Below, in pieces: positions 1-64,000 of a stretch of 64,000 bases of DNA. The number at the start of each line of letters is the position of its first letter. Within the stretch, counting starts at the first letter, position 1. Below the pieces are notes generated by a model that worked only from the letters and a program-made list of their open reading frames with translations, was not told the DNA's origin and searched no databases. Made by a program: the position numbers and the translations under genes. This DNA is from Rhodopseudomonas palustris HaA2 (GTDB lineage: Bacteria; Pseudomonadota; Alphaproteobacteria; Rhizobiales; Xanthobacteraceae), in the NCBI RefSeq assembly GCF_000013365.1, contig NC_007778.1, forward strand, positions 4,946,501-5,010,500, in the 5' to 3' direction.

Positions 1-389
1 GCTTTCTCTATCTGGTGATGGAAGGCGGCAAGGCGCTGCGCTACGGCGTCGGCGTCGGCAAGGCCGGGCTGGCATTCAGCGGCACCGCCCATGTCGGACG
101 CAAGGCCGAATGGCCGCACTGGACCCCGACGAAGAACATGATCGCCCGCGAGCCGCAGCGCTACGGCAAATGGGCGAGCGGCATGGACGGCGGCGCCACC
201 AATCCGCTCGGCCCGCGGGCGCTGTATCTGTTCAAGGACGGCAAGGACACGCTGTACCGCATCCACGGCACCACCGAGCCGGAGACGATCGGCCAGGCGG
301 TGTCGTCCGGCTGCATCCGGATGCTGAACCAGGACGTCATCGACCTGTACGCGCGCGTGCCGAAGGGCGCCAAGGTGGTGGTCAAATAG
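1..389 (+). CDS. L,D-transpeptidase, 3' part (5' end outside window)
   Basis: The open frame enters from the left edge (frame starts at base 3) and stops at 389, giving about 128 residues of a YkuD-type L,D-transpeptidase. The conserved LRYGVGVG stretch is near the start. The catalytic block HGT...SSGCIRM, with the nucleophile Cys and its His, is near the end, so the catalytic core is present. Such enzymes make 3-3 cross-links in peptidoglycan or attach lipoproteins to it in the periplasm. The signal peptide must lie outside the window. It is convergent with the sulfur island and probably unrelated to it. Family confidence is high; the exact substrate is unknown. Confidence 0.85.
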   Translation, partial: FLYLVMEGGKALRYGVGVGKAGLAFSGTAHVGRKAEWPHWTPTKNMIAREPQRYGKWASGMDGGATNPLGPRALYLFKDGKDTLYRIHGTTEPETIGQAVSSGCIRMLNQDVIDLYARVPKGAKVVVK

Positions 390-420
390 CGCCGCGCGCG
401 ATCGGATCGACGCGCCGCGC

Positions 421-1692
421 TCAGCCGAAGATGTCCGTCGTCATGCCGATGTACCAGCCCGCCGCCTCGCGCGCCTGCTTGGCGCGCAGCTCCGCGCTTT
501 CGTCGAGCTGCGAGGTGTAGGGATCGGACGCCACGATCTTGCCGTCCTGCGGGGTGTAGCGGGCGCCGTTCTTGACGGCGTCGTCGGGGGCGATGTCGCT
601 CCAGCAATGGTTGGTGAAGCGGATCGGCATCCGCCGCTCGCCGAGCAATTCGGCGCGCAGGATCATCGCCGCGCCCTTCGCCTCGTTGTTGGCGGCGAAG
701 CCGGATTTGGGAAATTCACCGCCGGTCGCGGAATCGCCGATCACCTGGATCGACGGATCGATCAGCGAGATCATGGTGCCGGCATCGACCGGGCAGAAGC
801 CGCTGGCGTCGGCGAGGCCGGAATCGCGCGCGAGCTTCCCCGCGATCTGCGGCGGGATGACGTTGACCAGCGCCGCCTTGTGGGTCTCGAAATCGGTGGT
901 CACGGTCATCGCCTTCGGATCGACTGCCTTGATGCCGCCGTGGATGGTCGGGTCCTGCCATTCGATCATGCCGGGATAATGCCGCTCCCAGCCGTCGATG
1001 AACAACGTCTGCATCGCGAAATGATCCTTGGCGTCGAGGATGACGATGCGGGCGTTCTTCACGCCCCGGCTCTTCAGCGCATGGGCCATCATCGAGGCGC
1101 GCTCGTAAGGCGCCGGCGGGCAGCGATACGGATTGGGCGGCGCGATGATCACGATCAGCGCGCCGTCGGACAGCGCGTCGAGCCGGCGCTTCAGCAACTG
1201 GAACTGCGCGCTGCCGCGATAGCCGTGCGGCATCGTCTCGGCGGCGGCCTCGGAATAGCCGGGGATCGCGTCCCAGCGGAAATCGATGCCGGGCGACAGC
1301 ACCAGGCGGTCGTAGGACAGCCGCGCCCCACTCGCGGTGCGCACCTGTTTGGCGTCGCGGTCGATCGCGGCGACGCTGTCGAACACCATGCCGACGCCGC
1401 GCGCCGCAATGCCCTCATAGCCGTAGTTCAACGCCTCGAACGGCTTCAGCCCGCCGAGATACAGGTTCGACGTGAACGGCGTGACGTAGATGCGGTTGGC
1501 CTCGACCAGCGTCACCTCGACGGAATCGTCGCCGTGGCGCAGATACTTCGCCGCGGTGGCGCCGCCGGCGCCGCCGCCGATCACCACGACCTTCGGACGC
1601 GCTTTGGCGATCGCCGGGCAGGCGAGCAACGCCGTGGATGCCGCGGCGGCGCGGATCACGCCGCGACGGCTGATCAGGATCGGTTTCGGCAC
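421..1692 (-). CDS. Flavocytochrome c sulfide dehydrogenase-type flavoprotein (paralogue 1)
   Basis: A 423-residue FAD protein of the FccB/SoxF family. A twin-arginine signal (SRRGVIR) comes first. The dinucleotide-binding motif VVIGGGAGGATAAKYL follows at about residue 36. The Cys of YRCPP and the Cys of GFCP match the redox-active disulfide of flavocytochrome c sulfide dehydrogenase. Family members oxidise sulfide or polysulfide in the periplasm and pass electrons to a c-type cytochrome. I chose the GTG at 1692: GGAGA lies just upstream and the Tat signal starts there, whereas the frame upstream looks non-coding. It lies 58 bases after a close paralogue that overlaps a cytochrome gene. Which sulfur compound each copy uses cannot be told from sequence. 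Confidence 0.85.
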   Translation of the reverse strand: MPKPILISRRGVIRAAAASTALLACPAIAKARPKVVVIGGGAGGATAAKYLRHGDDSVEVTLVEANRIYVTPFTSNLYLGGLKPFEALNYGYEGIAARGVGMVFDSVAAIDRDAKQVRTASGARLSYDRLVLSPGIDFRWDAIPGYSEAAAETMPHGYRGSAQFQLLKRRLDALSDGALIVIIAPPNPYRCPPAPYERASMMAHALKSRGVKNARIVILDAKDHFAMQTLFIDGWERHYPGMIEWQDPTIHGGIKAVDPKAMTVTTDFETHKAALVNVIPPQIAGKLARDSGLADASGFCPVDAGTMISLIDPSIQVIGDSATGGEFPKSGFAANNEAKGAAMILRAELLGERRMPIRFTNHCWSDIAPDDAVKNGARYTPQDGKIVASDPYTSQLDESAELRAKQAREAAGWYIGMTTDIFG

Positions 1693-1750
1693 GTGATGTC
1701 TCCGAACGGGGAACGCGAGTCGGCGCGGCGGCGCCGACTCGCTCGGGGTC

Positions 1751-3013
1751 TCAGGCGAAGATGTCGGCGGTGATGCCGGCATACCAGCCCATGTTCTCTT
1801 CGGCGGTCTGGAAGCGCAGGCCGGACTCCTCGCCGGTCTTGGAGACGAAGCCCTCGACCTCGGCGATGGCGCCGTCCTTCGGCTCGTAGCGGCCGCCGAC
1901 CTTGACGGTGTCGTCCTTGGCCAGCACCGACCAGCAGGTATTGGCATAGCGCGCCGGGAAGGTGCGCGCGCCGGTCAGGTCGCCGCGCACCGCATTCGCC
2001 ACCACCTTGGCCTGGCTGTTGGCGGAGAACGCCGATTTCGGCATCGCGCCGGCGATCGCCGCATCGCCGAGCACGTAGATGTTGGGATCGATGGTCGACT
2101 TCATGCTGGCCGCATCGATCGGGCAGAAGCCGGACGGATTGGCGAGGCCGGAATCGCGCGCGATCTTGCCGGCCATCTGCGCCGGGATGACGTTGACCAT
2201 CGACGCCTTGATGGTTTCGAAATCGGTGGTCACCGTCATCGCCTTGGGATCGACCGATTTCAGGCCGCCGTGCATCTTCGGGTCCATCCATTCGACCATG
2301 CCGGGATAGTGCTTCTGCCAGCCCTCCTGGAACAGCGCCATCTTGGAGAATTTGTCCTTCGGATCGATCACGATGATCTTCGACTTGGTGTGGCCCTTGG
2401 CCTTCAGCACCATCGCCATCACCGAGACCCGCTCGTACGGACCGGGCGGGCAGCGATACGGATTCGGCGGCGCCAGCATCACGATGGTGGCGCCGTCCTC
2501 CAGCGCGTCGAGTTGCTTCTTCACCAGCAGCGTCTGCGCGCCGGGCTTCCAGCCGTGCGGCATGATCTCGGCGGCGGCCTCGGAATAGCCGGGCACCGAG
2601 TCGAACTTGATGTCGATGCCGGGCGCGACCACCAGCCGGTCGTAGTCGAGCACGCTGCCGTCGGCGAGCCGGACCTGCTTCTTGTCGCGGTCGATCGCCG
2701 CCGCCATCTGCCGGACGTGCTTAACGCCGTAGCCGCCGAGCTTGTAGGGGTGGGTGATCGACGCCATGCTGCGCATGTCGCCGAGGAACAGGTTGGAGTG
2801 GAAGCAGGTGATGAACTGCTCCAGCGGCTCGACCATGGTGACGTCGATCGCGCCCTGGGAGTCGCGGGCGACGTATTTCGCCACCGTCGCGCCGCCCGGC
2901 CCGCCGCCGATCACCACGACGCGCGGCTTGGCCTGCGCGCGCAGCACGCCGGGCATGGCGATGAGACTGGCGGCCAGCAGGCCGGTCGAGAATTGGCGTC
3001 TGTCGATGGTCAT
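1751..3013 (-). CDS. soxF: Flavocytochrome c flavoprotein (SoxF-type, paralogue 2)
   Basis: A 420-residue FAD protein with a Tat signal (DRRQF), the FAD motif VVIGGGPGGATVAKYV, and the two redox Cys blocks YRCPPGPYER and GFCPID. It is plainly homologous along its whole length to the protein at 421-1692. Its ATG at 3013 overlaps the stop of the upstream cytochrome gene (ATGA), so the two are translationally coupled and probably form the flavoprotein/cytochrome pair. By analogy with Paracoccus SoxEF it oxidises sulfide, or supports Sox activity, in the periplasm. The symbol follows that analogy; fccB is an equally valid name. Confidence 0.85.
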   Translation of the reverse strand: MTIDRRQFSTGLLAASLIAMPGVLRAQAKPRVVVIGGGPGGATVAKYVARDSQGAIDVTMVEPLEQFITCFHSNLFLGDMRSMASITHPYKLGGYGVKHVRQMAAAIDRDKKQVRLADGSVLDYDRLVVAPGIDIKFDSVPGYSEAAAEIMPHGWKPGAQTLLVKKQLDALEDGATIVMLAPPNPYRCPPGPYERVSVMAMVLKAKGHTKSKIIVIDPKDKFSKMALFQEGWQKHYPGMVEWMDPKMHGGLKSVDPKAMTVTTDFETIKASMVNVIPAQMAGKIARDSGLANPSGFCPIDAASMKSTIDPNIYVLGDAAIAGAMPKSAFSANSQAKVVANAVRGDLTGARTFPARYANTCWSVLAKDDTVKVGGRYEPKDGAIAEVEGFVSKTGEESGLRFQTAEENMGWYAGITADIFA

Positions 3014-3474
3014 TTCTTGCCCTCCATGGTCGATGTGAATGCCCGGACGTCCCCGGTCCGGTCGATGTTGTGCTCGTTCTTGTCTTGTTCGAGGCTGCCG
3101 AAATAGCTCGCGAGCGCGGCGATCTCCTCGTCGTTGAATTTGGCGGCGATGGCGCGCATCACCTGATTGTCGCGGAGCTTGGCGCGATACTCGGTCAGCG
3201 CCTCGATCAGTTCGGGCTCGGCGCGGCCGACGATCGACGGAATGCCGTCGAACCGGCCGCTGAGCTGATGGCAGGTGACGCATTCGCTGGAGAGATATTC
3301 GCCGAGTTCGCGGTCGCCGGCCGCGGCGGCACTCGCCGCGCCGCACAACGCCACGCCGGCGACGGCCGCGCGCAGCGCCGCGGATACGCCGCGCGCCGGG
3401 CGCATCGCCCGCACCGCACGTATCGCCCGCGTTCCTCGCGCGGCACGCGGCGGCGCTTGGCCGGTCGTGGCCAT
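3010..3474 (-). CDS. Mono-haem c-type cytochrome, flavocytochrome c small subunit (SoxE/FccA-like)
   Basis: A 154-residue secreted cytochrome with one haem-binding site, CVTCH at residues 65-69. Residues 31-52 form an alanine-rich signal-like segment, and the Arg-rich stretch before it is unusual. A start at the internal Met24 would give a more ordinary signal peptide, but GGGAGGAAG stands close to the ATG at 3474. The C-terminal helix ending in ASYFGS is typical of class I cytochromes. It is coupled by a four-base overlap to the soxF-like gene, so it probably takes electrons from that flavoprotein. Paracoccus SoxE has two haems; this protein has one, closer to FccA of simple flavocytochromes. 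Confidence 0.8.
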   Translation of the reverse strand: MATTGQAPPRAARGTRAIRAVRAMRPARGVSAALRAAVAGVALCGAASAAAAGDRELGEYLSSECVTCHQLSGRFDGIPSIVGRAEPELIEALTEYRAKLRDNQVMRAIAAKFNDEEIAALASYFGSLEQDKNEHNIDRTGDVRAFTSTMEGKK

Positions 3475-3517
3475 CCTGCTTCCTCCCAGAGGTTTCCCGT
3501 CTACTGTCGATGCCGGC

Positions 3518-4609
3518 TTACTTGCCGGTCTGGTTCGTCGTCAGCGCCGGCGCGAGCGCCGCCGCTTTGGCGTCAATCAATGTATGCGTCACCAGCGCGC
3601 CGAGCCACATCGCCGCCAGCGCCAGCCAGGCGGTGACCGCGAAGATCGAGCCGCCGGTGACGCCGGCGCCGACCGCGCAGCCGCCCGCCAGCATGCCGCC
3701 GAAGCCCATCAGGAACGCGCCGGCGGCGTAGCGCCCCATGCTCAGCCCATCGTGAAAGCCCTGCAGCTTCCACTCCCGGCCGATCAGCGCGGCGACCAGC
3801 GAGCCGACGAACACGCCGGGCACCAGCCCGATATCGAAGCCGAGCGGCACCGAGGGCGAATTGATCAGCCCCATCAGCGTATCGGCCGACGGCCCGGTGA
3901 AGCTCACGCTCTTCACCGTGGTCGGCTCGAACGCATACAGCGACAGCGTGTAGGTGACCAGCCAGCCGGCCGTCACCGCCAGGCCGACGCCGATCGCCGC
4001 GACCCCGTTGACGATGCCGATCCGGTTGCGCCACGCCAGCCAGAAGGCCACGGCGAGCCCGAACACGCCGAGCGATGCCCCGACCACCGAGCCGACATGC
4101 GCGACGCTGAGCAGATTGCGCGCCGCGCCGCCCGGCAGCGTCCAGAGCTGCGACAGGAATTCCCGCGCCGGCGACAGCACGCCGCGCAGCGAGGCCTGCG
4201 CCACGATCGTCAAAATCAGTCCGGTGACCAGCGCGCGCAGATTGCCGGTTCCCGACAAGACCAGCAGCCGGCTGGCGCAGCCGCGCGACAGGATCATGCC
4301 GGCGCCGAACATCAGCCCGCCGATCGCCGCGCCGGACAGGCTGCCGGTGGCGGCGAGCTGGCGCGCTTCGGAGACGTCGAGCAGGCCGGTGGCAATCGCC
4401 GCCTGGGTCGCGGCCACCGCGGCCGAGAACGTCAGCAGCCACACCGCGAGCTTGGGCCCGAGTGAACCTTCGGAGAATTCGATCACCGCCGCGCGCAGAC
4501 AGAACTTGCTGCGCTCGGCGCAGGCCCCGAAAGCGATGCCCACCGCCAGACCGCCGGCGGTCAGCGCGGCGGTTTCGCCGAAGCGTTCGATGAACTGCTC
4601 GAGGTTCAA
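3518..4609 (-). CDS. YeeE/YedE-family sulfur transporter (first of three)
   Basis: A 363-residue polytopic membrane protein of the YeeE/YedE (TsuA-like) family. Conserved cysteine motifs stand at FGACAERSKFCLR near the N terminus, SRGCASRLL in the first half and GGCAVGAGVTGGS near the C terminus. These cysteines relay thiosulfate or sulfane sulfur across the membrane in characterised members. It follows soxCD on the same strand after 174 bases and precedes the flavocytochrome genes by 43 bases. The probable role is moving a sulfur species between periplasm and cytoplasm during Sox metabolism. The family is clear; the cargo is inferred. Confidence 0.82.
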   Translation of the reverse strand: MNLEQFIERFGETAALTAGGLAVGIAFGACAERSKFCLRAAVIEFSEGSLGPKLAVWLLTFSAAVAATQAAIATGLLDVSEARQLAATGSLSGAAIGGLMFGAGMILSRGCASRLLVLSGTGNLRALVTGLILTIVAQASLRGVLSPAREFLSQLWTLPGGAARNLLSVAHVGSVVGASLGVFGLAVAFWLAWRNRIGIVNGVAAIGVGLAVTAGWLVTYTLSLYAFEPTTVKSVSFTGPSADTLMGLINSPSVPLGFDIGLVPGVFVGSLVAALIGREWKLQGFHDGLSMGRYAAGAFLMGFGGMLAGGCAVGAGVTGGSIFAVTAWLALAAMWLGALVTHTLIDAKAAALAPALTTNQTGK

Positions 4610-4783
4610 GGATGTTTCCTCCGCGCCGCATCGTCGGGGCGCGCAAGCCCAGGATAATTATCAGATAGTGTGTCGATCCTCCGATCGGGCATTGATCTGG
4701 CGCAACGCGACTTCGCCGCACCGCCGAATTCCCGCAATTGTTACTTCGCGCCCACGGCGCGCGGCCGTGTATCGCACTCATCG
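4610..4783. other. Spacer between soxD and the YeeE-type gene
   Basis: A 174-base AT-richer gap with a perfect 10-base palindrome, GATAATTATC, at 4653-4662. It may hold a promoter or operator for the transporter and flavocytochrome genes downstream on the minus strand. No strong terminator or ORF is visible. Confidence 0.3.
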
Positions 4784-5515
4784 TCAGTCCACCCTGGGCC
4801 CGGCCTTCTCGTCCGGCGTGACGTCGACCGAGATCGCGCGTCCGATCACTTTCGGCGCGGGACCGCAATTCGTCATGCACGGATTCTTGTTCCAGAATTG
4901 CTTCTCGGAAACCTCGCGATCGTCGAGGTAGAAGCCGTCGGCGTTGGGCATCTTCACCTTCGCGAGGTTGCCCTGGTTCAGTTCGAAATCCGGATCCTTG
5001 ATCACGTCACTCATGTTGAGCAGATAGGCCGTCAGCGCATAGGCCTCGTCGGCGGTGAGCGAGCGCGCATTGCCGAACGGCATGGCGCGGCTGATGTAGT
5101 CGTACACCGTGGTGGCGTCCGGCCAATACGAGCCGACGGTCTTGTCCGGGCGATCGGCGGTCAGCGTGCCGACCCCGCCGGACAGCACCGGATAGCGGCC
5201 GACGCCTTCGCCGAATTCGCCGTGGCAGGTCGAGCACTTCTCCTGGAACAGCGCGTCGCCTTCTTTCGCGGTGCCCTTGCCGGGCGGCAGGCCGACGCCG
5301 TCGGGACGCACATCAGTGTCCCAGGCGTGAATTTCTTCCGGCAGCGCCTGCCGGCCGAGGCCGAGTTTCACCGGCGCGGGCGGCGGCGCAACCGTCTTGG
5401 TCGCCGCGGCCTTCGACGGCTTCGGCGCGGCCTTCTCGGCGATTGCCCCGGTCAGCGGCACGGCGACCAGCGCGGCGGCGGCGAGACCGGCGATGAGACT
5501 AAGCGATCTCGACAT
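4784..5515 (-). CDS. soxD: Sulfane dehydrogenase cytochrome subunit SoxD
   Basis: A 243-residue secreted c-type cytochrome, the electron-accepting partner of SoxC. A signal peptide (about 1-26) is followed by a Pro/Ala/Lys-rich linker (28-50) and one haem site, CSTCH at 94-98. The downstream segments YPVLSGG and YDYISRAMPFG are typical of SoxD. A CxxxC pair near the C terminus (NPCMTNCGP) is not a haem site. The ATG at 5515 lies inside the end of soxC (17-base overlap), so the two are co-translated. SoxCD oxidises the sulfane sulfur bound to SoxY and lets thiosulfate go fully to sulfate. It is shorter than two-haem SoxD proteins and appears to be mono-haem. Confidence 0.93.
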   Translation of the reverse strand: MSRSLSLIAGLAAAALVAVPLTGAIAEKAAPKPSKAAATKTVAPPPAPVKLGLGRQALPEEIHAWDTDVRPDGVGLPPGKGTAKEGDALFQEKCSTCHGEFGEGVGRYPVLSGGVGTLTADRPDKTVGSYWPDATTVYDYISRAMPFGNARSLTADEAYALTAYLLNMSDVIKDPDFELNQGNLAKVKMPNADGFYLDDREVSEKQFWNKNPCMTNCGPAPKVIGRAISVDVTPDEKAGPRVD

Positions 5516-6776
5516 TTTCAGTCACTCCGTCCGGATGCACGAGCCAGGTCTGGATGCCGTTGTTGTGGTAGATCGAATTGACGCCGCGGACCTTGCGCAG
5601 CTCGGCCTTGCTCGGCTGCACGTAGCCGGTCTCGTCGATGGCGCGCGACTGCAACATCAACTCTTCGCCGTTCCAGTCGAAATCGACGTAGAAACGCACC
5701 ATCGACTTGTCGAGCACCGGCCCGTCGATCCGCGCCTCGCGCCAGTTGCGGCCGCCGTCCATGGTGACGTCGACGCGCTTGACGGTGCCGCGCCCCGACC
5801 AGGCGACGCCGCTCAGCACGTTGCGGCCCTTGAATTTCAGCGGCGCCTGCGGCGACGGATTGGTGATCACGCTTTTCGCGTCCATCACGAAGGTGTATTT
5901 GCGGGCGCGGCCGTCCGGCATCAGGTCGGTGTATTTCGAGGTCTCCTCGCGGGCCTGCCACGGCATGTCGCCGGCCTCGATGCGGCGCAGCCATTTGACC
6001 CAGAGATTGCCCTGCCAGCCGGGAATCACCGCGCGCAGCGGATAGCCGTTTTCCGGACGCAGCGCCTCGCCGTTCATCGCGAACGCGATCAGCACGTCGT
6101 CGAGCGCTTTCGACACCGGCAGCGAGCGGTTCATGCCGGCGGAGTCCGCGCCCTCCAGCATCAGCCATTTGGCGTTCGGCTTCAGCCCGGCCTGATCCAG
6201 CAGCGTCTTCAGCGTCACGCCGGTGTACATCACATTGTGGATCATGCCGTGGGTGAACTGGCAGCCGTTGAGCTGCGCACCGCGCCACTCCATGCCGGAA
6301 TTCGCCGCGCATTCCAGGAAGTACACCTTGTTGACCCGCGGCATCCGCCGGATGTCGTCCATGGTGAACACCATCGGGGTGTCGACCAGGCCGTTGATCA
6401 TCAGCCGGTGCTGCGCCGGATCGATCTCGGCGACGCCGCCGTGATGGCGCTCGAAGCACAGGCCGGACGGCGTGATGATGCCGTCGAGCGCGTGCAGCGG
6501 CGTGAAATTGACCGAGGATTCCGGCGACGCCGTGAGCCACGACACGTCGCGGCGGATCACGTCCTTCTCGAATTTCGACGGCACGCCATAGGGCTTCTTG
6601 TCGACGCCGTCGCCGAGAAAGCGATTCCAGTCCTGCAGCTCGGTGATCATCGGGTCGGGCTTCGCCGCCTCGCCGGCCTTGGCGGCGAGCGGCAGCAGCG
6701 CGCCGGCGCCGGCGAGGCCGGCAGCGCCGAGAAACCGGCGGCGATCGAGGATGTCGGAGGGGGGCTTCTCACTCAT
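5499..6776 (-). CDS. soxC: Sulfane dehydrogenase molybdenum subunit SoxC
   Basis: A 425-residue molybdoenzyme of the sulfite oxidase family with a Tat signal (DRRRFLG at 11-17). The molybdenum-ligating Cys is in LECAANSGMEW (Cys156), the counterpart of the ECxGNS motif of sulfite oxidases. A C-terminal dimerisation domain follows. It forms the periplasmic SoxCD complex with the overlapping downstream soxD product and oxidises SoxY-bound sulfane sulfur. It lies 69 bases after soxB. Its presence predicts full oxidation of thiosulfate to sulfate without obligatory sulfur globules. Confidence 0.94.
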   Translation of the reverse strand: MSEKPPSDILDRRRFLGAAGLAGAGALLPLAAKAGEAAKPDPMITELQDWNRFLGDGVDKKPYGVPSKFEKDVIRRDVSWLTASPESSVNFTPLHALDGIITPSGLCFERHHGGVAEIDPAQHRLMINGLVDTPMVFTMDDIRRMPRVNKVYFLECAANSGMEWRGAQLNGCQFTHGMIHNVMYTGVTLKTLLDQAGLKPNAKWLMLEGADSAGMNRSLPVSKALDDVLIAFAMNGEALRPENGYPLRAVIPGWQGNLWVKWLRRIEAGDMPWQAREETSKYTDLMPDGRARKYTFVMDAKSVITNPSPQAPLKFKGRNVLSGVAWSGRGTVKRVDVTMDGGRNWREARIDGPVLDKSMVRFYVDFDWNGEELMLQSRAIDETGYVQPSKAELRKVRGVNSIYHNNGIQTWLVHPDGVTENVEIA

Positions 6777-6845
6777 GCCGGATTGCCTTTTGCTATCACC
6801 ATGCGCGACTGCAGCGGTCGGGGAGCGTCGGAGGCGGTCGTCATC

Positions 6846-8543
6846 TCAGGCGCCCGACACCTTGACGGCGCTGTTGGGATCGATCTTCACCGGCCCCGCC
6901 TGCGCGACGTGCTTGGCCAGCACGTCCCAGATCGGCGGGCCCTCGGTGTTCTGGTTGATGCTGGCCCAGCCGGAGACGGTGTAGGTCTTCGACGCCTCGA
7001 TGGGCTTGCCGGTCTTGAGATGCACCATGCCGGAGATCCGCGAGCCGATCTCCTTGCCGATATCGATCGAATAGCCCATGCCGCCGGTGCGGACCATGTC
7101 GCCGCCGCCCTGGAAATACGGGTCTGGGTGGAAGATGTTGTCGGCGATGTCCTCGAGCACGTTCTTGAGCTGCTCGCCGGTCATCTCGCTGCGGTAGCAG
7201 TTCGGATAGGTGATCGCGGTGGCGTTGGTGATCGCCTCCCAGGTGATGTCCTCGTTCGGCAGCAGCGTGCCGCCCCAACGGAAGCCCGGCGACAGCGCGA
7301 TCTCGGTGTCGCGCTGCTTCAGCATCGCGTCGCAGATCAGGTCGTCGAAGGTGCCGTTGAAATTGCCGCGGCGATACAGCAGCGAATCGGTCTTGCCGAC
7401 GACGCGCGCGAGATCCTTGGCGTAGGGCGCACGCAGCTTCTCGACCAGTTGCTTCATCGCCGGGTCCGGCGCGATGGCGTCGGCGAACACCGGCATCAGT
7501 TTGAAGCGGATGTCGGACACTTTCTTGCCCTTCACCGCGATGTCGAGCCGCGACACGAATTTGCCGTGCGAGCCCGACGCCACCAGCACGGTGTCGCCGA
7601 CCTTGATCAGGCCCGGCATCGCGTCGTGGGTGTGGGCGGTGAGGATGATGTCGAGGCCCTTGACCCGGCCGGCGAGCTTGCGGTCGACGTCGAAGCCGTT
7701 GTGCGACAGCAGCACCACGACCTCGGCGCCTTCGGCGCGGGCGTCGTCGGCCTGCTTCTGGATGTCCTCCTCGCGGATGCCGAACTCCCAGTTCGGAAAC
7801 ATCCAGCGCGGATTGGCGACCGCGGTGCGCGGCAGCGCCTGCCCGATCACCGCGATCTTGACGCCGCCGCGCTCGAACATCTTGCGCGCCTCGAACACCG
7901 GCTCCTGCCATTCGTTGTCGCGGACGTTCTGCGCCAGGAAGGCGAACGGCGCCGAGTCGGCGACCTGCTTGACCCGCTCGGCGCCGTAGGTGAATTCCCA
8001 ATGGCCGGTCATCGCGTCGAGCTTCAGCGCGGTCATGACGTCGATCATGTCCTGGCCCTTGCTCTGCAGCGAGGTCCAGCTGCCCTGCCAGGTGTCGCCG
8101 CCGTCGAGCAGCAGCACCTTGTCGGCGCCGCGCTCGGCGCGCACCGCGTTCACCAAGGTGGCGATGCGGTCCATGCCGCCCATCCGGCCGTAATTGCGGG
8201 CGAGCGCGACGAAATCATCGGCGGTGAGCGCGAAGGCGTCCGGCGATCCGGTGGCGACGTGGAAGTAGTTGCGGAATTCCGCGTCGGTCAGATGCGGCGG
8301 CTTGCCCTTGACCTCGCCGACGCCGAGATTGACCGACGGCTCGCGGAAATGCAGCGGCATCAGCTGGGCGTGGATGTCGGTGACGTGCAGCAGCGTCAGC
8401 GTGCCGAGCGGATCGAACTTCAGAATGTCGGCCTGCGTCAGCCGCTGCTGCGCCGCCACCCGCCCAATCGGACCGAGGCCGCTGCCGATCGTGAGCGCCG
8501 ATGCGGCCGCTGTGGCCTGCAGGAATTCCCGCCGCGAGATCAT
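6846..8543 (-). CDS. soxB: Thiosulfohydrolase SoxB
   Basis: A 565-residue Tat-exported (SRREFLQA) di-manganese hydrolase that releases sulfate from thiosulfonate carried on the SoxY C-terminal cysteine. The metallophosphatase-like motifs are HVTDIHAQ (Asp56, His58), LDGGDTWQGS, SHNGFDVD and TAHTHDAMPG. The 5'-nucleotidase C-terminal domain follows. I chose ATG 8543 over the in-frame ATG 39 bases upstream because the Tat signal begins there and AAGGGA is nearby. It lies between soxZ (140-base gap) and soxC (69-base gap) on the same strand. Confidence 0.95.
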   Translation of the reverse strand: MISRREFLQATAAASALTIGSGLGPIGRVAAQQRLTQADILKFDPLGTLTLLHVTDIHAQLMPLHFREPSVNLGVGEVKGKPPHLTDAEFRNYFHVATGSPDAFALTADDFVALARNYGRMGGMDRIATLVNAVRAERGADKVLLLDGGDTWQGSWTSLQSKGQDMIDVMTALKLDAMTGHWEFTYGAERVKQVADSAPFAFLAQNVRDNEWQEPVFEARKMFERGGVKIAVIGQALPRTAVANPRWMFPNWEFGIREEDIQKQADDARAEGAEVVVLLSHNGFDVDRKLAGRVKGLDIILTAHTHDAMPGLIKVGDTVLVASGSHGKFVSRLDIAVKGKKVSDIRFKLMPVFADAIAPDPAMKQLVEKLRAPYAKDLARVVGKTDSLLYRRGNFNGTFDDLICDAMLKQRDTEIALSPGFRWGGTLLPNEDITWEAITNATAITYPNCYRSEMTGEQLKNVLEDIADNIFHPDPYFQGGGDMVRTGGMGYSIDIGKEIGSRISGMVHLKTGKPIEASKTYTVSGWASINQNTEGPPIWDVLAKHVAQAGPVKIDPNSAVKVSGA

Positions 8544-8683
8544 CGTTTCCGTTCCCTTGTCCGCGCAGACGCGGCCCTGCATTGCGCACGGGCCCGATCC
8601 GCTCGACTAAAAATTCGGCGCAACTCCGCGATCCGCGGGCTGCACGCCCACGGTCGATGCGAATCAGCGCCGACGCGCCGTCG

Positions 8684-9013
8684 TTAGGCGACGGTCAGCT
8701 TGTGCTTGGACGTGTAGTTGGAGCCGTCGTCGTCCTTCCAGGTGAAGACGAGTTCACCGGACTCCGACGCCTTGTAGAAAAACGACTGATACGGGTTGGC
8801 CGAGATCGCCGGATTCCATTCGGCTTCGAACACCGTCTTGCCGTTGAACGCGGCGACGAAGGTGTTGATGATCTTGCGCGGCACGATCTTGCCGGACGCG
8901 TCCTTACGCTGGCCGGATTCCATTTCGTGCGAGATCAGCGTCTTGATCTCGATCAGTTCGCCCGGCTTGGCCTGGGTCGGAACGCGAACGCGGGGGGTGG
9001 GAGTGATCGCCAT
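8684..9013 (-). CDS. soxZ: Sulfur carrier complex subunit SoxZ
   Basis: A 109-residue protein without a signal peptide, recognised by PRVRVPTQAKPGE at the start and FFYKASESGELVFTWKDDDG near the end. It binds SoxY, and the SoxYZ heterodimer is the sulfur carrier of the cycle. It is exported with the Tat-signal-bearing SoxY. It lies 52 bases after soxY, so stoichiometric expression with its partner is likely. Confidence 0.95.
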   Translation of the reverse strand: MAITPTPRVRVPTQAKPGELIEIKTLISHEMESGQRKDASGKIVPRKIINTFVAAFNGKTVFEAEWNPAISANPYQSFFYKASESGELVFTWKDDDGSNYTSKHKLTVA

Positions 9014-9065
9014 CTGAATGTCCTCGCCTGTCTGTTTCTTGCTGTCGGCTTCGATGCCGCCGGGC

Positions 9066-9530
9066 TCAGCCGCCGCAGCCGCCGATGGTGACCTTGACGC
9101 TGGCCTTGGTCGAATACAGCTTGCCGTCCGACATTTCGGCGATGCAGATGATGTTCTGGGTCTGCGCCAGCCGCATCCGGGTCGAGGCCGCGGCCTTGCC
9201 GCAGGCGGGCGTGAACTTGTAGCTGACGATGCCGGGCAGCGGATTGCCGTCGGCGAAGACGTGTACCGCCTTGACGTAGTCGGCCTCGGTCATCGGGCTT
9301 TCGACCTCGACATTGACCGGGACCACCAGGCCGTTTTCGGCGATTTCCGGCACGTCGAGCTTGATCTTGCCGCTCTCGGGCTTCTTGTCGCCGTAGAGCT
9401 TCTTGATCTCGGCATCGACCGCAGCGACATCGGCGAACGCCATGCGCGGCGCCAGCAGCGCGGCGAGGCCCGCGAGTCCTGCAAACGCCAGCGCGTCGCG
9501 TCGGCTCGGCTCAACCTTCATCAGATTCAT
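9066..9530 (-). CDS. soxY: Sulfur carrier protein SoxY
   Basis: A 154-residue Tat substrate (SRRDALAF) ending in GGCGG. The Cys of this flexible tail (Cys152) carries the sulfur intermediates between SoxXA, SoxB and SoxCD. GAGGAG stands eight to nine bases before the ATG at 9530, which supports this start. It is the first gene of the minus-strand soxYZBCD run and is divergent from soxAX across 180 bases that should hold both promoters. Confidence 0.95.
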   Translation of the reverse strand: MNLMKVEPSRRDALAFAGLAGLAALLAPRMAFADVAAVDAEIKKLYGDKKPESGKIKLDVPEIAENGLVVPVNVEVESPMTEADYVKAVHVFADGNPLPGIVSYKFTPACGKAAASTRMRLAQTQNIICIAEMSDGKLYSTKASVKVTIGGCGG

Positions 9531-9710
9531 TTGGGCATCTCCTCAGGGAGTCTTTCGCGTCCCTTGCCTTCAGCTACCGCTTGACGTTTCCAAGCGTGAT
9601 CGGTCATGATCCGCAAACATCATGATATTGTTTTTCTTGAATGTAAAGATATCCGGTGGGCTACCGGGTTTTTAGACCGCACAAGACGGTCGACAGAGGG
9701 AGGGTGCGAG
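9531..9710. promoter_or_regulatory. Divergent soxY / soxA control region
   Basis: A 180-base region between the divergent starts of soxY and soxA, clearly AT-rich at 9612-9655. It holds the imperfect dyad AACATCATGATATTGTT (9616-9632). The minus-strand octamer ATATCATG within it (9621-9628) recurs on the plus strand at 13440-13447 beside the soxS/soxV dyad, so both may be SoxR-bound. No -35/-10 pair is clear enough to name. Confidence 0.5.
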
Positions 9711-10529
9711 ATGAGATCCATCGGATTAGCAGTGCTATCTGCGTTTGTGCTCTGCACAATGCCGTTTCGCGTTCACGCCGAGGACGCCAGCGAAAAGGAG
9801 ATCGAGCGCTATCGCGCGATGATTTCCGACCCGATGTCGAATCCCGGTTTCCTCGCGGTCGATCGCGGCGAGCAGCTCTGGGCCTCGAAGCGCGGCAGCA
9901 ACAACGTCTCGCTCGAAGGCTGCGATCTCGGCCTCGGCGCCGGCAAGCTGGACGGCGCCTTCGCGCAACTGCCGCGCTACTTCAAGGACGCCGACCGGGT
10001 GATGGATCTCGAGCAGCGCCTTCTCTGGTGCATGCAGAACATCCAGGGGCTCGATACCAAGGACGTCGTCGCCCGACGCTTCTCCGGCCCCGGCCGGGTC
10101 TCCGATATGGAGGACCTGGTGGCGTTCATCGCCAACAAGTCGAGCGGCATGGCGATCGAGCCACAGCTCAAACATCCCAAGGAACAGGAAATGGCGGCGG
10201 TCGGCGAGGAGCTGTTTCACCGTCGCGGCGGGGTGATGGATTTCTCCTGCTCGACCTGTCACGGCGCCGAAGGCAAGCGCATCCGGCTGCAGGGACTGCC
10301 GTATCTCGCCGGCCCCGGCAAGGACGCCCAACTGACGATGGCGAGCTGGCCGACCTATCGCGTGTCGCAGAGCGCGCTGCGGACCTTCCAGCACCGGATC
10401 TGGGACTGCTACCGCCAGCAACGCTGGCCGGCCCCGGAGTACGGCTCCGAGGGCATCACCGCGCTGACATCGTATCTCAACAAGATCGCGGCGGGCGGCG
10501 AACTCGTCGTTCCGTCCATCAAGCGCTGA
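9711..10529 (+). CDS. soxA: L-cysteine S-thiosulfotransferase subunit SoxA (mono-haem type)
   Basis: A 272-residue periplasmic cytochrome with a signal peptide ending near residue 24. The active-site haem motif CSTCH is at 180-184, and the cysteine ligand is in [10 protein letters not shown] (Cys233), the hallmark of SoxA. The N-terminal haem site of di-haem SoxA is absent. Cys71 and Cys107 sit there instead and probably form a disulfide, as in other mono-haem SoxAs. With SoxX it couples thiosulfate to the SoxY cysteine. I chose ATG 9711 because GGGAGGG precedes it and a signal peptide follows. soxX starts 13 bases after the stop. Confidence 0.94.
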
Positions 10530-10542
10530 GGGAGGCCGCATC

Positions 10543-11280
10543 ATGACGACATTGACGAAGTTCTCGATGCTGGCGCTCGCGCTCGGCGCTTTGACCTGCG
10601 GTCCGATCGCGGCTCACGCCGCCGATCAGGCGATCCCGCCGAAGCCGGTCGCGGCGACCAGCAAGGCCACCGAACCGACGACCAAGCCGGCGGCGACCAA
10701 GGCCGACGCCGCGGCGACGCCGAGCGCGGCGATTCACAAGGTGTCGGCCGAAACCGTCGACGCCTACGTCAAGGCCACCTTCGGCAAGGCGCCGGAAGAA
10801 TGGCAGCAGAGGATCGTCCCCGACGACACGATGAAGGCGTGCAACAAATTCCGCAACGAAGTGCCGACCGACATCGCCGAAGCGATCATGCAGCGCGAGA
10901 TCAAGAAGGTGGTGTTCCCGGCCGACGGCAAGCTGCTCGGCGACTGGAAGGCCGGCGCCAAGATCGCCAATAACGGCCGCGGCGGGCAGTTCTCGGACAA
11001 GGCCGACACCGTCAACGGCGGCAATTGCTACGCCTGCCACCAGATGGCGCCGTCGGAAGTGTCGTTCGGCACGCTCGGCCCGAGCCTCACGCATTACGGC
11101 AAGGACCGCAACTACACCGAAGCCGAGATCAAGCAGGCCTACACCAAGATCTACAACTCGCAGGCGGTGGTGCCGTGCTCGAACATGCCGCGGTTCGGCA
11201 CCAACAACTTCCTGACCGAGCAGCAGATCAAGGACGTGATGGCGTTCCTGTTCGATCCGGAATCGCCGGTCAACAAGTAA
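10543..11280 (+). CDS. soxX: Sulfur oxidation cytochrome SoxX
   Basis: A 245-residue periplasmic mono-haem cytochrome c with the haem site CYACH at 162-166. The Met of SNMPRFG is the likely second haem ligand. A signal peptide (1-27) is followed by a long Pro/Ala/Lys/Thr-rich linker (28-64), which makes this SoxX longer than many. It pairs with the adjacent SoxA to form the thiosulfotransferase that loads SoxYZ. The N-terminal linker resembles that of SoxD in this locus. Confidence 0.93.
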   Translation: MTTLTKFSMLALALGALTCGPIAAHAADQAIPPKPVAATSKATEPTTKPAATKADAAATPSAAIHKVSAETVDAYVKATFGKAPEEWQQRIVPDDTMKACNKFRNEVPTDIAEAIMQREIKKVVFPADGKLLGDWKAGAKIANNGRGGQFSDKADTVNGGNCYACHQMAPSEVSFGTLGPSLTHYGKDRNYTEAEIKQAYTKIYNSQAVVPCSNMPRFGTNNFLTEQQIKDVMAFLFDPESPVNK

Positions 11281-11306
11281 CGGCCCTGCGGCCGAAGGGG
11301 GATCCG

Positions 11307-11813
11307 ATGACCCGACACTCGATTCCGGCGATCGCGATGATCGCCGGCGCGCTTCTCACCACGCTGCCGGCCGGCGCGCAGGACGCGCTGGTCGTCACCA
11401 AATCGCTCAGCCCCGAGCTGGCGCTCGACAGCGCGAAAGCCGCGCTCGCCGAATGCCGCAAGCAGGGCTTTCAGGTCGCGGTCGCCGTGGTCGACCGCAC
11501 CGGGCTGCCGCAGGTGATGCTGCGCGACCGCTTCGCCGGCGCGCATTCGCCCACCACCGCGACCGGCAAGGCCTGGACCGCGGTGTCGTTCAAGACCTCG
11601 ACGACGGATCTGCAGGCGATCACCAAGCCCGGCATGCCGCAATCCGGCCTGCGCGATCTGCCCAATGTGGTCGTGCTCGGCGGCGGCCTGATCATCGAGG
11701 CCGGCGGCTCGCTGGTCGGCGGCATCGGCGTCTCCGGCGCGCCCGGCGGCGACGCCGACGATTCCTGCGCCAAAGCCGGCATCGAGGCGATCAGGGACCG
11801 GCTGGATTTCTAG
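11307..11813 (+). CDS. Secreted HbpS/GlcG-type haem-binding-like protein
   Basis: A 168-residue protein with a signal peptide (about 1-24) and one GlcG/HbpS (DUF336) domain. The domain is recognised by AVAVVDRTGLPQVMLRD, the AHSPTTATGKAWTA segment and the glycine-rich GGGLIIEAGGSLVGGIGVSGAPGGDAD. Some relatives bind haem or corrinoid; others have no known function. It begins 26 bases after soxX and is probably the last gene of the soxAX operon. A role in haem supply to, or redox protection of, the Sox cytochromes is a guess from position. GGGGGATCCG precedes the ATG. Confidence 0.75.
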   Translation: MTRHSIPAIAMIAGALLTTLPAGAQDALVVTKSLSPELALDSAKAALAECRKQGFQVAVAVVDRTGLPQVMLRDRFAGAHSPTTATGKAWTAVSFKTSTTDLQAITKPGMPQSGLRDLPNVVVLGGGLIIEAGGSLVGGIGVSGAPGGDADDSCAKAGIEAIRDRLDF

Positions 11814-11860
11814 AGCCACCACGAGTCGTTCCGATGCGCGAGCGAAAGCATCCACAACGA

Positions 11861-11979
11861 GTCGTCCCCGCGCAGGCGGGGACCCATACCCCCTGGCCTC
11901 CCAAGTGAAAGAAGGCCTCCGCCTCAGTGCTTCAATCGAGATGCTGCGGCGTATGGGTCCCCGCCTGCGCGGGGACGAC
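11861..11979. repeat. REP-like large inverted repeat between convergent genes
   Basis: Two perfect 29-base arms (11861-11889 and 11951-11979) in inverted orientation enclose 61 bases. Each arm itself contains the GC-rich palindrome CCCCGCGCAGGCGGGG. The element sits between the ends of the HbpS-like gene and soxW, so its hairpin could stop transcription from both sides. From memory, this motif is dispersed in many copies in Rhodopseudomonas and Bradyrhizobium genomes. Neither ORF running through it looks like a real protein. Confidence 0.75.
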
Positions 11980-12041
11980 AGATTCCGGGTTCGCGAGCTG
12001 CGCTCGCGCCCCGGAATGACGGCGGATAGGAAGTGCGCTTG

Positions 12042-12623
12042 CTACGCCGGCTTCTTCAGCCACTCGGTGAACGGCGCCGACTGATAGCCCTTCTCGCGGA
12101 CGTATCTGAACATCGCCAGAAACTCCGGCGGCTCCAGCAGGCCGGGCATCCGCGCCACTTCGCGGTCCTGCGGTTTGCGCGCGGCGAGGCCCTCGCTGCT
12201 GTCGGGAAAGAACTGCAGCGTCGGCGTGAAGCGGATGCCATAGGCCTGCGCGAACGCCTTCTCGCCGAGCCTGCCGCCGTCGAAATCGGTGACCTCGCGG
12301 GCGCCGATATGGTTGAGGTGCAGGATCTCGAAATGGTCGCGGATATAGCCCGCGATCGCCGGGTCGCTGAGATGGACCTCGTGCATCTTCTTGCAGGACG
12401 GGCAGCCTTTCAGGCCCCACAGGATGGCGAAGCGCTTGCCCTTGGCGGTGGCGCCGTCGAGATCGTCTTTGAGATCGAGGAAGCTCTGCAAGTACCAGTC
12501 GAGCTGATACAGCCCGTCGTCGCCGAGCACCGGCTTGGCGAAGGCCGGCATCATCCGCAAACCGAGAGCGCCGGCGCCGAGCGCGGCCAGCGCATGGCGG
12601 CGAGACATTGGACGGTCGATCAT
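12042..12623 (-). CDS. soxW: Periplasmic thioredoxin SoxW
   Basis: A 193-residue exported thioredoxin-fold protein with a Tat-like signal (SRRHALAALG) and the active-site motif CPSC at Cys74/Cys77. The cis-proline region is FTPTLQFF. By analogy with Paracoccus SoxW it receives electrons from the membrane protein SoxV and reduces Sox thiols such as that of SoxY. AAGGAGGGCAG precedes the ATG at 12623 well; longer in-frame starts would run into soxV. It follows soxV by 25 bases. Confidence 0.88.
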   Translation of the reverse strand: MIDRPMSRRHALAALGAGALGLRMMPAFAKPVLGDDGLYQLDWYLQSFLDLKDDLDGATAKGKRFAILWGLKGCPSCKKMHEVHLSDPAIAGYIRDHFEILHLNHIGAREVTDFDGGRLGEKAFAQAYGIRFTPTLQFFPDSSEGLAARKPQDREVARMPGLLEPPEFLAMFRYVREKGYQSAPFTEWLKKPA

Positions 12624-12648
12624 CACTGCCCTCCTTGTTTGGCGCGCG

Positions 12649-13392
12649 CTATCCGATCGTTCCGAACGCCGGAAACGTCTCCAGCAGCCATCCGGCAATT
12701 TTCGGCATCGCGCCGGTCAGAAACAGCACCCCGGTCAGGACCAGCGCCGCGCCCATCAGCTTCTCGATCGTCGCCATATGGGCGCGCATCCGCGCCATCA
12801 GCCGGATGAAGCCGCCGGAGAACAGCGCCGCCAGCAGGAACGGCAGCCCGATCCCCAGCGAATAGGCGCCGAGCAGCGCCGCGCCGCGCGCCGCCGCGCC
12901 CTCGACGCCGGCGACCAGCAGGATCGTCGCCAGCACCGGGCCGACACAGGGCGTCCAGCCGAACGCGAAGGCGAGCCCGACCACATAGGCGCCGAGAAAA
13001 CCGGCACCGCGGCGGACATTATGGAAGCGCGCCTCGCGAAACAGCAGCCCGATCCGGAATACGCCGAGAAAATGCAATCCGAGGATGACGATGACCACCC
13101 CGGCGACGATCGCCAGCGTCTCGAAATACTCGGTGACGACCTTGCCGACCACCGAGGCCGACGCGCCGAGCGCGACGAACACGGTCGAAAATCCCAGCAC
13201 GAAGGCCACCGCCGACCCGACCACGCGCCAATCGACCGCCTTCGCCGGCTGATCGGAACCGCGGGAGAGCTGGTCTAGGCTGACGCCGGCCAGAAAGCAC
13301 AGATACGGCGGCACCAATGGCAGCACGCAGGGCGACAGGAACGACAGCACCCCCGCCCCGAACGCGCCGATGAGAGAGATACTAGAAGCCAC
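12649..13392 (-). CDS. soxV: CcdA-family thiol-disulfide transmembrane protein SoxV
   Basis: A 247-residue six-helix membrane protein of the CcdA/DsbD-core family. The two redox cysteines lie in LSPCVLPL (Cys22) and GWTPCVGP, flanked by the prolines typical of the family. It carries reducing power from cytoplasmic thioredoxin to periplasmic SoxW and SoxS. The start is a GTG at 13392 with only a weak ribosome-binding site. It is divergent from soxS across about 50 bases containing a perfect short dyad, so SoxR probably controls both directions. Confidence 0.9.
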   Translation of the reverse strand: MASSISLIGAFGAGVLSFLSPCVLPLVPPYLCFLAGVSLDQLSRGSDQPAKAVDWRVVGSAVAFVLGFSTVFVALGASASVVGKVVTEYFETLAIVAGVVIVILGLHFLGVFRIGLLFREARFHNVRRGAGFLGAYVVGLAFAFGWTPCVGPVLATILLVAGVEGAAARGAALLGAYSLGIGLPFLLAALFSGGFIRLMARMRAHMATIEKLMGAALVLTGVLFLTGAMPKIAGWLLETFPAFGTIG

Positions 13393-13430
13393 GGCGTTCT
13401 CGACGCTGGAATAAACATGCGAATTCGTCT

Positions 13431-13443
13431 ATATGTATCATAT
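13431..13443. promoter_or_regulatory. Candidate SoxR operator dyad
   Basis: A perfect inverted repeat ATATG-TAT-CATAT lies between the divergent soxV and soxS genes and just before the soxS start. ArsR-family repressors bind such AT-rich dyads, and soxR is in the next operon. The adjoining ATATCATG (13440-13447) is shared with the soxY-soxA control region. Confidence 0.5.
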
Positions 13444-13444
13444 C

Positions 13445-13831
13445 ATGGCCCGAATGCTTCTGAAATCGATGCTGCTCTGCGCAATGCTGGCGTCGGCGCT
13501 CGCCCCGGCGGGCGCATGGGCGGCCGAACTGGTGATGTTCGAGCGCGACGGCTGCGTCTGGTGCGCGCGCTGGGACCGCGAGGTCGGCCCGATCTACGGC
13601 AAGACCGCGGAGGCCAAACTGCTTCCGCTGCGGCGCGTCAATATCGACCGCGACAAGCCGTCCGGCGTTGCGGTAAATTCGCCGGTGATTTTCACGCCGA
13701 CCTTCGTGGTGATGGACAATGGCCGCGAGATCGGCCGCATCACCGGTTACATCAACGACGATGCGTTCTGGGGGCTGCTCGGGACCATGGTCGCGAAGCT
13801 CACGCCGCCGCCCGATCCCAAGCACACCTGA
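13445..13831 (+). CDS. soxS: Thioredoxin-like protein SoxS
   Basis: A 128-residue exported thioredoxin-fold protein with an N-terminal signal (about 1-25), redox motif CVWC (Cys37/Cys40) and IFTPTFVV with the cis-proline. It matches the small SoxS of the Paracoccus soxTRSVW module, which reduces or reactivates SoxYZ. The start is uncertain: ATGs at 13433, 13445, 13454 and 13469 are all in frame and none has a good ribosome-binding site. The first lies inside the dyad, so I chose 13445. soxR follows after 27 bases. Confidence 0.82.
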   Translation: MARMLLKSMLLCAMLASALAPAGAWAAELVMFERDGCVWCARWDREVGPIYGKTAEAKLLPLRRVNIDRDKPSGVAVNSPVIFTPTFVVMDNGREIGRITGYINDDAFWGLLGTMVAKLTPPPDPKHT

Positions 13832-13858
13832 AGCCCGACCGGCGCAACCCGAGGCCAA

Positions 13859-14245
13859 TTGAACGAAATGACATCGATCCTCGACCCGGATATCGAGACC
13901 GAATTCCGCGACGGCGCGGAATACTCGCCCGAGCTCGACATGCTGATGCGCCGCGCGCGCAAGGCGAGCAGTTTTCTCAAGGCGGTGTCGCACGAGAACC
14001 GGCTGCTGCTGCTGTGTCTGCTGGCCGAGCGCGAGCGCTCGGTGTCCGAACTGGAGAACATCCTGTCGCTGCGGCAGTCGGCGGTGTCGCAGCAGCTCGC
14101 CCGACTGCGCTACGACGGCATGGTCGATACCAGGCGCGACGGCAAGACCATCTACTATAGTCTCGCCAACGACGATGTCCGTCGCGTGATCTCCGTGATC
14201 TATGATATCTTCTGCAGCTCGGCGAGAGGTGGCGAGCAGAAGTAA
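13859..14245 (+). CDS. soxR: ArsR-family transcriptional regulator SoxR
   Basis: A 128-residue winged-helix repressor. The ArsR core runs from FLKAVSHENRLLLLCLLAE through the recognition helix LRQSAVSQQLARL to the wing RRDGKTIYYS. Sox-type SoxR proteins repress sox genes until a sulfur species modifies conserved cysteines. Here only Cys53 (LLCLL) and a near-C-terminal Cys (IFCSS) are available. The start is either TTG 13859 (GAGG four bases before) or ATG 13868. It sits between soxS and soxT as in the Paracoccus module. Confidence 0.88.
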   Translation: MNEMTSILDPDIETEFRDGAEYSPELDMLMRRARKASSFLKAVSHENRLLLLCLLAERERSVSELENILSLRQSAVSQQLARLRYDGMVDTRRDGKTIYYSLANDDVRRVISVIYDIFCSSARGGEQK

Positions 14246-14315
14246 TCCGACCCTCGCCGCAGCGCACAACGGCCCCGCGACCGACGCGGCGCGTGCGCGC
14301 TTTCGAGGGAACCCC

Positions 14316-15518
14316 ATGCAGGACACGTCCGCCTGGCTGCTCGCGCTGACCGGCCTCGGGATCGGGACGGCGGCGGGATTCTTCGTGCGGCTGGCGCGGC
14401 TGTGCTCGTTCGGCGCGGTCGAGGACGCGCTGATGGGCGGCGACACGCGGCGGCTGCGGATCTTCGGCCTCGCCCTCGGCATCGCGCTGATCGGCACCCA
14501 GGCGCTGGTGATCGCCGGCGTGCTCGATCCCGGGCAGACCAACTACACCGCGCCGGCCTTGCCGCTGGTTTCGATCATGCTCGGCAGCGTGCTGTTCGGC
14601 ATCGGCATGGCGATGGTCGGCACCTGCGGCTTCGGATCGCTGGTCCGGCTCGGCACCGGCGATCTGCGCAGCTTCGTGGTGATCCTGGTGCTCGGCGGCG
14701 CCGCCTATGCGACGCTGCGCGGCGTGTTCTCCGGCGTCCGCATCACCGGCCTCGAGCAATTGTCGGTGGCGATGCCGGAGGGCGTCAGCACCGACCTCGC
14801 ATCGCTCACCCGGCATCTGTTCGGCATGGATCTGCGTGCCGCGATCGCGGCGCTCGGCGGCGGTGCGCTGTGCCTGCTGGCATTCGGCGACAAGCGGTTG
14901 CGGCGCACGCCGCGGCTGCTCACCGCCGGCATCGCGCTCGGCCTGCTCACCATCGCCGGCTGGCTGGCGACGACCAGGCTGGCCGACGAATTCGCCGGGC
15001 CGGTGCATCCGCAAAGCCTGACCTTCGTCTCGACCATCGGCAAGGCGATCTATGCGGGGCTGCTGAACGCCGCGAATTTCGCCGATTTCGGCGTCGGCAC
15101 GGTGTTCGGCGTGGTGCTCGGGTCGTTCATCGCGGCGTGGCGCGCCGACGAATTGCGCTGGGAGGCGTTCGACGACGACCACGAGATGCGCCGTCATCTC
15201 GGCGGCGCGGCGCTGATGGGCGTGGGCGGCATCCTGATGGGCGGCTGCACCATCGGCCAGGGCATCACCGCCGGCTCGATGATGGCGCTGTCGTGGCCGA
15301 TCGCGATCGGCGGCATGATGCTCGGCGCCCGGATGGGGATCGCCGTGCTGGTCGACGGTTCGCCGGCGGAATTGATCGGCCGCAGCTGGGGCCGGCTGCG
15401 CGGCGCCCTCCGGCGTCGCCCGCCGATGCCACTCAGGGCCTCAGATAGCTCCAGCCGTCTTCCTGCAGTTCCATCAGACGCACCGCGCCCGACGGCACCA
15501 CGCTCGCCTGCGGAATGA
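14316..15518 (+). CDS. soxT: SoxT-like YeeE/YedE sulfur transporter (second of three)
   Basis: A 400-residue polytopic membrane protein of the YeeE/YedE family with motifs FFVRLARLCSFG, GTCGFGSLVR and GGCTIGQGITAGS. Its place directly after soxS and soxR matches soxT of Paracoccus, a sulfur importer thought to feed the SoxR signal. CGAGGGA precedes ATG 14316. The last 28 residues are a hydrophilic Arg/Pro/Ser tail, read from bases that also encode, on the other strand, the end of the DsrE-like gene (86-base convergent overlap). That tail may be dispensable. Confidence 0.82.
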   Translation: MQDTSAWLLALTGLGIGTAAGFFVRLARLCSFGAVEDALMGGDTRRLRIFGLALGIALIGTQALVIAGVLDPGQTNYTAPALPLVSIMLGSVLFGIGMAMVGTCGFGSLVRLGTGDLRSFVVILVLGGAAYATLRGVFSGVRITGLEQLSVAMPEGVSTDLASLTRHLFGMDLRAAIAALGGGALCLLAFGDKRLRRTPRLLTAGIALGLLTIAGWLATTRLADEFAGPVHPQSLTFVSTIGKAIYAGLLNAANFADFGVGTVFGVVLGSFIAAWRADELRWEAFDDDHEMRRHLGGAALMGVGGILMGGCTIGQGITAGSMMALSWPIAIGGMMLGARMGIAVLVDGSPAELIGRSWGRLRGALRRRPPMPLRASDSSSRLPAVPSDAPRPTAPRSPAE

Positions 15519-15885
15519 CGCCGACCGCACGGCCCTCGTGCTTTTCCATACCCAGCCTGGTGTTGTCGCAAGCCGTGAATTTGATGGTGGCGGGGAAGCT
15601 CGCATCGGCGATCTGCTTGATGCGATCCTTCACCGGCGAAGTATCGTTGCGCAGCATATGCAGCCCGGGACCATAGGTGACGACCTCGACTTCGACGTCC
15701 TCGCCCTTCGCCTTGTACGCCTCCATGATGTTGGCGGCGTTGTTCAATGCCAGATTCATCACCGCCGGATCGTTCTGATCGACCTGGATCGCGACCCGGT
15801 GGGATTTGGCGCCGGCAGCGACACCCGGCGCCATGCCGAACGCCAACATCGCGACGGCGGCGACCGCGCCGAACAGCAGCTTCAT
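15433..15885 (-). CDS. Exported DsrE-family protein
   Basis: A 150-residue protein with a signal peptide (about 1-24) and a DsrE/DsrF-like fold: HRVAIQVDQNDPAVMNLALNNAANI, then VEVVTYGPGLHML, then FTACDNTRLGM. The Cys in FTACDNT occupies the usual sulfur-carrying position of DsrE-type proteins. Cytoplasmic DsrE proteins transfer persulfide sulfur; this one is exported, so a periplasmic sulfur-binding role linked to Sox is likely but unproven. GGGAGGC-type sequence lies before the ATG at 15885. Its 3' end overlaps soxT convergently. Confidence 0.78.
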   Translation of the reverse strand: MKLLFGAVAAVAMLAFGMAPGVAAGAKSHRVAIQVDQNDPAVMNLALNNAANIMEAYKAKGEDVEVEVVTYGPGLHMLRNDTSPVKDRIKQIADASFPATIKFTACDNTRLGMEKHEGRAVGVIPQASVVPSGAVRLMELQEDGWSYLRP

Positions 15886-15992
15886 GGGAGCCTCCCTGAT
15901 ATGTTTGTTGAGGGCAGGTTAGCGGCGCGCGGCGCGACTGTCATCCGCAGCACGCGATCGTGATACTTGGCGATGAGTCCGGCGATGCGGCT

Positions 15993-17048
15993 TCAGCGCA
16001 CCGCCAGCGCCGCGACCGGCGCCAGGCGGCGAATGCCGAGCGCAGCACCGGCGACGATGCCGGCGACGGCGATGAAGGACGGCAGCGCCAGCGTCGACAG
16101 GCCGGTGAGGCCCTGTCCGATCGAGCAGCCATAGGCCATCGCGCCGCCCGCGCCCATCAGCGCCGCGCCGGCGACCGAGCGCAGCATATGCGGCGCCGAG
16201 GTGAAGCCTTCCAGCGCAAAGCGCCCGCTCAGCAACGCGGTGGCGACGCTGCCGGCGAGGACGCCGGCGACCAGTGCGACGCCGAAGGACAGCGACAGCC
16301 CGGTCGACAGCATCGCGTATTGCAGCGTGTCGGCCAGCGGCGCGACGAAGCTCAGCGAGGTGACCGGCAGCGGATTGAAGTCGTCGGCGCCGATCCAGCC
16401 GGTGGTGAGCCAGCCCGCGACCACCAGCAGGCCGATGACGAGGCCGGCGGCGATCTGGCCGGGGCTCCTGCGGAAGGCGCGGTCGGAGAAGGCGAAGGCG
16501 ATCAGCGCGCCGCTGACGATCAGCACCGCCGCGATCCGCGCGACGCTCTCGCCGATCCCGAAGCTGCCGAGCAGCTCCGGCACCGAGACGTGGCCGGGTG
16601 TGACTTGCGTCCATTGCAGGACGGCGAGCCGCGCCGGCGCCAGCAACCCCTTCAGCGTGATCTGCGCCGCGACCGCGATGATGCCGATCACCACCAGCGA
16701 GCGCAGATTGCCCTTGCCGAGCAGGATCAGCGCCCGCGACGCGCAGCCATTCGCCAGCACCATGCCGATGCCGAACATGAGGCCGCCGAGAAAAATCAGC
16801 GGCGCCGAGAACGACGGCTGCAGATAGATCGACTTGTCGAGTTCGACGAGACCGGCACCGCCGATCGCCTGCGTGCCTGCGATCGCCACGGCCAGCGCCA
16901 GCGCGAAGCTGCGCAGCTTGCGGCCGTCGTCGCGGGTCCAGTAGTCGCGCAGCCCGCTCATCAGGCAGAAGCCGCTCAGCAACCCGGCCACGCCGAGCGC
17001 GGCGCCGAGCGCAAATCCCAGGACGATGACGAGTTCGGGCATCTGCAT
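15993..17048 (-). CDS. YeeE/YedE-family sulfur transporter (third of three)
   Basis: A 351-residue polytopic membrane protein with the family cysteine motifs GLLSGFCLMSGLRD, ANGCASRALI and YGCSIGQGLTGLS. CAGGAGACGACC precedes the start at 17048; a second in-frame Met two codons on is possible. It lies 107 bases upstream of the DsrE-like gene on the same strand, and YeeE/DsrE pairs are a known sulfur-transfer association. It probably passes a sulfur species across the membrane. Confidence 0.8.
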   Translation of the reverse strand: MQMPELVIVLGFALGAALGVAGLLSGFCLMSGLRDYWTRDDGRKLRSFALALAVAIAGTQAIGGAGLVELDKSIYLQPSFSAPLIFLGGLMFGIGMVLANGCASRALILLGKGNLRSLVVIGIIAVAAQITLKGLLAPARLAVLQWTQVTPGHVSVPELLGSFGIGESVARIAAVLIVSGALIAFAFSDRAFRRSPGQIAAGLVIGLLVVAGWLTTGWIGADDFNPLPVTSLSFVAPLADTLQYAMLSTGLSLSFGVALVAGVLAGSVATALLSGRFALEGFTSAPHMLRSVAGAALMGAGGAMAYGCSIGQGLTGLSTLALPSFIAVAGIVAGAALGIRRLAPVAALAVR

Positions 17049-17332
17049 GGTCGTCTCCTGCCTCGCCGCGATACGCGGGTCCGGCAGCAGACATAGTCAC
17101 GCGGGCCGCGCGCGGTAAATACCAGCCCGAAACTAAGACGAAACTTGCCCCGGCGTCCGGCGAAGCGAGATGATTTCTCTCCGGATCGGACCGGACGCAA
17201 AACCATTATTCTCTCCGCCGCGCCGATCCGCCGGCGCGGCGCGGTTGGTCGACCCCCGGCGGGGCCATTGCTCTGCTGGGCGGCGTCACCCGACCCGCAT
17301 GGTGAATTCGTTGCCGCGGCCTTCGTCGATGT
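17049..17332. other. Intergenic stretch, no gene seen
   Basis: About 280 bases between the third YeeE-type gene and a hairpin after the GMC gene. Short ORFs here are Arg/Pro-rich and look like non-coding GC-rich frames. It should hold the promoter of the YeeE/DsrE pair; I see no clear core elements. Confidence 0.4.
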
Positions 17333-17366
17333 CGAGCGGGCGGCCGATCCACATGCCGCCCGCTCG
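17333..17366 (-). terminator. Hairpin downstream of the GMC oxidoreductase gene
   Basis: A perfect 12-base stem (CGAGCGGGCGGC paired with 17355-17366) with a 10-base loop, beginning 20 bases past the GMC stop. There is no T-run, so it is a weak intrinsic terminator or a transcript-stabilising hairpin. Confidence 0.55.
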
Positions 17367-17386
17367 CCCTGTCGGACGTCGGCCGC

Positions 17387-19027
17387 TCACGCGCCGATGG
17401 GCTCGACGACGTCGAACGAGTCGTCATGCGCGGCGCAGATCATGTCGGCGGCGCGCTCGCCGATCACGACGCAGGGCGCCATCGTGTTGCCGGAGGTGAT
17501 CCGCGGCATGATCGACGCATCCGCGATCCGGAGATTCTCGATCCCGTAGACCCGGAGCCGCCGGTCGACCACGGCCATCGCGTCGCGGCCCATCTTGGCG
17601 GTGCCGCATTGATGCCAGTAGGTCACCGCCGCGTTTCGGATGAACTGGTCCATGGCCAGGCGGTCGCCCAGCCGGGGCACGACCTCGCGCTGCACCTGCC
17701 GGCCGAAGGCCGGATGATTGCCGATCTCGCGACAGAGCTCGATGGTCGCCCGCGCCGCGGCCATGTCCTCGGGCTCGCTGAGCGCGTTGGGCTCGATCAG
17801 CATGGCGTCGCCGATATCGGGCCCGGACAGCCGCACACGCCCGCGGCTCTTCGGCTGAGCCAGCCCGGCGAACATCGTCCAGCCGTGCTGCGGTGGCGCG
17901 ATCCCCACCTCGGCCGGCGACGGCACGGCGAATCCGAGCTGACACTGCAGGATGTCGGGCGCGTCCAGGCGGGCATCGCTCTTCCAGTACAGTTTCGCCT
18001 CGCACCCGCCGCTGCCGACCTCCTGCGGCCGCAGATATTCCCAGGTGCAGCCGAAGGCGACATGGTCCTGATGATTTTGGCCGACGCCCGGCAGATGCTG
18101 CACCACCTCGATGCCGTGGGCGCGCAGTTCGTCCTCGGGGCCGATGCCGGACTGCATCAGCAGCTTCGGCGTGTTGATCGCACCGAGCGACAGCACGACC
18201 TCGCGGCGCGCATCGAAGGTCATCAGCCGATCGCCGACCAGGGCCTGCACCCCGACCGCCTTGTGGCCGTCCAGCACGAGCCGGCCGACGGTCGCGTGGG
18301 TCAGCACCGTGAGGTTCGGCTGGTGCATGCGCGGATAGGTGTAGGACTGATGGACCGACTGCCGCTTCCCGTTCTTGATCCGCAGATCCGCGTATGCCAC
18401 GCCGCCGGCGGATTCCATCATCTCGCCGTTCGGACTGGCGTAGCGCGGCAGGCCGAGCATGCTCGCGGCCTCGACCATCGCGCTGGCGACCGGCCGCGGC
18501 TGGGCCGGCTGTTCGACATGCACGGGGCCGCCGGTCCCGCGCCGACGCAGGTCGGGATGGCCCTGCCAGCTCTCGATGCGGCGATAGGTGTCGAGCACGG
18601 ATTCGTAACCCCAGCAGCCGTCGCCCGCCTCGGCGGCGAAGTAGTCCCAATCCGCGCGGTGACCGCGCGCCCAGACCATGACGTTGATACTCGAGCCGCC
18701 GCCGAGCCCCTTGCCCATGTTGAGCGGAAGGCGCCGCCCGTTCAGGGTCGGCGTCGGCTGCGATTCGAACGCCCAGTCGCGCTCGGTGCCGAGATTCATC
18801 GGCCACATCGCCGGCTCCACGAGCCTGGGCGACATCTCGCCGTCGCCGGCTTCGAGCAGCAGCACCCGCACGTCGGGCTTCTCGGCCAGACGCGCCGCGA
18901 CCACGCAGCCCGCCGAGCCGGCGCCGCACACGATGAAATCGAAGCCGTCGGCCAATCGCGCGCGCAGACGAGTCTGGTTCTCCGCCACGGCCCGGGCGTG
19001 ATCGATGTCCTGCGTGTCCTGTGTCAT
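17387..19027 (-). CDS. GMC-family FAD alcohol oxidoreductase
   Basis: A 546-residue glucose-methanol-choline oxidoreductase. The FAD motif IVCGAGSAGCVVAARLAE is near residue 32. The GMC signature MGKGLGGGSSINVMVWARG follows, and the C-terminal catalytic region has YWHQCGTAKMG (active-site His) and SGNTMAPCVVIGE (second catalytic residue Asn). These enzymes oxidise alcohols such as choline, aryl alcohols or polyols. AAGGAT precedes ATG 19027; the upstream frame has no coding character. It lies downstream of a VirA/VirG-like operon, with a vir-box-like sequence in its leader, so a plant-derived alcohol or phenolic is an attractive but unproven substrate. Confidence 0.85.
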   Translation of the reverse strand: MTQDTQDIDHARAVAENQTRLRARLADGFDFIVCGAGSAGCVVAARLAEKPDVRVLLLEAGDGEMSPRLVEPAMWPMNLGTERDWAFESQPTPTLNGRRLPLNMGKGLGGGSSINVMVWARGHRADWDYFAAEAGDGCWGYESVLDTYRRIESWQGHPDLRRRGTGGPVHVEQPAQPRPVASAMVEAASMLGLPRYASPNGEMMESAGGVAYADLRIKNGKRQSVHQSYTYPRMHQPNLTVLTHATVGRLVLDGHKAVGVQALVGDRLMTFDARREVVLSLGAINTPKLLMQSGIGPEDELRAHGIEVVQHLPGVGQNHQDHVAFGCTWEYLRPQEVGSGGCEAKLYWKSDARLDAPDILQCQLGFAVPSPAEVGIAPPQHGWTMFAGLAQPKSRGRVRLSGPDIGDAMLIEPNALSEPEDMAAARATIELCREIGNHPAFGRQVQREVVPRLGDRLAMDQFIRNAAVTYWHQCGTAKMGRDAMAVVDRRLRVYGIENLRIADASIMPRITSGNTMAPCVVIGERAADMICAAHDDSFDVVEPIGA

Positions 19028-19197
19028 CACATGATCCTTGATTGGTGCCGGTCCGACGGCATCGATGGAGGTGAAACGGAAGGCGGCAGCGCCCGACGGT
19101 CCGACGCGATCGGATCGACGCATCGCTTTCTCCGCATCGGAGCGAGAGACCAATGTCGGGGGCAAATGTCAGGGATGTTGCTGCGGCGGCGCCGAGC

Positions 19198-19211
19198 GTT
19201 ACAAATGAAAG
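19198..19211 (+). promoter_or_regulatory. vir-box-like sequence upstream of the GMC gene
   Basis: GTTACAAATGAAAG matches 13 of 14 positions of the Agrobacterium VirG vir-box consensus as I remember it (RTTDCAWWTGHAAY). It lies 171 bases before the GMC start and just past the VirA-like gene. Confidence 0.45.
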
Positions 19212-19268
19212 AGGAGAGCCGACGCGCGAGGTGGTGATCGTCCTGGTCGTGGGCGGAGCGGCTGTCCG

Positions 19269-21818
19269 CTAGTCCAATTCCGGCGAGAGCGCGCGCGTGG
19301 GCCCGATCGCCTCTGCCTCTACCCCGGCCTCGGCCAGCGCCGTCGCGATCGCCCATGCAAGGCGGGTCGTCGTCACCGGACCCTTCAAGACGTGCGGCCG
19401 GTCGACAGCCGCTCTCTCAGCGGCTGCGAAGGTCTTGGATTCTCCGATCAGCAGCACCGGGATCGGTCTGAAATGCCGCTCGACAGTCAACGCATCGAGC
19501 TGGTCGGAGCAAAGGCCGGCGTCGAGGATCACCAGATCGGCGACGTGTCCGCGTTTCGCGATCCAGCCGTCGAGGTCGCTCAGTCTTGAAAAGCCGATCG
19601 GCTCATAGCCCAGGGCCGCCGCCTTTTCTTCGTACATCATCCTCGCCGCATCATCCGCCTGCGCGATGACGATCGTCTGCCCGGCCCCCATCGGGACGGA
19701 CTGATCGGCGGTGAAGTCGCGCAGCGCGACGGACGGTCGATGGGTGATGGGGAAGTACAGATCGAACCGCGTGCCGGCGCTGACGCGGCTTTGCACGTCG
19801 ACACAGCCTCCCATGCCGACGATCGCGCCGTGCACCGCGGCCAGCCCCAGCCCGGTGCCTCCCGCCTCGGATCGCGTCGTGAAGAACGGCTCGAAAATAT
19901 GCGGCAAAACGCCTGGCTCGATTCCGTCGCCCGTATCGGCGACGCGGAGAACCGCATAGCCGCCCGGCGGCGCGTTGCCGTGCGACAGTCGGGTCACGGT
20001 CCGCAGTTCGACGGCCGACAGGGTGATGGTGACGACCGCCGCATCGCGGCAAGCCTGGGCTGCGTTCCGGCAGATGTTCATGACGATCTGCTGAACCTCG
20101 ATCGGATTGCCCGTGACCGTCACACGACGGCGAGGCAGATCGACATCCAGCGCGACGTGCTCGGGAATCGACACCGTCAGCAGCGGCAGCACGTCGCGCA
20201 CGGCTTCGCAGATGTCGAAGGGCCTGCTGATCCGCGCGCCCTTTCGACTGAACGCCAGAACCTGATCGATCACCAGCTTGGCCCGATGGCCGCTGTCGAT
20301 GGTCTCCTGAATATAGCGCGCCGCGGCGGATCCGTCCGCGCTCGCATCCAGCGCCATCTCGCTGTAGCCCATCATCGCCAGCAGGATGTTGTTGAATTCG
20401 TGCGCAATCCCGCCTGCGAGCGTGCCGACGGCCTCGAGCCGCTGCGAATGCTCCAGTCGCGCGTGGAGCGCCTCCTTTTCCTCGCGATCCTGCACCAGCC
20501 TGACGCAGTCGACGAGACACTCCGCGGCCTGCTGGAGCAGCCTCGGCAAACCGGTGTCGTCCCTCAGGGACGGCTCGCCGACGTTCAACTGCAGCAAGGC
20601 CGTGCTGCCGGGCTGCAGTTGAAACATTCCCGACGCATCGATCGCGTTTCCCCGCCGCACCGTCACGATATCGCGGCTCTGCGCCGAGGCGGCCCGATTG
20701 GCCGCGGAGGCCTGCACCTTCATCCGCTCCCCGGCTCGTCCAACGGCATGTTCCCACACCTCGCAACCCGTTAGTCCGACATCGTGCAGGATCTCGCCGG
20801 TCCGCGGATCGAAAATCGTGAAGCGCCCCGTCGTTCCGCCGAACGACTTCGCAAAGATGTCCAAGGCGGCTTCGACGGCGGCTTCGAGCGTCGTGGAGTC
20901 GTCATCGAACAGCCGCCGGACCTTGTCGAGCGCGGCTTCGAACCGGCTCTGATACGCCGCCATCCGGCGGCTCTCGCGAAGCCGCTGAACCAGCATGGCG
21001 ACGAAGCCGAACATCGCGAGCGAGACGGCACCGAGGATCACACGGTGCCGCGTCGATCGTTCGGTCATCGCCTCGTAGACGTCGAGGTAGCGCTTGCGGA
21101 GACCGTCCGCCGCGTTCAGCGTTTCGGCTCCCTGAAGCGCGAGGGTCGTTTGATCCACCAGAGGCAGCGTTCTCAGGATCATCACCGCGTGGGATGTCAG
21201 CCCTCGCAGATAGCCCGGCCGGCTGTCCGCGCGACCTTTCAGGCCTTCCAGCTCCGCCCTGATCTGCAGTTCGAGGTCGGCCGAGGGGTTGGACGCGAAC
21301 CGCATCATCAGATTGCCGAGCTGTCCGGCCTGTTCGCTCGGCGTTTGCCCCTCGAAATACGGGTCCCGATAGCGCTGGCCGAGAAGCTGATTGAAGATCT
21401 CGATGGAATTCTGCAGAAGCGAATTGCTGGTCTTGAACCGATCGACGAGACTCTCGTCGCGAGCGATCGAACCGGAAATCGCATCCAGCTCGCCGTCCAG
21501 TCCGGCGATCCCGTCGCGTCGACTGGCGATCAGCAGCGTCCGCAGATTGTCCGTCGTCGCGTTGAGCCCGGCGATCGCACGGACGAGCGGGTCGTAGTTC
21601 TTGAGCAGCCCGGCGCGCGCCTGCAGAACGTCGCGCTGCAAGGATGCGTTCTGCAACTCGATCATGCGCAAAGTCGCGAGGATGCCGTCGTGGCGATCGC
21701 GCGATGGCACGAGACCGAGGGCGACGGTTCCGAACACCGCAGCGAAGAGCGCCAGCAGACCGATCCGCCAGTGCTCACGGAACACGTGCCGGCGCCGGAT
21801 TTTCGAGTTCGCGACCAT
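19269..21818 (-). CDS. VirA-like hybrid sensor histidine kinase
   Basis: An 849-residue membrane kinase. Transmembrane segments at about 19-39 and 260-279 flank a helical periplasmic sensor. A GAF-like linker covers about 290-445. The phospho-acceptor H-box GGIAHEFNNIL has His473. ATP-binding N, G1 and G2 motifs are NICRNAAQA, VADTGDGI and GGTGLGLA. A C-terminal receiver (about 735-835) has the acceptor Asp in LVILDAG. Length, helix positions and the His position closely match Agrobacterium VirA as I recall it (829 residues, His474). Its start overlaps the upstream peroxidase gene by 44 bases, and a VirG-like regulator heads the operon. Its signal is unknown; phenolics sensed by VirA are the obvious hypothesis. 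Confidence 0.85.
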   Translation of the reverse strand: MVANSKIRRRHVFREHWRIGLLALFAAVFGTVALGLVPSRDRHDGILATLRMIELQNASLQRDVLQARAGLLKNYDPLVRAIAGLNATTDNLRTLLIASRRDGIAGLDGELDAISGSIARDESLVDRFKTSNSLLQNSIEIFNQLLGQRYRDPYFEGQTPSEQAGQLGNLMMRFASNPSADLELQIRAELEGLKGRADSRPGYLRGLTSHAVMILRTLPLVDQTTLALQGAETLNAADGLRKRYLDVYEAMTERSTRHRVILGAVSLAMFGFVAMLVQRLRESRRMAAYQSRFEAALDKVRRLFDDDSTTLEAAVEAALDIFAKSFGGTTGRFTIFDPRTGEILHDVGLTGCEVWEHAVGRAGERMKVQASAANRAASAQSRDIVTVRRGNAIDASGMFQLQPGSTALLQLNVGEPSLRDDTGLPRLLQQAAECLVDCVRLVQDREEKEALHARLEHSQRLEAVGTLAGGIAHEFNNILLAMMGYSEMALDASADGSAAARYIQETIDSGHRAKLVIDQVLAFSRKGARISRPFDICEAVRDVLPLLTVSIPEHVALDVDLPRRRVTVTGNPIEVQQIVMNICRNAAQACRDAAVVTITLSAVELRTVTRLSHGNAPPGGYAVLRVADTGDGIEPGVLPHIFEPFFTTRSEAGGTGLGLAAVHGAIVGMGGCVDVQSRVSAGTRFDLYFPITHRPSVALRDFTADQSVPMGAGQTIVIAQADDAARMMYEEKAAALGYEPIGFSRLSDLDGWIAKRGHVADLVILDAGLCSDQLDALTVERHFRPIPVLLIGESKTFAAAERAAVDRPHVLKGPVTTTRLAWAIATALAEAGVEAEAIGPTRALSPELD

Positions 21819-22773
21819 CGTATTCGCCGGTGAGCGTTTTCAGGAAGGACACAATGGCGTCCGTGTCCGAGGCGGAGAGGGTCTGGCCGAGTTGGCGTCG
21901 CCCCATGATCGACACCGCCTCCGACAGACTCGCGACGCCTCCATCGTGGAAGTACGGTGCGGTGACCGCGACGTTTCGCAGGCTCGGCACCCGAAACAGA
22001 TTTTGCTCGGACGCGTCCGGCGGCGCAGCCTTCGAAGGGGATTCCGGCGGTCCGTCCGGCTCCGGGAAGATTCCGAAGCGCTGACGCATATTGCCGCCGA
22101 GATTGACTCCCTGGTGACACGACGCGCACCCGTAGCTCATGAACAGCTTCAGCCCCTCGCGTTCGCCCGGCGTCAGTGCGGAGCCGTCGCCGCGCAGGTA
22201 GCGATCGAAGCGGGAGTTCGGCGTCAGCAGCGATCGCTGGAACGTCACCAGCGCGTCGAGCAGGCTCGCCCGATCGGCCTTGCGCCCGTAGATGCGGCGA
22301 AACCACGACACATACGATCGGCTCTGTTCGAGCCTTGCGGTCAGCAGCTCCCAATCGGCGGCCATCAACCGGCCGTCGAGCAGCACTTTCTCGCTGACGG
22401 CCTCGAGCGACGTCTGCTTGCCGCGCCAGCCCAGCAGGTAGTTCGCCGCGACGTTGAAGATCGTCGGAGCATTGAAGCCGTGCTCCCGGCCGTCTTCGGC
22501 GATGGCGCGGGACAGCGGCACCGTTCCGCCACGGGCGAGGTCGTGGCAGGATGTGCACGCGATCGCCCGCGTCCTCGACAGAATCGAATCGCCGAACAAC
22601 ATCCGGCCGAGCGCGACCTTGTCGGCGTCGAGCGACGATGCCGCCTCGAGCGGGGCGAACGTGCGCAACTCCCGCATTTCGGCCGCCGCACAGTCGACCA
22701 CCGAGCACAGCAGCGCCGCGCACAGACCGCTCAGCCTGGATCGGGGACGGCGGGCCGGCCTGCTGCTTTGCAC
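21775..22773 (-). CDS. Di-haem cytochrome c peroxidase / MauG-like protein
   Basis: A 332-residue exported protein with a signal peptide (about 1-31) and two haem c sites, CTSCH (73-77) and CASCH (216-220). The arrangement is that of bacterial di-haem peroxidases and MauG; VPSLRNVAVTAPYFHDG is the conserved C-terminal block. It would reduce peroxide or carry out MauG-type oxidations in the periplasm. It sits in an operon between the response regulator (5-base gap) and the kinase (44-base overlap). This is an unusual place for a peroxidase and suggests a role in signal generation or in the regulated oxidation. Confidence 0.85.
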   Translation of the reverse strand: MQSSRPARRPRSRLSGLCAALLCSVVDCAAAEMRELRTFAPLEAASSLDADKVALGRMLFGDSILSRTRAIACTSCHDLARGGTVPLSRAIAEDGREHGFNAPTIFNVAANYLLGWRGKQTSLEAVSEKVLLDGRLMAADWELLTARLEQSRSYVSWFRRIYGRKADRASLLDALVTFQRSLLTPNSRFDRYLRGDGSALTPGEREGLKLFMSYGCASCHQGVNLGGNMRQRFGIFPEPDGPPESPSKAAPPDASEQNLFRVPSLRNVAVTAPYFHDGGVASLSEAVSIMGRRQLGQTLSASDTDAIVSFLKTLTGEYDGRELENPAPARVP

Positions 22774-22778
22774 GGCCG

Positions 22779-23504
22779 TTACATTTTCCTGCCGACGGGG
22801 CGATGCTCCACCGCCACGTCCGCGTCGAGGACATAGCCGGCGCCGCGCTCGGTCACGATCAGCTTGGGATTCGACGGGTCGGGCTCCAGCTTGCGGCGAA
22901 GGCGCAGAATGAGCACGTCGATGCTTCTGTCGAAGATCTCCTCGTTGTGAACGCGGCTGGCAGCGAGCAACTGCTCGCGCGACAGCACCTGCTTCGGCGC
23001 GCCGAGGAAGGCCATCAGCAGATTGAACTCGGCGGCGGTCAGCTTGACCTCTCCGGCCGCACGCGACGCAAGCTGGCGCCGCTTGGCGTTCAGCATCCAG
23101 TCGCCGAACCGATAGATGCTGCGATCCGGCAGGACGGCGGGGGACTTCACCCGCAGCGCGGCGCGTATCCGGGCGACGAATTCCCGCAGACCGAACGGTT
23201 TGGTGATGTAGTCGGACGCGCCGAGCTCGAGGCCGACGACCTTGTCCGCCTCGTCCAGCCGATCACCGCTGATGATGATGATCGGCGCGTCCGACTTGGT
23301 GGAATGGGAGCGGACAATCTCGAGGCCGTCTTCTCGCCCGAGATTGAGGTCGACGATGATGAGGTCCGCGGGATCATTGGCGAGGATTTGACCGAGCTGA
23401 TGGCTGTCCTTCGCGGCGCTCGCGCGGAAGGCATGCTGCGTGAGATAATCGACCAGCATGCTTCGCAGCCTGCTGTCGTCGTCCACGACAAGGATGTGTT
23501 TCAC
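22779..23504 (-). CDS. VirG-like OmpR-family response regulator
   Basis: A 241-residue regulator. The receiver has acidic residues VDDD at 7-10, phospho-acceptor Asp52 and Lys102 (YITKPFG). An OmpR-type winged-helix DNA-binding domain starts near residue 135. The block VDLNLGREDGLEIVRS, the downstream IIIISGDRL.EADKVV and the region around LTAAEFNLL agree very closely with Agrobacterium VirG from memory, including Asp52. It is the first gene of a three-gene operon with the peroxidase and VirA-like kinase. No type IV secretion genes are in the window, so it probably controls a metabolic regulon such as the nearby GMC gene. Confidence 0.88.
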   Translation of the reverse strand: MKHILVVDDDSRLRSMLVDYLTQHAFRASAAKDSHQLGQILANDPADLIIVDLNLGREDGLEIVRSHSTKSDAPIIIISGDRLDEADKVVGLELGASDYITKPFGLREFVARIRAALRVKSPAVLPDRSIYRFGDWMLNAKRRQLASRAAGEVKLTAAEFNLLMAFLGAPKQVLSREQLLAASRVHNEEIFDRSIDVLILRLRRKLEPDPSNPKLIVTERGAGYVLDADVAVEHRPVGRKM

Positions 23505-23664
23505 GTCGGACTCCAGGACGGCGCGGCGCAGCCCGCGTCATCGCAATGGGATGCGAACTTCGCTCTCGGTCAGTTGCTGCGGAAAACAGACGAATTCGGC
23601 CGGAACGTGCTCTCGACTTGCGGACGATACTGATACGCGTCATGCGGCGCGTGCGTTACTGAAC

Positions 23665-23678
23665 ATTTCATTCGTATG
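23665..23678 (-). promoter_or_regulatory. Possible degenerate vir box upstream of the virG-like gene
   Basis: On the minus strand CATACGAATGAAAT fits 11 of 14 vir-box positions and shares AATGAAA with the site at 19198-19211. It lies about 160 bases before the regulator start, where autoregulation would act. It could be chance. Confidence 0.2.
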
Positions 23679-23689
23679 GCGATCCGACT

Positions 23690-23935
23690 ATGGAAGAAGA
23701 TTCCACGGCCCAGCTCGGATTTGCGGCCTTCGAGGGCGCCGTGCTTCGAATGAAGGAGGTGCTCGGCTGCAATCTGGTCGCGGGGGACTTCGACGACCTG
23801 CTGAAGATCCGCGTCCGGGACATCGAGGACTTCAACAAGCTCCACGGCCAGAAGCTGATCGCCCTGCCCGGCGTTCGGCAGACGCGCACCTTCTTCGTGA
23901 TGAAAACGGTCGAGGAGAACGCACACCTGCCATTC
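23690..23935 (+). pseudogene. Remnant of an Lrp/AsnC-family regulator
   Basis: The frame reads as the C-terminal effector domain of an Lrp/AsnC regulator: EVLGCNLVAGDFDDLLKIRVRD, then LHGQKLIALPGVRQTRTFFVMK, ending with the usual LPF. The N-terminal helix-turn-helix half is missing. After LPF the frame runs on without the normal stop to 24133 through sequence with no family resemblance. The fragment therefore looks like a gene relic, possibly left when the VirA/VirG block or its neighbours were inserted. An ATG at 23690 exists but a DNA-binding role is impossible. Confidence 0.7.
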
Positions 23936-24029
23936 CGACCTCACATTCGACAATGCGAGGGCCGTCCAGCGCAGCACCGCGGCGAGGCAGGACGACAGCG
24001 ACTGCGCCAGTCGATCGTGGCGATCGATA

Positions 24030-24293
24030 CTAGCCATGATGGCCCCCGCGCGCCCGCGACCACGTCAGGACCCATGCGACGATCAGCACAGCGACCATTC
24101 CGGCTTGATCGGTTGCGAGCTGAAACGCCGTGACCCGCCACTGCTCGCCGGCCAGGCCGCCGACCGGATAGCCCGCGGGCAGCGGCAACGCCGTGAGCGG
24201 GCCGTAGCCGCGCGCGCGGAGCGACGCATCCCGCGCGACAGCGGCGAACGTCGTGGCGATCGTGACGATGCGAGACATGACGATGCGAGACAT
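24030..24293 (-). CDS. Possible small membrane protein (doubtful)
   Basis: An 87-residue frame with one hydrophobic segment near the C terminus (AGMVAVLIVAWVLTW) followed by a basic/His tail. The first 30 bases are two perfect tandem copies of a 15-base unit that each begin with ATG (24264-24278 and 24279-24293), so translation could start at either. There is no clear ribosome-binding site and no family I recognise. It overlaps the run-on part of the Lrp relic on the other strand. It may be non-coding. Confidence 0.25.
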   Translation of the reverse strand: MSRIVMSRIVTIATTFAAVARDASLRARGYGPLTALPLPAGYPVGGLAGEQWRVTAFQLATDQAGMVAVLIVAWVLTWSRARGGHHG

Positions 24294-24447
24294 GGGGGCA
24301 ATCCAGCTTCCAGGCGATGCTGGGTTTTCCGATCCGTATCTTGCGGTTCGATGTCGCGGCGCTCCGACCGCGCTACAATTGCAATCGTCGTCCGGCCCGC
24401 ATCGGATCGCGAAGCACCATGGCCTGTGCTTCGAGCTCGTGCGCGCA

Positions 24448-25230
24448 TCACGCCGTCGGCACTGTGCCGCCGTCGATGCGATATTCGGCTCCGGTGACGG
24501 CGCTGGCGCGGGCCGATACGAGAAAGGTGACGAGGTCCGCGACTTCGTCCGGGCGGCTCGGGCGGCCGAGCGGCACGCCACCGAGGCCGGCCATGATGAT
24601 CCGCTTGCCTCCTTCGTAGTCGGTACCGGCCTCGGCCGCGATGCGCTCGGCGAGGCGGACTGCGGCTTCGGTTTCGACCCAGCCCGGCGCCACGCGAAGG
24701 ACGCGGACGCCCTTGGGCGTGACTTCCTTCGACAGGCTTTTGCTGTAGGTCGAGAGCGCTGCTTTGGCCGCCGCGTAGGCGGTCGTGGAGTCGGGCAACG
24801 GCAGCTCGTGCTGAATCGAGGTGACGCGAACGACGACGCCAGACCCTTGCGCCACCATCAGCGGCACCAGAGCGCGGTCCAGCCGCACCGCGGCCATCAA
24901 ATTGGCGTTGATTTCATCGGCCCAGACGGCATCGCCGAGCGCCAGATAGCCGCCGGCGGGCGCCGTCGATCCGCCGACGACATGGACGATGATATCGATG
25001 CCGCCGAACCGTTGCCTGACCGCGTCGGCCACCCGGGCGCAGCCGGCTGCGGTCGTCAGATCGGCGGCCACGTAGTCGGCATGGCTCACGCGCGCGTCCG
25101 GCACCGACCTTGCGGTCGTCACCAGCTCGACTCCGGCCTCGGCCAACGCGTGGACCACGGCCGCGCCGATTCCCTTCGTGCCGCCGGTGACCAGCGCACG
25201 ACGGCCTTTCAACCCGAGATCGAAGCTCAT
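24448..25230 (-). CDS. SDR-family oxidoreductase
   Basis: A 260-residue short-chain dehydrogenase/reductase. The nucleotide-binding motif TGGTKGIG is at 15-22, and catalytic Ser138, Tyr152 and Lys156 (YAAAK) are present. The C-terminal block ending in [12 protein letters not shown] is typical of classical SDRs. Its ATG overlaps the stop of the preceding SnoaL-like gene by four bases (ATGA), so both are co-translated. The pair is divergent from a LysR regulator, which probably controls it. The substrate is not predictable. Confidence 0.88.
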
Positions 25231-25553
25231 GGGACGATCTCCAGCGACGCGATCTTGTCGCCGGCGAGCCGGAAGCGGTAGCGGAGATCGACCGGACTGC
25301 CGGGGAAGTTTCCGGTGACCCGGCACGTCACCACGCTCGCCCCGTCGACGGTTTCGGACTCGATCGGCTGCGTGGTGAAGTCGTATTTGGCCGAACTCTC
25401 CTCCACCCACCGTGCAATCGCAGTGACGCCCTGATGGGTGCGCCCCTCGTCCGTCACGGTGGCAGCTGCAACGAACAGATCCGCGATGTCGGCGCTGCTG
25501 CGCCCGTGCGTGGAGAAATATTTGGAGATCGGGAGCGGCAGCACGAGGGGCAT
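25227..25553 (-). CDS. SnoaL/NTF2-like small protein
   Basis: A 108-residue NTF2-fold protein: [32 protein letters not shown] followed by a curved-sheet region with [18 protein letters not shown]. Similar proteins are cyclases, isomerases or binding partners of dehydrogenases, and are often coded beside SDRs. I chose ATG 25553, which has AAGGAAC seven bases upstream. A longer frame to 25634 adds an Ala-rich stretch without family resemblance. It is the first gene of a two-gene operon with the SDR. Confidence 0.75.
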
Positions 25554-25709
25554 GACGTTGTTCCTTGCGGTGGCGGCGCCTCGCGCGGCCTTGGCCGCGG
25601 CTGGAGCCGGATCGGCGGCCGATAGATCGGCCATGAGGCCTGACTAGCCGTGGACAACCATTTCGATAATCACCTATAATGAGGATGAAGAATTTCGAAA
25701 TTCGGGACA

Positions 25710-26654
25710 ATGCTGCGAGCCTCGTTGCAGGATCTGGAGGCGGTGGCCGCGATCGCGCGGCGGGGCTCGTTTCGTGCGGCCGCGCTGGATCTCGGCGTGT
25801 CGACGACCGCGCTGAGCAATGCGATCGGCAAGCTCGAGGCGAGCCTGGGCATCCGCCTGTTCAACCGGACGACGCGCAGCGTATCGCTGACGGACACAGG
25901 ACAGGTGTTCCTCAAACAGGTCGGGCCTGCGCTTCAGGACATTCGGGCGGCGGTCGAAACCGCCCGGTCCCGGCAGGCGACGCCGTCGGGCAGCTTGCGG
26001 ATCAACGCTTTCGCGATGGCCGCACGCGAGATTCTGTCGCCGCTGATCCTCGAATTCCTGCGCCGATATCCGGACGTTCACGTCGATCTCGTCACCGAAG
26101 GACGATTGGTCGACATCGTCGCGGAGGGCTTCGATCTCGGCGTCCGCGTCGCCGATCTGGTCCCCAGCGACATGATCGCGGTGTCGCTCGGCAGGCCGCA
26201 GCGCTACGCCGTCGCCGGGTCGCCCCGCTATTTCGCGGAGCACGGCAAACCGCAGGGGCCGTCCGACCTCGTCGATCACCGCTGCATCCGCGCGCGTCTG
26301 CCCAACGGCGCGCTGCTTCGCTGGCAGTTCGAGAAGGACGGGCGCGCGGTGCAGATCGACGTCGACGGGCCGATCACGCTCGACGAAGCGAGCCTGGCGC
26401 GGACGGCGGCGCTGGAAGGCATCGGGATCGGCTTCTTCATGGAGCAGGACGTGGTCGGCGACATCGAGGCGGGACGCCTGATCCGGGTGCTCGAGGATTG
26501 GACGCCGCCCTTCGCCGGCTTGTGTCTCTACTACCCGGGACGGCGCAATCCCTCGGCGGCGATGAAGGCCTTCATCAGCCTCGCCCGCGCCTGGGCGGGC
26601 AACGCGACGGCCGACCGCCCACGGCGCAGCCGACCCCGTGCGCCGCGCAAGTAA
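25710..26654 (+). CDS. LysR-family transcriptional regulator
   Basis: A 314-residue LysR regulator. The N-terminal helix-turn-helix is [17 protein letters not shown] with [19 protein letters not shown]. The effector-binding domain follows and contains the CrgA-like [23 protein letters not shown] segment. A basic tail of about 15 residues ends the protein. It is divergent from the SnoaL/SDR pair with 156 bases between the starts, the usual layout for a LysR protein that activates its neighbour. Confidence 0.9.
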
Positions 26655-26950
26655 GTCCCGATCCGCGAGATCGACGCGCCGGGAGTCGATGCAGATCCAC
26701 CGCGCGATGTGAAGCTCCTCGGCCGCGCAGCAGGTCGGGCTTTCGATCCGAACGTTACGGATGCAATCAAGGCCGAGCTGATTTGAAATGACGCGGCAAC
26801 ATTCGCAGGGCCGAATGCATCGTCCGGATATGCGCGGCCGATCCGATGTGTTCCCGACGAGACGTGGTGCGCCGCGCGTGGGGCGAGACACGATCGACCG
26901 ACCAAGGCGACCACCCGTCCACCCGAGTCCCACCCGATGACGAGGCCTGC
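26655..26950. other. Spacer between lysR and the cyclase gene
   Basis: About 296 bases with no recognisable gene, RNA or repeat. The cyclase frame is open back to 26846, but its upstream part lacks family resemblance. The stretch should contain a promoter for the cyclase gene; none is clear. Confidence 0.35.
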
Positions 26951-27736
26951 TTGAAACGCCTTCAGCCTTCGCGGATCGTCGATCTTTCCAAGGAGATCGT
27001 CGACAATCCGGCCGACCCGTTCTTCATGCGTGTGAAGGTGAAGCATCACCGACACCGGCGAGCCCGCTGGCTGGTCCGGCTGTTGGGCCTCCCCTTCCGG
27101 CTGTTTCCAAGAGACTTCGACGGCTGGGCCGACGACACGATCACCCGTCTCGGCGTTCATGCGACAACTCATGTCGATGCCCCGTGGCACTATGGCCCGA
27201 CCGATCACGAAGGGCGCCCGTTGCCGACGATCGAGCAGATGCCGCTCGACCTGATGTTCGGTCCGGGCATCGTTCTCGACATGACTCACAAGCAGGACGG
27301 CGAGGAGATCGACGTCCCCGACCTGGTCAAAGCCCTCACCATGCATGACTTGCAGCTTGCGCCGGGCACGATCGTCCTGATCCGGACCGGACGCGACCAA
27401 TATCAGGGCCAGCCGGACTATTGGAAGCGCGGGACCGGCGTCGGCGCCCCGGCCACGGAGTGGCTGATCGACCACGGCGTCCGCGTCATGGGCATCGATC
27501 AGTGGGGCTGGGACCTGCCCTTCCACCATCAGATTCGCCGCAGCAGGAGCGAGGGGCGCAATGATTTGTTCTGGGCCGGCCACCTCGTCGGCCGACGCAA
27601 ACCCTATTGGCACATCGAACAGCTTCGCGGTCTCGAGGCCCTGCCCGCCCAGGGATTCCACGTCGGCGTGTTCCCATTGCGGCTCCAGGGCGCGTCGGCA
27701 GCTCCCGCGAGAGTGGTCGCATTCCTCTCCGCGTAG
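26951..27736 (+). CDS. Cyclase-family (kynurenine formamidase-like) metal hydrolase
   Basis: A 261-residue protein of the cyclase/formamidase family. The metal-binding motif HATTHVDAPWH (His70, His74, Asp76, His80) is intact, and the middle has DVPDLVKAL and VLIRTGRDQY. Members hydrolyse N-formylkynurenine, cyclic amides or related bonds. The first recognisable family sequence (RIVDLSKEI) begins about eight codons after a TTG at 26951, which has GAGG five bases upstream; this is the likely start despite the rare codon. The frame is open further upstream to 26846. An insert of basic residues (about 31-45) is unusual. Confidence 0.75.
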   Translation: MKRLQPSRIVDLSKEIVDNPADPFFMRVKVKHHRHRRARWLVRLLGLPFRLFPRDFDGWADDTITRLGVHATTHVDAPWHYGPTDHEGRPLPTIEQMPLDLMFGPGIVLDMTHKQDGEEIDVPDLVKALTMHDLQLAPGTIVLIRTGRDQYQGQPDYWKRGTGVGAPATEWLIDHGVRVMGIDQWGWDLPFHHQIRRSRSEGRNDLFWAGHLVGRRKPYWHIEQLRGLEALPAQGFHVGVFPLRLQGASAAPARVVAFLSA

Positions 27737-27821
27737 TTTCGCAGGCCGCGGCGCTCACAGGCACGGTGTTCCGAACCAGGCCTTGGGCAAATCCTATTCA
27801 CCGTCCGAATACGGCAGGGGC

Positions 27822-28322
27822 TCAGAGGGTCTCGCGCCGGCGCCGCCAGTTGCGGCAGAATTCGAGGGCGGAGATCATCTCCTTCTCGACGGTCGAGACC
27901 GAGACACCCAGTTTGCGGGCGATCTGCGGATAGGTCATGCCGTCGACCCTGCTCAAAAGAAAGATGCGCTGGGTGCGTCGAGGCAGCGTCTGCAGCGAGC
28001 GCAACAGCGCGTCGAGATCCATCCGGCTCGCAACCGCATCCTCGGGACCGACGACGCCGGGCTGAAGCTGCTCACGCGACACGCTCTCCGCATAGGAGGT
28101 ACGCACGCGTTCCGCCCGCATGGCGTCGCGCGCGAGATTTCGCGCAGTCGTCACGACAAGACCGACGTCGCGCTGGCCGACATCTCGGTTCATCAGCTTG
28201 ATGAAGGTCTCGTGGACGACGTCCTCGGCGGTATGGGCATCGCCTGTGATGCGGCGGACCAGCCGCTGGAGGTGGCCTTGCTCCGTTCCGAAGATATTGA
28301 GCAGTTCTGTCGCAGACGACAT
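27822..28322 (-). CDS. ECF RNA polymerase sigma factor, FecI-like
   Basis: A 166-residue extracytoplasmic-function sigma factor. Region 2 is LVRRITGDAHTAEDVVHETFIKLM; region 4 includes LPRRTQRIFLLSRVDGMTYPQIARKLGVSVSTVEKEM, as in FecI-type sigma factors. I chose ATG 28322 because GAGGG stands six bases ahead; an ATG at 28343 is an alternative. It is divergent from the siderophore operon. The matching FecR and STN-bearing receptor genes lie 10 kb away at the other end of the same iron island, so they are probably its regulatory partners. Confidence 0.88.
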   Translation of the reverse strand: MSSATELLNIFGTEQGHLQRLVRRITGDAHTAEDVVHETFIKLMNRDVGQRDVGLVVTTARNLARDAMRAERVRTSYAESVSREQLQPGVVGPEDAVASRMDLDALLRSLQTLPRRTQRIFLLSRVDGMTYPQIARKLGVSVSTVEKEMISALEFCRNWRRRRETL

Positions 28323-28433
28323 GGTACCCTCATCGTCGCGCATCAGCCCGATCCGAACAGCAAGCGTCCGGAGACAATATTAAGGCTGCCGCATCACTAT
28401 TTTTAACGATTCAAAAGCGATGTCTTCAGTGGT

Positions 28434-28448
28434 TACTACTGAGTAGTA
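28434..28448. promoter_or_regulatory. Dyad in the sigma factor / siderophore operon intergenic region
   Basis: TACTACT-G-AGTAGTA is a perfect 7-1-7 inverted repeat between the divergent ECF sigma gene and the petrobactin-type operon. It is flanked by GGTT and, eight bases to the right, AACC. It does not match the Fur or ICE motifs I know, so the binding protein is unknown. The other ~275 bases (28323-28613) hold an isolated TTCTAAA (28515-28521) and nothing else I can name. Confidence 0.4.
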
Positions 28449-28613
28449 CTCTAACCGCAATACGCTCGACAGTGTCAACGGCAACGACACCCCTGCGATT
28501 GCCGACTGGTTGAATTCTAAACTGTGCATCGGGCTCTCGTTTACGGCTTTTGCCGCTGCGGACCGTTTACCCCATGAGGCTCCACCTGCCCGGGGCGTTT
28601 CGCGGAAGTAGCC

Positions 28614-30404
28614 ATGCCGATGCCTTTGTCCATGCGCCAGGTCGCTGAACGCGCGACATTCCAGAGCTTTGCCAACTGCTATCTGCGCGAGGTCGACCCC
28701 GGCGTTCCGTCTGCGCACCAGCCGGAACGCGGCGGCGCGCCGGTCGACTCCATCGAATGGTCGTGCCCCGCCGCCGCGGCATCGCTCCGTGCCGAAATCG
28801 AGCGGCATTCGCTGTGCGGGCCGCTCCGCTTCGGGCGAATTTTCGTCTGCCGGGCGCAGGAGAACGAGTGGCGCGAGATCGCTCCGCTGCGGGCACTCTA
28901 TCTGATGGTCCAGGAATGCTACGCCGGCATGGGCGCAGAGCGGGCAGATGCGCTCCGCCACGAGGAGGCAGGACTGCTGGGTCGCGTGCTGACGAGCTAC
29001 TTTGGCATCGCCGACGGCCTGGAATCGGCGGCAGGACCCGCTGGACCGAGCTTCATCGATGGCGAGCAGAGCCTGATATTCGGGCACTGGATGCACCCGA
29101 CCCCCAAGAGCCTTCAAGGCATCACGGACTGGCAGCGGCCGACCTACGCGCCCGAGTACCGCAGGCGCTTCCGGCTTGTGTTCTTCGCGGTCGACGCGGC
29201 GCTACTGCGGCAGGATGCCGCGCCCGGCTGTTCGCTGCCCGACATTCTCGAAGCCCTGGTTCCGCCGGACCAACGTCCCCGATTGCATCCAGGTGAGGCG
29301 CTGATTCCCATGCATCCGCTGCAAGCCGAGGCGCTGATGCTGGATCCCGCGATTGCCGAGCTTGCCGCTGCGGGACGGTTGCGCTGCCTCGGTCCGATCG
29401 GCGCCTTTTTCTCCCCGACCTCCTCGGTCCGGACGCTCTACAGCGCGGAGGTGCCGTGGATGCTGAAGTTCTCGCTGCCGGTGCGGATCACCAATTCGTT
29501 GCGCGTGAACCGCATGTCCGAACTGGCAGCGGGCGTCGCGGTCTCGCGCTTGTTCGCGCGAACGGACTTTGTCGCGCGCCATCCGAGCTTTCGCCTGATC
29601 CGCGATCCCGCCTATGTCACGCTCGAACTGCCCGGTCGCAAGGAGAGCGGCTTCGAGGTCGTCTTCCGCGAGAACCCGTTCACCAGAGGATTCGAAAACA
29701 ACGGCGTGACGATCGCGGCCTTGACCGCCGATCCGCCGCCTGGAGCGCGCTCCAGGCTCGATCGGATCATCCGCGAACTCGCCGCGCGGAGCGGCGAGGC
29801 GGTGGGGGACGTCTGCAGGCGCTGGTTCGCGGCCTATCTCGACTGCGCGCTCGATCCGCTGGTCCGGATCTACGACGAACTCGGCGTGGCGTTCGAGGCG
29901 CATCAGCAGAACGGCCTGCTCGACGTCTCGTCCGGCCTCCCGAGCGCGTTCTACTATCGGGACAATCAGGGCTTCTATTTGTCCAACGCCCACCGCGACC
30001 GGCTGACGGCGCTGGTGCCGGAAACCGCCGGCATTGGCGGGCTGTATTTCGACGACTGCGTGATCCAGGAACGCTTCGGCTACTACTTGATCGTCAATCA
30101 GGTGTGCTCGGTGATCGCGCGCATGGGCCAGGACGAATTGGTCGCCGAAGAGGCGCTGCTCGCCGTGCTCCGCGACCGGCTGAAGCGCCTCGCGACCGAG
30201 CTCACCGGGGTCGGCGGCGAATTCGCGGCGAGTTTTCTCAGCCGGCCGACCGTCGCCGCCAAGGCCAACCTGCTCACACGGATGCTCGACATCGACGAAC
30301 TGGAGGTCGAGGACGGCCGCGCGATCTATGTGCAGTTGCCGAATCCGCTGTTCACGGCAAGCCGTGCCGCGCGGCAGGGAGGCGCCCGTGCCGCTGCCCT
30401 TTGA
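28614..30404 (+). CDS. NIS siderophore synthetase, AsbA-like (IucA/IucC family)
   Basis: A 596-residue NRPS-independent siderophore synthetase. The ATP/citrate-binding motif GHWMHPTPKSLQGI is at 157-170, and a C-terminal FhuF-like ferric reductase-type region follows. It would activate citrate and condense it with a polyamine arm. The order NIS-NIS-AMP ligase-ACP that starts here is that of the petrobactin asbABCD genes, so this is the AsbA equivalent, probably joining citrate to a 3,4-dihydroxybenzoyl-type or free polyamine. The next gene overlaps its last 17 bases. It is divergent from the ECF sigma gene. Confidence 0.85.
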   Translation: MPMPLSMRQVAERATFQSFANCYLREVDPGVPSAHQPERGGAPVDSIEWSCPAAAASLRAEIERHSLCGPLRFGRIFVCRAQENEWREIAPLRALYLMVQECYAGMGAERADALRHEEAGLLGRVLTSYFGIADGLESAAGPAGPSFIDGEQSLIFGHWMHPTPKSLQGITDWQRPTYAPEYRRRFRLVFFAVDAALLRQDAAPGCSLPDILEALVPPDQRPRLHPGEALIPMHPLQAEALMLDPAIAELAAAGRLRCLGPIGAFFSPTSSVRTLYSAEVPWMLKFSLPVRITNSLRVNRMSELAAGVAVSRLFARTDFVARHPSFRLIRDPAYVTLELPGRKESGFEVVFRENPFTRGFENNGVTIAALTADPPPGARSRLDRIIRELAARSGEAVGDVCRRWFAAYLDCALDPLVRIYDELGVAFEAHQQNGLLDVSSGLPSAFYYRDNQGFYLSNAHRDRLTALVPETAGIGGLYFDDCVIQERFGYYLIVNQVCSVIARMGQDELVAEEALLAVLRDRLKRLATELTGVGGEFAASFLSRPTVAAKANLLTRMLDIDELEVEDGRAIYVQLPNPLFTASRAARQGGARAAAL

Positions 30405-32121
30405 TATCGTCGACCGGCCGGAAGAGCGCGTGGTCCGCCAGCTCACGGCGGCGGCACTGTACGAGAACCTGTTCGGAGCGGTCGATCAGACCGGAGGCGA
30501 CGCGCGCAGCTTCTCATGGTGCAGCAACGGCCGCGCCTGGCGGGCGCGCGGCCGTCTCGGAGCCTTCGGACGCCCGCGGCTCGAAGCCGGAACAGTCGCC
30601 TGGCGTGCGAGCAGCGAGTGGCGGCAGGCGTCGATCGAGGACGTGGTCTCGGCCCTACCCTGTGCAGAGCATGACCGAACCCAGCTCGGCCGCGAACTCG
30701 CGCAGACCGCCGCCCTGATGCGCTCGAACTTGCAGCATTTGCCGCGTCGTGACCGACGGCAGATGACCTTCTCCGAACTCGACGCGGCGATCGACGAAGG
30801 CCATCCCTATCACCCCTGCTTCAAGTCGCGGACCGGCTTCAGCGAAGCCGACCACCGCGCCTACGGACCGGAAGCCGCCCACACATTCCGGGTGGTCTGG
30901 CTCGCCGTCGCGCGCGACCTGCTGCATCTGTCGCTGCCGGCGCGTGAAGACGTATTCTGGGAGCGCGAGATCGGCGCGGAGGATCTGCAACGGCTTCGCG
31001 CGCGGGCCGCTGCGCTCGGCCTCGACGAGCGCGGCTTCGGACTGATGCCGATCCACCCATGGCAATGGCGCGACCTGTCCGACCATCGATTGAGACCCCT
31101 GATCCAATCCGGGCGCGTGCACCACCTCGGGTCGGCGGGAGATCCCCGCCGCGCCAGCCAGTCGGTGCGCTCGCTGAGCAATGCGCGCGACCCACGCGCG
31201 AGCGGCGTCAAACTCGCGATGAACATCGTCAACACGTCGACGCGCCGCACGATCGAACCGCATTCGGTCGGCACCGCCCCGGTTCTGTCGCATTGGCTCG
31301 GCGAAGTCGTGAGTCGCGATCCCCTGTTCCGCGACCGCTACCGGCTCGACATCCTGCGCGAACATGCCGGCGCGATCGTGGACCGCGACGGACCGCTCGG
31401 CGGGCAGATCGCGGCGATCTGGCGCGAGAGCGTCGAGAGCAAGCTCGCCGGTGGCGAGGCCGCGGCGCCGTTGAACGCGCTGATGGCGGTGGAGGCGGAC
31501 GGGCGACCGTTCATCGAGCCGTGGCTGATCCGCTACGGCATCGACGAATGGATCGAACGCTTCATCGAGGCCGCCGTGCTGCCGGTCTGGCGACTCCTCG
31601 TCGTTCACGGCATCGCGACCGAGGCGCACGGTCAGAACATGGTGCTAGTTCACCGCGACGGCTGGCCCGAGCGGCTGATCCTGCGCGACTTCCACGACAG
31701 CCTGGAGTTCGTGCCGGGATTTTTGGCCAGTCCGGCGCTGGCGCCGGATTTCGAGACGCTCAATCCCTTCTATCGCGACGCTCAGCCCAACCAATATTAC
31801 TGGATGCAACGACCCGAGGATTTGCGCGACCTGTTCGTCGATTGCCTGTTCGTGTTCAACCTCTCCGAAATCTCGCATCTGCTGCAGAGTTTCTACGGCC
31901 TGAACGAGAGCGCATTCTGGTATCGCGTGACGCAGCGTCTCCTGGCCGACGTCGCCGAGTACAACCTCGATCCCCGTGTCGCCCGGCTCGGCTTCGGCAC
32001 GCGCGAGATCGTGACCGAAAGCCTGCTCGCGCGAAAACTCGGCCTGAATGGCCCCGACTTTCAGCACAAGGTCCCGAATGCGCTTGCCGGCCTTTCGCTG
32101 ATGACCCGAGAGCCCGCATGA
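30388..32121 (+). CDS. NIS siderophore synthetase, AsbB-like (IucA/IucC family)
   Basis: A 577-residue NIS synthetase with the motif EGHPYHPCFKSRTGF at 137-151, the conserved GLMPIHPWQW and the C-terminal EAHGQNMVLV and LRDFHDSLEFV blocks. The GTG start at 30388 has GGGAGG upstream and lies inside the end of the first NIS gene, so both are co-translated. The stop overlaps the ATG of the AMP-ligase gene (ATGA). By analogy with AsbB it adds the second polyamine arm to citrate. Confidence 0.87.
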   Translation: MPLPFDIVDRPEERVVRQLTAAALYENLFGAVDQTGGDARSFSWCSNGRAWRARGRLGAFGRPRLEAGTVAWRASSEWRQASIEDVVSALPCAEHDRTQLGRELAQTAALMRSNLQHLPRRDRRQMTFSELDAAIDEGHPYHPCFKSRTGFSEADHRAYGPEAAHTFRVVWLAVARDLLHLSLPAREDVFWEREIGAEDLQRLRARAAALGLDERGFGLMPIHPWQWRDLSDHRLRPLIQSGRVHHLGSAGDPRRASQSVRSLSNARDPRASGVKLAMNIVNTSTRRTIEPHSVGTAPVLSHWLGEVVSRDPLFRDRYRLDILREHAGAIVDRDGPLGGQIAAIWRESVESKLAGGEAAAPLNALMAVEADGRPFIEPWLIRYGIDEWIERFIEAAVLPVWRLLVVHGIATEAHGQNMVLVHRDGWPERLILRDFHDSLEFVPGFLASPALAPDFETLNPFYRDAQPNQYYWMQRPEDLRDLFVDCLFVFNLSEISHLLQSFYGLNESAFWYRVTQRLLADVAEYNLDPRVARLGFGTREIVTESLLARKLGLNGPDFQHKVPNALAGLSLMTREPA

Positions 32122-33389
32122 TCCGTATCGACGACAGACACTACGACGGCGCCCTGCTGCGGGCGATGAGCGAACGCGCGGCCCTCGCCTTGCGGATCGC
32201 GGATGGCGCTGGCCTCAGCTACGCATTGTGCCTGTCCGACCCCGCTGAATTCCTCACGAGTTTCTTCGCGATCCGCGACGCCGGAGCCAGCGTGATCCCG
32301 ATCCACCCCTCGACGCCGCGCGCCGCGGCGCGTCGGCTGGCGAACAGCGTCGGCTGCCATCGGCTGATCTGCGATGGCTTCGTCATCGAACACCTCGAAG
32401 GCGGCGCTGCCGGTCCCGGACGTTTGCTGCAGACGACCTCCGGCACCACCGGCGAGCCGAAGCGGATCGCGCGGAGCTGGGCCGAGATCGATCGCGAGAT
32501 CGACAGCTACGTCTCGTCGTTTCGCGAACCGCAGGACATGGCGCCCGTGATCGCCTGCCCGGTCACGCATTCCTACGGGCTGATCTGCGGCCTGCTCGTG
32601 GCGCTCAGGCGCGGACAGGTGCCGCATCTTCTGAGCACCGGCAATCCGAAATTTCTCATCGCCCGCCTGCGCGAAACTCACCGGCCGCTGCTGTACTCAT
32701 CGCCTGCGATGCTGCACACGATCGCAAGGCTGCTGCCGGCCGGCGAGACGATCTTCGCCGCGATGACCTCGGGCACGCTTCTGCCGGACAGCTGGTTCGC
32801 GACGATCCGCGCCCGCACCACGCATTTCTTTCAGCAATATGGCTGCTCGGAAGCGGGATGCATCGCGATCAATCCCGATCTGACCGCCGCCGACGAGATG
32901 GGGTACCCCCTGCCCCATCACAGCCTCGACACCGGCACCATGGACGCCCCGCGCGAAATCGTCCTGCGCGCCGGCGAGCGCGAGATTCGCACCGCCGACC
33001 TCGGTTACCTGAAAGCCGACGGCCGCCTCGTCTTCGTCGCCAGGCTCGACGATACGATCAACGTCTCCGGCCTCAACGTCTATCCGCGAGAGGTCGAGGA
33101 CGTGGTGATGGCGATGCCCGGCGTCACCGACGCCGTGGCGTTCCGCAAGCTCGACCCGTTCGCGGGCGAACGGGTGGCCCTCGCCTTCAGCGCCGAACAC
33201 GTCGTTGCGCCCGCCAGCTTGCGCGAATGGTGCGCGCAGAACCTCGCCGCCCACCAGGTGCCGATCGAGGCGGTGCGCGTCGCTCAGGTGCCGCGACAGG
33301 CAAACGGCAAGATCAACCGGCGCGAGATCGCGCGCCTGTATGCCGAGGGCCGGCTCGACGAGCGTCCTGCTGCAGAGGCGACCGCATGA
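32118..33389 (+). CDS. Aryl-AMP ligase, AsbC-like
   Basis: A 423-residue ANL-superfamily adenylating enzyme. The P-loop is TTSGTTGEPKRIARS (about 105-119), then YGCSEAGCIAINPD, the hinge ADLGYLKADGRLVFVARLDD, and the C-terminal lysine in PRQANGKINRREIA. It is shorter than free-standing acyl-CoA ligases, as AsbC is. In petrobactin synthesis AsbC activates 3,4-dihydroxybenzoate and loads it on the carrier AsbD; here the carrier is the N terminus of the next protein. Both gene junctions are four-base overlaps. Confidence 0.85.
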   Translation: MIRIDDRHYDGALLRAMSERAALALRIADGAGLSYALCLSDPAEFLTSFFAIRDAGASVIPIHPSTPRAAARRLANSVGCHRLICDGFVIEHLEGGAAGPGRLLQTTSGTTGEPKRIARSWAEIDREIDSYVSSFREPQDMAPVIACPVTHSYGLICGLLVALRRGQVPHLLSTGNPKFLIARLRETHRPLLYSSPAMLHTIARLLPAGETIFAAMTSGTLLPDSWFATIRARTTHFFQQYGCSEAGCIAINPDLTAADEMGYPLPHHSLDTGTMDAPREIVLRAGEREIRTADLGYLKADGRLVFVARLDDTINVSGLNVYPREVEDVVMAMPGVTDAVAFRKLDPFAGERVALAFSAEHVVAPASLREWCAQNLAAHQVPIEAVRVAQVPRQANGKINRREIARLYAEGRLDERPAAEATA

Positions 33390-34696
33390 CCCGCGAAGCG
33401 ATCATCGCCGCGATCCGCGCCGTGCTCGCGGAGCGGATGGACAACAAACACCTCGACGGCTTCGGCCCGCAGTCCCGGCTGAACGCCGATCTGTATCTCG
33501 ACTCGGTGCTGATGCTGAACCTGTTTCTGCATCTGGAGCTCGACCATGGCCTTCCCGCGCCCGAGGAAACCGTCGCGGGTTCGGATATCACGACGGTCGG
33601 CGACCTCGCGGCGTTGTTGGCCGACGAGATGCCCGCTCCCAAGGATGCGACGACCGCGGCGGACACCACCGCGCCCGACGTGCACGGCGAGGTCTATCAG
33701 GACATCAAGGTCCACTGCTTCGTGTCGTGCCTGTGCGACGCGGTGAAGGCCGCCGGACTCGATCACCGGCCGATGTATTTCAGCATCTGGGACGCGGACT
33801 TCGCGGTCTCCGAACGCTACCAACTGCTGTATCACACGCCGCAGATCAGCCACGATGTCTTCCGCCGCTGGTTTCAGCGGCTCTACGGCGTGCGGATCAC
33901 CGAGTGGTACGACCGTTCCGCGTCGAAGCAGGCCAATCTCGACACGTTACTTCGCTTGATGGCCGCATACCGGCCGACCGACAGCATCATGGTGATGCTG
34001 GACCTGTTTCACCTGCCGGAGCGTGAGAACAAGTTCAACCAGAACCCGTTCCCGCACTACCTCATGGTGGAGCCGACCGGAGCCCCCGAGATCTGGCATG
34101 TACGCGACCCGGATTTTCGCTGGGAGGGCCCGATCGCGCGCGAGCGTCTGCTCAACGCCATCGCCCAGCCGAGCGTCGCGGGCGGCTATGTGTTCGACCG
34201 CCGCGCGGTGAGGCCGCCCGCGGCCGCGGACATCCGCGATTTCTTCCTCGCCTGCTTCATGGCCGACGACAATCCTCTGATCCGTCGGGTGCGCGAGATC
34301 GTCGCCGCGCATGTCGAAGGTCGCAACGGACTGGGCGTGCGCGACCTCGACACCGCGCTGCGCGAATTGCCGGTGATCTCGATCCGCAAATGGGCCTATG
34401 AGCACGGCTTCGCTTACTTCTGGCGAGCGCTGCGCCTGCCGAACGGCGAATTCCTGCATTGGTGCGACAAGATCGAAGAGCTCGCGCTCGGCCTGAAGGG
34501 CCTGCACTTCATGATCCTGCGGCTGGCGCAGACCCGCGATCATGGCCACGCCGCGAAGATCCATGAGACGCTGGACAGCCTCGACGCGCTCGAGACCGCC
34601 ATCAAGGCGCGGCTGCGCGCGGTGTTTCTCGCCTGGTGCGTCGACCAGGGCTGGGCGCCCGGCTCCTCATCCGAAAACCGATTGGTAGCAGGATGA
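33386..34696 (+). CDS. AsbD-AsbE-like fusion: aryl carrier domain plus petrobactin transferase-type domain
   Basis: A 436-residue two-domain protein. Residues 1-80 are an acyl/aryl carrier domain with the phosphopantetheine serine in YLDSVLML (Ser40). A low-complexity Thr/Ala/Asp linker (about 85-104) joins it to a domain of about 330 residues (YQDIKVHCFVSCLCDAVKAAGLDHRPMYFSIWD...). I recognise this as the AsbE/DUF6005 type, which transfers 3,4-dihydroxybenzoyl from the carrier to spermidine in petrobactin synthesis. In Bacillus these are separate genes asbD and asbE. The single continuous frame shows no internal stop or restart. AsbE identity is from memory and should be checked. Confidence 0.78.
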   Translation: MTREAIIAAIRAVLAERMDNKHLDGFGPQSRLNADLYLDSVLMLNLFLHLELDHGLPAPEETVAGSDITTVGDLAALLADEMPAPKDATTAADTTAPDVHGEVYQDIKVHCFVSCLCDAVKAAGLDHRPMYFSIWDADFAVSERYQLLYHTPQISHDVFRRWFQRLYGVRITEWYDRSASKQANLDTLLRLMAAYRPTDSIMVMLDLFHLPERENKFNQNPFPHYLMVEPTGAPEIWHVRDPDFRWEGPIARERLLNAIAQPSVAGGYVFDRRAVRPPAAADIRDFFLACFMADDNPLIRRVREIVAAHVEGRNGLGVRDLDTALRELPVISIRKWAYEHGFAYFWRALRLPNGEFLHWCDKIEELALGLKGLHFMILRLAQTRDHGHAAKIHETLDSLDALETAIKARLRAVFLAWCVDQGWAPGSSSENRLVAG

Positions 34697-34778
34697 AGCT
34701 CCCGCTATGCAGTCTCCGTCACCCTGTGATCATCGCCCCGCGCCGGGCTTGCGGCCACGTTCTGTTCAAAGGCAAACC

Positions 34779-35684
34779 ATGTTCATGATCCGGTTGATCG
34801 CCATTCTGGCCGCTTGCGTGCTTCCGGCAGCAGCCTTCGCCGAGGCCGTCGACATCAGCACGGCGCGCGGGGTGGTGGCGCTGCAGGCCAAGCCCCGACG
34901 CGTCGCGGTGTTCGACATGGCGGCGCTCGACACGCTCGATCTGCTCGGCGTCAAGGCCGCCGGCGTGCCGGATCGGGTGTATCTGCCCGAGCTGAAAAAG
35001 GCTGCCGCCGGCGCGGAAGTCGTCGGCACTCTGTTCGAACCGGACCTCGAAGCGCTCAGCGCACTCGGCCCGGATCTGATCATTCTCGGCGGACGCTCCT
35101 CACCGAAACTGCAACAGACCGCGCGCGTCGCACCGACCATCGACATGTCGATCGACGGACAGGACCTCATCAAGGACGCCGAAGTGCGCCTCGAGGGCTA
35201 TGGCCGGCTGTTCGGCCGCGAGCAGGCGGCGCGCGAGGCGCAGCAGACTTTCATCGCCGCCGTCGCCGCGGCGCGCGAGGCGGCGAAGGGCAAGGGTCGG
35301 GCGCTGATCCTGATGACCAACGGACCCAAGATCTCGGCCTTCGGCGTCGGGTCGCGGTTCGGCTGGCTGCATTCGACGCTCGGCATCGAACCCGCCGTGA
35401 ACCCGATGAGCCCCGGAATCCACGGGGAAGCGGTGTCGTTCGAATTCGTCCGCAAGGCGGATCCCGACTGGCTGATCGTGGTCGATCGCGCGCTCGCGAT
35501 CGGCGCCGGCGACAGCCAGGCGCGTGCGACGCTCGACAACGAGCTGGTCCGTAGCACCAAGGCGTGGAAGCAGGGCCGCGTGATCTATCTTCCCGCGGCC
35601 GATCTGTACATTGCGGGAGGCGGCATCCAGGCCATGACCCGCGTGCTCGCGGCGATCACCCGCGGATTCTCGGCCACGCCATGA
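34779..35684 (+). CDS. Siderophore ABC transporter substrate-binding protein
   Basis: A 301-residue exported binding protein of the FatB/CeuE/FhuD type. A signal peptide (about 1-23) is followed by RRVAVFDMAALDTLDLLG, LGPDLIILGGRSS and the C-terminal lobe with VVDRALAIGAG. Relatives bind ferric petrobactin or other catecholates. Starts at 34779 and 34785 are both possible; AAAGGC precedes the first. The permease gene overlaps its stop by four bases. The position after the biosynthetic genes suggests uptake of the same siderophore. Confidence 0.88.
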   Translation: MFMIRLIAILAACVLPAAAFAEAVDISTARGVVALQAKPRRVAVFDMAALDTLDLLGVKAAGVPDRVYLPELKKAAAGAEVVGTLFEPDLEALSALGPDLIILGGRSSPKLQQTARVAPTIDMSIDGQDLIKDAEVRLEGYGRLFGREQAAREAQQTFIAAVAAAREAAKGKGRALILMTNGPKISAFGVGSRFGWLHSTLGIEPAVNPMSPGIHGEAVSFEFVRKADPDWLIVVDRALAIGAGDSQARATLDNELVRSTKAWKQGRVIYLPAADLYIAGGGIQAMTRVLAAITRGFSATP

Positions 35685-36658
35685 TGCCCGTCGAACGGCC
35701 GGTCGGGCGCCCTGTCGGCGCGGCCGCGCTTCTGGTGCTGGCAGGGCTGTTCATCACCAGCCTGTTCGTCGGCGTCGGCGAGGTCTCGCTCCGCGACGCC
35801 TTCACCGATCCCGATGCGCTTTATCTCATCGCCGCGAGTCGCCTGCCGCGAACGCTCGCCGCCGTGCTGACGGGGGCCGGCCTCGCGATCGCAGGCCTGG
35901 TGATGCAGACGCTGGCGCGCAACCGCTTCGTCGAACCGACGACGGCGGGCACCGGCCAGAGCGCCGCGCTCGGCATTCTGCTCGTCACGCTCTTGATGCC
36001 GTCGGCGTCGATCGCGACGAAGACCCTCGTCGCCAGCGTGACCGCGCTCGCCGGCACATCGCTGTTCCTGTCGATCGCACACCGGCTGCCGCCGACGCAG
36101 CCGTTTCTGGTGCCGCTGTTCGGGCTGGTCTATGGCGGCGTCGTCGGCGCGGCCGTCACCTTCGTCGCCTGGCATGCCGATCTGCTGCAATTCGTCGAGA
36201 TCTGGACCAGTGGCGAGTTCTCCGGCGTGCTACGCGGGCGCTACGAACTACTCTGGGTCTCGGCGGCGATGCTGGCGGCGACATGGATCTTCGCCGACCG
36301 CTTCACCCTGATGTCGCTGGGGCGCGACGTCAGCGTCGGGTTGGGCCTCGACTATGCGCGGATGATGCAGATCGGCCTCGTCATCATTTCGGTCGTCACC
36401 GCGCTGACGGTCGTGATCGTCGGGCTGATCCCGTTCGTCGGCCTCGTCGTCCCCAACATGGTCTCGCGGCTGATGGGCGACAACATGCGGTCGGCGATCC
36501 CCTGGGTGGCGGGCAGCGGCGCGGCGCTGGTTCTGGTCTGCGACATCATCGGCCGGCTGCTGCGCTTTCCCTACGAGATCCCGGTCGGCACCGTGCTCGG
36601 CGTGGTCGGCGCCGCGGCTTTCCTCTGGCTGCTGTTTCGCAGGCCGGCCCATGCGTGA
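35681..36658 (+). CDS. Siderophore ABC transporter permease 1 (FecCD family)
   Basis: A 325-residue polytopic membrane protein of the BtuC/FecCD family. LPRTLAAVLTGAGLAIAGLVMQTLARNRFVEPTTAGTGQSAALG is represented by its typical SRLPRTLAAVL and ARNRFVEP segments. The conserved GLIPFVGLVVPNMVSRL loop contacts the ATPase. The start at 35681 overlaps the binding-protein stop; ATG 35684 is an alternative. It works with the next permease as a heterodimer in the inner membrane. Confidence 0.9.
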   Translation: MMPVERPVGRPVGAAALLVLAGLFITSLFVGVGEVSLRDAFTDPDALYLIAASRLPRTLAAVLTGAGLAIAGLVMQTLARNRFVEPTTAGTGQSAALGILLVTLLMPSASIATKTLVASVTALAGTSLFLSIAHRLPPTQPFLVPLFGLVYGGVVGAAVTFVAWHADLLQFVEIWTSGEFSGVLRGRYELLWVSAAMLAATWIFADRFTLMSLGRDVSVGLGLDYARMMQIGLVIISVVTALTVVIVGLIPFVGLVVPNMVSRLMGDNMRSAIPWVAGSGAALVLVCDIIGRLLRFPYEIPVGTVLGVVGAAAFLWLLFRRPAHA

Positions 36659-37601
36659 TCGCTCCACGATCGTGCTGGCGGCGCTCGGCCTGACCGCACT
36701 CGCCTGCATCGGCGCCTTCATGACGATCGGACTGCGCGGCAATCTGGCGTTCGCGCTCGAACTGCGCAGCACACGCCTGCTGGCCCTGATACTCGTCGCG
36801 ATTTCCATTGCCGTCTCGACGGTGGTGTTCCAGACCGTGACGGCGAACCGGATACTGACGCCGTCGATCATGGGGCTCGACGCGCTCTACGTCTTCAGCC
36901 AGTCGCTGCTGGTCTTCGCCGTCGGCGGGCTCGGCTTCGCGTCACTCGACCCGCGGCTCAAATTCGCCGGTGAGGCGCTGGTGATGGTCGCGCTCGCGGC
37001 GCTGCTGTTCCTGCCGCTGCTCAGATCGCGCGTCGACCTGATCCTGATGCTGCTGGCGGGCGTCACCATCGGCGTGCTGTTCCGAAGCCTGTCGTCGCTG
37101 CTCGCGCGCCTGATCGACCCCAACGACTTCGCCCTCCTGCAAGGCGCGAGCTATGCCGGCTTCGGCAAGATACACGGCGAGCTCCTGGTCGCGGCCGGGG
37201 TGTTGTCCGCGATCGGAATCGCGATCGCATGGCGGATGCGCCACGTGCTGGATGTTCTCGCACTCGGGCGCGACACCGCGACGGGCCTCGGCCTCGAATG
37301 GACCCGCGTCGTCGCCGGGATGATCATGCTGGTCGCCGCATTGGTCGCCGTCTCCACCGCGCTGGTCGGGCCGGTCGCGTTCTTCGGCCTGCTCGTGGTC
37401 GCATTGGGCGAGCGGCTGATCGACACCCGCCGCCATGCGATCCTGCTGCCCACCGCGGCGCTGGTGGCGATCATCGTGCTTGTCGGCGGACAGACCATCT
37501 TGCAGCATGGATTGGGCGGCGTCTCCACGCTGGGCGTCGTCATCGAGTTCGTGGGGGGCCTCGTCTTCCTCGCAATGCTTCTCCACGGAGTGCGGCGATG
37601 A
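36651..37601 (+). CDS. Siderophore ABC transporter permease 2 (FecCD family)
   Basis: A 316-residue polytopic FecCD-family permease. It has RSTRLLALILVAISIAVST with TANRILTPSIMGLDALY near the N terminus and VGPVAFFGLLVVALGERL as the ATPase-contact loop. Its start overlaps permease 1 by eight bases and its stop overlaps the ATPase start (ATGA). It resembles the FatC/YclO side of the pair. Together they import the ferric siderophore after the TonB-dependent outer-membrane step. Confidence 0.9.
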   Translation: MRDRSTIVLAALGLTALACIGAFMTIGLRGNLAFALELRSTRLLALILVAISIAVSTVVFQTVTANRILTPSIMGLDALYVFSQSLLVFAVGGLGFASLDPRLKFAGEALVMVALAALLFLPLLRSRVDLILMLLAGVTIGVLFRSLSSLLARLIDPNDFALLQGASYAGFGKIHGELLVAAGVLSAIGIAIAWRMRHVLDVLALGRDTATGLGLEWTRVVAGMIMLVAALVAVSTALVGPVAFFGLLVVALGERLIDTRRHAILLPTAALVAIIVLVGGQTILQHGLGGVSTLGVVIEFVGGLVFLAMLLHGVRR

Positions 37602-38356
37602 TCGTCGTGAAGAACATCTCGCTCGCCTACCAGGGCGCGAGGATCCTGCGGGACATCAATCTGGAGATTCCCGAAACCGGCGTCACCGCACTGATCGGCC
37701 CGAACGGTGCCGGAAAATCCAGCCTGCTGTCGCTGATCGCGCGGCTTCAGCCGATCCAGACCGGCTCGATCAGCGTCGACGGGCAGCCGATCGGGCACAC
37801 GCCGAGCCGCGTGCTGGCGCGCAGGCTGGCGATCCTGCGGCAGGATCCGGCGATCGCCAGCCGGCTCCGGGTGCGCGAGCTGGTGGCGTTCGGCCGCTTT
37901 CCGCACAACAACGGCCGCGCCACGGACGAGGACCGGGCGCTGACGCAGGCCGCGCTCGAACGCTTCGACCTGACCCGCTTCGCCGACCGCTTCATCGACA
38001 CGCTGTCGGGCGGGCAACGGCAGCTGGTGCTGGTGGCGATGACGTTCTGCCAGGGCACGCGATGGCTGCTGCTCGACGAACCGCTCAACAATCTCGACAT
38101 GTTCTATGCCCGCGAACTGATGCGCTCCTTGCGGGACGTCGCCGACAGCGAACGCCGCGCGATCGTGATCGTGCTCCACGACATCAATCAGGCCGTGACC
38201 TATGCGGACCACATCGTCGCGATGAAAGGCGGCGCCGTGATCGCGCAGGGCCCGCCAGGCCAGATCGCGAATACCGCAAGCCTGCGGCAGATCTTCGGCT
38301 ATGACATGCCGGTCGAAACCTATCGCGGGAAACCGATTGTGCTGAATCACCTGTAG
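37598..38356 (+). CDS. Siderophore ABC transporter ATPase
   Basis: A 252-residue ABC ATPase of the iron-siderophore class with Walker A GPNGAGKSS, signature LSGGQRQ, Walker B WLLLDEPLNNLD and the H-loop VLHDINQA. It energises the two upstream permeases. The four-base overlap with permease 2 makes it the fourth gene of the importer set. It is followed by 195 bases before fecR with no obvious terminator. Confidence 0.92.
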   Translation: MIVVKNISLAYQGARILRDINLEIPETGVTALIGPNGAGKSSLLSLIARLQPIQTGSISVDGQPIGHTPSRVLARRLAILRQDPAIASRLRVRELVAFGRFPHNNGRATDEDRALTQAALERFDLTRFADRFIDTLSGGQRQLVLVAMTFCQGTRWLLLDEPLNNLDMFYARELMRSLRDVADSERRAIVIVLHDINQAVTYADHIVAMKGGAVIAQGPPGQIANTASLRQIFGYDMPVETYRGKPIVLNHL

Positions 38357-38551
38357 TGAAAAGATGCCTGGGACAATTCCAGATGCGCGTTCTCAGCAGA
38401 TCCCATATCGCGTCGGATCGCCGCTGACGTCGCGGACCGGGACTGATCGTCATCACCCCTCTCCGCCTGCCCCCAGGGGCTGTTCGCGGTGCGGCGTGGA
38501 AGAGCGGCGCTTGCCATAACAGCAGACGCTTTTGCGAGAGAATGCGCGGCG

Positions 38552-39541
38552 ATGGAATTCGCATCCGACGACAGCAAGGACCGGGAGCGGGCGTCGCGAG
38601 AGGCGACCGAGTGGTTCGTGCGTCTGCAGAACCCCCTCGCCACCGACGACACGCGGCGGGCTTACCGGGATTGGCTGATGGCCGACCCCGCGCATCGCGA
38701 AGCGATCCGCGACGTCTCCGAATTGTGGGGCGCGCTCGATCGGCCCGCCGCGCAGCTCGCCAGCACCGGCTGGCACCGCTCCGCCGACGAACCGGCACCC
38801 CGGCCGCGCCGATGGTTCGCGACGGGATCGAGGTTCGCGACCGCCGCCGTCGTCGTCGTCGCGCTGGCGGGCGGCCTTGCCGTGTGGCGCGATCCAGGGC
38901 TGCTCGACCGGGCTTTCGCCGATGTCGCGACGCATCCCGGCGAGCGGCGCGAAGTGAGTCTCGCCGACGGGACGCTTGCTGTTCTCGATGGCGACACGGC
39001 CCTCAAGAGCCACATGAGCGGCCCCCGCCGCGACGTGACCGTGTTGCGCGGCCGGGTCTGGCTCGATGTGGCCCGCGATCCAGCGCGGCCGTTCACGGTG
39101 CATGCCGGAGGCGTCGATGCCCGGGTGCTCGGCACCGCCTTCGAGGTCAATCGCGAGGCCGCCGCGGTCACCGTCGAGCGCGGCGAGGTCGCGGTGTCCG
39201 GCGTCGACAGTCGGCTCGGCCCGGTCAAGCTGACGGCCTGGCAGCGCGTTGCGCTTCAGGACGGCACGCTGGGCGCGCCGGTCACGGTCGACCCGGAGCA
39301 GATGTTCGCGTGGCGGCGGGGGCTGATCATTCTCGATCGTGCGCCGCTGTCGCAGGTCGTCGAAGAACTCGACAAAATGGCGCCCGGCCGCGTGCTGATC
39401 GCCGATCCGGAGCTGAAGCGCCTGACGCTCTCCGGCGCCTTTCGCACCGACGAGCCCGGCGCCGTGCTGGAAGCCCTGCGGAGCGCGCTCGGGCTCCGCA
39501 CCGTCTCCGTCCCGGGCTTCGCGACGCTGATCTACCGCTGA
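38552..39541 (+). CDS. FecR-family anti-sigma / sigma regulator
   Basis: A 329-residue FecR protein. The N-terminal cytoplasmic DUF4880 region is EATEWFVRLQNP...YRDWLMADPAHREAI. One transmembrane helix (about 99-114) follows, then the periplasmic FecR domain (GERREVSLADGTLAVLD...) and a C-terminal STN-like part (LSQVVEELDKM). It would pass the receptor signal to an ECF sigma factor; the only candidate here is 10 kb upstream at 27822-28322. ATG 38552 is the best start although the ribosome-binding site is weak. The TonB receptor follows after 99 bases. Confidence 0.88.
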   Translation: MEFASDDSKDRERASREATEWFVRLQNPLATDDTRRAYRDWLMADPAHREAIRDVSELWGALDRPAAQLASTGWHRSADEPAPRPRRWFATGSRFATAAVVVVALAGGLAVWRDPGLLDRAFADVATHPGERREVSLADGTLAVLDGDTALKSHMSGPRRDVTVLRGRVWLDVARDPARPFTVHAGGVDARVLGTAFEVNREAAAVTVERGEVAVSGVDSRLGPVKLTAWQRVALQDGTLGAPVTVDPEQMFAWRRGLIILDRAPLSQVVEELDKMAPGRVLIADPELKRLTLSGAFRTDEPGAVLEALRSALGLRTVSVPGFATLIYR

Positions 39542-39640
39542 GGGTCTCCAGTATTTTTGCGGGGTCCACCCCACTTGCTCGTTGAACAACGGGAGGGGCC
39601 GTTAGTCGCGCGCCCCGAGCGGAGTGGGGACCTCTAGACC

Positions 39641-41911
39641 ATGCGAAAATTCGCAAGTGCTGCCGTGCTGAACTGCGGCGTATCGATGTTTGCAGTGGCG
39701 CTTGCCGTTGCCGATGTGCCCGAAGCGCGGGCGCAGGCAAACAACGCTTACAGTTTCAATATCCCGGCCAAATCGCGCCTCGCCGCGCTCGCGGACTTCA
39801 CCGCGGCGACCGGGATCCAGGTGGTGCATCAGGGGGCGGGGGCGATCGGCGGCACCTCCCCGGTGGTGAGCGGTCGCTACCCTGCCGATACGGCGCTCCG
39901 GACGATTCTGGCCGGCTCCGGCCTCAACTATCGCTTCACGGGGCCGCGCACCGTCGCGATCGAGGCGCCGGGCGGCGCAGCGGGCGCGGGCGGCGCCGTG
40001 GCCGGCAGCGGCATCGCGCTGGATACGATCAGCGTGACCGGCGCCGGACAAGGGATCGGCCGCGACGGCGTCAGCGAGATCAACATCACGAGCGTGGACA
40101 TCGAGCGTCGCAATGCGACCGACGTCAAGGGCTTGTTCCGCGGCGAGCCGAGCATCCTGGTCGGCTCCTCGCTGCCGATGTCGCAGAAGCTCTATGTGCA
40201 GGGCATCGAGGAAACCAATCTCGCGGTTTCGATCGACGGCTCGCGGCAGAACAACAAGGTGTTCCATCACAACGCGACCACGATGATCGATCCGAGCCTG
40301 CTCAAGGCGGTGCGGGTCGATGCCGGCGTGGCGCCCGCCGACGCCGGCCCCGGCGCACTCGGCGGCGCGATCGCCTATGTGACCAAGGACGCGCGGGACT
40401 ACCTGCCCAATGACGGCTTCGGCGGCTCGATCAAGTCGACCTTCAACTTCAACGGCAACACCTCGACCAACAATCTCACCAGCTACACGCGCCAGGGCGG
40501 CTTCGAAGCGCTCGGCTCCTTCACCTATGCCAAGGGGAGCGAGTTCAAGGCCGGCAACGGCCAGGACGTGCTCGGCACCGCGACCAATTTCCTCAGCGGG
40601 CTCGGCAAGATCGCCTATCAGAGCCTCGAGGGCCACCGCTTCTCGCTGAGCCACGAGCAGATGCGCGACGACGCCCTGCGGCCGTTCCGGGCCAATGCGG
40701 TGCAGATCATCGGCGGCAAGCCGACGCCGCTGGTGCGCCCCTACACGCTCGACCGGCAGAACACCGTCTTCACCTACACCAACGTCTCCCCCGACGGATG
40801 GTGGGACCCCAAATTCGTGCTGGGCTACAATCGCTCGAAAGCCGCGGTGGACCAATACACCGGCGCCACGCTCAGTACCTACAGCTACACCAGCCAGGGA
40901 ATCAGCGACAGCCTCAACGGCAAGCTGGAAAACAAGTTCGCCTTCTCCATCGGCGACGTCGTCGCCGGCATCGACTTCTACCGGGACCGCGCCGAATACA
41001 TCGACGTGAGCTATCGGACGATGGAGAAGGCCGACAATATCGGCGCCTATGCCCAGGCGCGGCTGCGGCCGTGGGAACGCACCAAGCTCTCCTTCGGCAT
41101 GCGCGGAGACCACCAGAATTTCAAAGGCGTCAACGGCTTCAGCTCCAGCGACCAGGGCTTAAGCGGGAACGCTTCGGGCGAATACGAGCTGACCAGCTTC
41201 CTCAGCGCCAAGGCCGGCTATTCGCACGTCTGGGCCGGCGTGCCGCTCGCCGAGAATTACGTCCAGAACCCGGCGTGGATCTACGGTGTCGGCCCGAAAT
41301 CGGTGACCTCCGACAACTACACCGCCGGTCTCGTCGCTCACTACGGGGATTTCCGCTTCGAGGGCGGCGTGTTCCGCACCCAGATCAACGATGCCCGCGT
41401 GCCGCTGTGGGCCGCCAACCAGGCGCTGCGCGCCTTCGACGTACAGACGCAGGGCTTCCACGTCGGCGGCACCTACAACTGGGGCGACGGCTTCGCGCGG
41501 GTGCGGTTCGCGCGCACCGACGCCGAGATCGACGGCAAGCCGGCCGATACTTATCTCGGCCAGTACCTCACGGCGCCGATCGGCGACGTGCTGACCTTTC
41601 AGCTCGCGCACACCGTCGTGCCGTGGAATCTGACCTTCGGAGGCGACGTCGAGATCGTGTTCGACTACGACAAGCTGCTGAATCCCGTGACCGGAATCGG
41701 CAAGCTCGAAGGCTACGAAGTCCTCAACGCCTTCGTCGAGCATCGCCCGTTCGCGCTGCCGTCGCTGACGCTGCGCGGTGAAGTCAGAAACCTGTTCAAC
41801 AGGAACTACGCGGCCCGCGGCACCTACGGCCTCGAATACGGCACCGGCGTCGTGCGGCCTCTGTACGAACCCGGCCGCTCCGTGCTGGTCAGCGCCAAGC
41901 TCGACTTCTGA
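39641..41911 (+). CDS. TonB-dependent receptor with STN signalling domain (FecA-type transducer)
   Basis: A 756-residue outer-membrane receptor. A signal peptide (about 1-31) is followed by an STN domain (YSFNIPAKSRLAALADFTAATG..., about 36-107), a plug (about 130-250) and a 22-strand-type barrel ending in VLVSAKLDF with C-terminal Phe. The STN domain lets the loaded receptor contact the FecR product made just upstream, so it is both importer and sensor. HHNATTMIDPSLLKAVRVD is a typical plug segment of hydroxamate/catecholate and haem-like receptors. It is the probable receptor for the island's own siderophore or a related xenosiderophore. Confidence 0.88.
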   Translation: MRKFASAAVLNCGVSMFAVALAVADVPEARAQANNAYSFNIPAKSRLAALADFTAATGIQVVHQGAGAIGGTSPVVSGRYPADTALRTILAGSGLNYRFTGPRTVAIEAPGGAAGAGGAVAGSGIALDTISVTGAGQGIGRDGVSEINITSVDIERRNATDVKGLFRGEPSILVGSSLPMSQKLYVQGIEETNLAVSIDGSRQNNKVFHHNATTMIDPSLLKAVRVDAGVAPADAGPGALGGAIAYVTKDARDYLPNDGFGGSIKSTFNFNGNTSTNNLTSYTRQGGFEALGSFTYAKGSEFKAGNGQDVLGTATNFLSGLGKIAYQSLEGHRFSLSHEQMRDDALRPFRANAVQIIGGKPTPLVRPYTLDRQNTVFTYTNVSPDGWWDPKFVLGYNRSKAAVDQYTGATLSTYSYTSQGISDSLNGKLENKFAFSIGDVVAGIDFYRDRAEYIDVSYRTMEKADNIGAYAQARLRPWERTKLSFGMRGDHQNFKGVNGFSSSDQGLSGNASGEYELTSFLSAKAGYSHVWAGVPLAENYVQNPAWIYGVGPKSVTSDNYTAGLVAHYGDFRFEGGVFRTQINDARVPLWAANQALRAFDVQTQGFHVGGTYNWGDGFARVRFARTDAEIDGKPADTYLGQYLTAPIGDVLTFQLAHTVVPWNLTFGGDVEIVFDYDKLLNPVTGIGKLEGYEVLNAFVEHRPFALPSLTLRGEVRNLFNRNYAARGTYGLEYGTGVVRPLYEPGRSVLVSAKLDF

Positions 41912-41919
41912 GCCTATCG

Positions 41920-41956
41920 ACAGCGTCGGTTCCGACGATGTCGGAACCGACGCTGT
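41920..41956 (+). terminator. Strong hairpin after the STN receptor gene
   Basis: A perfect 17-base stem (41920-41936 with 41940-41956) closed by a three-base GAT loop, starting nine bases past the receptor stop. No long T-run follows, but the stem is very stable and probably ends the fecR-receptor transcript. Confidence 0.7.
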
Positions 41957-42010
41957 TCGGCGGCCCTATCGCAACAGCGTGACCGACTGCCCGTTCTCCG
42001 GAGATCCAAA

Positions 42011-42496
42011 ATGGACGTTACCATTCGCGCGATGCGCAGCGAGGACGCGGTCGAAATCTTCGAGATCGTCAATCAGCGCGCGTTTCGCTTCTGGACGCTG
42101 TCTCTCCCCTATGAATCGTTCGACACGATCAAGAAGTGGCTCGAGCCGCAGTCACCGCGCGACCTGCATTTCTCGGCGGAACTGGACGGTCGTGTCGTCG
42201 GCGCGTCGGCGTTGCGCCCGTTCTACGGACGCCGCGCCCACGCCGCCGAGTTCTGGATCGGCGTGCATGAAGACTACGCCCGACGCGGCATCGGCACGCG
42301 ACTGCTCGCGGCCATGATCGACACCGCCGACAATTGGCTGAACATCAAGCGGATCGAGATGACGGTCTTCACCGACAATATCGGCGCGCTGGCGCTGTAC
42401 AGCAATTTCGGCTTCGAGATCGAAGGCACCCACAAGGCGGCCACCTTCAGAGAAGGCGCGTTCGTCGACGCCCATTGCATGGCGCGATTGCGATGA
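42011..42496 (+). CDS. GNAT-family N-acetyltransferase
   Basis: A 161-residue GNAT protein with the acetyl-CoA motif RRGIGTRLL, the acidic β-strand IEMTVFTDN and NIGALALYSNFGFEIEGT, as in amino-acid or polyamine acetyltransferases. It lies between the two TonB receptor genes of the iron island. Petrobactin-type siderophores contain polyamine arms, so it could acetylate the siderophore or its polyamine precursor. An unrelated detoxification role is equally possible. Confidence 0.82.
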   Translation: MDVTIRAMRSEDAVEIFEIVNQRAFRFWTLSLPYESFDTIKKWLEPQSPRDLHFSAELDGRVVGASALRPFYGRRAHAAEFWIGVHEDYARRGIGTRLLAAMIDTADNWLNIKRIEMTVFTDNIGALALYSNFGFEIEGTHKAATFREGAFVDAHCMARLR

Positions 42497-42576
42497 TCGA
42501 CACGCAAATCGCAACTGAGCGACGACTTCATACCGAACGCAAATCTGCATTGAACGGAAATTGATCGGAGGGGTGC

Positions 42577-44898
42577 ATGAAAAAATCAGTTGGTCCGGCT
42601 GCTCTGTTTGTCTCGAGCCTCAGCGCGCTGTCGCTTTCCGAAAGCGCACTGGCACAGGCGCCGTCTTCGCCGGCCGCCACGACGCTCGCACCGGTCGAAA
42701 TCATCGCCCCGCAGGTGCGGCCGCGGCCCCCGGGCCGCGTTCGCGCTTCGCAGAATCCCCGTCGCGGAGCGGCGACCCGGCCACGCCCGCGTGAGGTTGC
42801 AACCCCGACGTCCGCTCCTCCCGTGCCCGCCGTCCCCCCGCAGACCGCAACCGTCGGGCAGCCCCCGGTGCCCTATGTGGGCGGACAGGTCGGAACCGGC
42901 GCGCGGCTTGGTTTCCTGGGAAACACCTCCGTCTTCACGGCGCCGTTCAGCGTCACGGGGTACACATCGAAGCTCATGGAGGATCAGCAGGCGCGCAGTG
43001 TCGCGGACGTCGTCCTCAACGATCCCTCGGTGCGTAACGACGCGCCGCCGTTCAGCGAACGCGACTCGTTCTTTATCCGCGGTTTTTCGGTGACCAATCT
43101 CGACACCGCCTATGACGGGCTGTTCTACCTCGCGAATCCGCGCCGCGCCTTCCTCGAAGGAATCGAGCGTGTCGAAATCCTCAAGGGCCCGAGCGCATTG
43201 CTCAGCGGCGGCACCGGGCGCGTCGGCGGAACCATCAATCTGATTCCGAAGCGCGCCACCGACGAACCGCTGACGCGGCTGACGACCAGCTACACCAGCA
43301 ACTCGCAAATCTGGAACCACCTCGATCTCGGTCGTCGCTTCGGAGACAACAAGGAGTGGGGCGTCCGCTTCAACGGCTCCTACCGCAACGGCGACACGCC
43401 GCTGGATCTCAATTCGGCCGAGGTCGGTGTCGCCGCCCTCGGTCTCGACTATCGCAGCGAACGCTTCCGGGCGTCGCTGGACCTCAACGGCTCGATTCAG
43501 AACATCACGGCACCGACGTCGCTGTTCAATTCCGCGGCCGCGAACATCGTCGTCCCACCCGCGCCGAACGGCCGCATCAATACGTCGAGCCGCGACGAAT
43601 TCATCGACAGCCGCTACAAGATGATCGCCGGACGCGCCGAATACGATCTCTTGCCGGACACCACCATGTACCTGGCCGGCGGTGGCAGCCAATACAACGA
43701 GGACTTCCTCACGTCGTCCTACCGAATCACCAATTCGAACGGCACGGCCACCAACACGCTCGCGGTTCAGCCCCAGAAGCTCGAAGGATACACCGGCGAG
43801 ATCGGCGTGCGTTCGAAATTCCGGACCGGCGTCGTCGGTCATCAGTTGAACGTCTCGGCGGTCGAAGCGAACAACGAGCTCTACCGCGGCGGCACTCTGG
43901 GCTTCACCTCCTTCAGCTACGTGACCAACATCTACGATCCGGTCCGCCTGCCGCAGGGCAGGTTCCAGACCAGCGGTTTCGCCACATCCGACGACAGGCC
44001 CTTGCTGTCGCGGCTCACCGCTCGCAGCGCCGCGATATCCGACACGCTGTCGCTGCTCGACGACCGGCTGCTTGTGACGCTCGGCGGTCGCTGGCAGGAC
44101 ATCCTGCTGCGGGGATTTGTGACGGCGTCGGGCCCCACCCTCGGCACGGAATCGTCGCGCTATCAGGAGGCTCGTTTCAGCCCGGCCGTGGGCGCGGTGA
44201 TCCGCGCGACCGATCAGCTGTCGTTCTACGGAAACTACATCGAGTCGCTCGAATCGGGACCGACGGCGCCGGCCCTCGCGAACAATCGCAATACGGTGTT
44301 TCCGCCGGTGGTCAGCAAGCAGCAGGAGGTCGGCGCCAAATACGATCTCGGAATCGTCGGGCTGACGGCGTCGCTGTTCCAGATCGAACAGCCGAACGCC
44401 TTCACCGATCCGACCACCAACATCTTCTCCGTCAGCGGTCTGCAGCGCAACCGCGGCATCGAGCTGAGCGTTTTCGGCGAACCGGTCAAGGGCGTCCGTC
44501 TGCTCGGCGGCGTCACCCTCATGGACGCCAAGCTCGTTTCCACGATCGGCGGCCGCTACGACGGCAACGACGCGCCCGGCGTTCCGGTCACCGCGCTGAA
44601 CCTCTATGGCGAATACGATCTGCCCCATTGGCTGGCGCAGGGCGTGACGGTGACCGGCCGGGCGATCTACACCGGCGACGTGTTCTACGATCAGGCGAAC
44701 ACGCAGACCGTCTCCGACTGGACACGGTTCGACATCGGCGCGCGGTATGCGTTCACGGGGCCTTCGGGCAAGCCGGCCGTGCTGCGGGCCACCATCGAGA
44801 ACGTGGCCGATACGGCCTACTATCTCTCCGCCGCGCGTGGCTATCTCGCAGTCGGTGCACCGAGGACCTACATGGTGTCGGCGACGTTCAATTTCTGA
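42577..44898 (+). CDS. TonB-dependent siderophore receptor (no STN domain)
   Basis: A 773-residue outer-membrane receptor. A signal peptide (about 1-26) precedes a Pro/Arg-rich region (about 45-90), the plug (DQQARSVADVVLNDPSVR, RGFSVTNLDTAYDGL, VEILKGPSALLSG) and a barrel ending in MVSATFNF. The plug motifs are those of the TonB-siderophore receptor subfamily. It lacks an STN domain, so it imports but does not signal. GGAGGGG precedes the ATG. It has its own hairpin downstream and may take up ferric petrobactin-like siderophore. Confidence 0.88.
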   Translation: MKKSVGPAALFVSSLSALSLSESALAQAPSSPAATTLAPVEIIAPQVRPRPPGRVRASQNPRRGAATRPRPREVATPTSAPPVPAVPPQTATVGQPPVPYVGGQVGTGARLGFLGNTSVFTAPFSVTGYTSKLMEDQQARSVADVVLNDPSVRNDAPPFSERDSFFIRGFSVTNLDTAYDGLFYLANPRRAFLEGIERVEILKGPSALLSGGTGRVGGTINLIPKRATDEPLTRLTTSYTSNSQIWNHLDLGRRFGDNKEWGVRFNGSYRNGDTPLDLNSAEVGVAALGLDYRSERFRASLDLNGSIQNITAPTSLFNSAAANIVVPPAPNGRINTSSRDEFIDSRYKMIAGRAEYDLLPDTTMYLAGGGSQYNEDFLTSSYRITNSNGTATNTLAVQPQKLEGYTGEIGVRSKFRTGVVGHQLNVSAVEANNELYRGGTLGFTSFSYVTNIYDPVRLPQGRFQTSGFATSDDRPLLSRLTARSAAISDTLSLLDDRLLVTLGGRWQDILLRGFVTASGPTLGTESSRYQEARFSPAVGAVIRATDQLSFYGNYIESLESGPTAPALANNRNTVFPPVVSKQQEVGAKYDLGIVGLTASLFQIEQPNAFTDPTTNIFSVSGLQRNRGIELSVFGEPVKGVRLLGGVTLMDAKLVSTIGGRYDGNDAPGVPVTALNLYGEYDLPHWLAQGVTVTGRAIYTGDVFYDQANTQTVSDWTRFDIGARYAFTGPSGKPAVLRATIENVADTAYYLSAARGYLAVGAPRTYMVSATFNF

Positions 44899-44902
44899 TC
44901 GC

Positions 44903-44953
44903 GATCCGGAACGATGCCCACCTTCGGCTCCACCGAGGGGGCATGCCCGGATC
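44903..44953 (+). terminator. Hairpin after the second TonB receptor gene
   Basis: Nested inverted repeats lie just past the stop: GATCCGG (44903-44909) with CCGGATC (44947-44953), and inside them ATGCCC (44914-44919) with GGGCAT (44939-44944). The inner stem continues with CTTCGG against CCGAGG. It probably acts as a terminator. Confidence 0.55.
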
Positions 44954-45014
44954 CGGCCAGTGGATTGCGCCATGGCATCACGATCATGTCGCAATTCGAG
45001 CTCAGGACGCATCG

Positions 45015-45317
45015 ATGAATTTGCAGTCGGACGACATCACGCACACCAGCCGCGGGACCGTGAACACGGCGCATGCGAGCCGATACTTGCAGCAGCTCTG
45101 CAAGCATTGGTCGCATAAATTCGAAACCGAGTTCGATTCCGTCCGGGGCCGGATCGCGCTTCCCCTCGGGGAGACGCGGCTGACGGCCGAACCGGAAAGC
45201 CTGGTGATCGATCTTACGGCCGCAGACGCCACGGGTCTCGCGACCCTGCAGAAGGTCGTGGTCGACCATATCGAGCGCTTCGCGTTTCGCGAGACGCTCC
45301 ACTTCGACTGGAAGTGA
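45015..45317 (+). CDS. DUF2218 small protein
   Basis: A 100-residue soluble protein of the DUF2218 family: GTVNTAHASRYLQQLCKHWSHK, then GRIALPLGETRLTAE, ending ERFAFRETLHFDWK. The conserved HAxRYLxQLCKHWxHK block with its His and Cys residues suggests metal or redox binding. Members are often found beside siderophore transport genes, and the function is unknown. AGGACG precedes ATG 45015. It lies between the second receptor and the convergent ABC exporter. Confidence 0.85.
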   Translation: MNLQSDDITHTSRGTVNTAHASRYLQQLCKHWSHKFETEFDSVRGRIALPLGETRLTAEPESLVIDLTAADATGLATLQKVVVDHIERFAFRETLHFDWK

Positions 45318-45349
45318 CCGCCGCGCGAGGAGCGGCGGCGACACGCGCG

Positions 45350-47086
45350 CTATTGCAGCACATGCAGGCTGCTGTACGCCCCGCCCCGTCGCATCAGCTC
45401 GTCGTGCGTGCCCTGTTCGGCGATGCCGCTGTGATCGACCACCACGATGCGGTCGGCATTGCGGATTGTCGCCAGCCGGTGCGCGATCACCAGGGTGGTG
45501 CGCCCCCTCGAGAGTTCCTCCAGCGAACGCTGGATTTCCCGCTCGGTGCGGGTGTCGAGCGCAGAGGTGGCTTCGTCGAGAATCAGGATCGGCGGGTTCT
45601 TCAGGAACATCCGTGCGATTGCCAGCCGCTGCTTCTGGCCGCCCGATAGTTTGACGCCGCGCTCGCCGATCACGGTGTCGAGCCCGTCCGGCATCGCCGC
45701 GATCATGTCGTCGAGGCGGGCCCGGCGCGCCGCTTCGAGGATGTCGGCTTCGGAAGCACCGAGCCGGCCATAGACGATATTGTCGCGGATCGAGCCGCCG
45801 AACAGGAAGACGTCCTGCTGCACGATGCCGATCTGACTGCGCAGCGACACCAGCGTCATATCGCGAATGTCGATGCCGTCGATGGTGATGGAGCCGGCCT
45901 CGATCTCGTAGAACCGCGGCAACAGCGAACACAGCGTGGTCTTGCCGGTGCCGGATGGTCCGACCACGGCGACGGTGTCGCCGGCACGGATCTCGAGATC
46001 GACGTTGCGAAAGACCGACCGTCCCTTCGCGTAGCCGAAGCTGACGCCGCTGTAGCGCACGTCGCCGCGCAACGCGGTGACGCTGACGGCGCCCGGACGG
46101 TCGACGATCTCCGGCTCGGACTCCAGCAATGCGAGATAGCGGCGGAAGCCGGCGATCCCCTTGGGGTAGGTCTCGATCACCGACAGCATCTTGTCGATCG
46201 GCCGGAAGAACACGTTGACCAGCAGCAGAAAGCCGACGAAGCCGCCGTTCGACAATTCGCCCCGCAACACGAAATAGCTGCCGGCCACCATCACCACCAG
46301 CTGGATCAGACGGGTGCCCATGTAGCTCAACGAGCTGCTTGCGGCGATGATGCGATAGGCCTCGAGCTTGGTGCGGCGATAATTCGCGTTGTCGCGCGCG
46401 AACAGCCGGCGTTCGTGATCTTCGTTGGCGAAGGCCTGGACGATGCGGATGCCGCCGACATTTTCGACGATGCGGACGTTGAAATCGCCGACCCGACTGT
46501 AGATCTGCTGCCAATTGGCGGTCATCTGCGCGCCGTAGCGCGAGGTGATCCAGGCGATCAGCGGCACGATGGCGGCGGTGATCAGCGCCAGCTTCGGATT
46601 GACGGCGAACATCAACGCGAACGCACCGACGAACGTCATCGCCGCGATGAACAGGTCTTCCGGGCCGTGGTGCGCCACCTCGCCGATCTCCTCGAGATCC
46701 TTGGTGACCCGCGCCACCAGATGGCCGCTGTTGTTGTCGTCGAAGAAGCGGAACGACTGCTTCTGCAAATGGTCGAAGGCCTTGCGCCGCATCTCGGTCT
46801 CGATGTTGATGCCGAGCTTATGGCCCCAATACACCACCACCGCGATCAGCGCGGTGTTGGTGAGATAGATCACGAGCAGGCCCGCAGAGGCGAGAAGGAT
46901 GAGCCCCCATTGCTGGGTCGGCAGGAGATCGTCGACGAACGCCCTGATCGCCATCGGAAAGCCGAGTTCGAGCAGGGCCGACACCACAGCGCAGGAGAAA
47001 TCCAGGATGAACAGCGTCTTCCACGGCCGATAGTAGGCGAAGAACTTGGCGAGCATGTGCTGCGGCATGACGGCTTCGGCTTCCAT
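45350..47086 (-). CDS. ABC exporter (fused membrane and ATPase domains)
   Basis: A 578-residue half-transporter. Six transmembrane segments lie in residues 1-310, followed by an ATPase with Walker A GPSGTGKTTL, signature LSGGQKQR, Walker B ILILDEATSALD and H-loop AHRLAT. Two copies dimerise to form an exporter of lipids, drugs or siderophores. Its place at the edge of the siderophore island makes export of the siderophore a reasonable inference. The start is uncertain: ATGs at 47086, 47068 and 47056 are all in frame, each with a poor ribosome-binding site; the frame further upstream has no family resemblance. Confidence 0.83.
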   Translation of the reverse strand: MEAEAVMPQHMLAKFFAYYRPWKTLFILDFSCAVVSALLELGFPMAIRAFVDDLLPTQQWGLILLASAGLLVIYLTNTALIAVVVYWGHKLGINIETEMRRKAFDHLQKQSFRFFDDNNSGHLVARVTKDLEEIGEVAHHGPEDLFIAAMTFVGAFALMFAVNPKLALITAAIVPLIAWITSRYGAQMTANWQQIYSRVGDFNVRIVENVGGIRIVQAFANEDHERRLFARDNANYRRTKLEAYRIIAASSSLSYMGTRLIQLVVMVAGSYFVLRGELSNGGFVGFLLLVNVFFRPIDKMLSVIETYPKGIAGFRRYLALLESEPEIVDRPGAVSVTALRGDVRYSGVSFGYAKGRSVFRNVDLEIRAGDTVAVVGPSGTGKTTLCSLLPRFYEIEAGSITIDGIDIRDMTLVSLRSQIGIVQQDVFLFGGSIRDNIVYGRLGASEADILEAARRARLDDMIAAMPDGLDTVIGERGVKLSGGQKQRLAIARMFLKNPPILILDEATSALDTRTEREIQRSLEELSRGRTTLVIAHRLATIRNADRIVVVDHSGIAEQGTHDELMRRGGAYSSLHVLQ

Positions 47087-47581
47087 TTCTTCGAGACATG
47101 CAGCGCCATCGCGCAGACGCGGAAACCGCGAGGTCCCGTCCGAGTTCAGCGGCAAAACCGGATCGGGACTGGCGGAGCTCTCTGCCCTTCGTCGCCGAGC
47201 GACGATCGAGCCGTCGGCCGTCGCTCGGCCGCCGATAGCCGCGGGCAGTCCCGACGACATCGTCCGAGTGATGACGCCACAGATGTTTCCGTCGGCGCGA
47301 TCCGCACGACAATCCGCGCGCCTGCCGCCGTCGGCATCCACGGTCACAAATATGCCGGCGGGCTCGTCAAAAGTGTCGCTGAGGCCCGCAGCGAAATACG
47401 AATAGAGATCTTCTTCGCAGGGCACAATCGCACGAGCTTATAATCGGTCTACGCTCTGCGGGACGACATCGCGACGACCACAAGCGTTCACGCGAGTGAC
47501 TGTCGCAGCTCGCTTGGTTCTGCCCGGGATGTGCCCGGCGACGGCGAGTGGACTTGCCCCATAGTTCAGCGGAGTGGATAT
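47087..47581. other. 495-base intergenic region
   Basis: It separates the ABC exporter start from the end of the iclR gene. No convincing gene, RNA or repeat is visible. The exporter frame is open through much of it but reads as Arg/Asp/Ser-rich non-family sequence. The exporter promoter should be here. Confidence 0.4.
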
Positions 47582-48358
47582 TCACTTGAGCGAGCCGAGC
47601 CGCCGAGACGCTCGGGTCGCAGATGCCTTGACCAGCTCGCAGAGCTCTTCGATGGCGCGAGCCGACAATCGCTGCCGTGGCACGGCGCCGCTCAGGGCGG
47701 CGATGATACCGCCGCTGGCGTCGCGAACGGGGACTCCGACGGCGAAGACGTTTTCGAGGTTTTCCTCGTCGCAGATGACGTAGCCCAGCCGACGACCCTC
47801 CTTGAGATCTTTGAGGATTGCGGACACCGAGCGCTTTGTCTTCTTCGTCAGCTGTTTGAGCGGGCCGGTGCCGAGCAGAGCCTGGACTTCGTCGTCCGAT
47901 CTGTCGAGCAGCAGAGCTTTGCCGAGCGCGGTCGAATGAAGATAGGTGCGTGATCCCGGCGCGTTAGTAATCGAAATCGGGCCGCCACTCTGCACCGTCG
48001 CCAGATACACGACATCCTGGCCGCGCAGCACGCCAAGGAAGCTGTTGACCTGGTGCTGCTCGGCAAGTAGGTGCAGTTCAGGTGCAGTGGCGGCGTTCAG
48101 GTCGGTCGAGGCGAGGAACGCCGAGCCGATCTGGAATGCCTTGTAGCCGATCTTCCACTTCGAATTTCCCAGCGACTTCTCGACGAAGCCGGCTTCGGAC
48201 AAAGTGTTGATCAAGCGCTGCGCGATGCTCGGCGCCACGCCGAGCTGGCGGCCCAGTTCGCGTACGCCGAGCTCCCCTTCCTGCCCCAGCAACTCCAGCA
48301 CCGCCAAAGCACGCGCGACGGTCTGACTGCCGGTCGCCGTCTTTCCCACACTAACCAT
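47582..48358 (-). CDS. IclR-family transcriptional regulator
   Basis: A 258-residue IclR regulator. The N-terminal winged helix-turn-helix is QTVARALAVLELLGQEG with ELGRQLGVAPSIAQRLINTLSEAGFV. The effector domain has LHSTALGKALL and GVPVRDASGGIIAALSGAVP. It lies 99 bases after cofD on the same strand, at the end of the long F420-associated operon. It is the best candidate for the protein that binds the 17-base palindrome (62961-62977) in front of that operon. The effector would be the pathway substrate. Confidence 0.9.
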   Translation of the reverse strand: MVSVGKTATGSQTVARALAVLELLGQEGELGVRELGRQLGVAPSIAQRLINTLSEAGFVEKSLGNSKWKIGYKAFQIGSAFLASTDLNAATAPELHLLAEQHQVNSFLGVLRGQDVVYLATVQSGGPISITNAPGSRTYLHSTALGKALLLDRSDDEVQALLGTGPLKQLTKKTKRSVSAILKDLKEGRRLGYVICDEENLENVFAVGVPVRDASGGIIAALSGAVPRQRLSARAIEELCELVKASATRASRRLGSLK

Positions 48359-48457
48359 CTGGATTTCGTCCCAGCGAGAAACTGCTGCCGTTCAGCGCGC
48401 GACGACACGGCATCGGCAGGCAATGCGGATACTCGGTTGCCGGCATCATTTCAAAGC

Positions 48458-49447
48458 CTATTTGGTCGAACCCTGGTCGGGGTGCGGCGCGCGGGTTCGG
48501 ATCAGCGCGCGGGCGAAGTCGAGGCAGCTGTCGGCCAGGGCCACCCGGTCAGCGTGCGAGCGCATCACCGTCGGCACGACATGGACGGCCATGCCGAGAG
48601 ATGCGATCTCCGGCGCCAAGGCCTCATCGCAGCGGTCGATGACGATGCCGTCGACGAGGCCGCGATAATGCGCGGCGACGCCGAGCGCCGACACCGGCGC
48701 ATTCAGTTCCTGCATGATCTTGGCCGCCGGACCTTTGATGGCGGCGCCGCCGACGATCGGCGACACCACCACGATCGGCACGCCGAGTTCCGTCAGCCAC
48801 GCCCGCGCACCCGGCACCGCCAGGATCGGATCGATGCTGAGATACGGATTCGACGGGCAGATGATCACCGCCGCCGGCTGAGGCAGCGCGCCGATCGCAG
48901 GATTGAGCCGTGCCTCCGCAGCGCCGGCAAACGCGATGCGATCGACCGGGACGCCGCAGGCCAGCCGCACGAAATATTCCTGGAAGGCGATTGCGCGGCC
49001 GCCGCTGTGGATCACCGTCCGGACCGCATCGTCCGACATCGGCAGCAGGCGCGCGGCGATGCCGAGCGCAGCACTCAGTTCGGCGGCGACCTCGGTCAAC
49101 GTCGCGCCTTCGCGCAGACGGTTGGTGCGATAGGCGTGGGTGGCGAGGTCGCGATCGCCGAGCTTGAACCAGGCCGGTCCACCGAGCCGCGCCAATTGCT
49201 CCATGAAGCCCCACGTCTCGCCTTCGAGGCCCCAGCCCTGCTGCGCATTGGCGACGCCGCCGAGCGTGTAGGTGACCGTGTCGAGATCGGGGCTGATGTG
49301 GAAGCCGAGATGCTCGAAATCGTCGCCGGTGTTGACGATGACGGTGAGCTTGTCGCCGAGCGCATGCGCCAGACCGTCCGCCAGCTTGGCGCCGCCGACG
49401 CCGCCGGCGAGTGCAATGATGTGATCGTCTGCAACAGGCGCGGTCAT
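48458..49447 (-). CDS. cofD: 2-phospho-L-lactate (or phosphoenolpyruvyl) transferase CofD/FbiA
   Basis: A 329-residue CofD-family enzyme with the N-terminal GGVGGAKLADGL (15-26), VNTGDDFEHLG and ICPSNPYLSIDPIL blocks. It joins the activated three-carbon acid made by CofC to FO, giving F420-0 or dehydro-F420-0. In bacteria the donor is often phosphoenolpyruvate-derived; the sequence does not tell me which. Its ATG overlaps the stop of cofE by four bases. It is the last biosynthetic gene of the long minus-strand operon. Confidence 0.92.
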   Translation of the reverse strand: MTAPVADDHIIALAGGVGGAKLADGLAHALGDKLTVIVNTGDDFEHLGFHISPDLDTVTYTLGGVANAQQGWGLEGETWGFMEQLARLGGPAWFKLGDRDLATHAYRTNRLREGATLTEVAAELSAALGIAARLLPMSDDAVRTVIHSGGRAIAFQEYFVRLACGVPVDRIAFAGAAEARLNPAIGALPQPAAVIICPSNPYLSIDPILAVPGARAWLTELGVPIVVVSPIVGGAAIKGPAAKIMQELNAPVSALGVAAHYRGLVDGIVIDRCDEALAPEIASLGMAVHVVPTVMRSHADRVALADSCLDFARALIRTRAPHPDQGSTK

Positions 49448-50202
49448 CGAAACAAATCCATGTGTTTGGGCCGCAGCAGATCACGCGCGGTGCCGATGCC
49501 GGCGAGATCGACCCCGCGGACCACGACGACCGGCGTCGCCTCCGCGGCCTGCCCCATCAGCAGCGACGCCGCTGCCGCGACTTCGTCGGCGGCGCCGACC
49601 TCGGTGGTCTCGAGCTTGCGGCCGAACAAATCGGGCTGACCACGCAGATCGCGCATCGTGGCGATGCCGCTGGCGCCGATCGTGGTGCCGATGGTGCCGT
49701 TGCGCCAGGCGCGACCGATGCTGTCGATGATCATCACGCCGACGGTCGCGCCGGTCCCGGCGATCAGCTGCTCCCGGATCTGCTGCGCCGAACCGTCGGG
49801 ATCGAGCGGCAGCAGCAGCGCGGTTTCGCCCTCTACATTGGAGCGATCGATGCCGGCATTGGCGAGCACCAGGCCGAGCCGGTGCTCGACGATGATCACG
49901 CCCGGCCGAACGCGCAGCACCTCGCTCGATTCCGCGAGGATCAATTCGACGATCCGCGGATCCTTGTGGGCCTGCGCGGCGATCTCGACAGCGCGCGGCG
50001 ACGGCGTCACCGCCGCCAGATCGACGCCGCGGCCCTCGGCCTTCGAGACCACTTTCTGCGCGATCACGACGATGTCGTGATCCTGCAGGTGCCGGCCGCA
50101 ATCCGCCAGCGATGCCAGGATCAGACCGGCCAGGTCGTCACCGGGCTCGACCAGCGGCACGCCCTCCAGGGCAAATATCTCCAAAGCACGTCGGACCGAC
50201 AA
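49444..50202 (-). CDS. cofE: Coenzyme F420-0:L-glutamate ligase CofE
   Basis: A 252-residue CofE-family ligase: PGDDLAGLILASL near the N terminus, VIAQKVVSKAEGR, LGLVLANAGIDRSN and IDSIGRAWRNGTIGTTIGASG. It adds glutamates to F420-0 in a GTP- and metal-dependent reaction. At this length it lacks the extra C-terminal FMN-reductase domain of mycobacterial FbiB, so another enzyme would reduce dehydro-F420 if that route is used. It starts 10 bases after npdG and overlaps cofD. Confidence 0.93.
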   Translation of the reverse strand: MSVRRALEIFALEGVPLVEPGDDLAGLILASLADCGRHLQDHDIVVIAQKVVSKAEGRGVDLAAVTPSPRAVEIAAQAHKDPRIVELILAESSEVLRVRPGVIIVEHRLGLVLANAGIDRSNVEGETALLLPLDPDGSAQQIREQLIAGTGATVGVMIIDSIGRAWRNGTIGTTIGASGIATMRDLRGQPDLFGRKLETTEVGAADEVAAAASLLMGQAAEATPVVVVRGVDLAGIGTARDLLRPKHMDLFR

Positions 50203-50212
50203 TCGACTCTCC

Positions 50213-50878
50213 TCAGGGGAGGCCGGTGATCCGCACTCCCGCGTCGGGAATCTTATAGAATTTATTGATCCAGATCAGCGCCGAAGTGAGGCTCTCCGAC
50301 ACCACCGAATTGGCCAGCGGCCCGATGTCGATGCCGCGCAGGCCGGCGTCGACGGCGAGCTGCATCACGGTGGCGCGCGCCTCCTTGTCGTCGCCGGCGA
50401 CCAGCACGTCGCAGTCGATCGCGTAGTCCGGATCCTTCAGCTTGTGGGCCGAGACGTTCTGGAACGCCGACACCACCCGCACGCCGTCGCCAAGCAGCGT
50501 CTGCACCGCGACGACGCAGGAATCGGTCTCCGGCAGCTGCACCCGGGTGACCTTGGGCGGCACCAGCGGCACGGTGACGTCGATCAGGATCTTGCCCTGC
50601 AGCGCGTCCTTCAGCCCCTGCACGGTCGCGATCTGCGCCTGATACGGCACGGTCAACACCACGATGTCGGCTTCCGCCACGCCGGAGGCGCTGTCGGCGC
50701 CTTCGGCTGTGCCGCCGCCGAGACGGGCATTGAGCTCGTCGGCCGCCGCCTTGGCCTTCGCGGCGTCGCGCGAGGCGATGATCACGCGGTGGCCGTGCTT
50801 GGCCCAGCGCAGCGCCAGTCCGCCGCCTTCGGCGCCGGTGCCGCCGACGACACAGATCGTATGAATTGTTGCAGTCAT
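50213..50878 (-). CDS. npdG: NADPH-dependent F420 reductase (Fno-type)
   Basis: A 221-residue F420H2:NADP+ oxidoreductase. The N-terminal Rossmann motif CVVGGTGAEGGGLALRWA is followed by VIIASRD, the usual NADP-selecting region, and VSAFQNVSAHKL in the F420 site. It transfers hydride between NADPH and F420, supplying F420H2 to the LLM-type enzymes upstream in the operon. It sits between the flavin-reductase-like gene (30-base gap) and cofE (10-base gap). Confidence 0.9.
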   Translation of the reverse strand: MTATIHTICVVGGTGAEGGGLALRWAKHGHRVIIASRDAAKAKAAADELNARLGGGTAEGADSASGVAEADIVVLTVPYQAQIATVQGLKDALQGKILIDVTVPLVPPKVTRVQLPETDSCVVAVQTLLGDGVRVVSAFQNVSAHKLKDPDYAIDCDVLVAGDDKEARATVMQLAVDAGLRGIDIGPLANSVVSESLTSALIWINKFYKIPDAGVRITGLP

Positions 50879-50908
50879 GGCATCCTCTGTTCTGCTATCA
50901 GCGACGGC

Positions 50909-51538
50909 TTATACTTCGACGATGTCGCCGAGCCGCACGTAGTTGCGGCCGCCGATGCGGGCGACCGGGGCATAGGCCCGGGGATCGATCTTGTGGTTCT
51001 GCGTCAATCCCGCGGCCACGTGCATCGCGACGATCCGCCCGACCACCAGATGGTTGGGGGCATCGCCGAAGGTCAGCACCTGGTCGAGCCGGCACTCGAA
51101 CTGGATCTTGCTGCCGGCGAGCCGCGGCGTCCGGATATGGCGCGACGGCAGCGTCGCGAAGCCGAGCAGATCGACCTCGCTGACGTCGGGTGGATACTCT
51201 TCGCTCGCCTGCTGGACGCTCTGTTCCCAGCCTTCCGGCACCATGTTGATGACGAACTCGCCGGCGCGCTGCACATTGGCCAGCGTGTCCTTGGCGACGT
51301 CGCTGCCGGTGCGCGGCCCGACCGAAAAGCCGAGCAGGCCCGGATCGACGGCGAGGATCACGAACTGGCTGAACGGCGCGGCATTGACGATGCCGCCCGG
51401 GCCGAGCGACGTGACGAACGCGATCGGCCGCGGGATCACCGCGCCGGTCAGCATCTTGTAGCGGTCGGCGCGGCCGAGCGCGGCGAGATCGATCTGATCG
51501 AACCGCTCCTCCGTCGCGCCTGCCGCCGGTTCGCTCAT
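50909..51538 (-). CDS. Flavin reductase-like / FMN-binding split-barrel protein
   Basis: A 209-residue protein of the flavin-reductase-like family. GAVIPRPIAFVTSLGPGGIVNAAPFSQF is represented by its typical PRPIAFVTS and NAAPFS parts, with EFVINMV and QFECRLDQVLTFGD further on. Members reduce FMN for monooxygenases or bind flavin, and some relatives act on deazaflavins. The ATG overlaps the stop of the LLM gene by four bases, so it may be its partner. Confidence 0.85.
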   Translation of the reverse strand: MSEPAAGATEERFDQIDLAALGRADRYKMLTGAVIPRPIAFVTSLGPGGIVNAAPFSQFVILAVDPGLLGFSVGPRTGSDVAKDTLANVQRAGEFVINMVPEGWEQSVQQASEEYPPDVSEVDLLGFATLPSRHIRTPRLAGSKIQFECRLDQVLTFGDAPNHLVVGRIVAMHVAAGLTQNHKIDPRAYAPVARIGGRNYVRLGDIVEV

Positions 51539-52542
51539 GCCGGCACCTTGGCCATCACTTCGGTGCCGAACCATTCGATCTGCTCGTTCATCTCCTCGAC
51601 CGTGTCGGCCGGAAACATCAGCGCGCTGCAGTGCTGGATGCCGATCGCGCGCAGCTTCTCGATCTTCTCGAGGATGACGTCGGGAGAACCGACCAGATTG
51701 GCGATCACCTGGTGGCTGAGGTCGCGGCCGGTGTAGGCGAGCGATACGCGATGCGCGACCAGGCCGCTCTCCATGTAGCGCTTCTCGGCCTCTTCCATGG
51801 TCTTGGCGATGGTGCAGGAAAACTGCGGGGCGATCTCGATCGACGCCGGGTCGCGGCCGAGTTCGGCGGCCCGCGCCTTGAGGTCCTTGATGCGCTGCTC
51901 CATCTCAGTGAGCGGCCGCCAGCCGGGCAGCCAGCCCTGCCCGTAACGCGCGGCGCGCTCGATTGCCTCGAGATTGTGCCCGCCGATATACAGCGGGAAC
52001 GGCTGCACCTTGCTCTTCGGAAACATCTCGACGTCTTTGAACGAGTAGTAGGCGCCTTCGTGGCTGGCGCTGGGCTCGTTGAACAGCATGTCGAGCGCCA
52101 GCAGCCCCTCGTCCATCATGTCGCCGCGCCGCGCCTTGGCGGCGCGCGAGCCGCCCCAGGCGAGAAATTCCTCCCGATAGGCGCCGAGCCCGACCGCCAT
52201 GATGAACCGCCCGTTCGACATCTGGTCGAGCGAGATCGCCTGCTTGGCGAGATACACCGGATCGCGCATCGGCAGCACGGTGAGCGCGGTGCCGAGCTTG
52301 ATCGTCTTGGTGGCGCCGGCGATCGCGGCGAGCACGATCAGCGGCTCGTAGAAGTTCGGCGGCTTGCCGGGAAACAGTTCGCGGACGTAGTTCTGGGTGG
52401 TGATGTGATCGTTGCCCCACACCGAATCATAGCCGAGGCGCTCGCAGAGCTGCGCCTGGGCGATGAAATCCTCCGGCCCCGCGAACGGGATCGGATACAT
52501 CACGCCTTCGAATCCGGTCGACAGACAGACACTGAACTTCAT
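51535..52542 (-). CDS. LLM-class (luciferase-like) oxidoreductase 1, probably F420-dependent
   Basis: A 335-residue TIM-barrel protein of the bacterial-luciferase superfamily: RLGYDSVWGNDHITTQNYV, then IKLGTALTVLPMRDPVYLAKQAISLDQMSNGRF, then PLYIGGHNLEAIERAARYGQGWLPGW. The family uses FMN or F420. Its place in an operon with F420 biosynthesis genes and an F420 reductase favours F420. GAGGAA precedes ATG 52542; ATG 52554 is a weaker alternative. It starts eight bases after the second LLM gene. Confidence 0.86.
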   Translation of the reverse strand: MKFSVCLSTGFEGVMYPIPFAGPEDFIAQAQLCERLGYDSVWGNDHITTQNYVRELFPGKPPNFYEPLIVLAAIAGATKTIKLGTALTVLPMRDPVYLAKQAISLDQMSNGRFIMAVGLGAYREEFLAWGGSRAAKARRGDMMDEGLLALDMLFNEPSASHEGAYYSFKDVEMFPKSKVQPFPLYIGGHNLEAIERAARYGQGWLPGWRPLTEMEQRIKDLKARAAELGRDPASIEIAPQFSCTIAKTMEEAEKRYMESGLVAHRVSLAYTGRDLSHQVIANLVGSPDVILEKIEKLRAIGIQHCSALMFPADTVEEMNEQIEWFGTEVMAKVPA

Positions 52543-52550
52543 GCGTTTCC

Positions 52551-53504
52551 TCATGACGATGTTAGGATGGCTTTGATCTGCGCGTCGTCGCGCACGCCGG
52601 CGATGACGATCTCGTCGAGCCCGGAGGCGTGATACTCGGCGAGCCGCCGGCGCAATTGTTCGGGCGTTCCGCTGGCGGCATGGCGGGCGACGATGTCGTC
52701 GCCGATCATCGCTTCGGCGCGGCTCCAATCCTCCGCCAGCACCGCGTCGTTCAGCCCTTGCTGATCGAGCGTGGTACCCGCCAGACCGAGATTGGTCTTG
52801 TGATGTGAGCCGCGCAGCAGAATCGCGAGAATCCGCCGCAGACGGTCGTTGGCACGCCTCTCGTCGTCGTCGACCGAGGCGTAGACCAGGCCCGAGGTCT
52901 TGACCTTGCGCCCCTTGGCGCCGCGCGCGACGCTCTGCAGCGTCTGCGCCACGAACGGCACCGAGGCGCCGGCGCTGATCAGCACGCCGTCGGCCTCGGC
53001 GCCGGCCAGCTCGAGCATCTGCGGACCCGACGCCGCCAGCACGATCGGAATCTCGGCCCCGGCCGCCGCCAGTCGGCGGCGATCGACGCGAAACGTCTCG
53101 CCCTGGAACGTGACCGTCTCGCCCGACAGCAGCGCGCGGACGAGCAGCAGCGCTTCGCGCATCGCCCGCAGCGGCTTGGCGCCGTCGACCCCGATCGCCG
53201 CGAGGTCGGCGGGCGCGCCGACGCCGAGGCACAGCTTGAGTCGCCCCGGAAAGCGTTCCGCCAGCGTCGCCGTGGCCATGGCGATCTGCACGGGATGCTG
53301 CGTCAGCGGGCTCACCGCCATCAGCGCGACCTTGAGGCGCCGCGTCTCCGACAGCGTCAGCGCGCCGAGCACCGCCGGATCGCGCAGGAACAGATGGTTG
53401 GCGATCCAGATCGTGTCGGCGCCACCGGCTTCGCCGGCCGCGACCTTGTCGCGAAACACGGCCGGTTCGTCTCTGCCGTCGCTGGAGATCGAGAGTTCAG
53501 ACAA
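52551..53504 (-). CDS. LLM-class oxidoreductase 2, probably F420-dependent
   Basis: A 317-residue luciferase-like protein, divergent from its neighbour: GGADTIWIANHLFLRDP, VALMAVSPLTQHPVQIAMATATLAERFPGR, KLCLGVGAP and VLISAGAS. The start is a TTG at 53504, overlapping the CoxS-like gene by eight bases; no ATG fits the family N terminus. Two LLM enzymes in one F420 operon suggest two reductive steps or two substrates. The substrate is unknown. Confidence 0.83.
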   Translation of the reverse strand: MSELSISSDGRDEPAVFRDKVAAGEAGGADTIWIANHLFLRDPAVLGALTLSETRRLKVALMAVSPLTQHPVQIAMATATLAERFPGRLKLCLGVGAPADLAAIGVDGAKPLRAMREALLLVRALLSGETVTFQGETFRVDRRRLAAAGAEIPIVLAASGPQMLELAGAEADGVLISAGASVPFVAQTLQSVARGAKGRKVKTSGLVYASVDDDERRANDRLRRILAILLRGSHHKTNLGLAGTTLDQQGLNDAVLAEDWSRAEAMIGDDIVARHAASGTPEQLRRRLAEYHASGLDEIVIAGVRDDAQIKAILTSS

Positions 53505-53964
53505 GGCTCTTCACCGCTTCGAGGATCTTGATGTAGCCGGTGCAGCGGCAGATGTTGCCGCGCAGATAATGCCGGATCTCCTGCTCGGTCGGATGCGGAT
53601 GGTGCTCCAGCAAAGCCGTGGTCGCCAGCACCATGCCGGGCGTGCAGAATCCGCACTGCATCGCTGCGTGGTCGACGAACGCCTGCTGCACCGGGCTGAG
53701 TTCGCCGCGCTGCGCCAGCCCTTCGATCGTCACCACCGATCTGCCGTCGATGTCGGCGGCGAGCGACGTGCAGCTACTCACCGGGAGACCGTCGACCAGC
53801 ACGGTGCAGGCGCCGCACACCTGCACGTCGCAGGAGCGCTTGGTGCCTTTCAGTCCAAGATCGTCGCGCAGGAAGTCGATCAGCAGTTCGAACGGCGCCA
53901 CCGACCGAGTCTGCGGCGCGCCGTTGAGCGTGAAGGAAATGTCGAGCGAAGCGATATCGGCCAT
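53497..53964 (-). CDS. Molybdenum hydroxylase small [2Fe-2S] subunit (CoxS-like)
   Basis: A 155-residue iron-sulfur subunit of the xanthine oxidase family. The plant-ferredoxin-type cluster uses Cys45, Cys50, Cys53 and Cys65; the second cluster uses Cys104, Cys107, Cys139 and Cys141 (CGFC and CRC). GGAGGG stands before ATG 53964. It follows the FAD subunit gene with a one-base gap and completes an L-G-M-S gene set. No export signal is present, so the enzyme is cytoplasmic. Confidence 0.93.
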   Translation of the reverse strand: MADIASLDISFTLNGAPQTRSVAPFELLIDFLRDDLGLKGTKRSCDVQVCGACTVLVDGLPVSSCTSLAADIDGRSVVTIEGLAQRGELSPVQQAFVDHAAMQCGFCTPGMVLATTALLEHHPHPTEQEIRHYLRGNICRCTGYIKILEAVKSLV

Positions 53965-53965
53965 G

Positions 53966-54832
53966 TCAGCGCCCTCCTGCCACGCCGGCGCTGTCCAGCA
54001 CTGCGCGTCCGATGAACACGGCGGCGAGATGCCGCTTGTAGTCGGCGCTGCCGTAGATGTCGTCGGACGCCGGCAGTTCGGCCGCCATGGCTTCGGCCGC
54101 CTGCGGCAAGACGTCGGACAGCGCCTGCGGCGGCACGCCCGCGAGTGCCGCTTCGACCGGCTCCGCATGAATCGGGTTGTCGCCGATGCAGCCGATCCAG
54201 ACGCGGTAGCGCGGCGCGCCGGCCTGCGACTGATACGCCGCCGCCACGCCGACGGCAGGGTATTCGAGGTGACCGAAGCTGCGATAGCAGAATTGCTCGC
54301 CGGCGGTCGGCAGCGGGACGCGGATCGCGGTGAGAATCTCGTCGTCGGCGCGCGCGGTGGTGAACGGACCGAGGATGAACTCGGCCATCGGCACGCTACG
54401 CCGGCCGTCCGGCCCGTGCAACGTCACCGATGCGCCGAGCAGGCAGAGCAGCGCCGGGGGATCGGCGTGCGGCTCCGAGAAACACAGATTGCCGGCGAGC
54501 GTGCCCGACGCCCGCACGCGGATGTTGCCGACGTTGTCGCTGAGCTTGGCGTAGGCCGGCAGGAATTCGCGGATCAGCGGGTCGGTGGCGAGCCGCAGAT
54601 GCGTCACCAGCGGCCCGATCACCAGCTCGTTGCCGTCGCGCGCGAGCCGGTCGAATCCGGCGATGCGCTTCAGATCGATCAGATGCTCGTAGCGCAGGAC
54701 GCGCGCCTTCAGCGCCAGCAGCAGCTCCGTTCCGCCCGCATAATACGCGCTGTCGTCGCCGAACTGTTCGCGCAATGCCAGCGCGGCCTCAAGCTCGGTC
54801 GGACGATGCAACTGGAACGGGGCGAGCCGCAC
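53966..54832 (-). CDS. Molybdenum hydroxylase FAD subunit (CoxM-like)
   Basis: A 288-residue FAD-binding subunit with YYAGGTELLLALK (FAD-binding), GNIRVRASGTLAGNLCFSEPHADPPALL, and the C-terminal CO-dehydrogenase flavoprotein domain. I chose GTG 54832, two bases after the coxG stop, since the longer frame lies inside coxG; GAAGAG is just upstream. It transfers electrons from the iron-sulfur subunit to an acceptor. Confidence 0.88.
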   Translation of the reverse strand: MRLAPFQLHRPTELEAALALREQFGDDSAYYAGGTELLLALKARVLRYEHLIDLKRIAGFDRLARDGNELVIGPLVTHLRLATDPLIREFLPAYAKLSDNVGNIRVRASGTLAGNLCFSEPHADPPALLCLLGASVTLHGPDGRRSVPMAEFILGPFTTARADDEILTAIRVPLPTAGEQFCYRSFGHLEYPAVGVAAAYQSQAGAPRYRVWIGCIGDNPIHAEPVEAALAGVPPQALSDVLPQAAEAMAAELPASDDIYGSADYKRHLAAVFIGRAVLDSAGVAGGR

Positions 54833-54834
54833 GA

Positions 54835-55287
54835 TCAGATCTCTTCCAGGCGCTTGCGGAAATTGGCCTCGAATTCGGCGAAGTTCTCCTGCGCCTTCTT
54901 CTTGATCATCGAATGGCCGAGCGACGCCAGCCGCCCGGCGATCTGCAGATCGGCCTGCACCGCCAGCCGCGTCAGCTCCGCCGCGATGACCTCGAGCCGC
55001 AGGTCGAAATTGACGCGCAGCGTGGTGCCGGTGAACTTGTCCTTGCCGGTGGCCTGCGCGATCACGAATTCCAACTCGCCAAACGCCTCGACCACGATCT
55101 CGGCCGGCACCTCGAGCTTGAACGGCCCGATCTTCTGCTTCATCAGCGCCGAATAGGCCTTCAACCGCTCCTTCTCCTCGATCGTCTCGATGCCGGGAAT
55201 ACAGCCGGCCATCTCGCGGATGTCGAGCATGATCGGCCACAGCCGGTCCGGCGTGCAGGGTAGATCGGCCTCCATCCGGAATTCCAT
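54835..55287 (-). CDS. CoxG-like SRPBCC protein
   Basis: A 150-residue SRPBCC-fold protein of the CoxG family: TPDRLWPIMLDIREMAGCIPGIETIE, then IGPFKLEVPAEIVVEAFG, then RLASLGHSMIKKKAQENFAEFE. CoxG proteins are encoded beside molybdenum hydroxylases and help the enzyme mature or recruit it to the membrane. It is separated from the large-subunit gene by one base and from the FAD-subunit gene by two. Confidence 0.9.
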   Translation of the reverse strand: MEFRMEADLPCTPDRLWPIMLDIREMAGCIPGIETIEEKERLKAYSALMKQKIGPFKLEVPAEIVVEAFGELEFVIAQATGKDKFTGTTLRVNFDLRLEVIAAELTRLAVQADLQIAGRLASLGHSMIKKKAQENFAEFEANFRKRLEEI

Positions 55288-55288
55288 C

Positions 55289-57556
55289 TCAGCGGTCCTT
55301 CCTGTCCTTCAGCGCACGCCAGACGCGCTCCGGCGTCAGCGGCAACTGTTTGACGCGGATGCCGAAGCCGGTCGCCAGCGCATTGGCGATCGCCGGCGCG
55401 ATCGGCAGGATCGCGCCCTCGCCCATGCCGCGCATGCCGCCCGGCCCCGGCCCGCCGCCGTTTTCGATCAGCACGGTTTCAAACTGCTCGGGCACGTCGT
55501 CGATGGTCGGGACGTGATAGTCGATCATGGTGCCGTTGACCGGCTGGCCGTCGGCGTAGATCAGTTCCTCGAACAGCGCGTGGCCGAGCCCCATGATCGC
55601 CGCGCCCTCGTCCTGTCCTTCGGCGCCGCTGCGGTTGATGGCGCGGCCGATGTCGGCGACGCTGACATAGCGCTTCACTGCGATCTCGCCGGTGTCCTCG
55701 TCGAGCGTGATGCCGCAGCGGCCGGCCGCCGTTTCCCAGAACAGCGGCGCCTTGGCCAGCGCGCCGCCGCGTGACCGCGGCGAGATCCGGCCGATGCCGA
55801 TCAGTTCGCCGCTGTCGATGCCGAAATAAGGATGCAGCAGATCGGCGAAGCTGTAGCGCCGGCCTGCCGACGTGAAGCCGCCCGAGACCAGCGCGATGCT
55901 CGCGGGATCGAGCCCGAGCGTCGACGCGGCGATGTCGTCGATCTGCGCCTTGATGTCGGCGGCGGCGTCCTCGATCGCCAGCGCCATCATCAGCGACGAG
56001 CGGCTGGCGCCGGTGCCCCAGTCGAACGGCGCAATCGCGGTGTCGGGCGTCAGCGCGCTGACCGCGGACACCGGCTGGCCGAGCTGTTCGGCGGCAACGC
56101 GGCACAGCACCTCGCGAATGCCCTGCCCGACCTCGATGCTGGAGGAGATCACCGCGATCGACCCGTCGATCTTGAGCCGCAGCAGCACGCCGGCGACCGG
56201 CGAGTTCGCCGGATCGGCGACGCCGAGCGCGGTGCCGTGGACGATCCTGCCGTGCGGCCCCTGCGCGTCGAGCCGGCTCATCGCCTGCGACGCCAGCCCC
56301 ATCGCTTCCGCCATATCGACGTCGATCGGCGTCAGATCGGGGCGGACATGCTCGCCGCGTTTCAGCATGTTGCGGTAGCGCAGCTCGACCGGATCGATGC
56401 CGAGCGCGTCGGCGATGATGTCCATCTGGGATTCGGTGGCCCATACGCCCTGCGGTCCGCCGATCGAGCGAAACGCCGCGCCGGGCACGGTGTTGGTGTA
56501 GACCGCCGTGCTCCGCAGCCGCAGATTCGGAATCCTGTACGGGCCGATGGCGCGGATCGCCGCCTTGATCGCCACGGCCGGCCCGGTGTCCGCATAGGCG
56601 CCGCCGTTCATCAGCACCTCGACGGATTTCGCCTGCAGCATGCCGTCGGCGCTGACCGCCGTCTTCAGGTTGATCGTCGCGCTCAGCCGCCGCGCGGTCA
56701 GCATCGATTCCGATGCGGAGAAGCAGATCCGCACCGGGCGGCCGATCTTCCACGCCACCGCCGCGACCAGCGGATCGATCTTCACCGAGGCCTTGCCGCC
56801 GAAGCCGCCGCCGATCAGCGGCGTGATGATCCGCACCTTGGCGATCGGCAGATCGAAGATGCGCGACAGCACCTTCTGCACCGCGGTCGGCGCCTGGCCG
56901 CAGCTCCACACCGTCAGCCCGTCGTCGCCGAACGACGCGATGCCGCAATGCGGCTCCATCGCGTAGTGATAGACCATCGGGAAGTCGAAGCTGTCTTCGA
57001 ACACGCGATCCGCCGACGCGAATGCCGCCGCGACGTCGCCGGTCTCGTAAGCGTAGCTCTGGAAGATGTTGGTGCCGGCGACCGGCTTGGCTTCGCCCTT
57101 GAAGTAGAAGTCCTTGAGCGGCTGGACGGCGGCGTGCAGCAGCGGCGCATCCGGCGCCAAAGCATCGGCGGCCTCGGTGACGTAAGGCAACGGGTCGTAA
57201 TCGACCATCACCGCATCGAGCGCCTCTTCGGCCGCGGCCTCGGATTCGGCCACCACCACCGCCACCGGCTCGCCGACATAGCGCACGCGATCGAGCGCGA
57301 TCAGCGGCCGGTCCTTCAGCGACACGCCCCAGATCGCGTCGATGCCGTCGAAATCGGCGCCCGTGACGATGCCGATCACGCCCGGCATCGCAAGCGCGGC
57401 GGCGATGTCGATGCCGGTGATCCGCGCGTGCGGCATCGTGCTGCGCAGCACCTTGCCGTGAGCCATGCCGGGCACGACCAGATCGGAGATGAACGCGGCG
57501 CGGCCGGTCACCTTGTCGAGGAAGTCAACGCGATCGGGACGTGCCGCGGCGGTCAT
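55289..57556 (-). CDS. Molybdenum hydroxylase large subunit (xanthine dehydrogenase type)
   Basis: A 755-residue molybdopterin-binding subunit. The N-terminal aldehyde-oxidase-type domain begins at DFLDKVTGRAAFISDL. The cofactor-binding GGGFGGKASVKIDPL is near residue 245, and the catalytic Glu is in MRGMGEGAILP near residue 710. The active-site loop reads AAFRSIGGPQ, as in xanthine and N-heterocycle hydroxylases, not the Cys-containing loop of true CO dehydrogenase. It therefore probably hydroxylates a heteroaromatic or aldehyde. No molybdenum-insertion chaperone gene is nearby. It begins one base after tctA. Confidence 0.92.
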   Translation of the reverse strand: MTAAARPDRVDFLDKVTGRAAFISDLVVPGMAHGKVLRSTMPHARITGIDIAAALAMPGVIGIVTGADFDGIDAIWGVSLKDRPLIALDRVRYVGEPVAVVVAESEAAAEEALDAVMVDYDPLPYVTEAADALAPDAPLLHAAVQPLKDFYFKGEAKPVAGTNIFQSYAYETGDVAAAFASADRVFEDSFDFPMVYHYAMEPHCGIASFGDDGLTVWSCGQAPTAVQKVLSRIFDLPIAKVRIITPLIGGGFGGKASVKIDPLVAAVAWKIGRPVRICFSASESMLTARRLSATINLKTAVSADGMLQAKSVEVLMNGGAYADTGPAVAIKAAIRAIGPYRIPNLRLRSTAVYTNTVPGAAFRSIGGPQGVWATESQMDIIADALGIDPVELRYRNMLKRGEHVRPDLTPIDVDMAEAMGLASQAMSRLDAQGPHGRIVHGTALGVADPANSPVAGVLLRLKIDGSIAVISSSIEVGQGIREVLCRVAAEQLGQPVSAVSALTPDTAIAPFDWGTGASRSSLMMALAIEDAAADIKAQIDDIAASTLGLDPASIALVSGGFTSAGRRYSFADLLHPYFGIDSGELIGIGRISPRSRGGALAKAPLFWETAAGRCGITLDEDTGEIAVKRYVSVADIGRAINRSGAEGQDEGAAIMGLGHALFEELIYADGQPVNGTMIDYHVPTIDDVPEQFETVLIENGGGPGPGGMRGMGEGAILPIAPAIANALATGFGIRVKQLPLTPERVWRALKDRKDR

Positions 57557-57557
57557 C

Positions 57558-59072
57558 TCAGCCCTCCGACGGCACGGCGCGGTGGCGCGTGCGGCCGAAA
57601 TGCGACCACAGCTGGGCCGTCAGGATGACCGCGGCGACCAGCAGGATCGTCAGCGACATCGGCCGCTGCAGGACGATCAGCAGGCTGCCGTCGCCCATCA
57701 GCATCGATTGCCGCAGCGCGGTGTCGAGAATGTTGGCGAGGATGAACGCCATGATCAGCGGACCGGCGTCGAGGCTGGCCTTGCGCAGCAGATAGCCGAT
57801 GCCGCCGAACAGCATCAGCGTGGTCACGTCGGCGAAATTGCTGCGCAGGCTGTAGGTGCCGAAGATCGCGATCAGCAGGATCGTGGCGCTGAGCAGCCAG
57901 GACGGCACGCGGAGCAACTGCACCCACAGCCCGACCAGCGGCAGGTTCAGCACCAGCAGCATGATGTTGCCGACATACATCGACGCAATGACACCCCAGA
58001 ACACGTCGGGATTCTTCACCAGCATCAATGGGCCGGGTTGCACGTTCTGGATCAGCAGACCGGCGAACAGCACCGCCGTCACCGCGTTGCCCGGCAGGCC
58101 GAGCGTGAGCAGCGGAATGAACGAGGCCGTCGCCGCCGAATTGTTGGCCGATTCCGGCCCGGCGACGCCGGCGATGGCGCCGTGGCCGAACTGCTCCGGC
58201 GTCTTCGACAGCTTCTTCTCCAGCGTGTAGCTCATCAGCGAGGCGAGAATGGCGCCGCCGCCGGGAATCAGCCCGACGAAGAACCCGATCACCGAGCCGC
58301 GTGCGATCGGGCCACTGGATTCGCGCCAATCCTGGCGGCTCGGAAACAGCCGGCCGATCTTGGTCGACAGCAGCGAGCCGCGCGATTTCTCCTCGAGATT
58401 GTGCAGGATCTCGGCGACGCCGAACAGGCCCATCAGCATCGGCACCAGATCGATGCCGTCGGTGATGGCCATGATGTTGAAAGTGTAGCGCTCGACGCCG
58501 GTGATGGTGTCGATGCCGACCAGACCGAGCAGCAGCCCGACCAGCACCATGGTGATGCCGCGGACCGGCGAGCCGCCGGACAGCGTGGCGCTCAACGACA
58601 GCCCGAACAGGGCCAGCGCGAAGTACTCGGGTGGCCCGAAGGTGACGGCGAATTTGGCGAACAGCGGGCCGACCAGCGCCAGCGCGCACACTGCGACGGT
58701 GCCGGCGATGAACGACCCGATCGCGGCGATCGCCAGTGCCGGGCCGGCGCGGCCCTTCTTGGCCATCTGATAGCCGTCGATGCAGGTGATCACCGAGGCG
58801 GCCTCGCCCGGGACCTTGAGCAGGATCGAGGTGGTCGAGCCGCCATACATCGCGCCGTAATAGATCGAGGCCAGCATGATGATGGCGCCGAGCGGCGAGC
58901 CGGCGTGATAGGTGAGCGGCAGCAGCACCGCGATCGTCGTCACCGGGCCGAGCCCCGGCAGCACCCCGACCAGCGTGCCGAGCACCGAGCCGATCGCCGC
59001 GTACAGCAGGTTCGACGGCTCGAGCGACAGCGAGATACCGTAGGCGAGTTTTTCCAGGGCGTCGAACATCAC
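57558..59072 (-). CDS. tctA: Tripartite tricarboxylate transporter large membrane subunit (TctA)
   Basis: A 504-residue protein with about twelve transmembrane segments of the TctA family: GTLVGVLPGLGPVTTIAVLLPLTY, IYYGAMYGGSTTSILLKVPGEAASV and IPGGGAILASLMSYTLEKKLSK. With TctB and the periplasmic TctC it forms a secondary carboxylate importer. The start overlaps tctB by four bases. It imports whatever small carboxylate the pathway uses. Confidence 0.94.
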   Translation of the reverse strand: MMFDALEKLAYGISLSLEPSNLLYAAIGSVLGTLVGVLPGLGPVTTIAVLLPLTYHAGSPLGAIIMLASIYYGAMYGGSTTSILLKVPGEAASVITCIDGYQMAKKGRAGPALAIAAIGSFIAGTVAVCALALVGPLFAKFAVTFGPPEYFALALFGLSLSATLSGGSPVRGITMVLVGLLLGLVGIDTITGVERYTFNIMAITDGIDLVPMLMGLFGVAEILHNLEEKSRGSLLSTKIGRLFPSRQDWRESSGPIARGSVIGFFVGLIPGGGAILASLMSYTLEKKLSKTPEQFGHGAIAGVAGPESANNSAATASFIPLLTLGLPGNAVTAVLFAGLLIQNVQPGPLMLVKNPDVFWGVIASMYVGNIMLLVLNLPLVGLWVQLLRVPSWLLSATILLIAIFGTYSLRSNFADVTTLMLFGGIGYLLRKASLDAGPLIMAFILANILDTALRQSMLMGDGSLLIVLQRPMSLTILLVAAVILTAQLWSHFGRTRHRAVPSEG

Positions 59073-59521
59073 CAGGCGGGCCCCAATTGCATGGGCACCT
59101 TGAGCAACAACGGGAAGATCACCAGCCCGCAGCCGGTGAGGCCGGCGCTGGCGATGACGGCGCGCAGCATGCTCTGGCGATAGAATCCGCGAATCCAGAT
59201 CGTCAGCAGGACGAGCGTCGCGATCACGAAGCCGGTGTAGGGAACGACGATCGCGTAGACGATCGTCGTCAGGATCGCCAAACCCGGCGCGAGCGCGAAG
59301 CGGCTCTCGTCGGCCGGCAGCCGCTCACGCACCACGAGCACCAGCAGCCCCAGCAGCGCGATCGACACCGCCAGCGGCAGCACCCCCGGCCCCGGCGCGT
59401 CGTCGACCCAGAAGCCGAGGCGGAAGGCGCCGAGCCCGAAGGTCAGCGCCAGCGCCAGCAGCATCAGGACCGCCACGTAGGTCGGCGTCGTCAGCCGTGC
59501 CATGGCGATGGGGCGGCTCAT
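59069..59521 (-). CDS. tctB: Tripartite tricarboxylate transporter small membrane subunit (TctB)
   Basis: A 150-residue protein with four hydrophobic segments and the FWVDDAPGPGVLPLAVSIALL pattern (here FWVDDAPGPGVLPL) typical of TctB. Start ATG 59521 overlaps the tctC stop by four bases; ATG 59503 is an alternative. It partners TctA in the inner membrane. Confidence 0.88.
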   Translation of the reverse strand: MSRPIAMARLTTPTYVAVLMLLALALTFGLGAFRLGFWVDDAPGPGVLPLAVSIALLGLLVLVVRERLPADESRFALAPGLAILTTIVYAIVVPYTGFVIATLVLLTIWIRGFYRQSMLRAVIASAGLTGCGLVIFPLLLKVPMQLGPAW

Positions 59522-60471
59522 TTCGCCTTGCCGATGTCCTGCAGGATTTCGCGCGCCGAGGCGTATTCGCCCTCGACCAGCTTCTTGACCTCGGCACCCG
59601 GCAGGTCGAGCGGCACCATGCCGAGCCGCTCCATCGTGTCCTGGAACGTCTTGTCGCTCATCGCCTTGCGGAAGGCGGTTTCGAGCTTCATGCGCACGTC
59701 TTCCGGCATCCCGGCCGGTCCGATGATCGCCTGCACCGACCGCAGCGATTTGAGACCCTTCTCCGACAGGCTCGGCACGTCCGGATACGATTTCGAGCGC
59801 TGCGGCGTGGTGACCGCGAGCAGCCGCACTTCCTTGCTCTCGATGAAAGGCGCCCAGACCGACGTCTCCATGATGAAGTCGACGTGGCCGCCGAGCAGCG
59901 CCGGCACCGAGGCCGCGGAGCCCTGCTGCGGCACATGGACGAACTTCGCCTTGGTGGCGAATTGCAGCGCCTCGCTGGTGAGATGCTGGGTGGTGCCGAC
60001 GCCGGCGGTGCCGTACTTGATCGCTCCCGGCTTCGCCTTGCCCTCGGCGATCAGATCGTCGATCGTCTTCCAGCGCGCATCGGCCTTCACGGCGATGCCG
60101 ATCAGATTGTCGCCATAGTAGCTGATGTACGAAAACGCGTTGATCGGGTCGAAGGGTAGCTGACGTCCCTGCAACGCGGCCAGATAGCTGGTGCTGGACA
60201 GCGTGCCGATCGTGTAGCCGTCCGGCTGGGCTTTGGCGAGGGCGGCCATGCCGATCGAGGTCGAGGCGCCCGGCTGGTTGATCACCACGATGGTCTGGCC
60301 GAGCGAGGCTTCGGCCGCCTTGGCCAGCACGCGCGCGGTCTGGTCGGTGCTGCCTCCGGCGGCCCACGGAACGATCAGCGTGATCGGCTTGTCGGGATAG
60401 TCCGCGGCCGCCGCCTGCGGCAGGAGCGCCGCCAACACCAGACCGACAGCTCCGACGATTTTCGATTTCAT
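59518..60471 (-). CDS. tctC: Tripartite tricarboxylate transporter substrate-binding protein (TctC/Bug)
   Basis: A 317-residue exported binding protein. A signal peptide (about 1-22) is followed by YPDKPITLIVPWAAGGSTDQTAR, GQTIVVINQPGASTSIG and the aspartate-containing mature region of Bug proteins. It captures a carboxylate in the periplasm for TctAB. I chose ATG 60471 for its spaced GGAG and clean signal peptide; ATGs at 60477 and 60483 are also in frame. It lies 18 bases after the PLP-enzyme gene. Confidence 0.92.
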   Translation of the reverse strand: MKSKIVGAVGLVLAALLPQAAAADYPDKPITLIVPWAAGGSTDQTARVLAKAAEASLGQTIVVINQPGASTSIGMAALAKAQPDGYTIGTLSSTSYLAALQGRQLPFDPINAFSYISYYGDNLIGIAVKADARWKTIDDLIAEGKAKPGAIKYGTAGVGTTQHLTSEALQFATKAKFVHVPQQGSAASVPALLGGHVDFIMETSVWAPFIESKEVRLLAVTTPQRSKSYPDVPSLSEKGLKSLRSVQAIIGPAGMPEDVRMKLETAFRKAMSDKTFQDTMERLGMVPLDLPGAEVKKLVEGEYASAREILQDIGKAK

Positions 60472-60489
60472 GTCCATCTCCATCTCGCC

Positions 60490-61752
60490 TCAGTTGCTTG
60501 GAACTATTCCCGCCGATTGCAGGATTTGCCAGGCTGCCGACAGATCGGACGGCACCGCCATGGTGTCGCCCTGGGTGGCGGCAGTGACCGCCGGGTCTTT
60601 CAGACCCGACGCCGTGAGCAGCGAGACGACGACGTCGTCCGGCTTGATGATTCCCGATTTTGCGAGCCGCTCGACCGCGACCAGTCCGCCGGCGGACGCC
60701 GGCTCGAGATAGCGGGCCTCACGCGTCGCCAGCAGACGCTGCCATCGCATGGTGTCGTCGTTGGAGATCGTCACCGCTCGGCCGCCGGATTTTCGCACGA
60801 TCTCGAGCGCCTGATAGGTGCCCTGCACGGCGCCGATCGAGCCCGACACCGTGTCGAAGGTCTTCGGCATCGCCGGCGGCGCTTCGAGGTCGTCGTCGAG
60901 CGCCCGGCCGATCGAGCCGTAGACCTCCGCGGCGACCATCTTCGGCATCCGATCGATCCAGCCCGCCGCCTTCATCTCGGTGAAGCCGCGCCACATCCCG
61001 ATCAGCGCGTCGCCGTAGCACACCGGCAGGATGCACCAATCCGGGGCCCGCCAGCCGAGCTGCTCGACGGTCTCGTAGGCCAGCGTCTTGTAGCCTTCGA
61101 TGCCGTAAGGATTGGAGCCGACGGCCGGGCCGAAAAACGGCGAAGTCGGAAACCAGCCATACTGCCGCACGGCGTGCTCCATGAACCGCCAGCGGTCTTC
61201 CTTCTGCGGCACGGTGACGACCTTGGCCCCATAGGCGCGCATCTGCGTCACCATCGGACCTGCGGCCCAGCCGAACGTGAACACCACGCAGGGGATGCCG
61301 GCTTTCGCCGCATAAGCGGCGGCGGCGGCGCCGGCGTTGCCGGATGAACTCGACACGATAGTCTTGGCGCCCATCTGCTTGGCGACCGACACCGCGATGC
61401 AGGCGAGACGGTCCTTGAACGACCAGGTCGGATTGCCGCTCTCGTCCTTGCCGTAGAGCCGTTTGAGACCGAGTTGATCGCCCACCGCGCGCAGTTGGCG
61501 GAGCGGCGAACCGCCCTCGCCGAGCGACACGGCGTCGGCCTCGCTCACCGGCAGCACGTCGCCGTAGCGCCACAGGCCGCTCGACGGCCCGGCGCCGGCC
61601 GCGTCCGGCTTGCGCAAGGCGAGCGGCTCATCGTAGACGACGATGAGATTGCTCCGCACCACCGGCCGGCAGGCCGGGCAGTCCTCGGCGTAATGATCCG
61701 GGGCATAAAGGGCGCCGCAGCGCAGGCACTGCAGCCCTTTGACCTTTGCCAT
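60490..61752 (-). CDS. Threonine synthase-family PLP-dependent enzyme
   Basis: A 420-residue fold-type II PLP enzyme. An N-terminal zinc-ribbon-like four-Cys set (Cys9, Cys12, Cys25, Cys28) precedes the PLP Lys113 in NPTWSFKDR. The phosphate-binding loop is SSSSGNAGAAAAA. It resembles threonine synthase but sits in a catabolic operon between an M24 peptidase and a carboxylate importer. A lyase or β/γ-elimination or replacement on the pathway's amino acid is therefore more likely than housekeeping threonine synthesis. Its start overlaps the peptidase stop by one base (TGATG). Confidence 0.85.
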   Translation of the reverse strand: MAKVKGLQCLRCGALYAPDHYAEDCPACRPVVRSNLIVVYDEPLALRKPDAAGAGPSSGLWRYGDVLPVSEADAVSLGEGGSPLRQLRAVGDQLGLKRLYGKDESGNPTWSFKDRLACIAVSVAKQMGAKTIVSSSSGNAGAAAAAYAAKAGIPCVVFTFGWAAGPMVTQMRAYGAKVVTVPQKEDRWRFMEHAVRQYGWFPTSPFFGPAVGSNPYGIEGYKTLAYETVEQLGWRAPDWCILPVCYGDALIGMWRGFTEMKAAGWIDRMPKMVAAEVYGSIGRALDDDLEAPPAMPKTFDTVSGSIGAVQGTYQALEIVRKSGGRAVTISNDDTMRWQRLLATREARYLEPASAGGLVAVERLAKSGIIKPDDVVVSLLTASGLKDPAVTAATQGDTMAVPSDLSAAWQILQSAGIVPSN

Positions 61753-62951
61753 CAGAGCACCCGCAGCGCCGTGTTCGACAGCATGAACGACTCGACGCCG
61801 TCCTTGGTGACGACCAGCGTGTCCTCGACCTGCAGACCGGCGTAACCGATCTCGTAGTACGGCGTCTCGACGCAGATCACCATCCCCTCCTCGAACACGT
61901 CCTTGCTGGAGGGCGCGATGTTCGGCGCGTCGTAGCCGTCGAGGCCGATGCCGTGACCGACATGGCTGCGCTGATAATGCGGGATGCCCTCGCGGCGCAC
62001 GGCCTCCACCGCGGCATTGAACACATCGGCCGCCTTGACGCCCGGCTTGATCATCTCGATCGCGCGATCGAGACCGACGCAGATCGCGCGATGATACTTG
62101 CGCGTCTTGGCGTCCGGCTCGCCGAGCACGCCGTTGCGGGCGATATCGGCGCGATAGTGCTTGTAGCGGCCGCCGACGTCGAAGCGGATGATATCGCCGG
62201 CGATCAGTTCGCGATCGGTCGGCTGCACATTGGTCCCCGCACTGCGGGCGCCGACGCCGATGCAGCCGAGCACGGGCATTCCACCCTCGACGATGGTCTT
62301 GGTGTGAAATGCGCGCGCCAGATCGTTTTCGGTGGCCCCGACCTTGGCCACCGCCAGCGCCGCATCGATCGACATGTCGGCGATCTGCGCCGACTTGCGC
62401 AGCCGCGCGATCTCCTCCGGCGTCTTGATCGCCCGCCCGTAGCGGAAAATGTCCGCGGCCCTCACCAGCGTGGCGCCGGGCAGCGCCTCGGCGAGCTGAT
62501 CCCAATATTGCGGCAGGATGCCGATCTCGTCGACGCCGATCCGCGCGTTCTGCAGGCCGCGGTCCTTGATCACCTTCACAAGGGCCTTGACGGCGTCGCC
62601 GCAGTCGCCCTGCGCGAGCAATGCGTCGATGCGCCGATCCTGCGCATCGAGCTCCACGCCTTCCGCCTTGTTGACCGAAAACCCGCCGAAGCGGCGAATA
62701 TCCTTCACCCAGACTTCCGAGTCGGCGGCGAGATCGATCAGGCCGGTCGAGGCGATCACCGCCGGCTCTCCACCGCCCGGCGCCGGCAGCAGCGCATAGG
62801 CCTGCGGACCGCGGCGGATCCACTGGCTCATCGCCCAGAAGCCGCTCGCATAGGTGACGTTTTCCGGCATCGTCGCGACGAGCGCGGCGAGCGACGCCTG
62901 CTTCATTCCCGCGTTGAGCCGTTCGATGTTGGCGAGCATTGCACTGTCCAT
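61752..62951 (-). CDS. M24-family metallopeptidase (Xaa-Pro dipeptidase/creatinase type)
   Basis: A 399-residue pita-bread-fold protein. The creatinase N-terminal domain covers about 1-170. The metal-binding residues lie in IIRFDVGGRYKHYRADIAR (two Asp), HVGHGIGLDGYD (His) and VETPYYEIGYAGLQVED (two Glu). Members cleave Xaa-Pro bonds or other C-N bonds, as in creatinase and ectoine hydrolase. It is the first gene of the long operon; the promoter and palindrome lie 10-75 bases upstream. ATG 62951 is the likely start; ATG 62939 is in frame. Confidence 0.88.
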   Translation of the reverse strand: MDSAMLANIERLNAGMKQASLAALVATMPENVTYASGFWAMSQWIRRGPQAYALLPAPGGGEPAVIASTGLIDLAADSEVWVKDIRRFGGFSVNKAEGVELDAQDRRIDALLAQGDCGDAVKALVKVIKDRGLQNARIGVDEIGILPQYWDQLAEALPGATLVRAADIFRYGRAIKTPEEIARLRKSAQIADMSIDAALAVAKVGATENDLARAFHTKTIVEGGMPVLGCIGVGARSAGTNVQPTDRELIAGDIIRFDVGGRYKHYRADIARNGVLGEPDAKTRKYHRAICVGLDRAIEMIKPGVKAADVFNAAVEAVRREGIPHYQRSHVGHGIGLDGYDAPNIAPSSKDVFEEGMVICVETPYYEIGYAGLQVEDTLVVTKDGVESFMLSNTALRVL

Positions 62952-62960
62952 ACTTGCTTC

Positions 62961-62977
62961 GTTCCGAATTTCGGAAC
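62961..62977. promoter_or_regulatory. Palindromic operator, probably for the IclR regulator
   Basis: GTTCCGAATTTCGGAAC is a perfect 8-1-8 inverted repeat. It lies between a sigma-70-like promoter and the start of the operon's first gene, where a bound protein would block transcription. TTCCG-type arms of this kind are common IclR-family sites, and an iclR gene ends the operon. Confidence 0.65.
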
Positions 62978-62995
62978 ATCGTTCCCATTGAAAGA

Positions 62996-63025
62996 ACAGT
63001 ACGGGATTTTCCGCAGCGCCGTCAA
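62996..63025 (-). promoter_or_regulatory. Sigma-70-like promoter of the F420-linked operon
   Basis: On the minus strand TTGACG (63025-63020) and TACTGT (63001-62996) are separated by 18 bases. A start site about seven bases past the -10 would put the palindrome at 62961-62977 roughly +12 to +28. The rest of the gap to cofC (63026-63191) shows nothing clear. Confidence 0.5.
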
Positions 63026-63191
63026 GTTGCGGTGCCGTCCCCGGATGGTGATCAGTGAGGCGACGGACGCCCGCGATCGGCACTCGGCGTCGGACACCGC
63101 ATGCGGCAACAAGGGCGCCGCGGACGAAGCCGAACGGCCTCGCGCGTTCGCGACCGACATGGGCATGGGACGGACGGTGCCTTTCGCCGCT

Positions 63192-63791
63192 TCAGGCGGC
63201 CGCGTGATTCGCCCACTCCCGATAGTCGTCCGGCGCGTCGAGATCGAAGGCGATACGCTGATCGACCATGATGGCCGGCGTCGTTCCGAGCGCGCGCGCC
63301 GCGTCGGCGTGCCGCTGGAAGCTGGCCGGGCCGTAGCGGAACGGAAACGAAGCCACGTAGCACGCGTCGACGCAAAGCAGGTTGGTACCATCGAACTTGC
63401 GGTCCGGCCCGATCATCACCGCCGCGGCTTCGGCGGCGGCGCGGCGCAGGATCTCCGGCTCGACATAGGGCAGATCGATCGGCAGGATCATCAGGCGCGC
63501 CAGCGTCGTGACGTCCCGGAGCAGCTGGCGCCGCGCGACGGCCAGGGCGCCATTGAGACCGTCGGCCTCGTCGTCGATCGCGCTCACGCCGCACGACGCG
63601 GCGACGCGGTGGACATGCGCGTCCGCGCTCACCACCCTCACCTGCTCGGCACCGACGGCCGCAACGGCCGCCGCCAGCGTCCGGCGCAGCATGCGCTCGC
63701 ACAGCCAGCGCCGGCCGATCGGATCGAGCGCGCTCGCCAGGCGCGACTTGCCGAACGCGAGCGGTTTGCAGGGGATCAGAACGTGGGTCAT
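63192..63791 (-). CDS. cofC: 2-phospho-L-lactate (or PEP) guanylyltransferase CofC
   Basis: A 199-residue CofC-family nucleotidyltransferase with PCKPLAFGKSRLA near the N terminus, LMILPIDLPYV and MIGPDRKFDGTNLL. It uses GTP to activate 2-phospholactate or phosphoenolpyruvate for CofD. Its ATG overlaps the stop of the FO synthase gene (ATGA), so the two are coupled. About 240 bases separate it from the promoter of the catabolic operon, so they may be two transcripts. Confidence 0.92.
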   Translation of the reverse strand: MTHVLIPCKPLAFGKSRLASALDPIGRRWLCERMLRRTLAAAVAAVGAEQVRVVSADAHVHRVAASCGVSAIDDEADGLNGALAVARRQLLRDVTTLARLMILPIDLPYVEPEILRRAAAEAAAVMIGPDRKFDGTNLLCVDACYVASFPFRYGPASFQRHADAARALGTTPAIMVDQRIAFDLDAPDDYREWANHAAA

Positions 63792-64000
63792 CGTGCCAGC
63801 GCCATCTGCTTCGGCACGAACGGTGTCATCACCAGATCCTGCAGCTCCGGCGCGGCGAAGCTGGCGTCGCGGCGCTCGGCATCGACCGGGCGATACAGCG
63901 TCGTCCGCTGCTCGGCGACCCGGCCGGCTCGCGTGATCAGGGCTTCCATCGCTTCGGGCGCCAATTCCTGCCCATGCTGGGTACCGGCGGCGCGCGAGAT
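63788..64000 (-). CDS. fbiC: FO synthase CofH/FbiC, C-terminal end (start outside window)
   Basis: The frame entering from the right edge translates to about 70 residues, beginning ISRAAGTQHGQELAPEAMEA and including RQRTTLYRPV with Gln/Glu variants. This matches the end of the CofH radical-SAM domain of FO synthase, which makes the deazaflavin chromophore of F420. Whether CofG is fused in front (FbiC form) cannot be seen. It overlaps cofC by four bases. Confidence 0.75.
   Translation of the reverse strand: MSRAAGTQHGQELAPEAMEALITRAGRVAEQRTTLYRPVDAERRDASFAAPELQDLVMTPFVPKQMALAR

Follow-up and report, generated by a model that had tools for sequence, protein, structure and literature searches.

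The locus described here raises the question of why an alphaproteobacterium should keep the genes for coenzyme F420 within a catabolic operon. A 2021 review counts the purpose of F420 in Proteobacteria among the questions still to be answered, and describes the F420-dependent reductases and F420-reducing dehydrogenases of newly recognised bacterial producers outside Actinobacteria as lacking experimental study. We found no description of F420 genes inside a proteobacterial catabolic operon in the literature, of which few subscription journals were covered. We analysed a stretch of 64 000 nucleotides (the window) of the 5.33 Mb single-contig genome of Rhodopseudomonas palustris HaA2, together with adjoining DNA. 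Pfam and NCBIfam models identify a catabolic region on the minus strand whose genes are interleaved with those for F420 biosynthesis and recycling. Our preferred interpretation, to which we assign a probability of roughly 60%, is that this region is equipped with a full set of genes of its own for making and recycling F420, placed under common IclR-type control, and that F420 would be made on demand.

The main run (62951..48458, minus strand) is contiguous, as originally predicted, and comprises 15 genes rather than the 14 counted then, in the order M24, PALP, tctC, tctB, tctA, coxL, coxG, coxM, coxS, LLMa, LLMb, flavin reductase, npdG, cofE and cofD. Junctions within it measure -8 to +30 bases and iclR follows cofD after 99, in agreement with the gaps of at most 30 bases and overlaps of 1-8 noted before; the gene identities, coordinates and strand were likewise borne out by Pfam and NCBIfam (Table 1). 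All named genes are present, but the region is larger than described. cofC, which had been overlooked, precedes the M24 gene by 240 bases and overlaps fbiC by 4. fbiC extends past the window edge and, divergent to it and outside the window, a second module (livHMGF-hyuAB-LLMd-LLMc) is followed by iclR2, aldL and livK. Since cofC is in the window and fbiC just past its edge, the F420 pathway is complete in the region, and it is split over two transcription units, fbiC-cofC and M24...npdG-cofE-cofD.

Table 1. Features of the region. Positions refer to the window unless marked L002 (L002 position = window position - 61500).
Feature	Position	Strand	Evidence or remark
M24 metallohydrolase (prolidase / ectoine-hydrolase fold), first gene of main operon	61752..62951	-	PF00557 150 bits
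Three-box IclR-type operator GGAAC-N3-GTTCCG-N5-CGGAAC (predicted)	62961..62985	-	0 mismatches
Sigma-70-like boxes TTGACG / TACTGT, spacer 18 (17 to GTACTG), directly upstream of M24 operator	62996..63025	-	by eye
PALP, fold-type II PLP enzyme, threonine-synthase-like	60490..61752	-	PF00291 232 bits
TctC periplasmic binding protein	59518..60483	-	PF03401
TctB	59069..59521	-	PF07331; start re-examined
TctA	57558..59072	-	PF01970 518 bits
Mo-hydroxylase large subunit, xanthine dehydrogenase family (coxL)	55289..57556	-	PF02738, PF20256, PF01315
CoxG-like	54835..55287	-	PF06240
Mo-hydroxylase FAD subunit (coxM)	53966..54832	-	PF00941; start 54832 or 54838
Mo-hydroxylase 2Fe-2S subunit (coxS)	53497..53964	-	PF01799, PF00111
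LLMa, Mer-like LLM oxidoreductase, likely F420-dependent	52551..53504	-	PF00296
LLMb, TIGR03619-family LLM oxidoreductase	51535..52542	-	TIGR03619 189.8 vs cut-off 166.9
Flavin reductase-like protein	50909..51538	-	PF01613; start 51538 or 51574
NpdG, NADPH-dependent F420 reductase	50213..50878	-	TIGR01915 196 vs cut-off 150
CofE, F420-0:L-glutamate ligase	49444..50202	-	TIGR01916 288 vs cut-off 181
CofD	48458..49447	-	TIGR01819 278 vs cut-off 257
IclR1 regulator	47582..48358	-	PF01614, PF09339
CofC	63192..63791	-	PF01983; TIGR03552 125 vs cut-off 105
fbiC (CofGH fusion), 3' end in window	63788..64000; whole gene L002:2288-4681	-	NF006687 1180 vs cut-off 1018
Operator before fbiC (predicted)	L002 4770-4794		
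Operator before livH (predicted)	L002 5105-5129		
iclR2	L002 14408-15223		
Operators near iclR2/aldL (predicted)	L002 15198-15222 and 15373-15397		
aldL	L002 15419-16483		

FbiC, CofC, CofD, CofE and NpdG all score above their NCBIfam cut-offs (FbiC with NF006687, TIGR03550 and TIGR03551 alike), and CofD and FbiC/CofH each have a single match genome-wide. The same enzymes, including the FbiC fusion, make up proteobacterial F420 clusters (fbiC-cofC-cofD-cofE, e.g. in Mycetohabitans). Mycetohabitans, according to the published sections used, makes 3PG-F420 and has no known F420-dependent enzymes, whereas here the F420 genes are intermingled with those of a catabolic operon and CofC has a glycine (YGPAS) at the position diagnostic for 3-PG use (PMC8764529), located by eye in HMMER alignments to 7p97 and 6bwg (Mrhiz S162, Mtb G163). 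With glycine in place of serine, assignment to the 3PG-F420 producer type was rejected. Nor is CofE (252 aa) an actinobacterial FbiB: its match covers no more than positions 10-243 out of 449 in model NF009810 (210 bits vs a cut-off of 304) and lacks the C-terminal reductase domain. As for the enzyme reducing F420, published excerpts predict Fno (NpdG type) in Betaproteobacteria and Fgd as well in Alphaproteobacteria.

CofD is present in 84 of 296 family genomes (own genome included; 83 above the Pfam cut-off). It was anticipated that the cof genes would accompany the catabolic genes in relatives, and this held: all 14 genomes with an M24 homologue of at least 52% identity have CofD, compared with 84/296 overall (Fisher p 1e-8, uncorrected for relatedness). 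At E 1e-60, 15 of 16 family genomes with M24 and 20 of 21 with LLMb were CofD-positive. Within the genus, the catabolic gene set occurs in all five CofD-positive members, and M24 and LLMb (E 1e-60) in none of the 11 CofD-negative ones; 11/16 members are devoid of both the F420 pathway and the catabolic set. Comparison of gene order across the family, as had been proposed, shows the arrangement conserved in other genera: the gene set is the same, its order is shuffled and the F420 genes stand at different places. Identities are mostly 50-90%, those of tctB and cofC being lower. At least one fbi or cof gene lies inside the operon, at varying positions, in 12 of the 14 close-M24 genomes; the catabolic operon of the other two (G652, G483) has no cof genes within it, and that of G596 holds only fbiC, npdG and cofC of the F420 genes. 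G644 has M24, LLMd, npdG, RidA and SdaA genes, yet no CofD match. Among named genomes, 17/17 with an LLM gene in the fetched flank of the M24 locus were CofD-positive as against 3/22 without one, a split over genomes scored for CofD, which leaves aside two Streptomyces loci (L238 and L239), in which an LLM gene could be missed on the short contigs L234 and L237, and in which L215 and L235 are near copies. On these sequence comparisons we regard the linkage between F420 genes and catabolic set as being beyond chance. LLMb had no match on plasmids. M24 matched nine plasmid records, all at <60% identity; of the four viewed, two carry IclR-M24-PLP-Tct, one has an ABC transporter, a hydro-lyase and a PLP lyase alongside, and one has no such neighbours.

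Neighbourhoods were drawn from 60 stretches of 56 of the 84 family genomes with CofD (four genus genomes gave two each); these and the tree counts leave out 63 class genomes with CofD and their 30 short loci (L003-L032). Trees (58, 56 and 37 rows, only those covering 75% of the query) force 3, 5 and 3 gains or losses of the embedded state for cofD, cofE and fbiC respectively, the label reflecting what the fetched stretch contained, so that some unlabelled rows may be wrong. Three label changes may amount to one gain and two losses. In G552, FbiC belongs to the embedded clade but CofD and CofE come from another clade.

A predicted three-box IclR-type operator precedes M24, fbiC, livH, iclR2 and aldL. 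With up to 3 mismatches to a pattern derived from the M24 site itself, 14 kb contain five distinct sites, all preceding first genes (0.06 expected). Relatives have the operator too: with up to 2 mismatches, there were 46 matches in 1.37 Mb of loci, some overlapping the same DNA, and 0 for the reversed pattern; genome-wide, the 22 matches at 3 mismatches are not far above the 14 of the reversed control. Of the 15 M24 loci compared, nine have the operator immediately before M24; in the remaining six, iclR lies before M24 and the operator precedes iclR in five. The fbiC site is conserved in G582 and G614; in G450 and G524, fbiC lacks such a site and comes after another LLM module. Because the operator also precedes iclR-M24 operons of bacteria without CofD, its association is with the M24 pathway and not specifically with F420. 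Its form agrees with the three-box IclR motif given in the relevant part of PMC8222616, and the region combines an IclR-family gene with a putative operator of this kind at the promoter, as in IclR-regulated catabolic operons. The NCBIfam model nearest to IclR1 is BhcR, below its cut-off.

Separate constitutive promoters before npdG, cofE or cofD would have spoken against joint expression. No internal sigma-70 promoter exceeded the threshold of a simple scan, a weak test (0 vs a shuffle mean of 1.2). fbiC-cofC is a unit with its own predicted operator. The promoter boxes before the operators were read by eye and were missed by the scan at its threshold. Terminators were not in excess (4 vs a shuffle mean of 6.4); one of the four, at 51343, falls within the operon on the minus strand. 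The conserved neighbourhoods, co-occurrence, trees and shared operator lend good support to the proposal that F420 synthesis and recycling are regulated as one unit with uptake and degradation, with the amendment that there are two transcription units; substrate induction we infer.

M24 residues D258, D269, H333, E362 and E376, which we take to be the five metal ligands of the fold, are invariant in 12 homologues. In searches with the predicted M24 model, prolidases ranked best by E-value and the ectoine hydrolase DoeA by TM-score (0.81-0.82). DoeA / EutD of ectoine utilisation is an M24 hydrolase that opens a cyclic C-N bond, but assignment as DoeA was rejected, at 76-97 bits against cut-offs of 575-613 (NF038259, 97.3 vs 575; TIGR02993, 76.3 vs 613). 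PALP is nearest to threonine synthases, below cut-off. In sister modules its role would be taken by SdaA or a D-serine-dehydratase-like or threonine-aldolase-like enzyme, some with RidA. Assignment of coxLMSG as aerobic CO dehydrogenase failed (TIGR02416, large subunit, 274.6 vs 991), as did that of the hydantoinase A / hydantoinase B-type HyuAB of the sister module as its nearest relative, caprolactamase CapAB (490 and 186 bits vs cut-offs of 1000). In a search of some of the non-LLM F420 enzyme families, the PF04432 profile gave one match (C1:4591394) and a control match in Synechococcus, presumably BciB; the control for PF04075 (FDOR) had no match.

These enzymes suggest the following scheme. 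IclR1 and/or IclR2, bound to the operator just downstream of each -10 box, would block transcription until a pathway ligand releases the regulator; both transport systems (Tct and Liv) and the catabolic enzymes would then be produced along with F420. Once an N-containing carboxylate has been imported, the Mo hydroxylase would adjust the oxidation level of its ring or C-N unit. Using F420H2, Mer-like LLMa, perhaps with LLMb, would reduce a C=N or C=C bond, NpdG reducing F420 with NADPH. M24, or HyuAB in the sister module, would hydrolyse the C-N bond, and the PLP lyase (here PALP) would yield ammonia and a 2-oxo acid. In this organism, F420 would be reserved for the pathway and formed on demand.

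The F420 genes could instead be mere neighbours, constitutively expressed for a general cell role and simply located in a catabolic region. Many other family genomes have cof genes without the M24/PALP/LLMb set in the fetched stretch, and F420 therefore has other uses in the family. We nevertheless consider this explanation unlikely: four of the five LLM genes of the genome lie in the region (the fifth has a counterpart of similar profile range in 8/11 congeners without CofD, a ninth showing a shorter match, from a table comparison), pathway and catabolic set are missing from the same genus members, F420 genes of differing lineages are embedded in operons of different genera, and a predicted operator stands at the fbiC promoter. 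Somewhat less improbable, though still doubtful, is that the LLM enzymes, LLMb at least, are FMNH2-dependent monooxygenases fed by the flavin reductase for RutA-like ring opening, with F420 serving one side reaction only. Both LLM enzymes had been read as F420 users. This stands for LLMa, which is likely F420-dependent (Mer, HMAD, Fgd and Adf chains make up the best 10 of its 13 solved relatives), but LLMb is uncertain. Contrary to expectation, the fold search with the LLMb model placed FMN monooxygenases on top: luciferase, SfnG, MsuD and RutA are among the best matches and Mer first appears at rank 29 of the 50 listed, which suggests that LLMb may use FMN. In the window and in G588, G596, G652, G549 and L206, the gene after LLMb encodes a flavin reductase; one step may hence be FMN- and O2-dependent. 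Against an FMN role for the LLM enzymes at large are the affinities of LLMa, the 20/21 association of LLMb-type genes with CofD, four loci with LLMd then npdG and no flavin reductase match, and G483 and G552, which have LLMb and no flavin reductase match within the fetched locus. In four sister loci, npdG lies directly 3' of an LLMb-type gene.

A specific form of the preferred reading, in which F420 serves the catabolic pathway, has an azole or small N-heteroaromatic carboxylate broken down reductively to a serine-, cysteine- or diaminopropionate-like amino acid and then by the PLP lyase to pyruvate and ammonia. We put it forward very tentatively. By analogy, an XDH-family enzyme, LLM, C-N hydrolase (M24 or HyuAB) and PF00291 lyase would parallel the reductive uric acid pathway in the portion of PMC12507026 consulted, and SdaA, the D-serine-dehydratase-like enzyme and RidA in sister modules fit such products; the substrates are candidates suggested by enzyme families, however, and HyuAB is nearest caprolactamase (under cut-off) whereas the uric acid HyuA is a D-phenylhydantoinase in that source. 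As described there, the uric acid cluster (XdhD, YgfK or UacX, SsnA, HyuA, YgeW/UacY, YgeY, YgeX) shares an XDH-family enzyme, a reductive step, hydrolases and a PF00291 lyase with our region, and in Chloroflexota a putative F420 LLM replaces YgfK or UacX. It differs in its hydrolase families and anaerobic setting, and the same portion makes no mention of F420 synthesis genes.

The npd picrate cluster of Rhodococcus and Nocardioides likewise groups the F420 reductase NpdG with LLM enzymes and an IclR-type gene, but is actinobacterial where the present region is alphaproteobacterial. We take it to contain npdG and LLM genes without fbiC/cofC/cofD/cofE, M24, PALP, Tct or Mo hydroxylase. In published extracts, its F420H2-dependent LLM reductases transfer hydride to the ring, enabling degradation, and the IclR-type NpdR is listed for 2,4,6-trinitrophenol use by Rhodococcus opacus in an excerpt of PMC8222616.

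The region points to a possible reason for F420 production in such bacteria. In the Proteobacteria considered here, F420 may be a disposable, substrate-induced part of one degradative pathway family and not a housekeeping cofactor, an M24/PLP-lyase IclR regulon that also exists in many F420-less bacteria having taken in F420 reduction and synthesis genes more than once; we judge the odds of this broader view to be even. The region offers LLM, M24 and Mo-hydroxylase candidates for the degradation of N-compounds, and a concrete, testable role for F420 in genera with cultured strains, with named operators and candidate regulators. The prediction is that F420 appears on the right substrate only. 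If so, F420 would be scarce or absent in cells that are not induced, and this would account for reports of trace amounts in alphaproteobacteria.

The close-packed minus-strand run in the original prediction is real, with junctions of -8 to +30 bases, but holds 15 genes, not 14. The region as a whole was confirmed and is larger than reported; CofC had gone unmentioned, and FbiC reaches beyond the window edge. NpdG and all four biosynthetic enzymes (FbiC, CofC, CofD and CofE) exceed curated NCBIfam cut-offs. The window spans C1:4946501-5010500 of a one-contig genome of 5.33 Mb, which has one CofD and one FbiC/CofH in all. CofE lacks the reductase domain found in FbiB, being a stand-alone ligase, and CofC has Gly at the position that holds Ser in 3-PG-using CofC; these two features make classical or dehydro F420 more likely than 3PG-F420.

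Coordinates of the operon, its neighbours and further features (window positions unless a contig is named)
Feature	Position	Strand	Remark
15-gene run: M24 hydrolase, PALP (fold-type II PLP enzyme), TctC, TctB, TctA, CoxL, CoxG, CoxM, CoxS, LLMa, LLMb, flavin reductase, NpdG, CofE, CofD	62951..48458	-	
IclR1 (regulator)		-	99 bases 3' of CofD gene
CofC	63192-63791	-	240 bases upstream of M24 gene
FbiC		-	4-base overlap with CofC; runs past window edge
Siderophore-type cluster: two IucA/IucC synthetases, DUF6005 protein, periplasmic binding protein, two FecCD permeases	28614-37601	+	
Two TonB-dependent receptors	39641-41911, 42577-44898		with siderophore-type cluster
DAHL-domain histidine kinase	19269-21818	-	
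Second CofH/FbiC match of R. palustris 2.1.18 (G450)	C16:31456-32496		other contig, ~14 kb from its M24-LLMd-npdG module

CofD is present in 84 of 296 family genomes. It was found in 15 of the 16 genomes with M24 (E 1e-60; Fisher p 3e-8), in 14/14 with M24 at ≥52% identity (p 1e-8) and in 20 of the 21 with LLMb (E 1e-60; p 3e-11), all three p values being uncorrected for relatedness; G644 is the sole CofD-negative genome in both E 1e-60 sets. Within the genus, the same five of 16 genomes carry CofD, M24 and LLMb, and the other 11 gave no match to any of the three. The cof genes thus track the catabolic genes in relatives. Gene order agrees with the proposed embedding as well, at least one F420 gene lying inside the operon in 12 of 14 genomes (M24 ≥52% identity), at varied positions. 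All four other CofD-positive genus members share the complete operon, cofC and fbiC included, and Afipia massiliensis has M24-PALP-tctCBA-coxLGMS-LLMa-LLMb-flvR-fbiC-npdG-cofE-cofD-cofC-iclR in one direction (flvR, flavin reductase gene). In genus g300, LLMb-LLMa-coxSMGL-PALP-M24 adjoins cofC, cofD and cofE (only cofC and cofE in G549). G552 has M24-PALP-LLMb-fbiC-cofE-cofD-cofC divergent from liv-hyuAB; of the F420 genes, the operon of G596 includes only fbiC, npdG and cofC. G652 and G483 possess the catabolic operon, but their cof genes lie elsewhere. Next to other F420 clusters of the family (loci L073, L075, L081, L088, L097, L100, L114, L115, L117, L121) lies a distinct CoxMSL-type Mo hydroxylase (coxS 39-48% identity); Mo hydroxylase and F420 genes may therefore be paired more widely than in this operon.

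An M24 alignment scanned over 84,980 species gave 45 named loci. CofD was present in 17/17 genomes with an LLM gene in the fetched flank and in 3/22 without one (Fisher p 2e-8; two Streptomyces loci lie outside these counts). Eleven of the 24 loci without LLM, from Rhizobium, Agrobacterium, Brucella, Cupriavidus, Variovorax, Paracoccus and others, read iclR-M24-PALP plus Tct genes; the remaining 13 have other neighbours. M24 homologues also occur on conjugative-typed plasmids. Of four such loci viewed, those of Bosea vestrisii (L242) and Agrobacterium pusense (L243) carry iclR-M24-PLP-Tct with a cysteine-synthase-like and kinase pair nearby, that of Paraburkholderia sabiae (L240) has an ABC transporter, a hydro-lyase and a PLP lyase beside M24, and in Bradyrhizobium elkanii (L241) no Tct, ABC transporter or PLP lyase adjoins M24. 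Judged from these mostly CofD-negative loci and the plasmids, the core is M24 plus a PLP lyase, predicted to work without F420, and the LLM, Mo and F420 genes are the added part.

Well-supported branches of the gene trees force three gains or losses of the embedded state for CofD, five for CofE and three for FbiC (58, 56 and 37 rows), although labels may be wrong where a fetched stretch ended early. None of 500 label shuffles was as low in changes as observed. Three changes may amount to two losses after a single gain. Recruitment is clearest in G552, whose FbiC falls within the Rhodopseudomonas/Afipia embedded clade and whose CofD and CofE group with non-embedded genes in another clade. A MAG from the Betaproteobacteria (L232) is an additional case.

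A putative operator, GGAAC-N3-GTTCCG-N5-CGGAAC or a close variant, preceded by TTGAC-type and -10-like boxes, lies upstream of M24 here and at eight other loci in several genera. At the other six of the 15 M24 loci compared, iclR directly precedes M24, with the operator before iclR in five. Five distinct sites (≤3 mismatches) occur within 14 kb of this genome, before M24, fbiC, livH, iclR2 and aldL (a threonine-aldolase-like gene), where the genome-wide count of 22 predicts 0.06; the M24 site is not independent, as the pattern was derived from it. Because the reversed control gives 14 matches genome-wide, a match to the pattern is weak evidence by itself, and what counts is the clustering. The fetched loci (1.37 Mb, some overlapping) gave 46 matches with ≤2 mismatches and none for the reversed pattern. 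Thirty-eight lie ≤104 bases from the start of an M24, iclR, livH, aldL, PALP, coxM or RidA match, two are inside a livH match that probably starts further in, two are 345 bases before tctC and four are not close to any listed gene. G582 and G614 retain the site before fbiC, whereas in G450 and G524 a different LLM module precedes fbiC. The three-box form agrees with two IclR consensus types joined, as excerpted from PMC8222616, where IclR-type NpdR is listed for picrate use. The nearest NCBIfam model to IclR1, the one regulator compared, is BhcR, below cut-off; since BhcR is an activator in Paracoccus (PMC11323563, excerpt), IclR control here could be of either sign.

LLMa is nearest to the solved structures of Mer, HMAD, Fgd and Adf. 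LLMb exceeds the TIGR03619 cut-off, FMN monooxygenases are the first matches of its model (pLDDT 80), and a flavin reductase gene lies 3' of LLMb in several loci. However, four loci have an LLMd-type gene followed directly by npdG, with no flavin reductase match, which argues against an FMN reading of LLMb. The five metal ligands that we assume from the fold are conserved in M24, whose model (pLDDT 82) is similar to prolidases and ectoine hydrolase. The sister module M24-LLMd-npdG-RidA has a serine dehydratase (SdaA) in three of four loci (L183, L184, L186) and RidA alone in L185; L184 belongs to G644, with no CofD match in the genome. Other sister modules have a D-serine-dehydratase-like enzyme, and a RidA homologue is nearby in three g300 loci. 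A further paralogous module (L066, L179, L224, L225, L213, L214) combines M24, an LLMb-type gene, coxMSL and an LLMa/LLMc-like gene, with a D-serine-dehydratase-like enzyme except in L214; its position in R. palustris 2.1.18 and R. infernalis is directly upstream of fbiC-cofC. In the pathway we propose, the Mo enzyme would adjust the oxidation state, F420H2 reduction and then C-N hydrolysis would follow, and a 2-oxo acid and ammonia would be released PLP-dependently. An azole or other N-heterocyclic carboxylate as substrate is only a guess. The reductive uric acid pathway is the closest published parallel found; according to an excerpt of PMC12507026, a putative F420 LLM takes the place of YgfK or UacX in its Chloroflexota version. 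Our literature search found no earlier description of such an F420 system.

Divergent from fbiC is a second module, LivHMGF, HyuA, HyuB, LLMd and LLMc, with IclR2 on the other strand, the threonine-aldolase-like PLP enzyme and LivK beyond LLMc. Paralogue identities are 52% (LLMa/LLMc), 47% (LLMb/LLMd) and 52% (IclR1/IclR2). Four of the five LLM genes of the genome (E 1e-10) are in this region; eight of 11 CofD-negative congeners have a counterpart of the fifth (C1:2024073) with a similar profile range, and a ninth has a shorter match, as read from a table without a tree. The likely F420 users of this genome, non-LLM families having been searched in part, therefore lie almost entirely here. Of the possible readings, a dedicated F420 system under shared regulation is the one best supported by these sequence comparisons, with a probability of roughly 60%.
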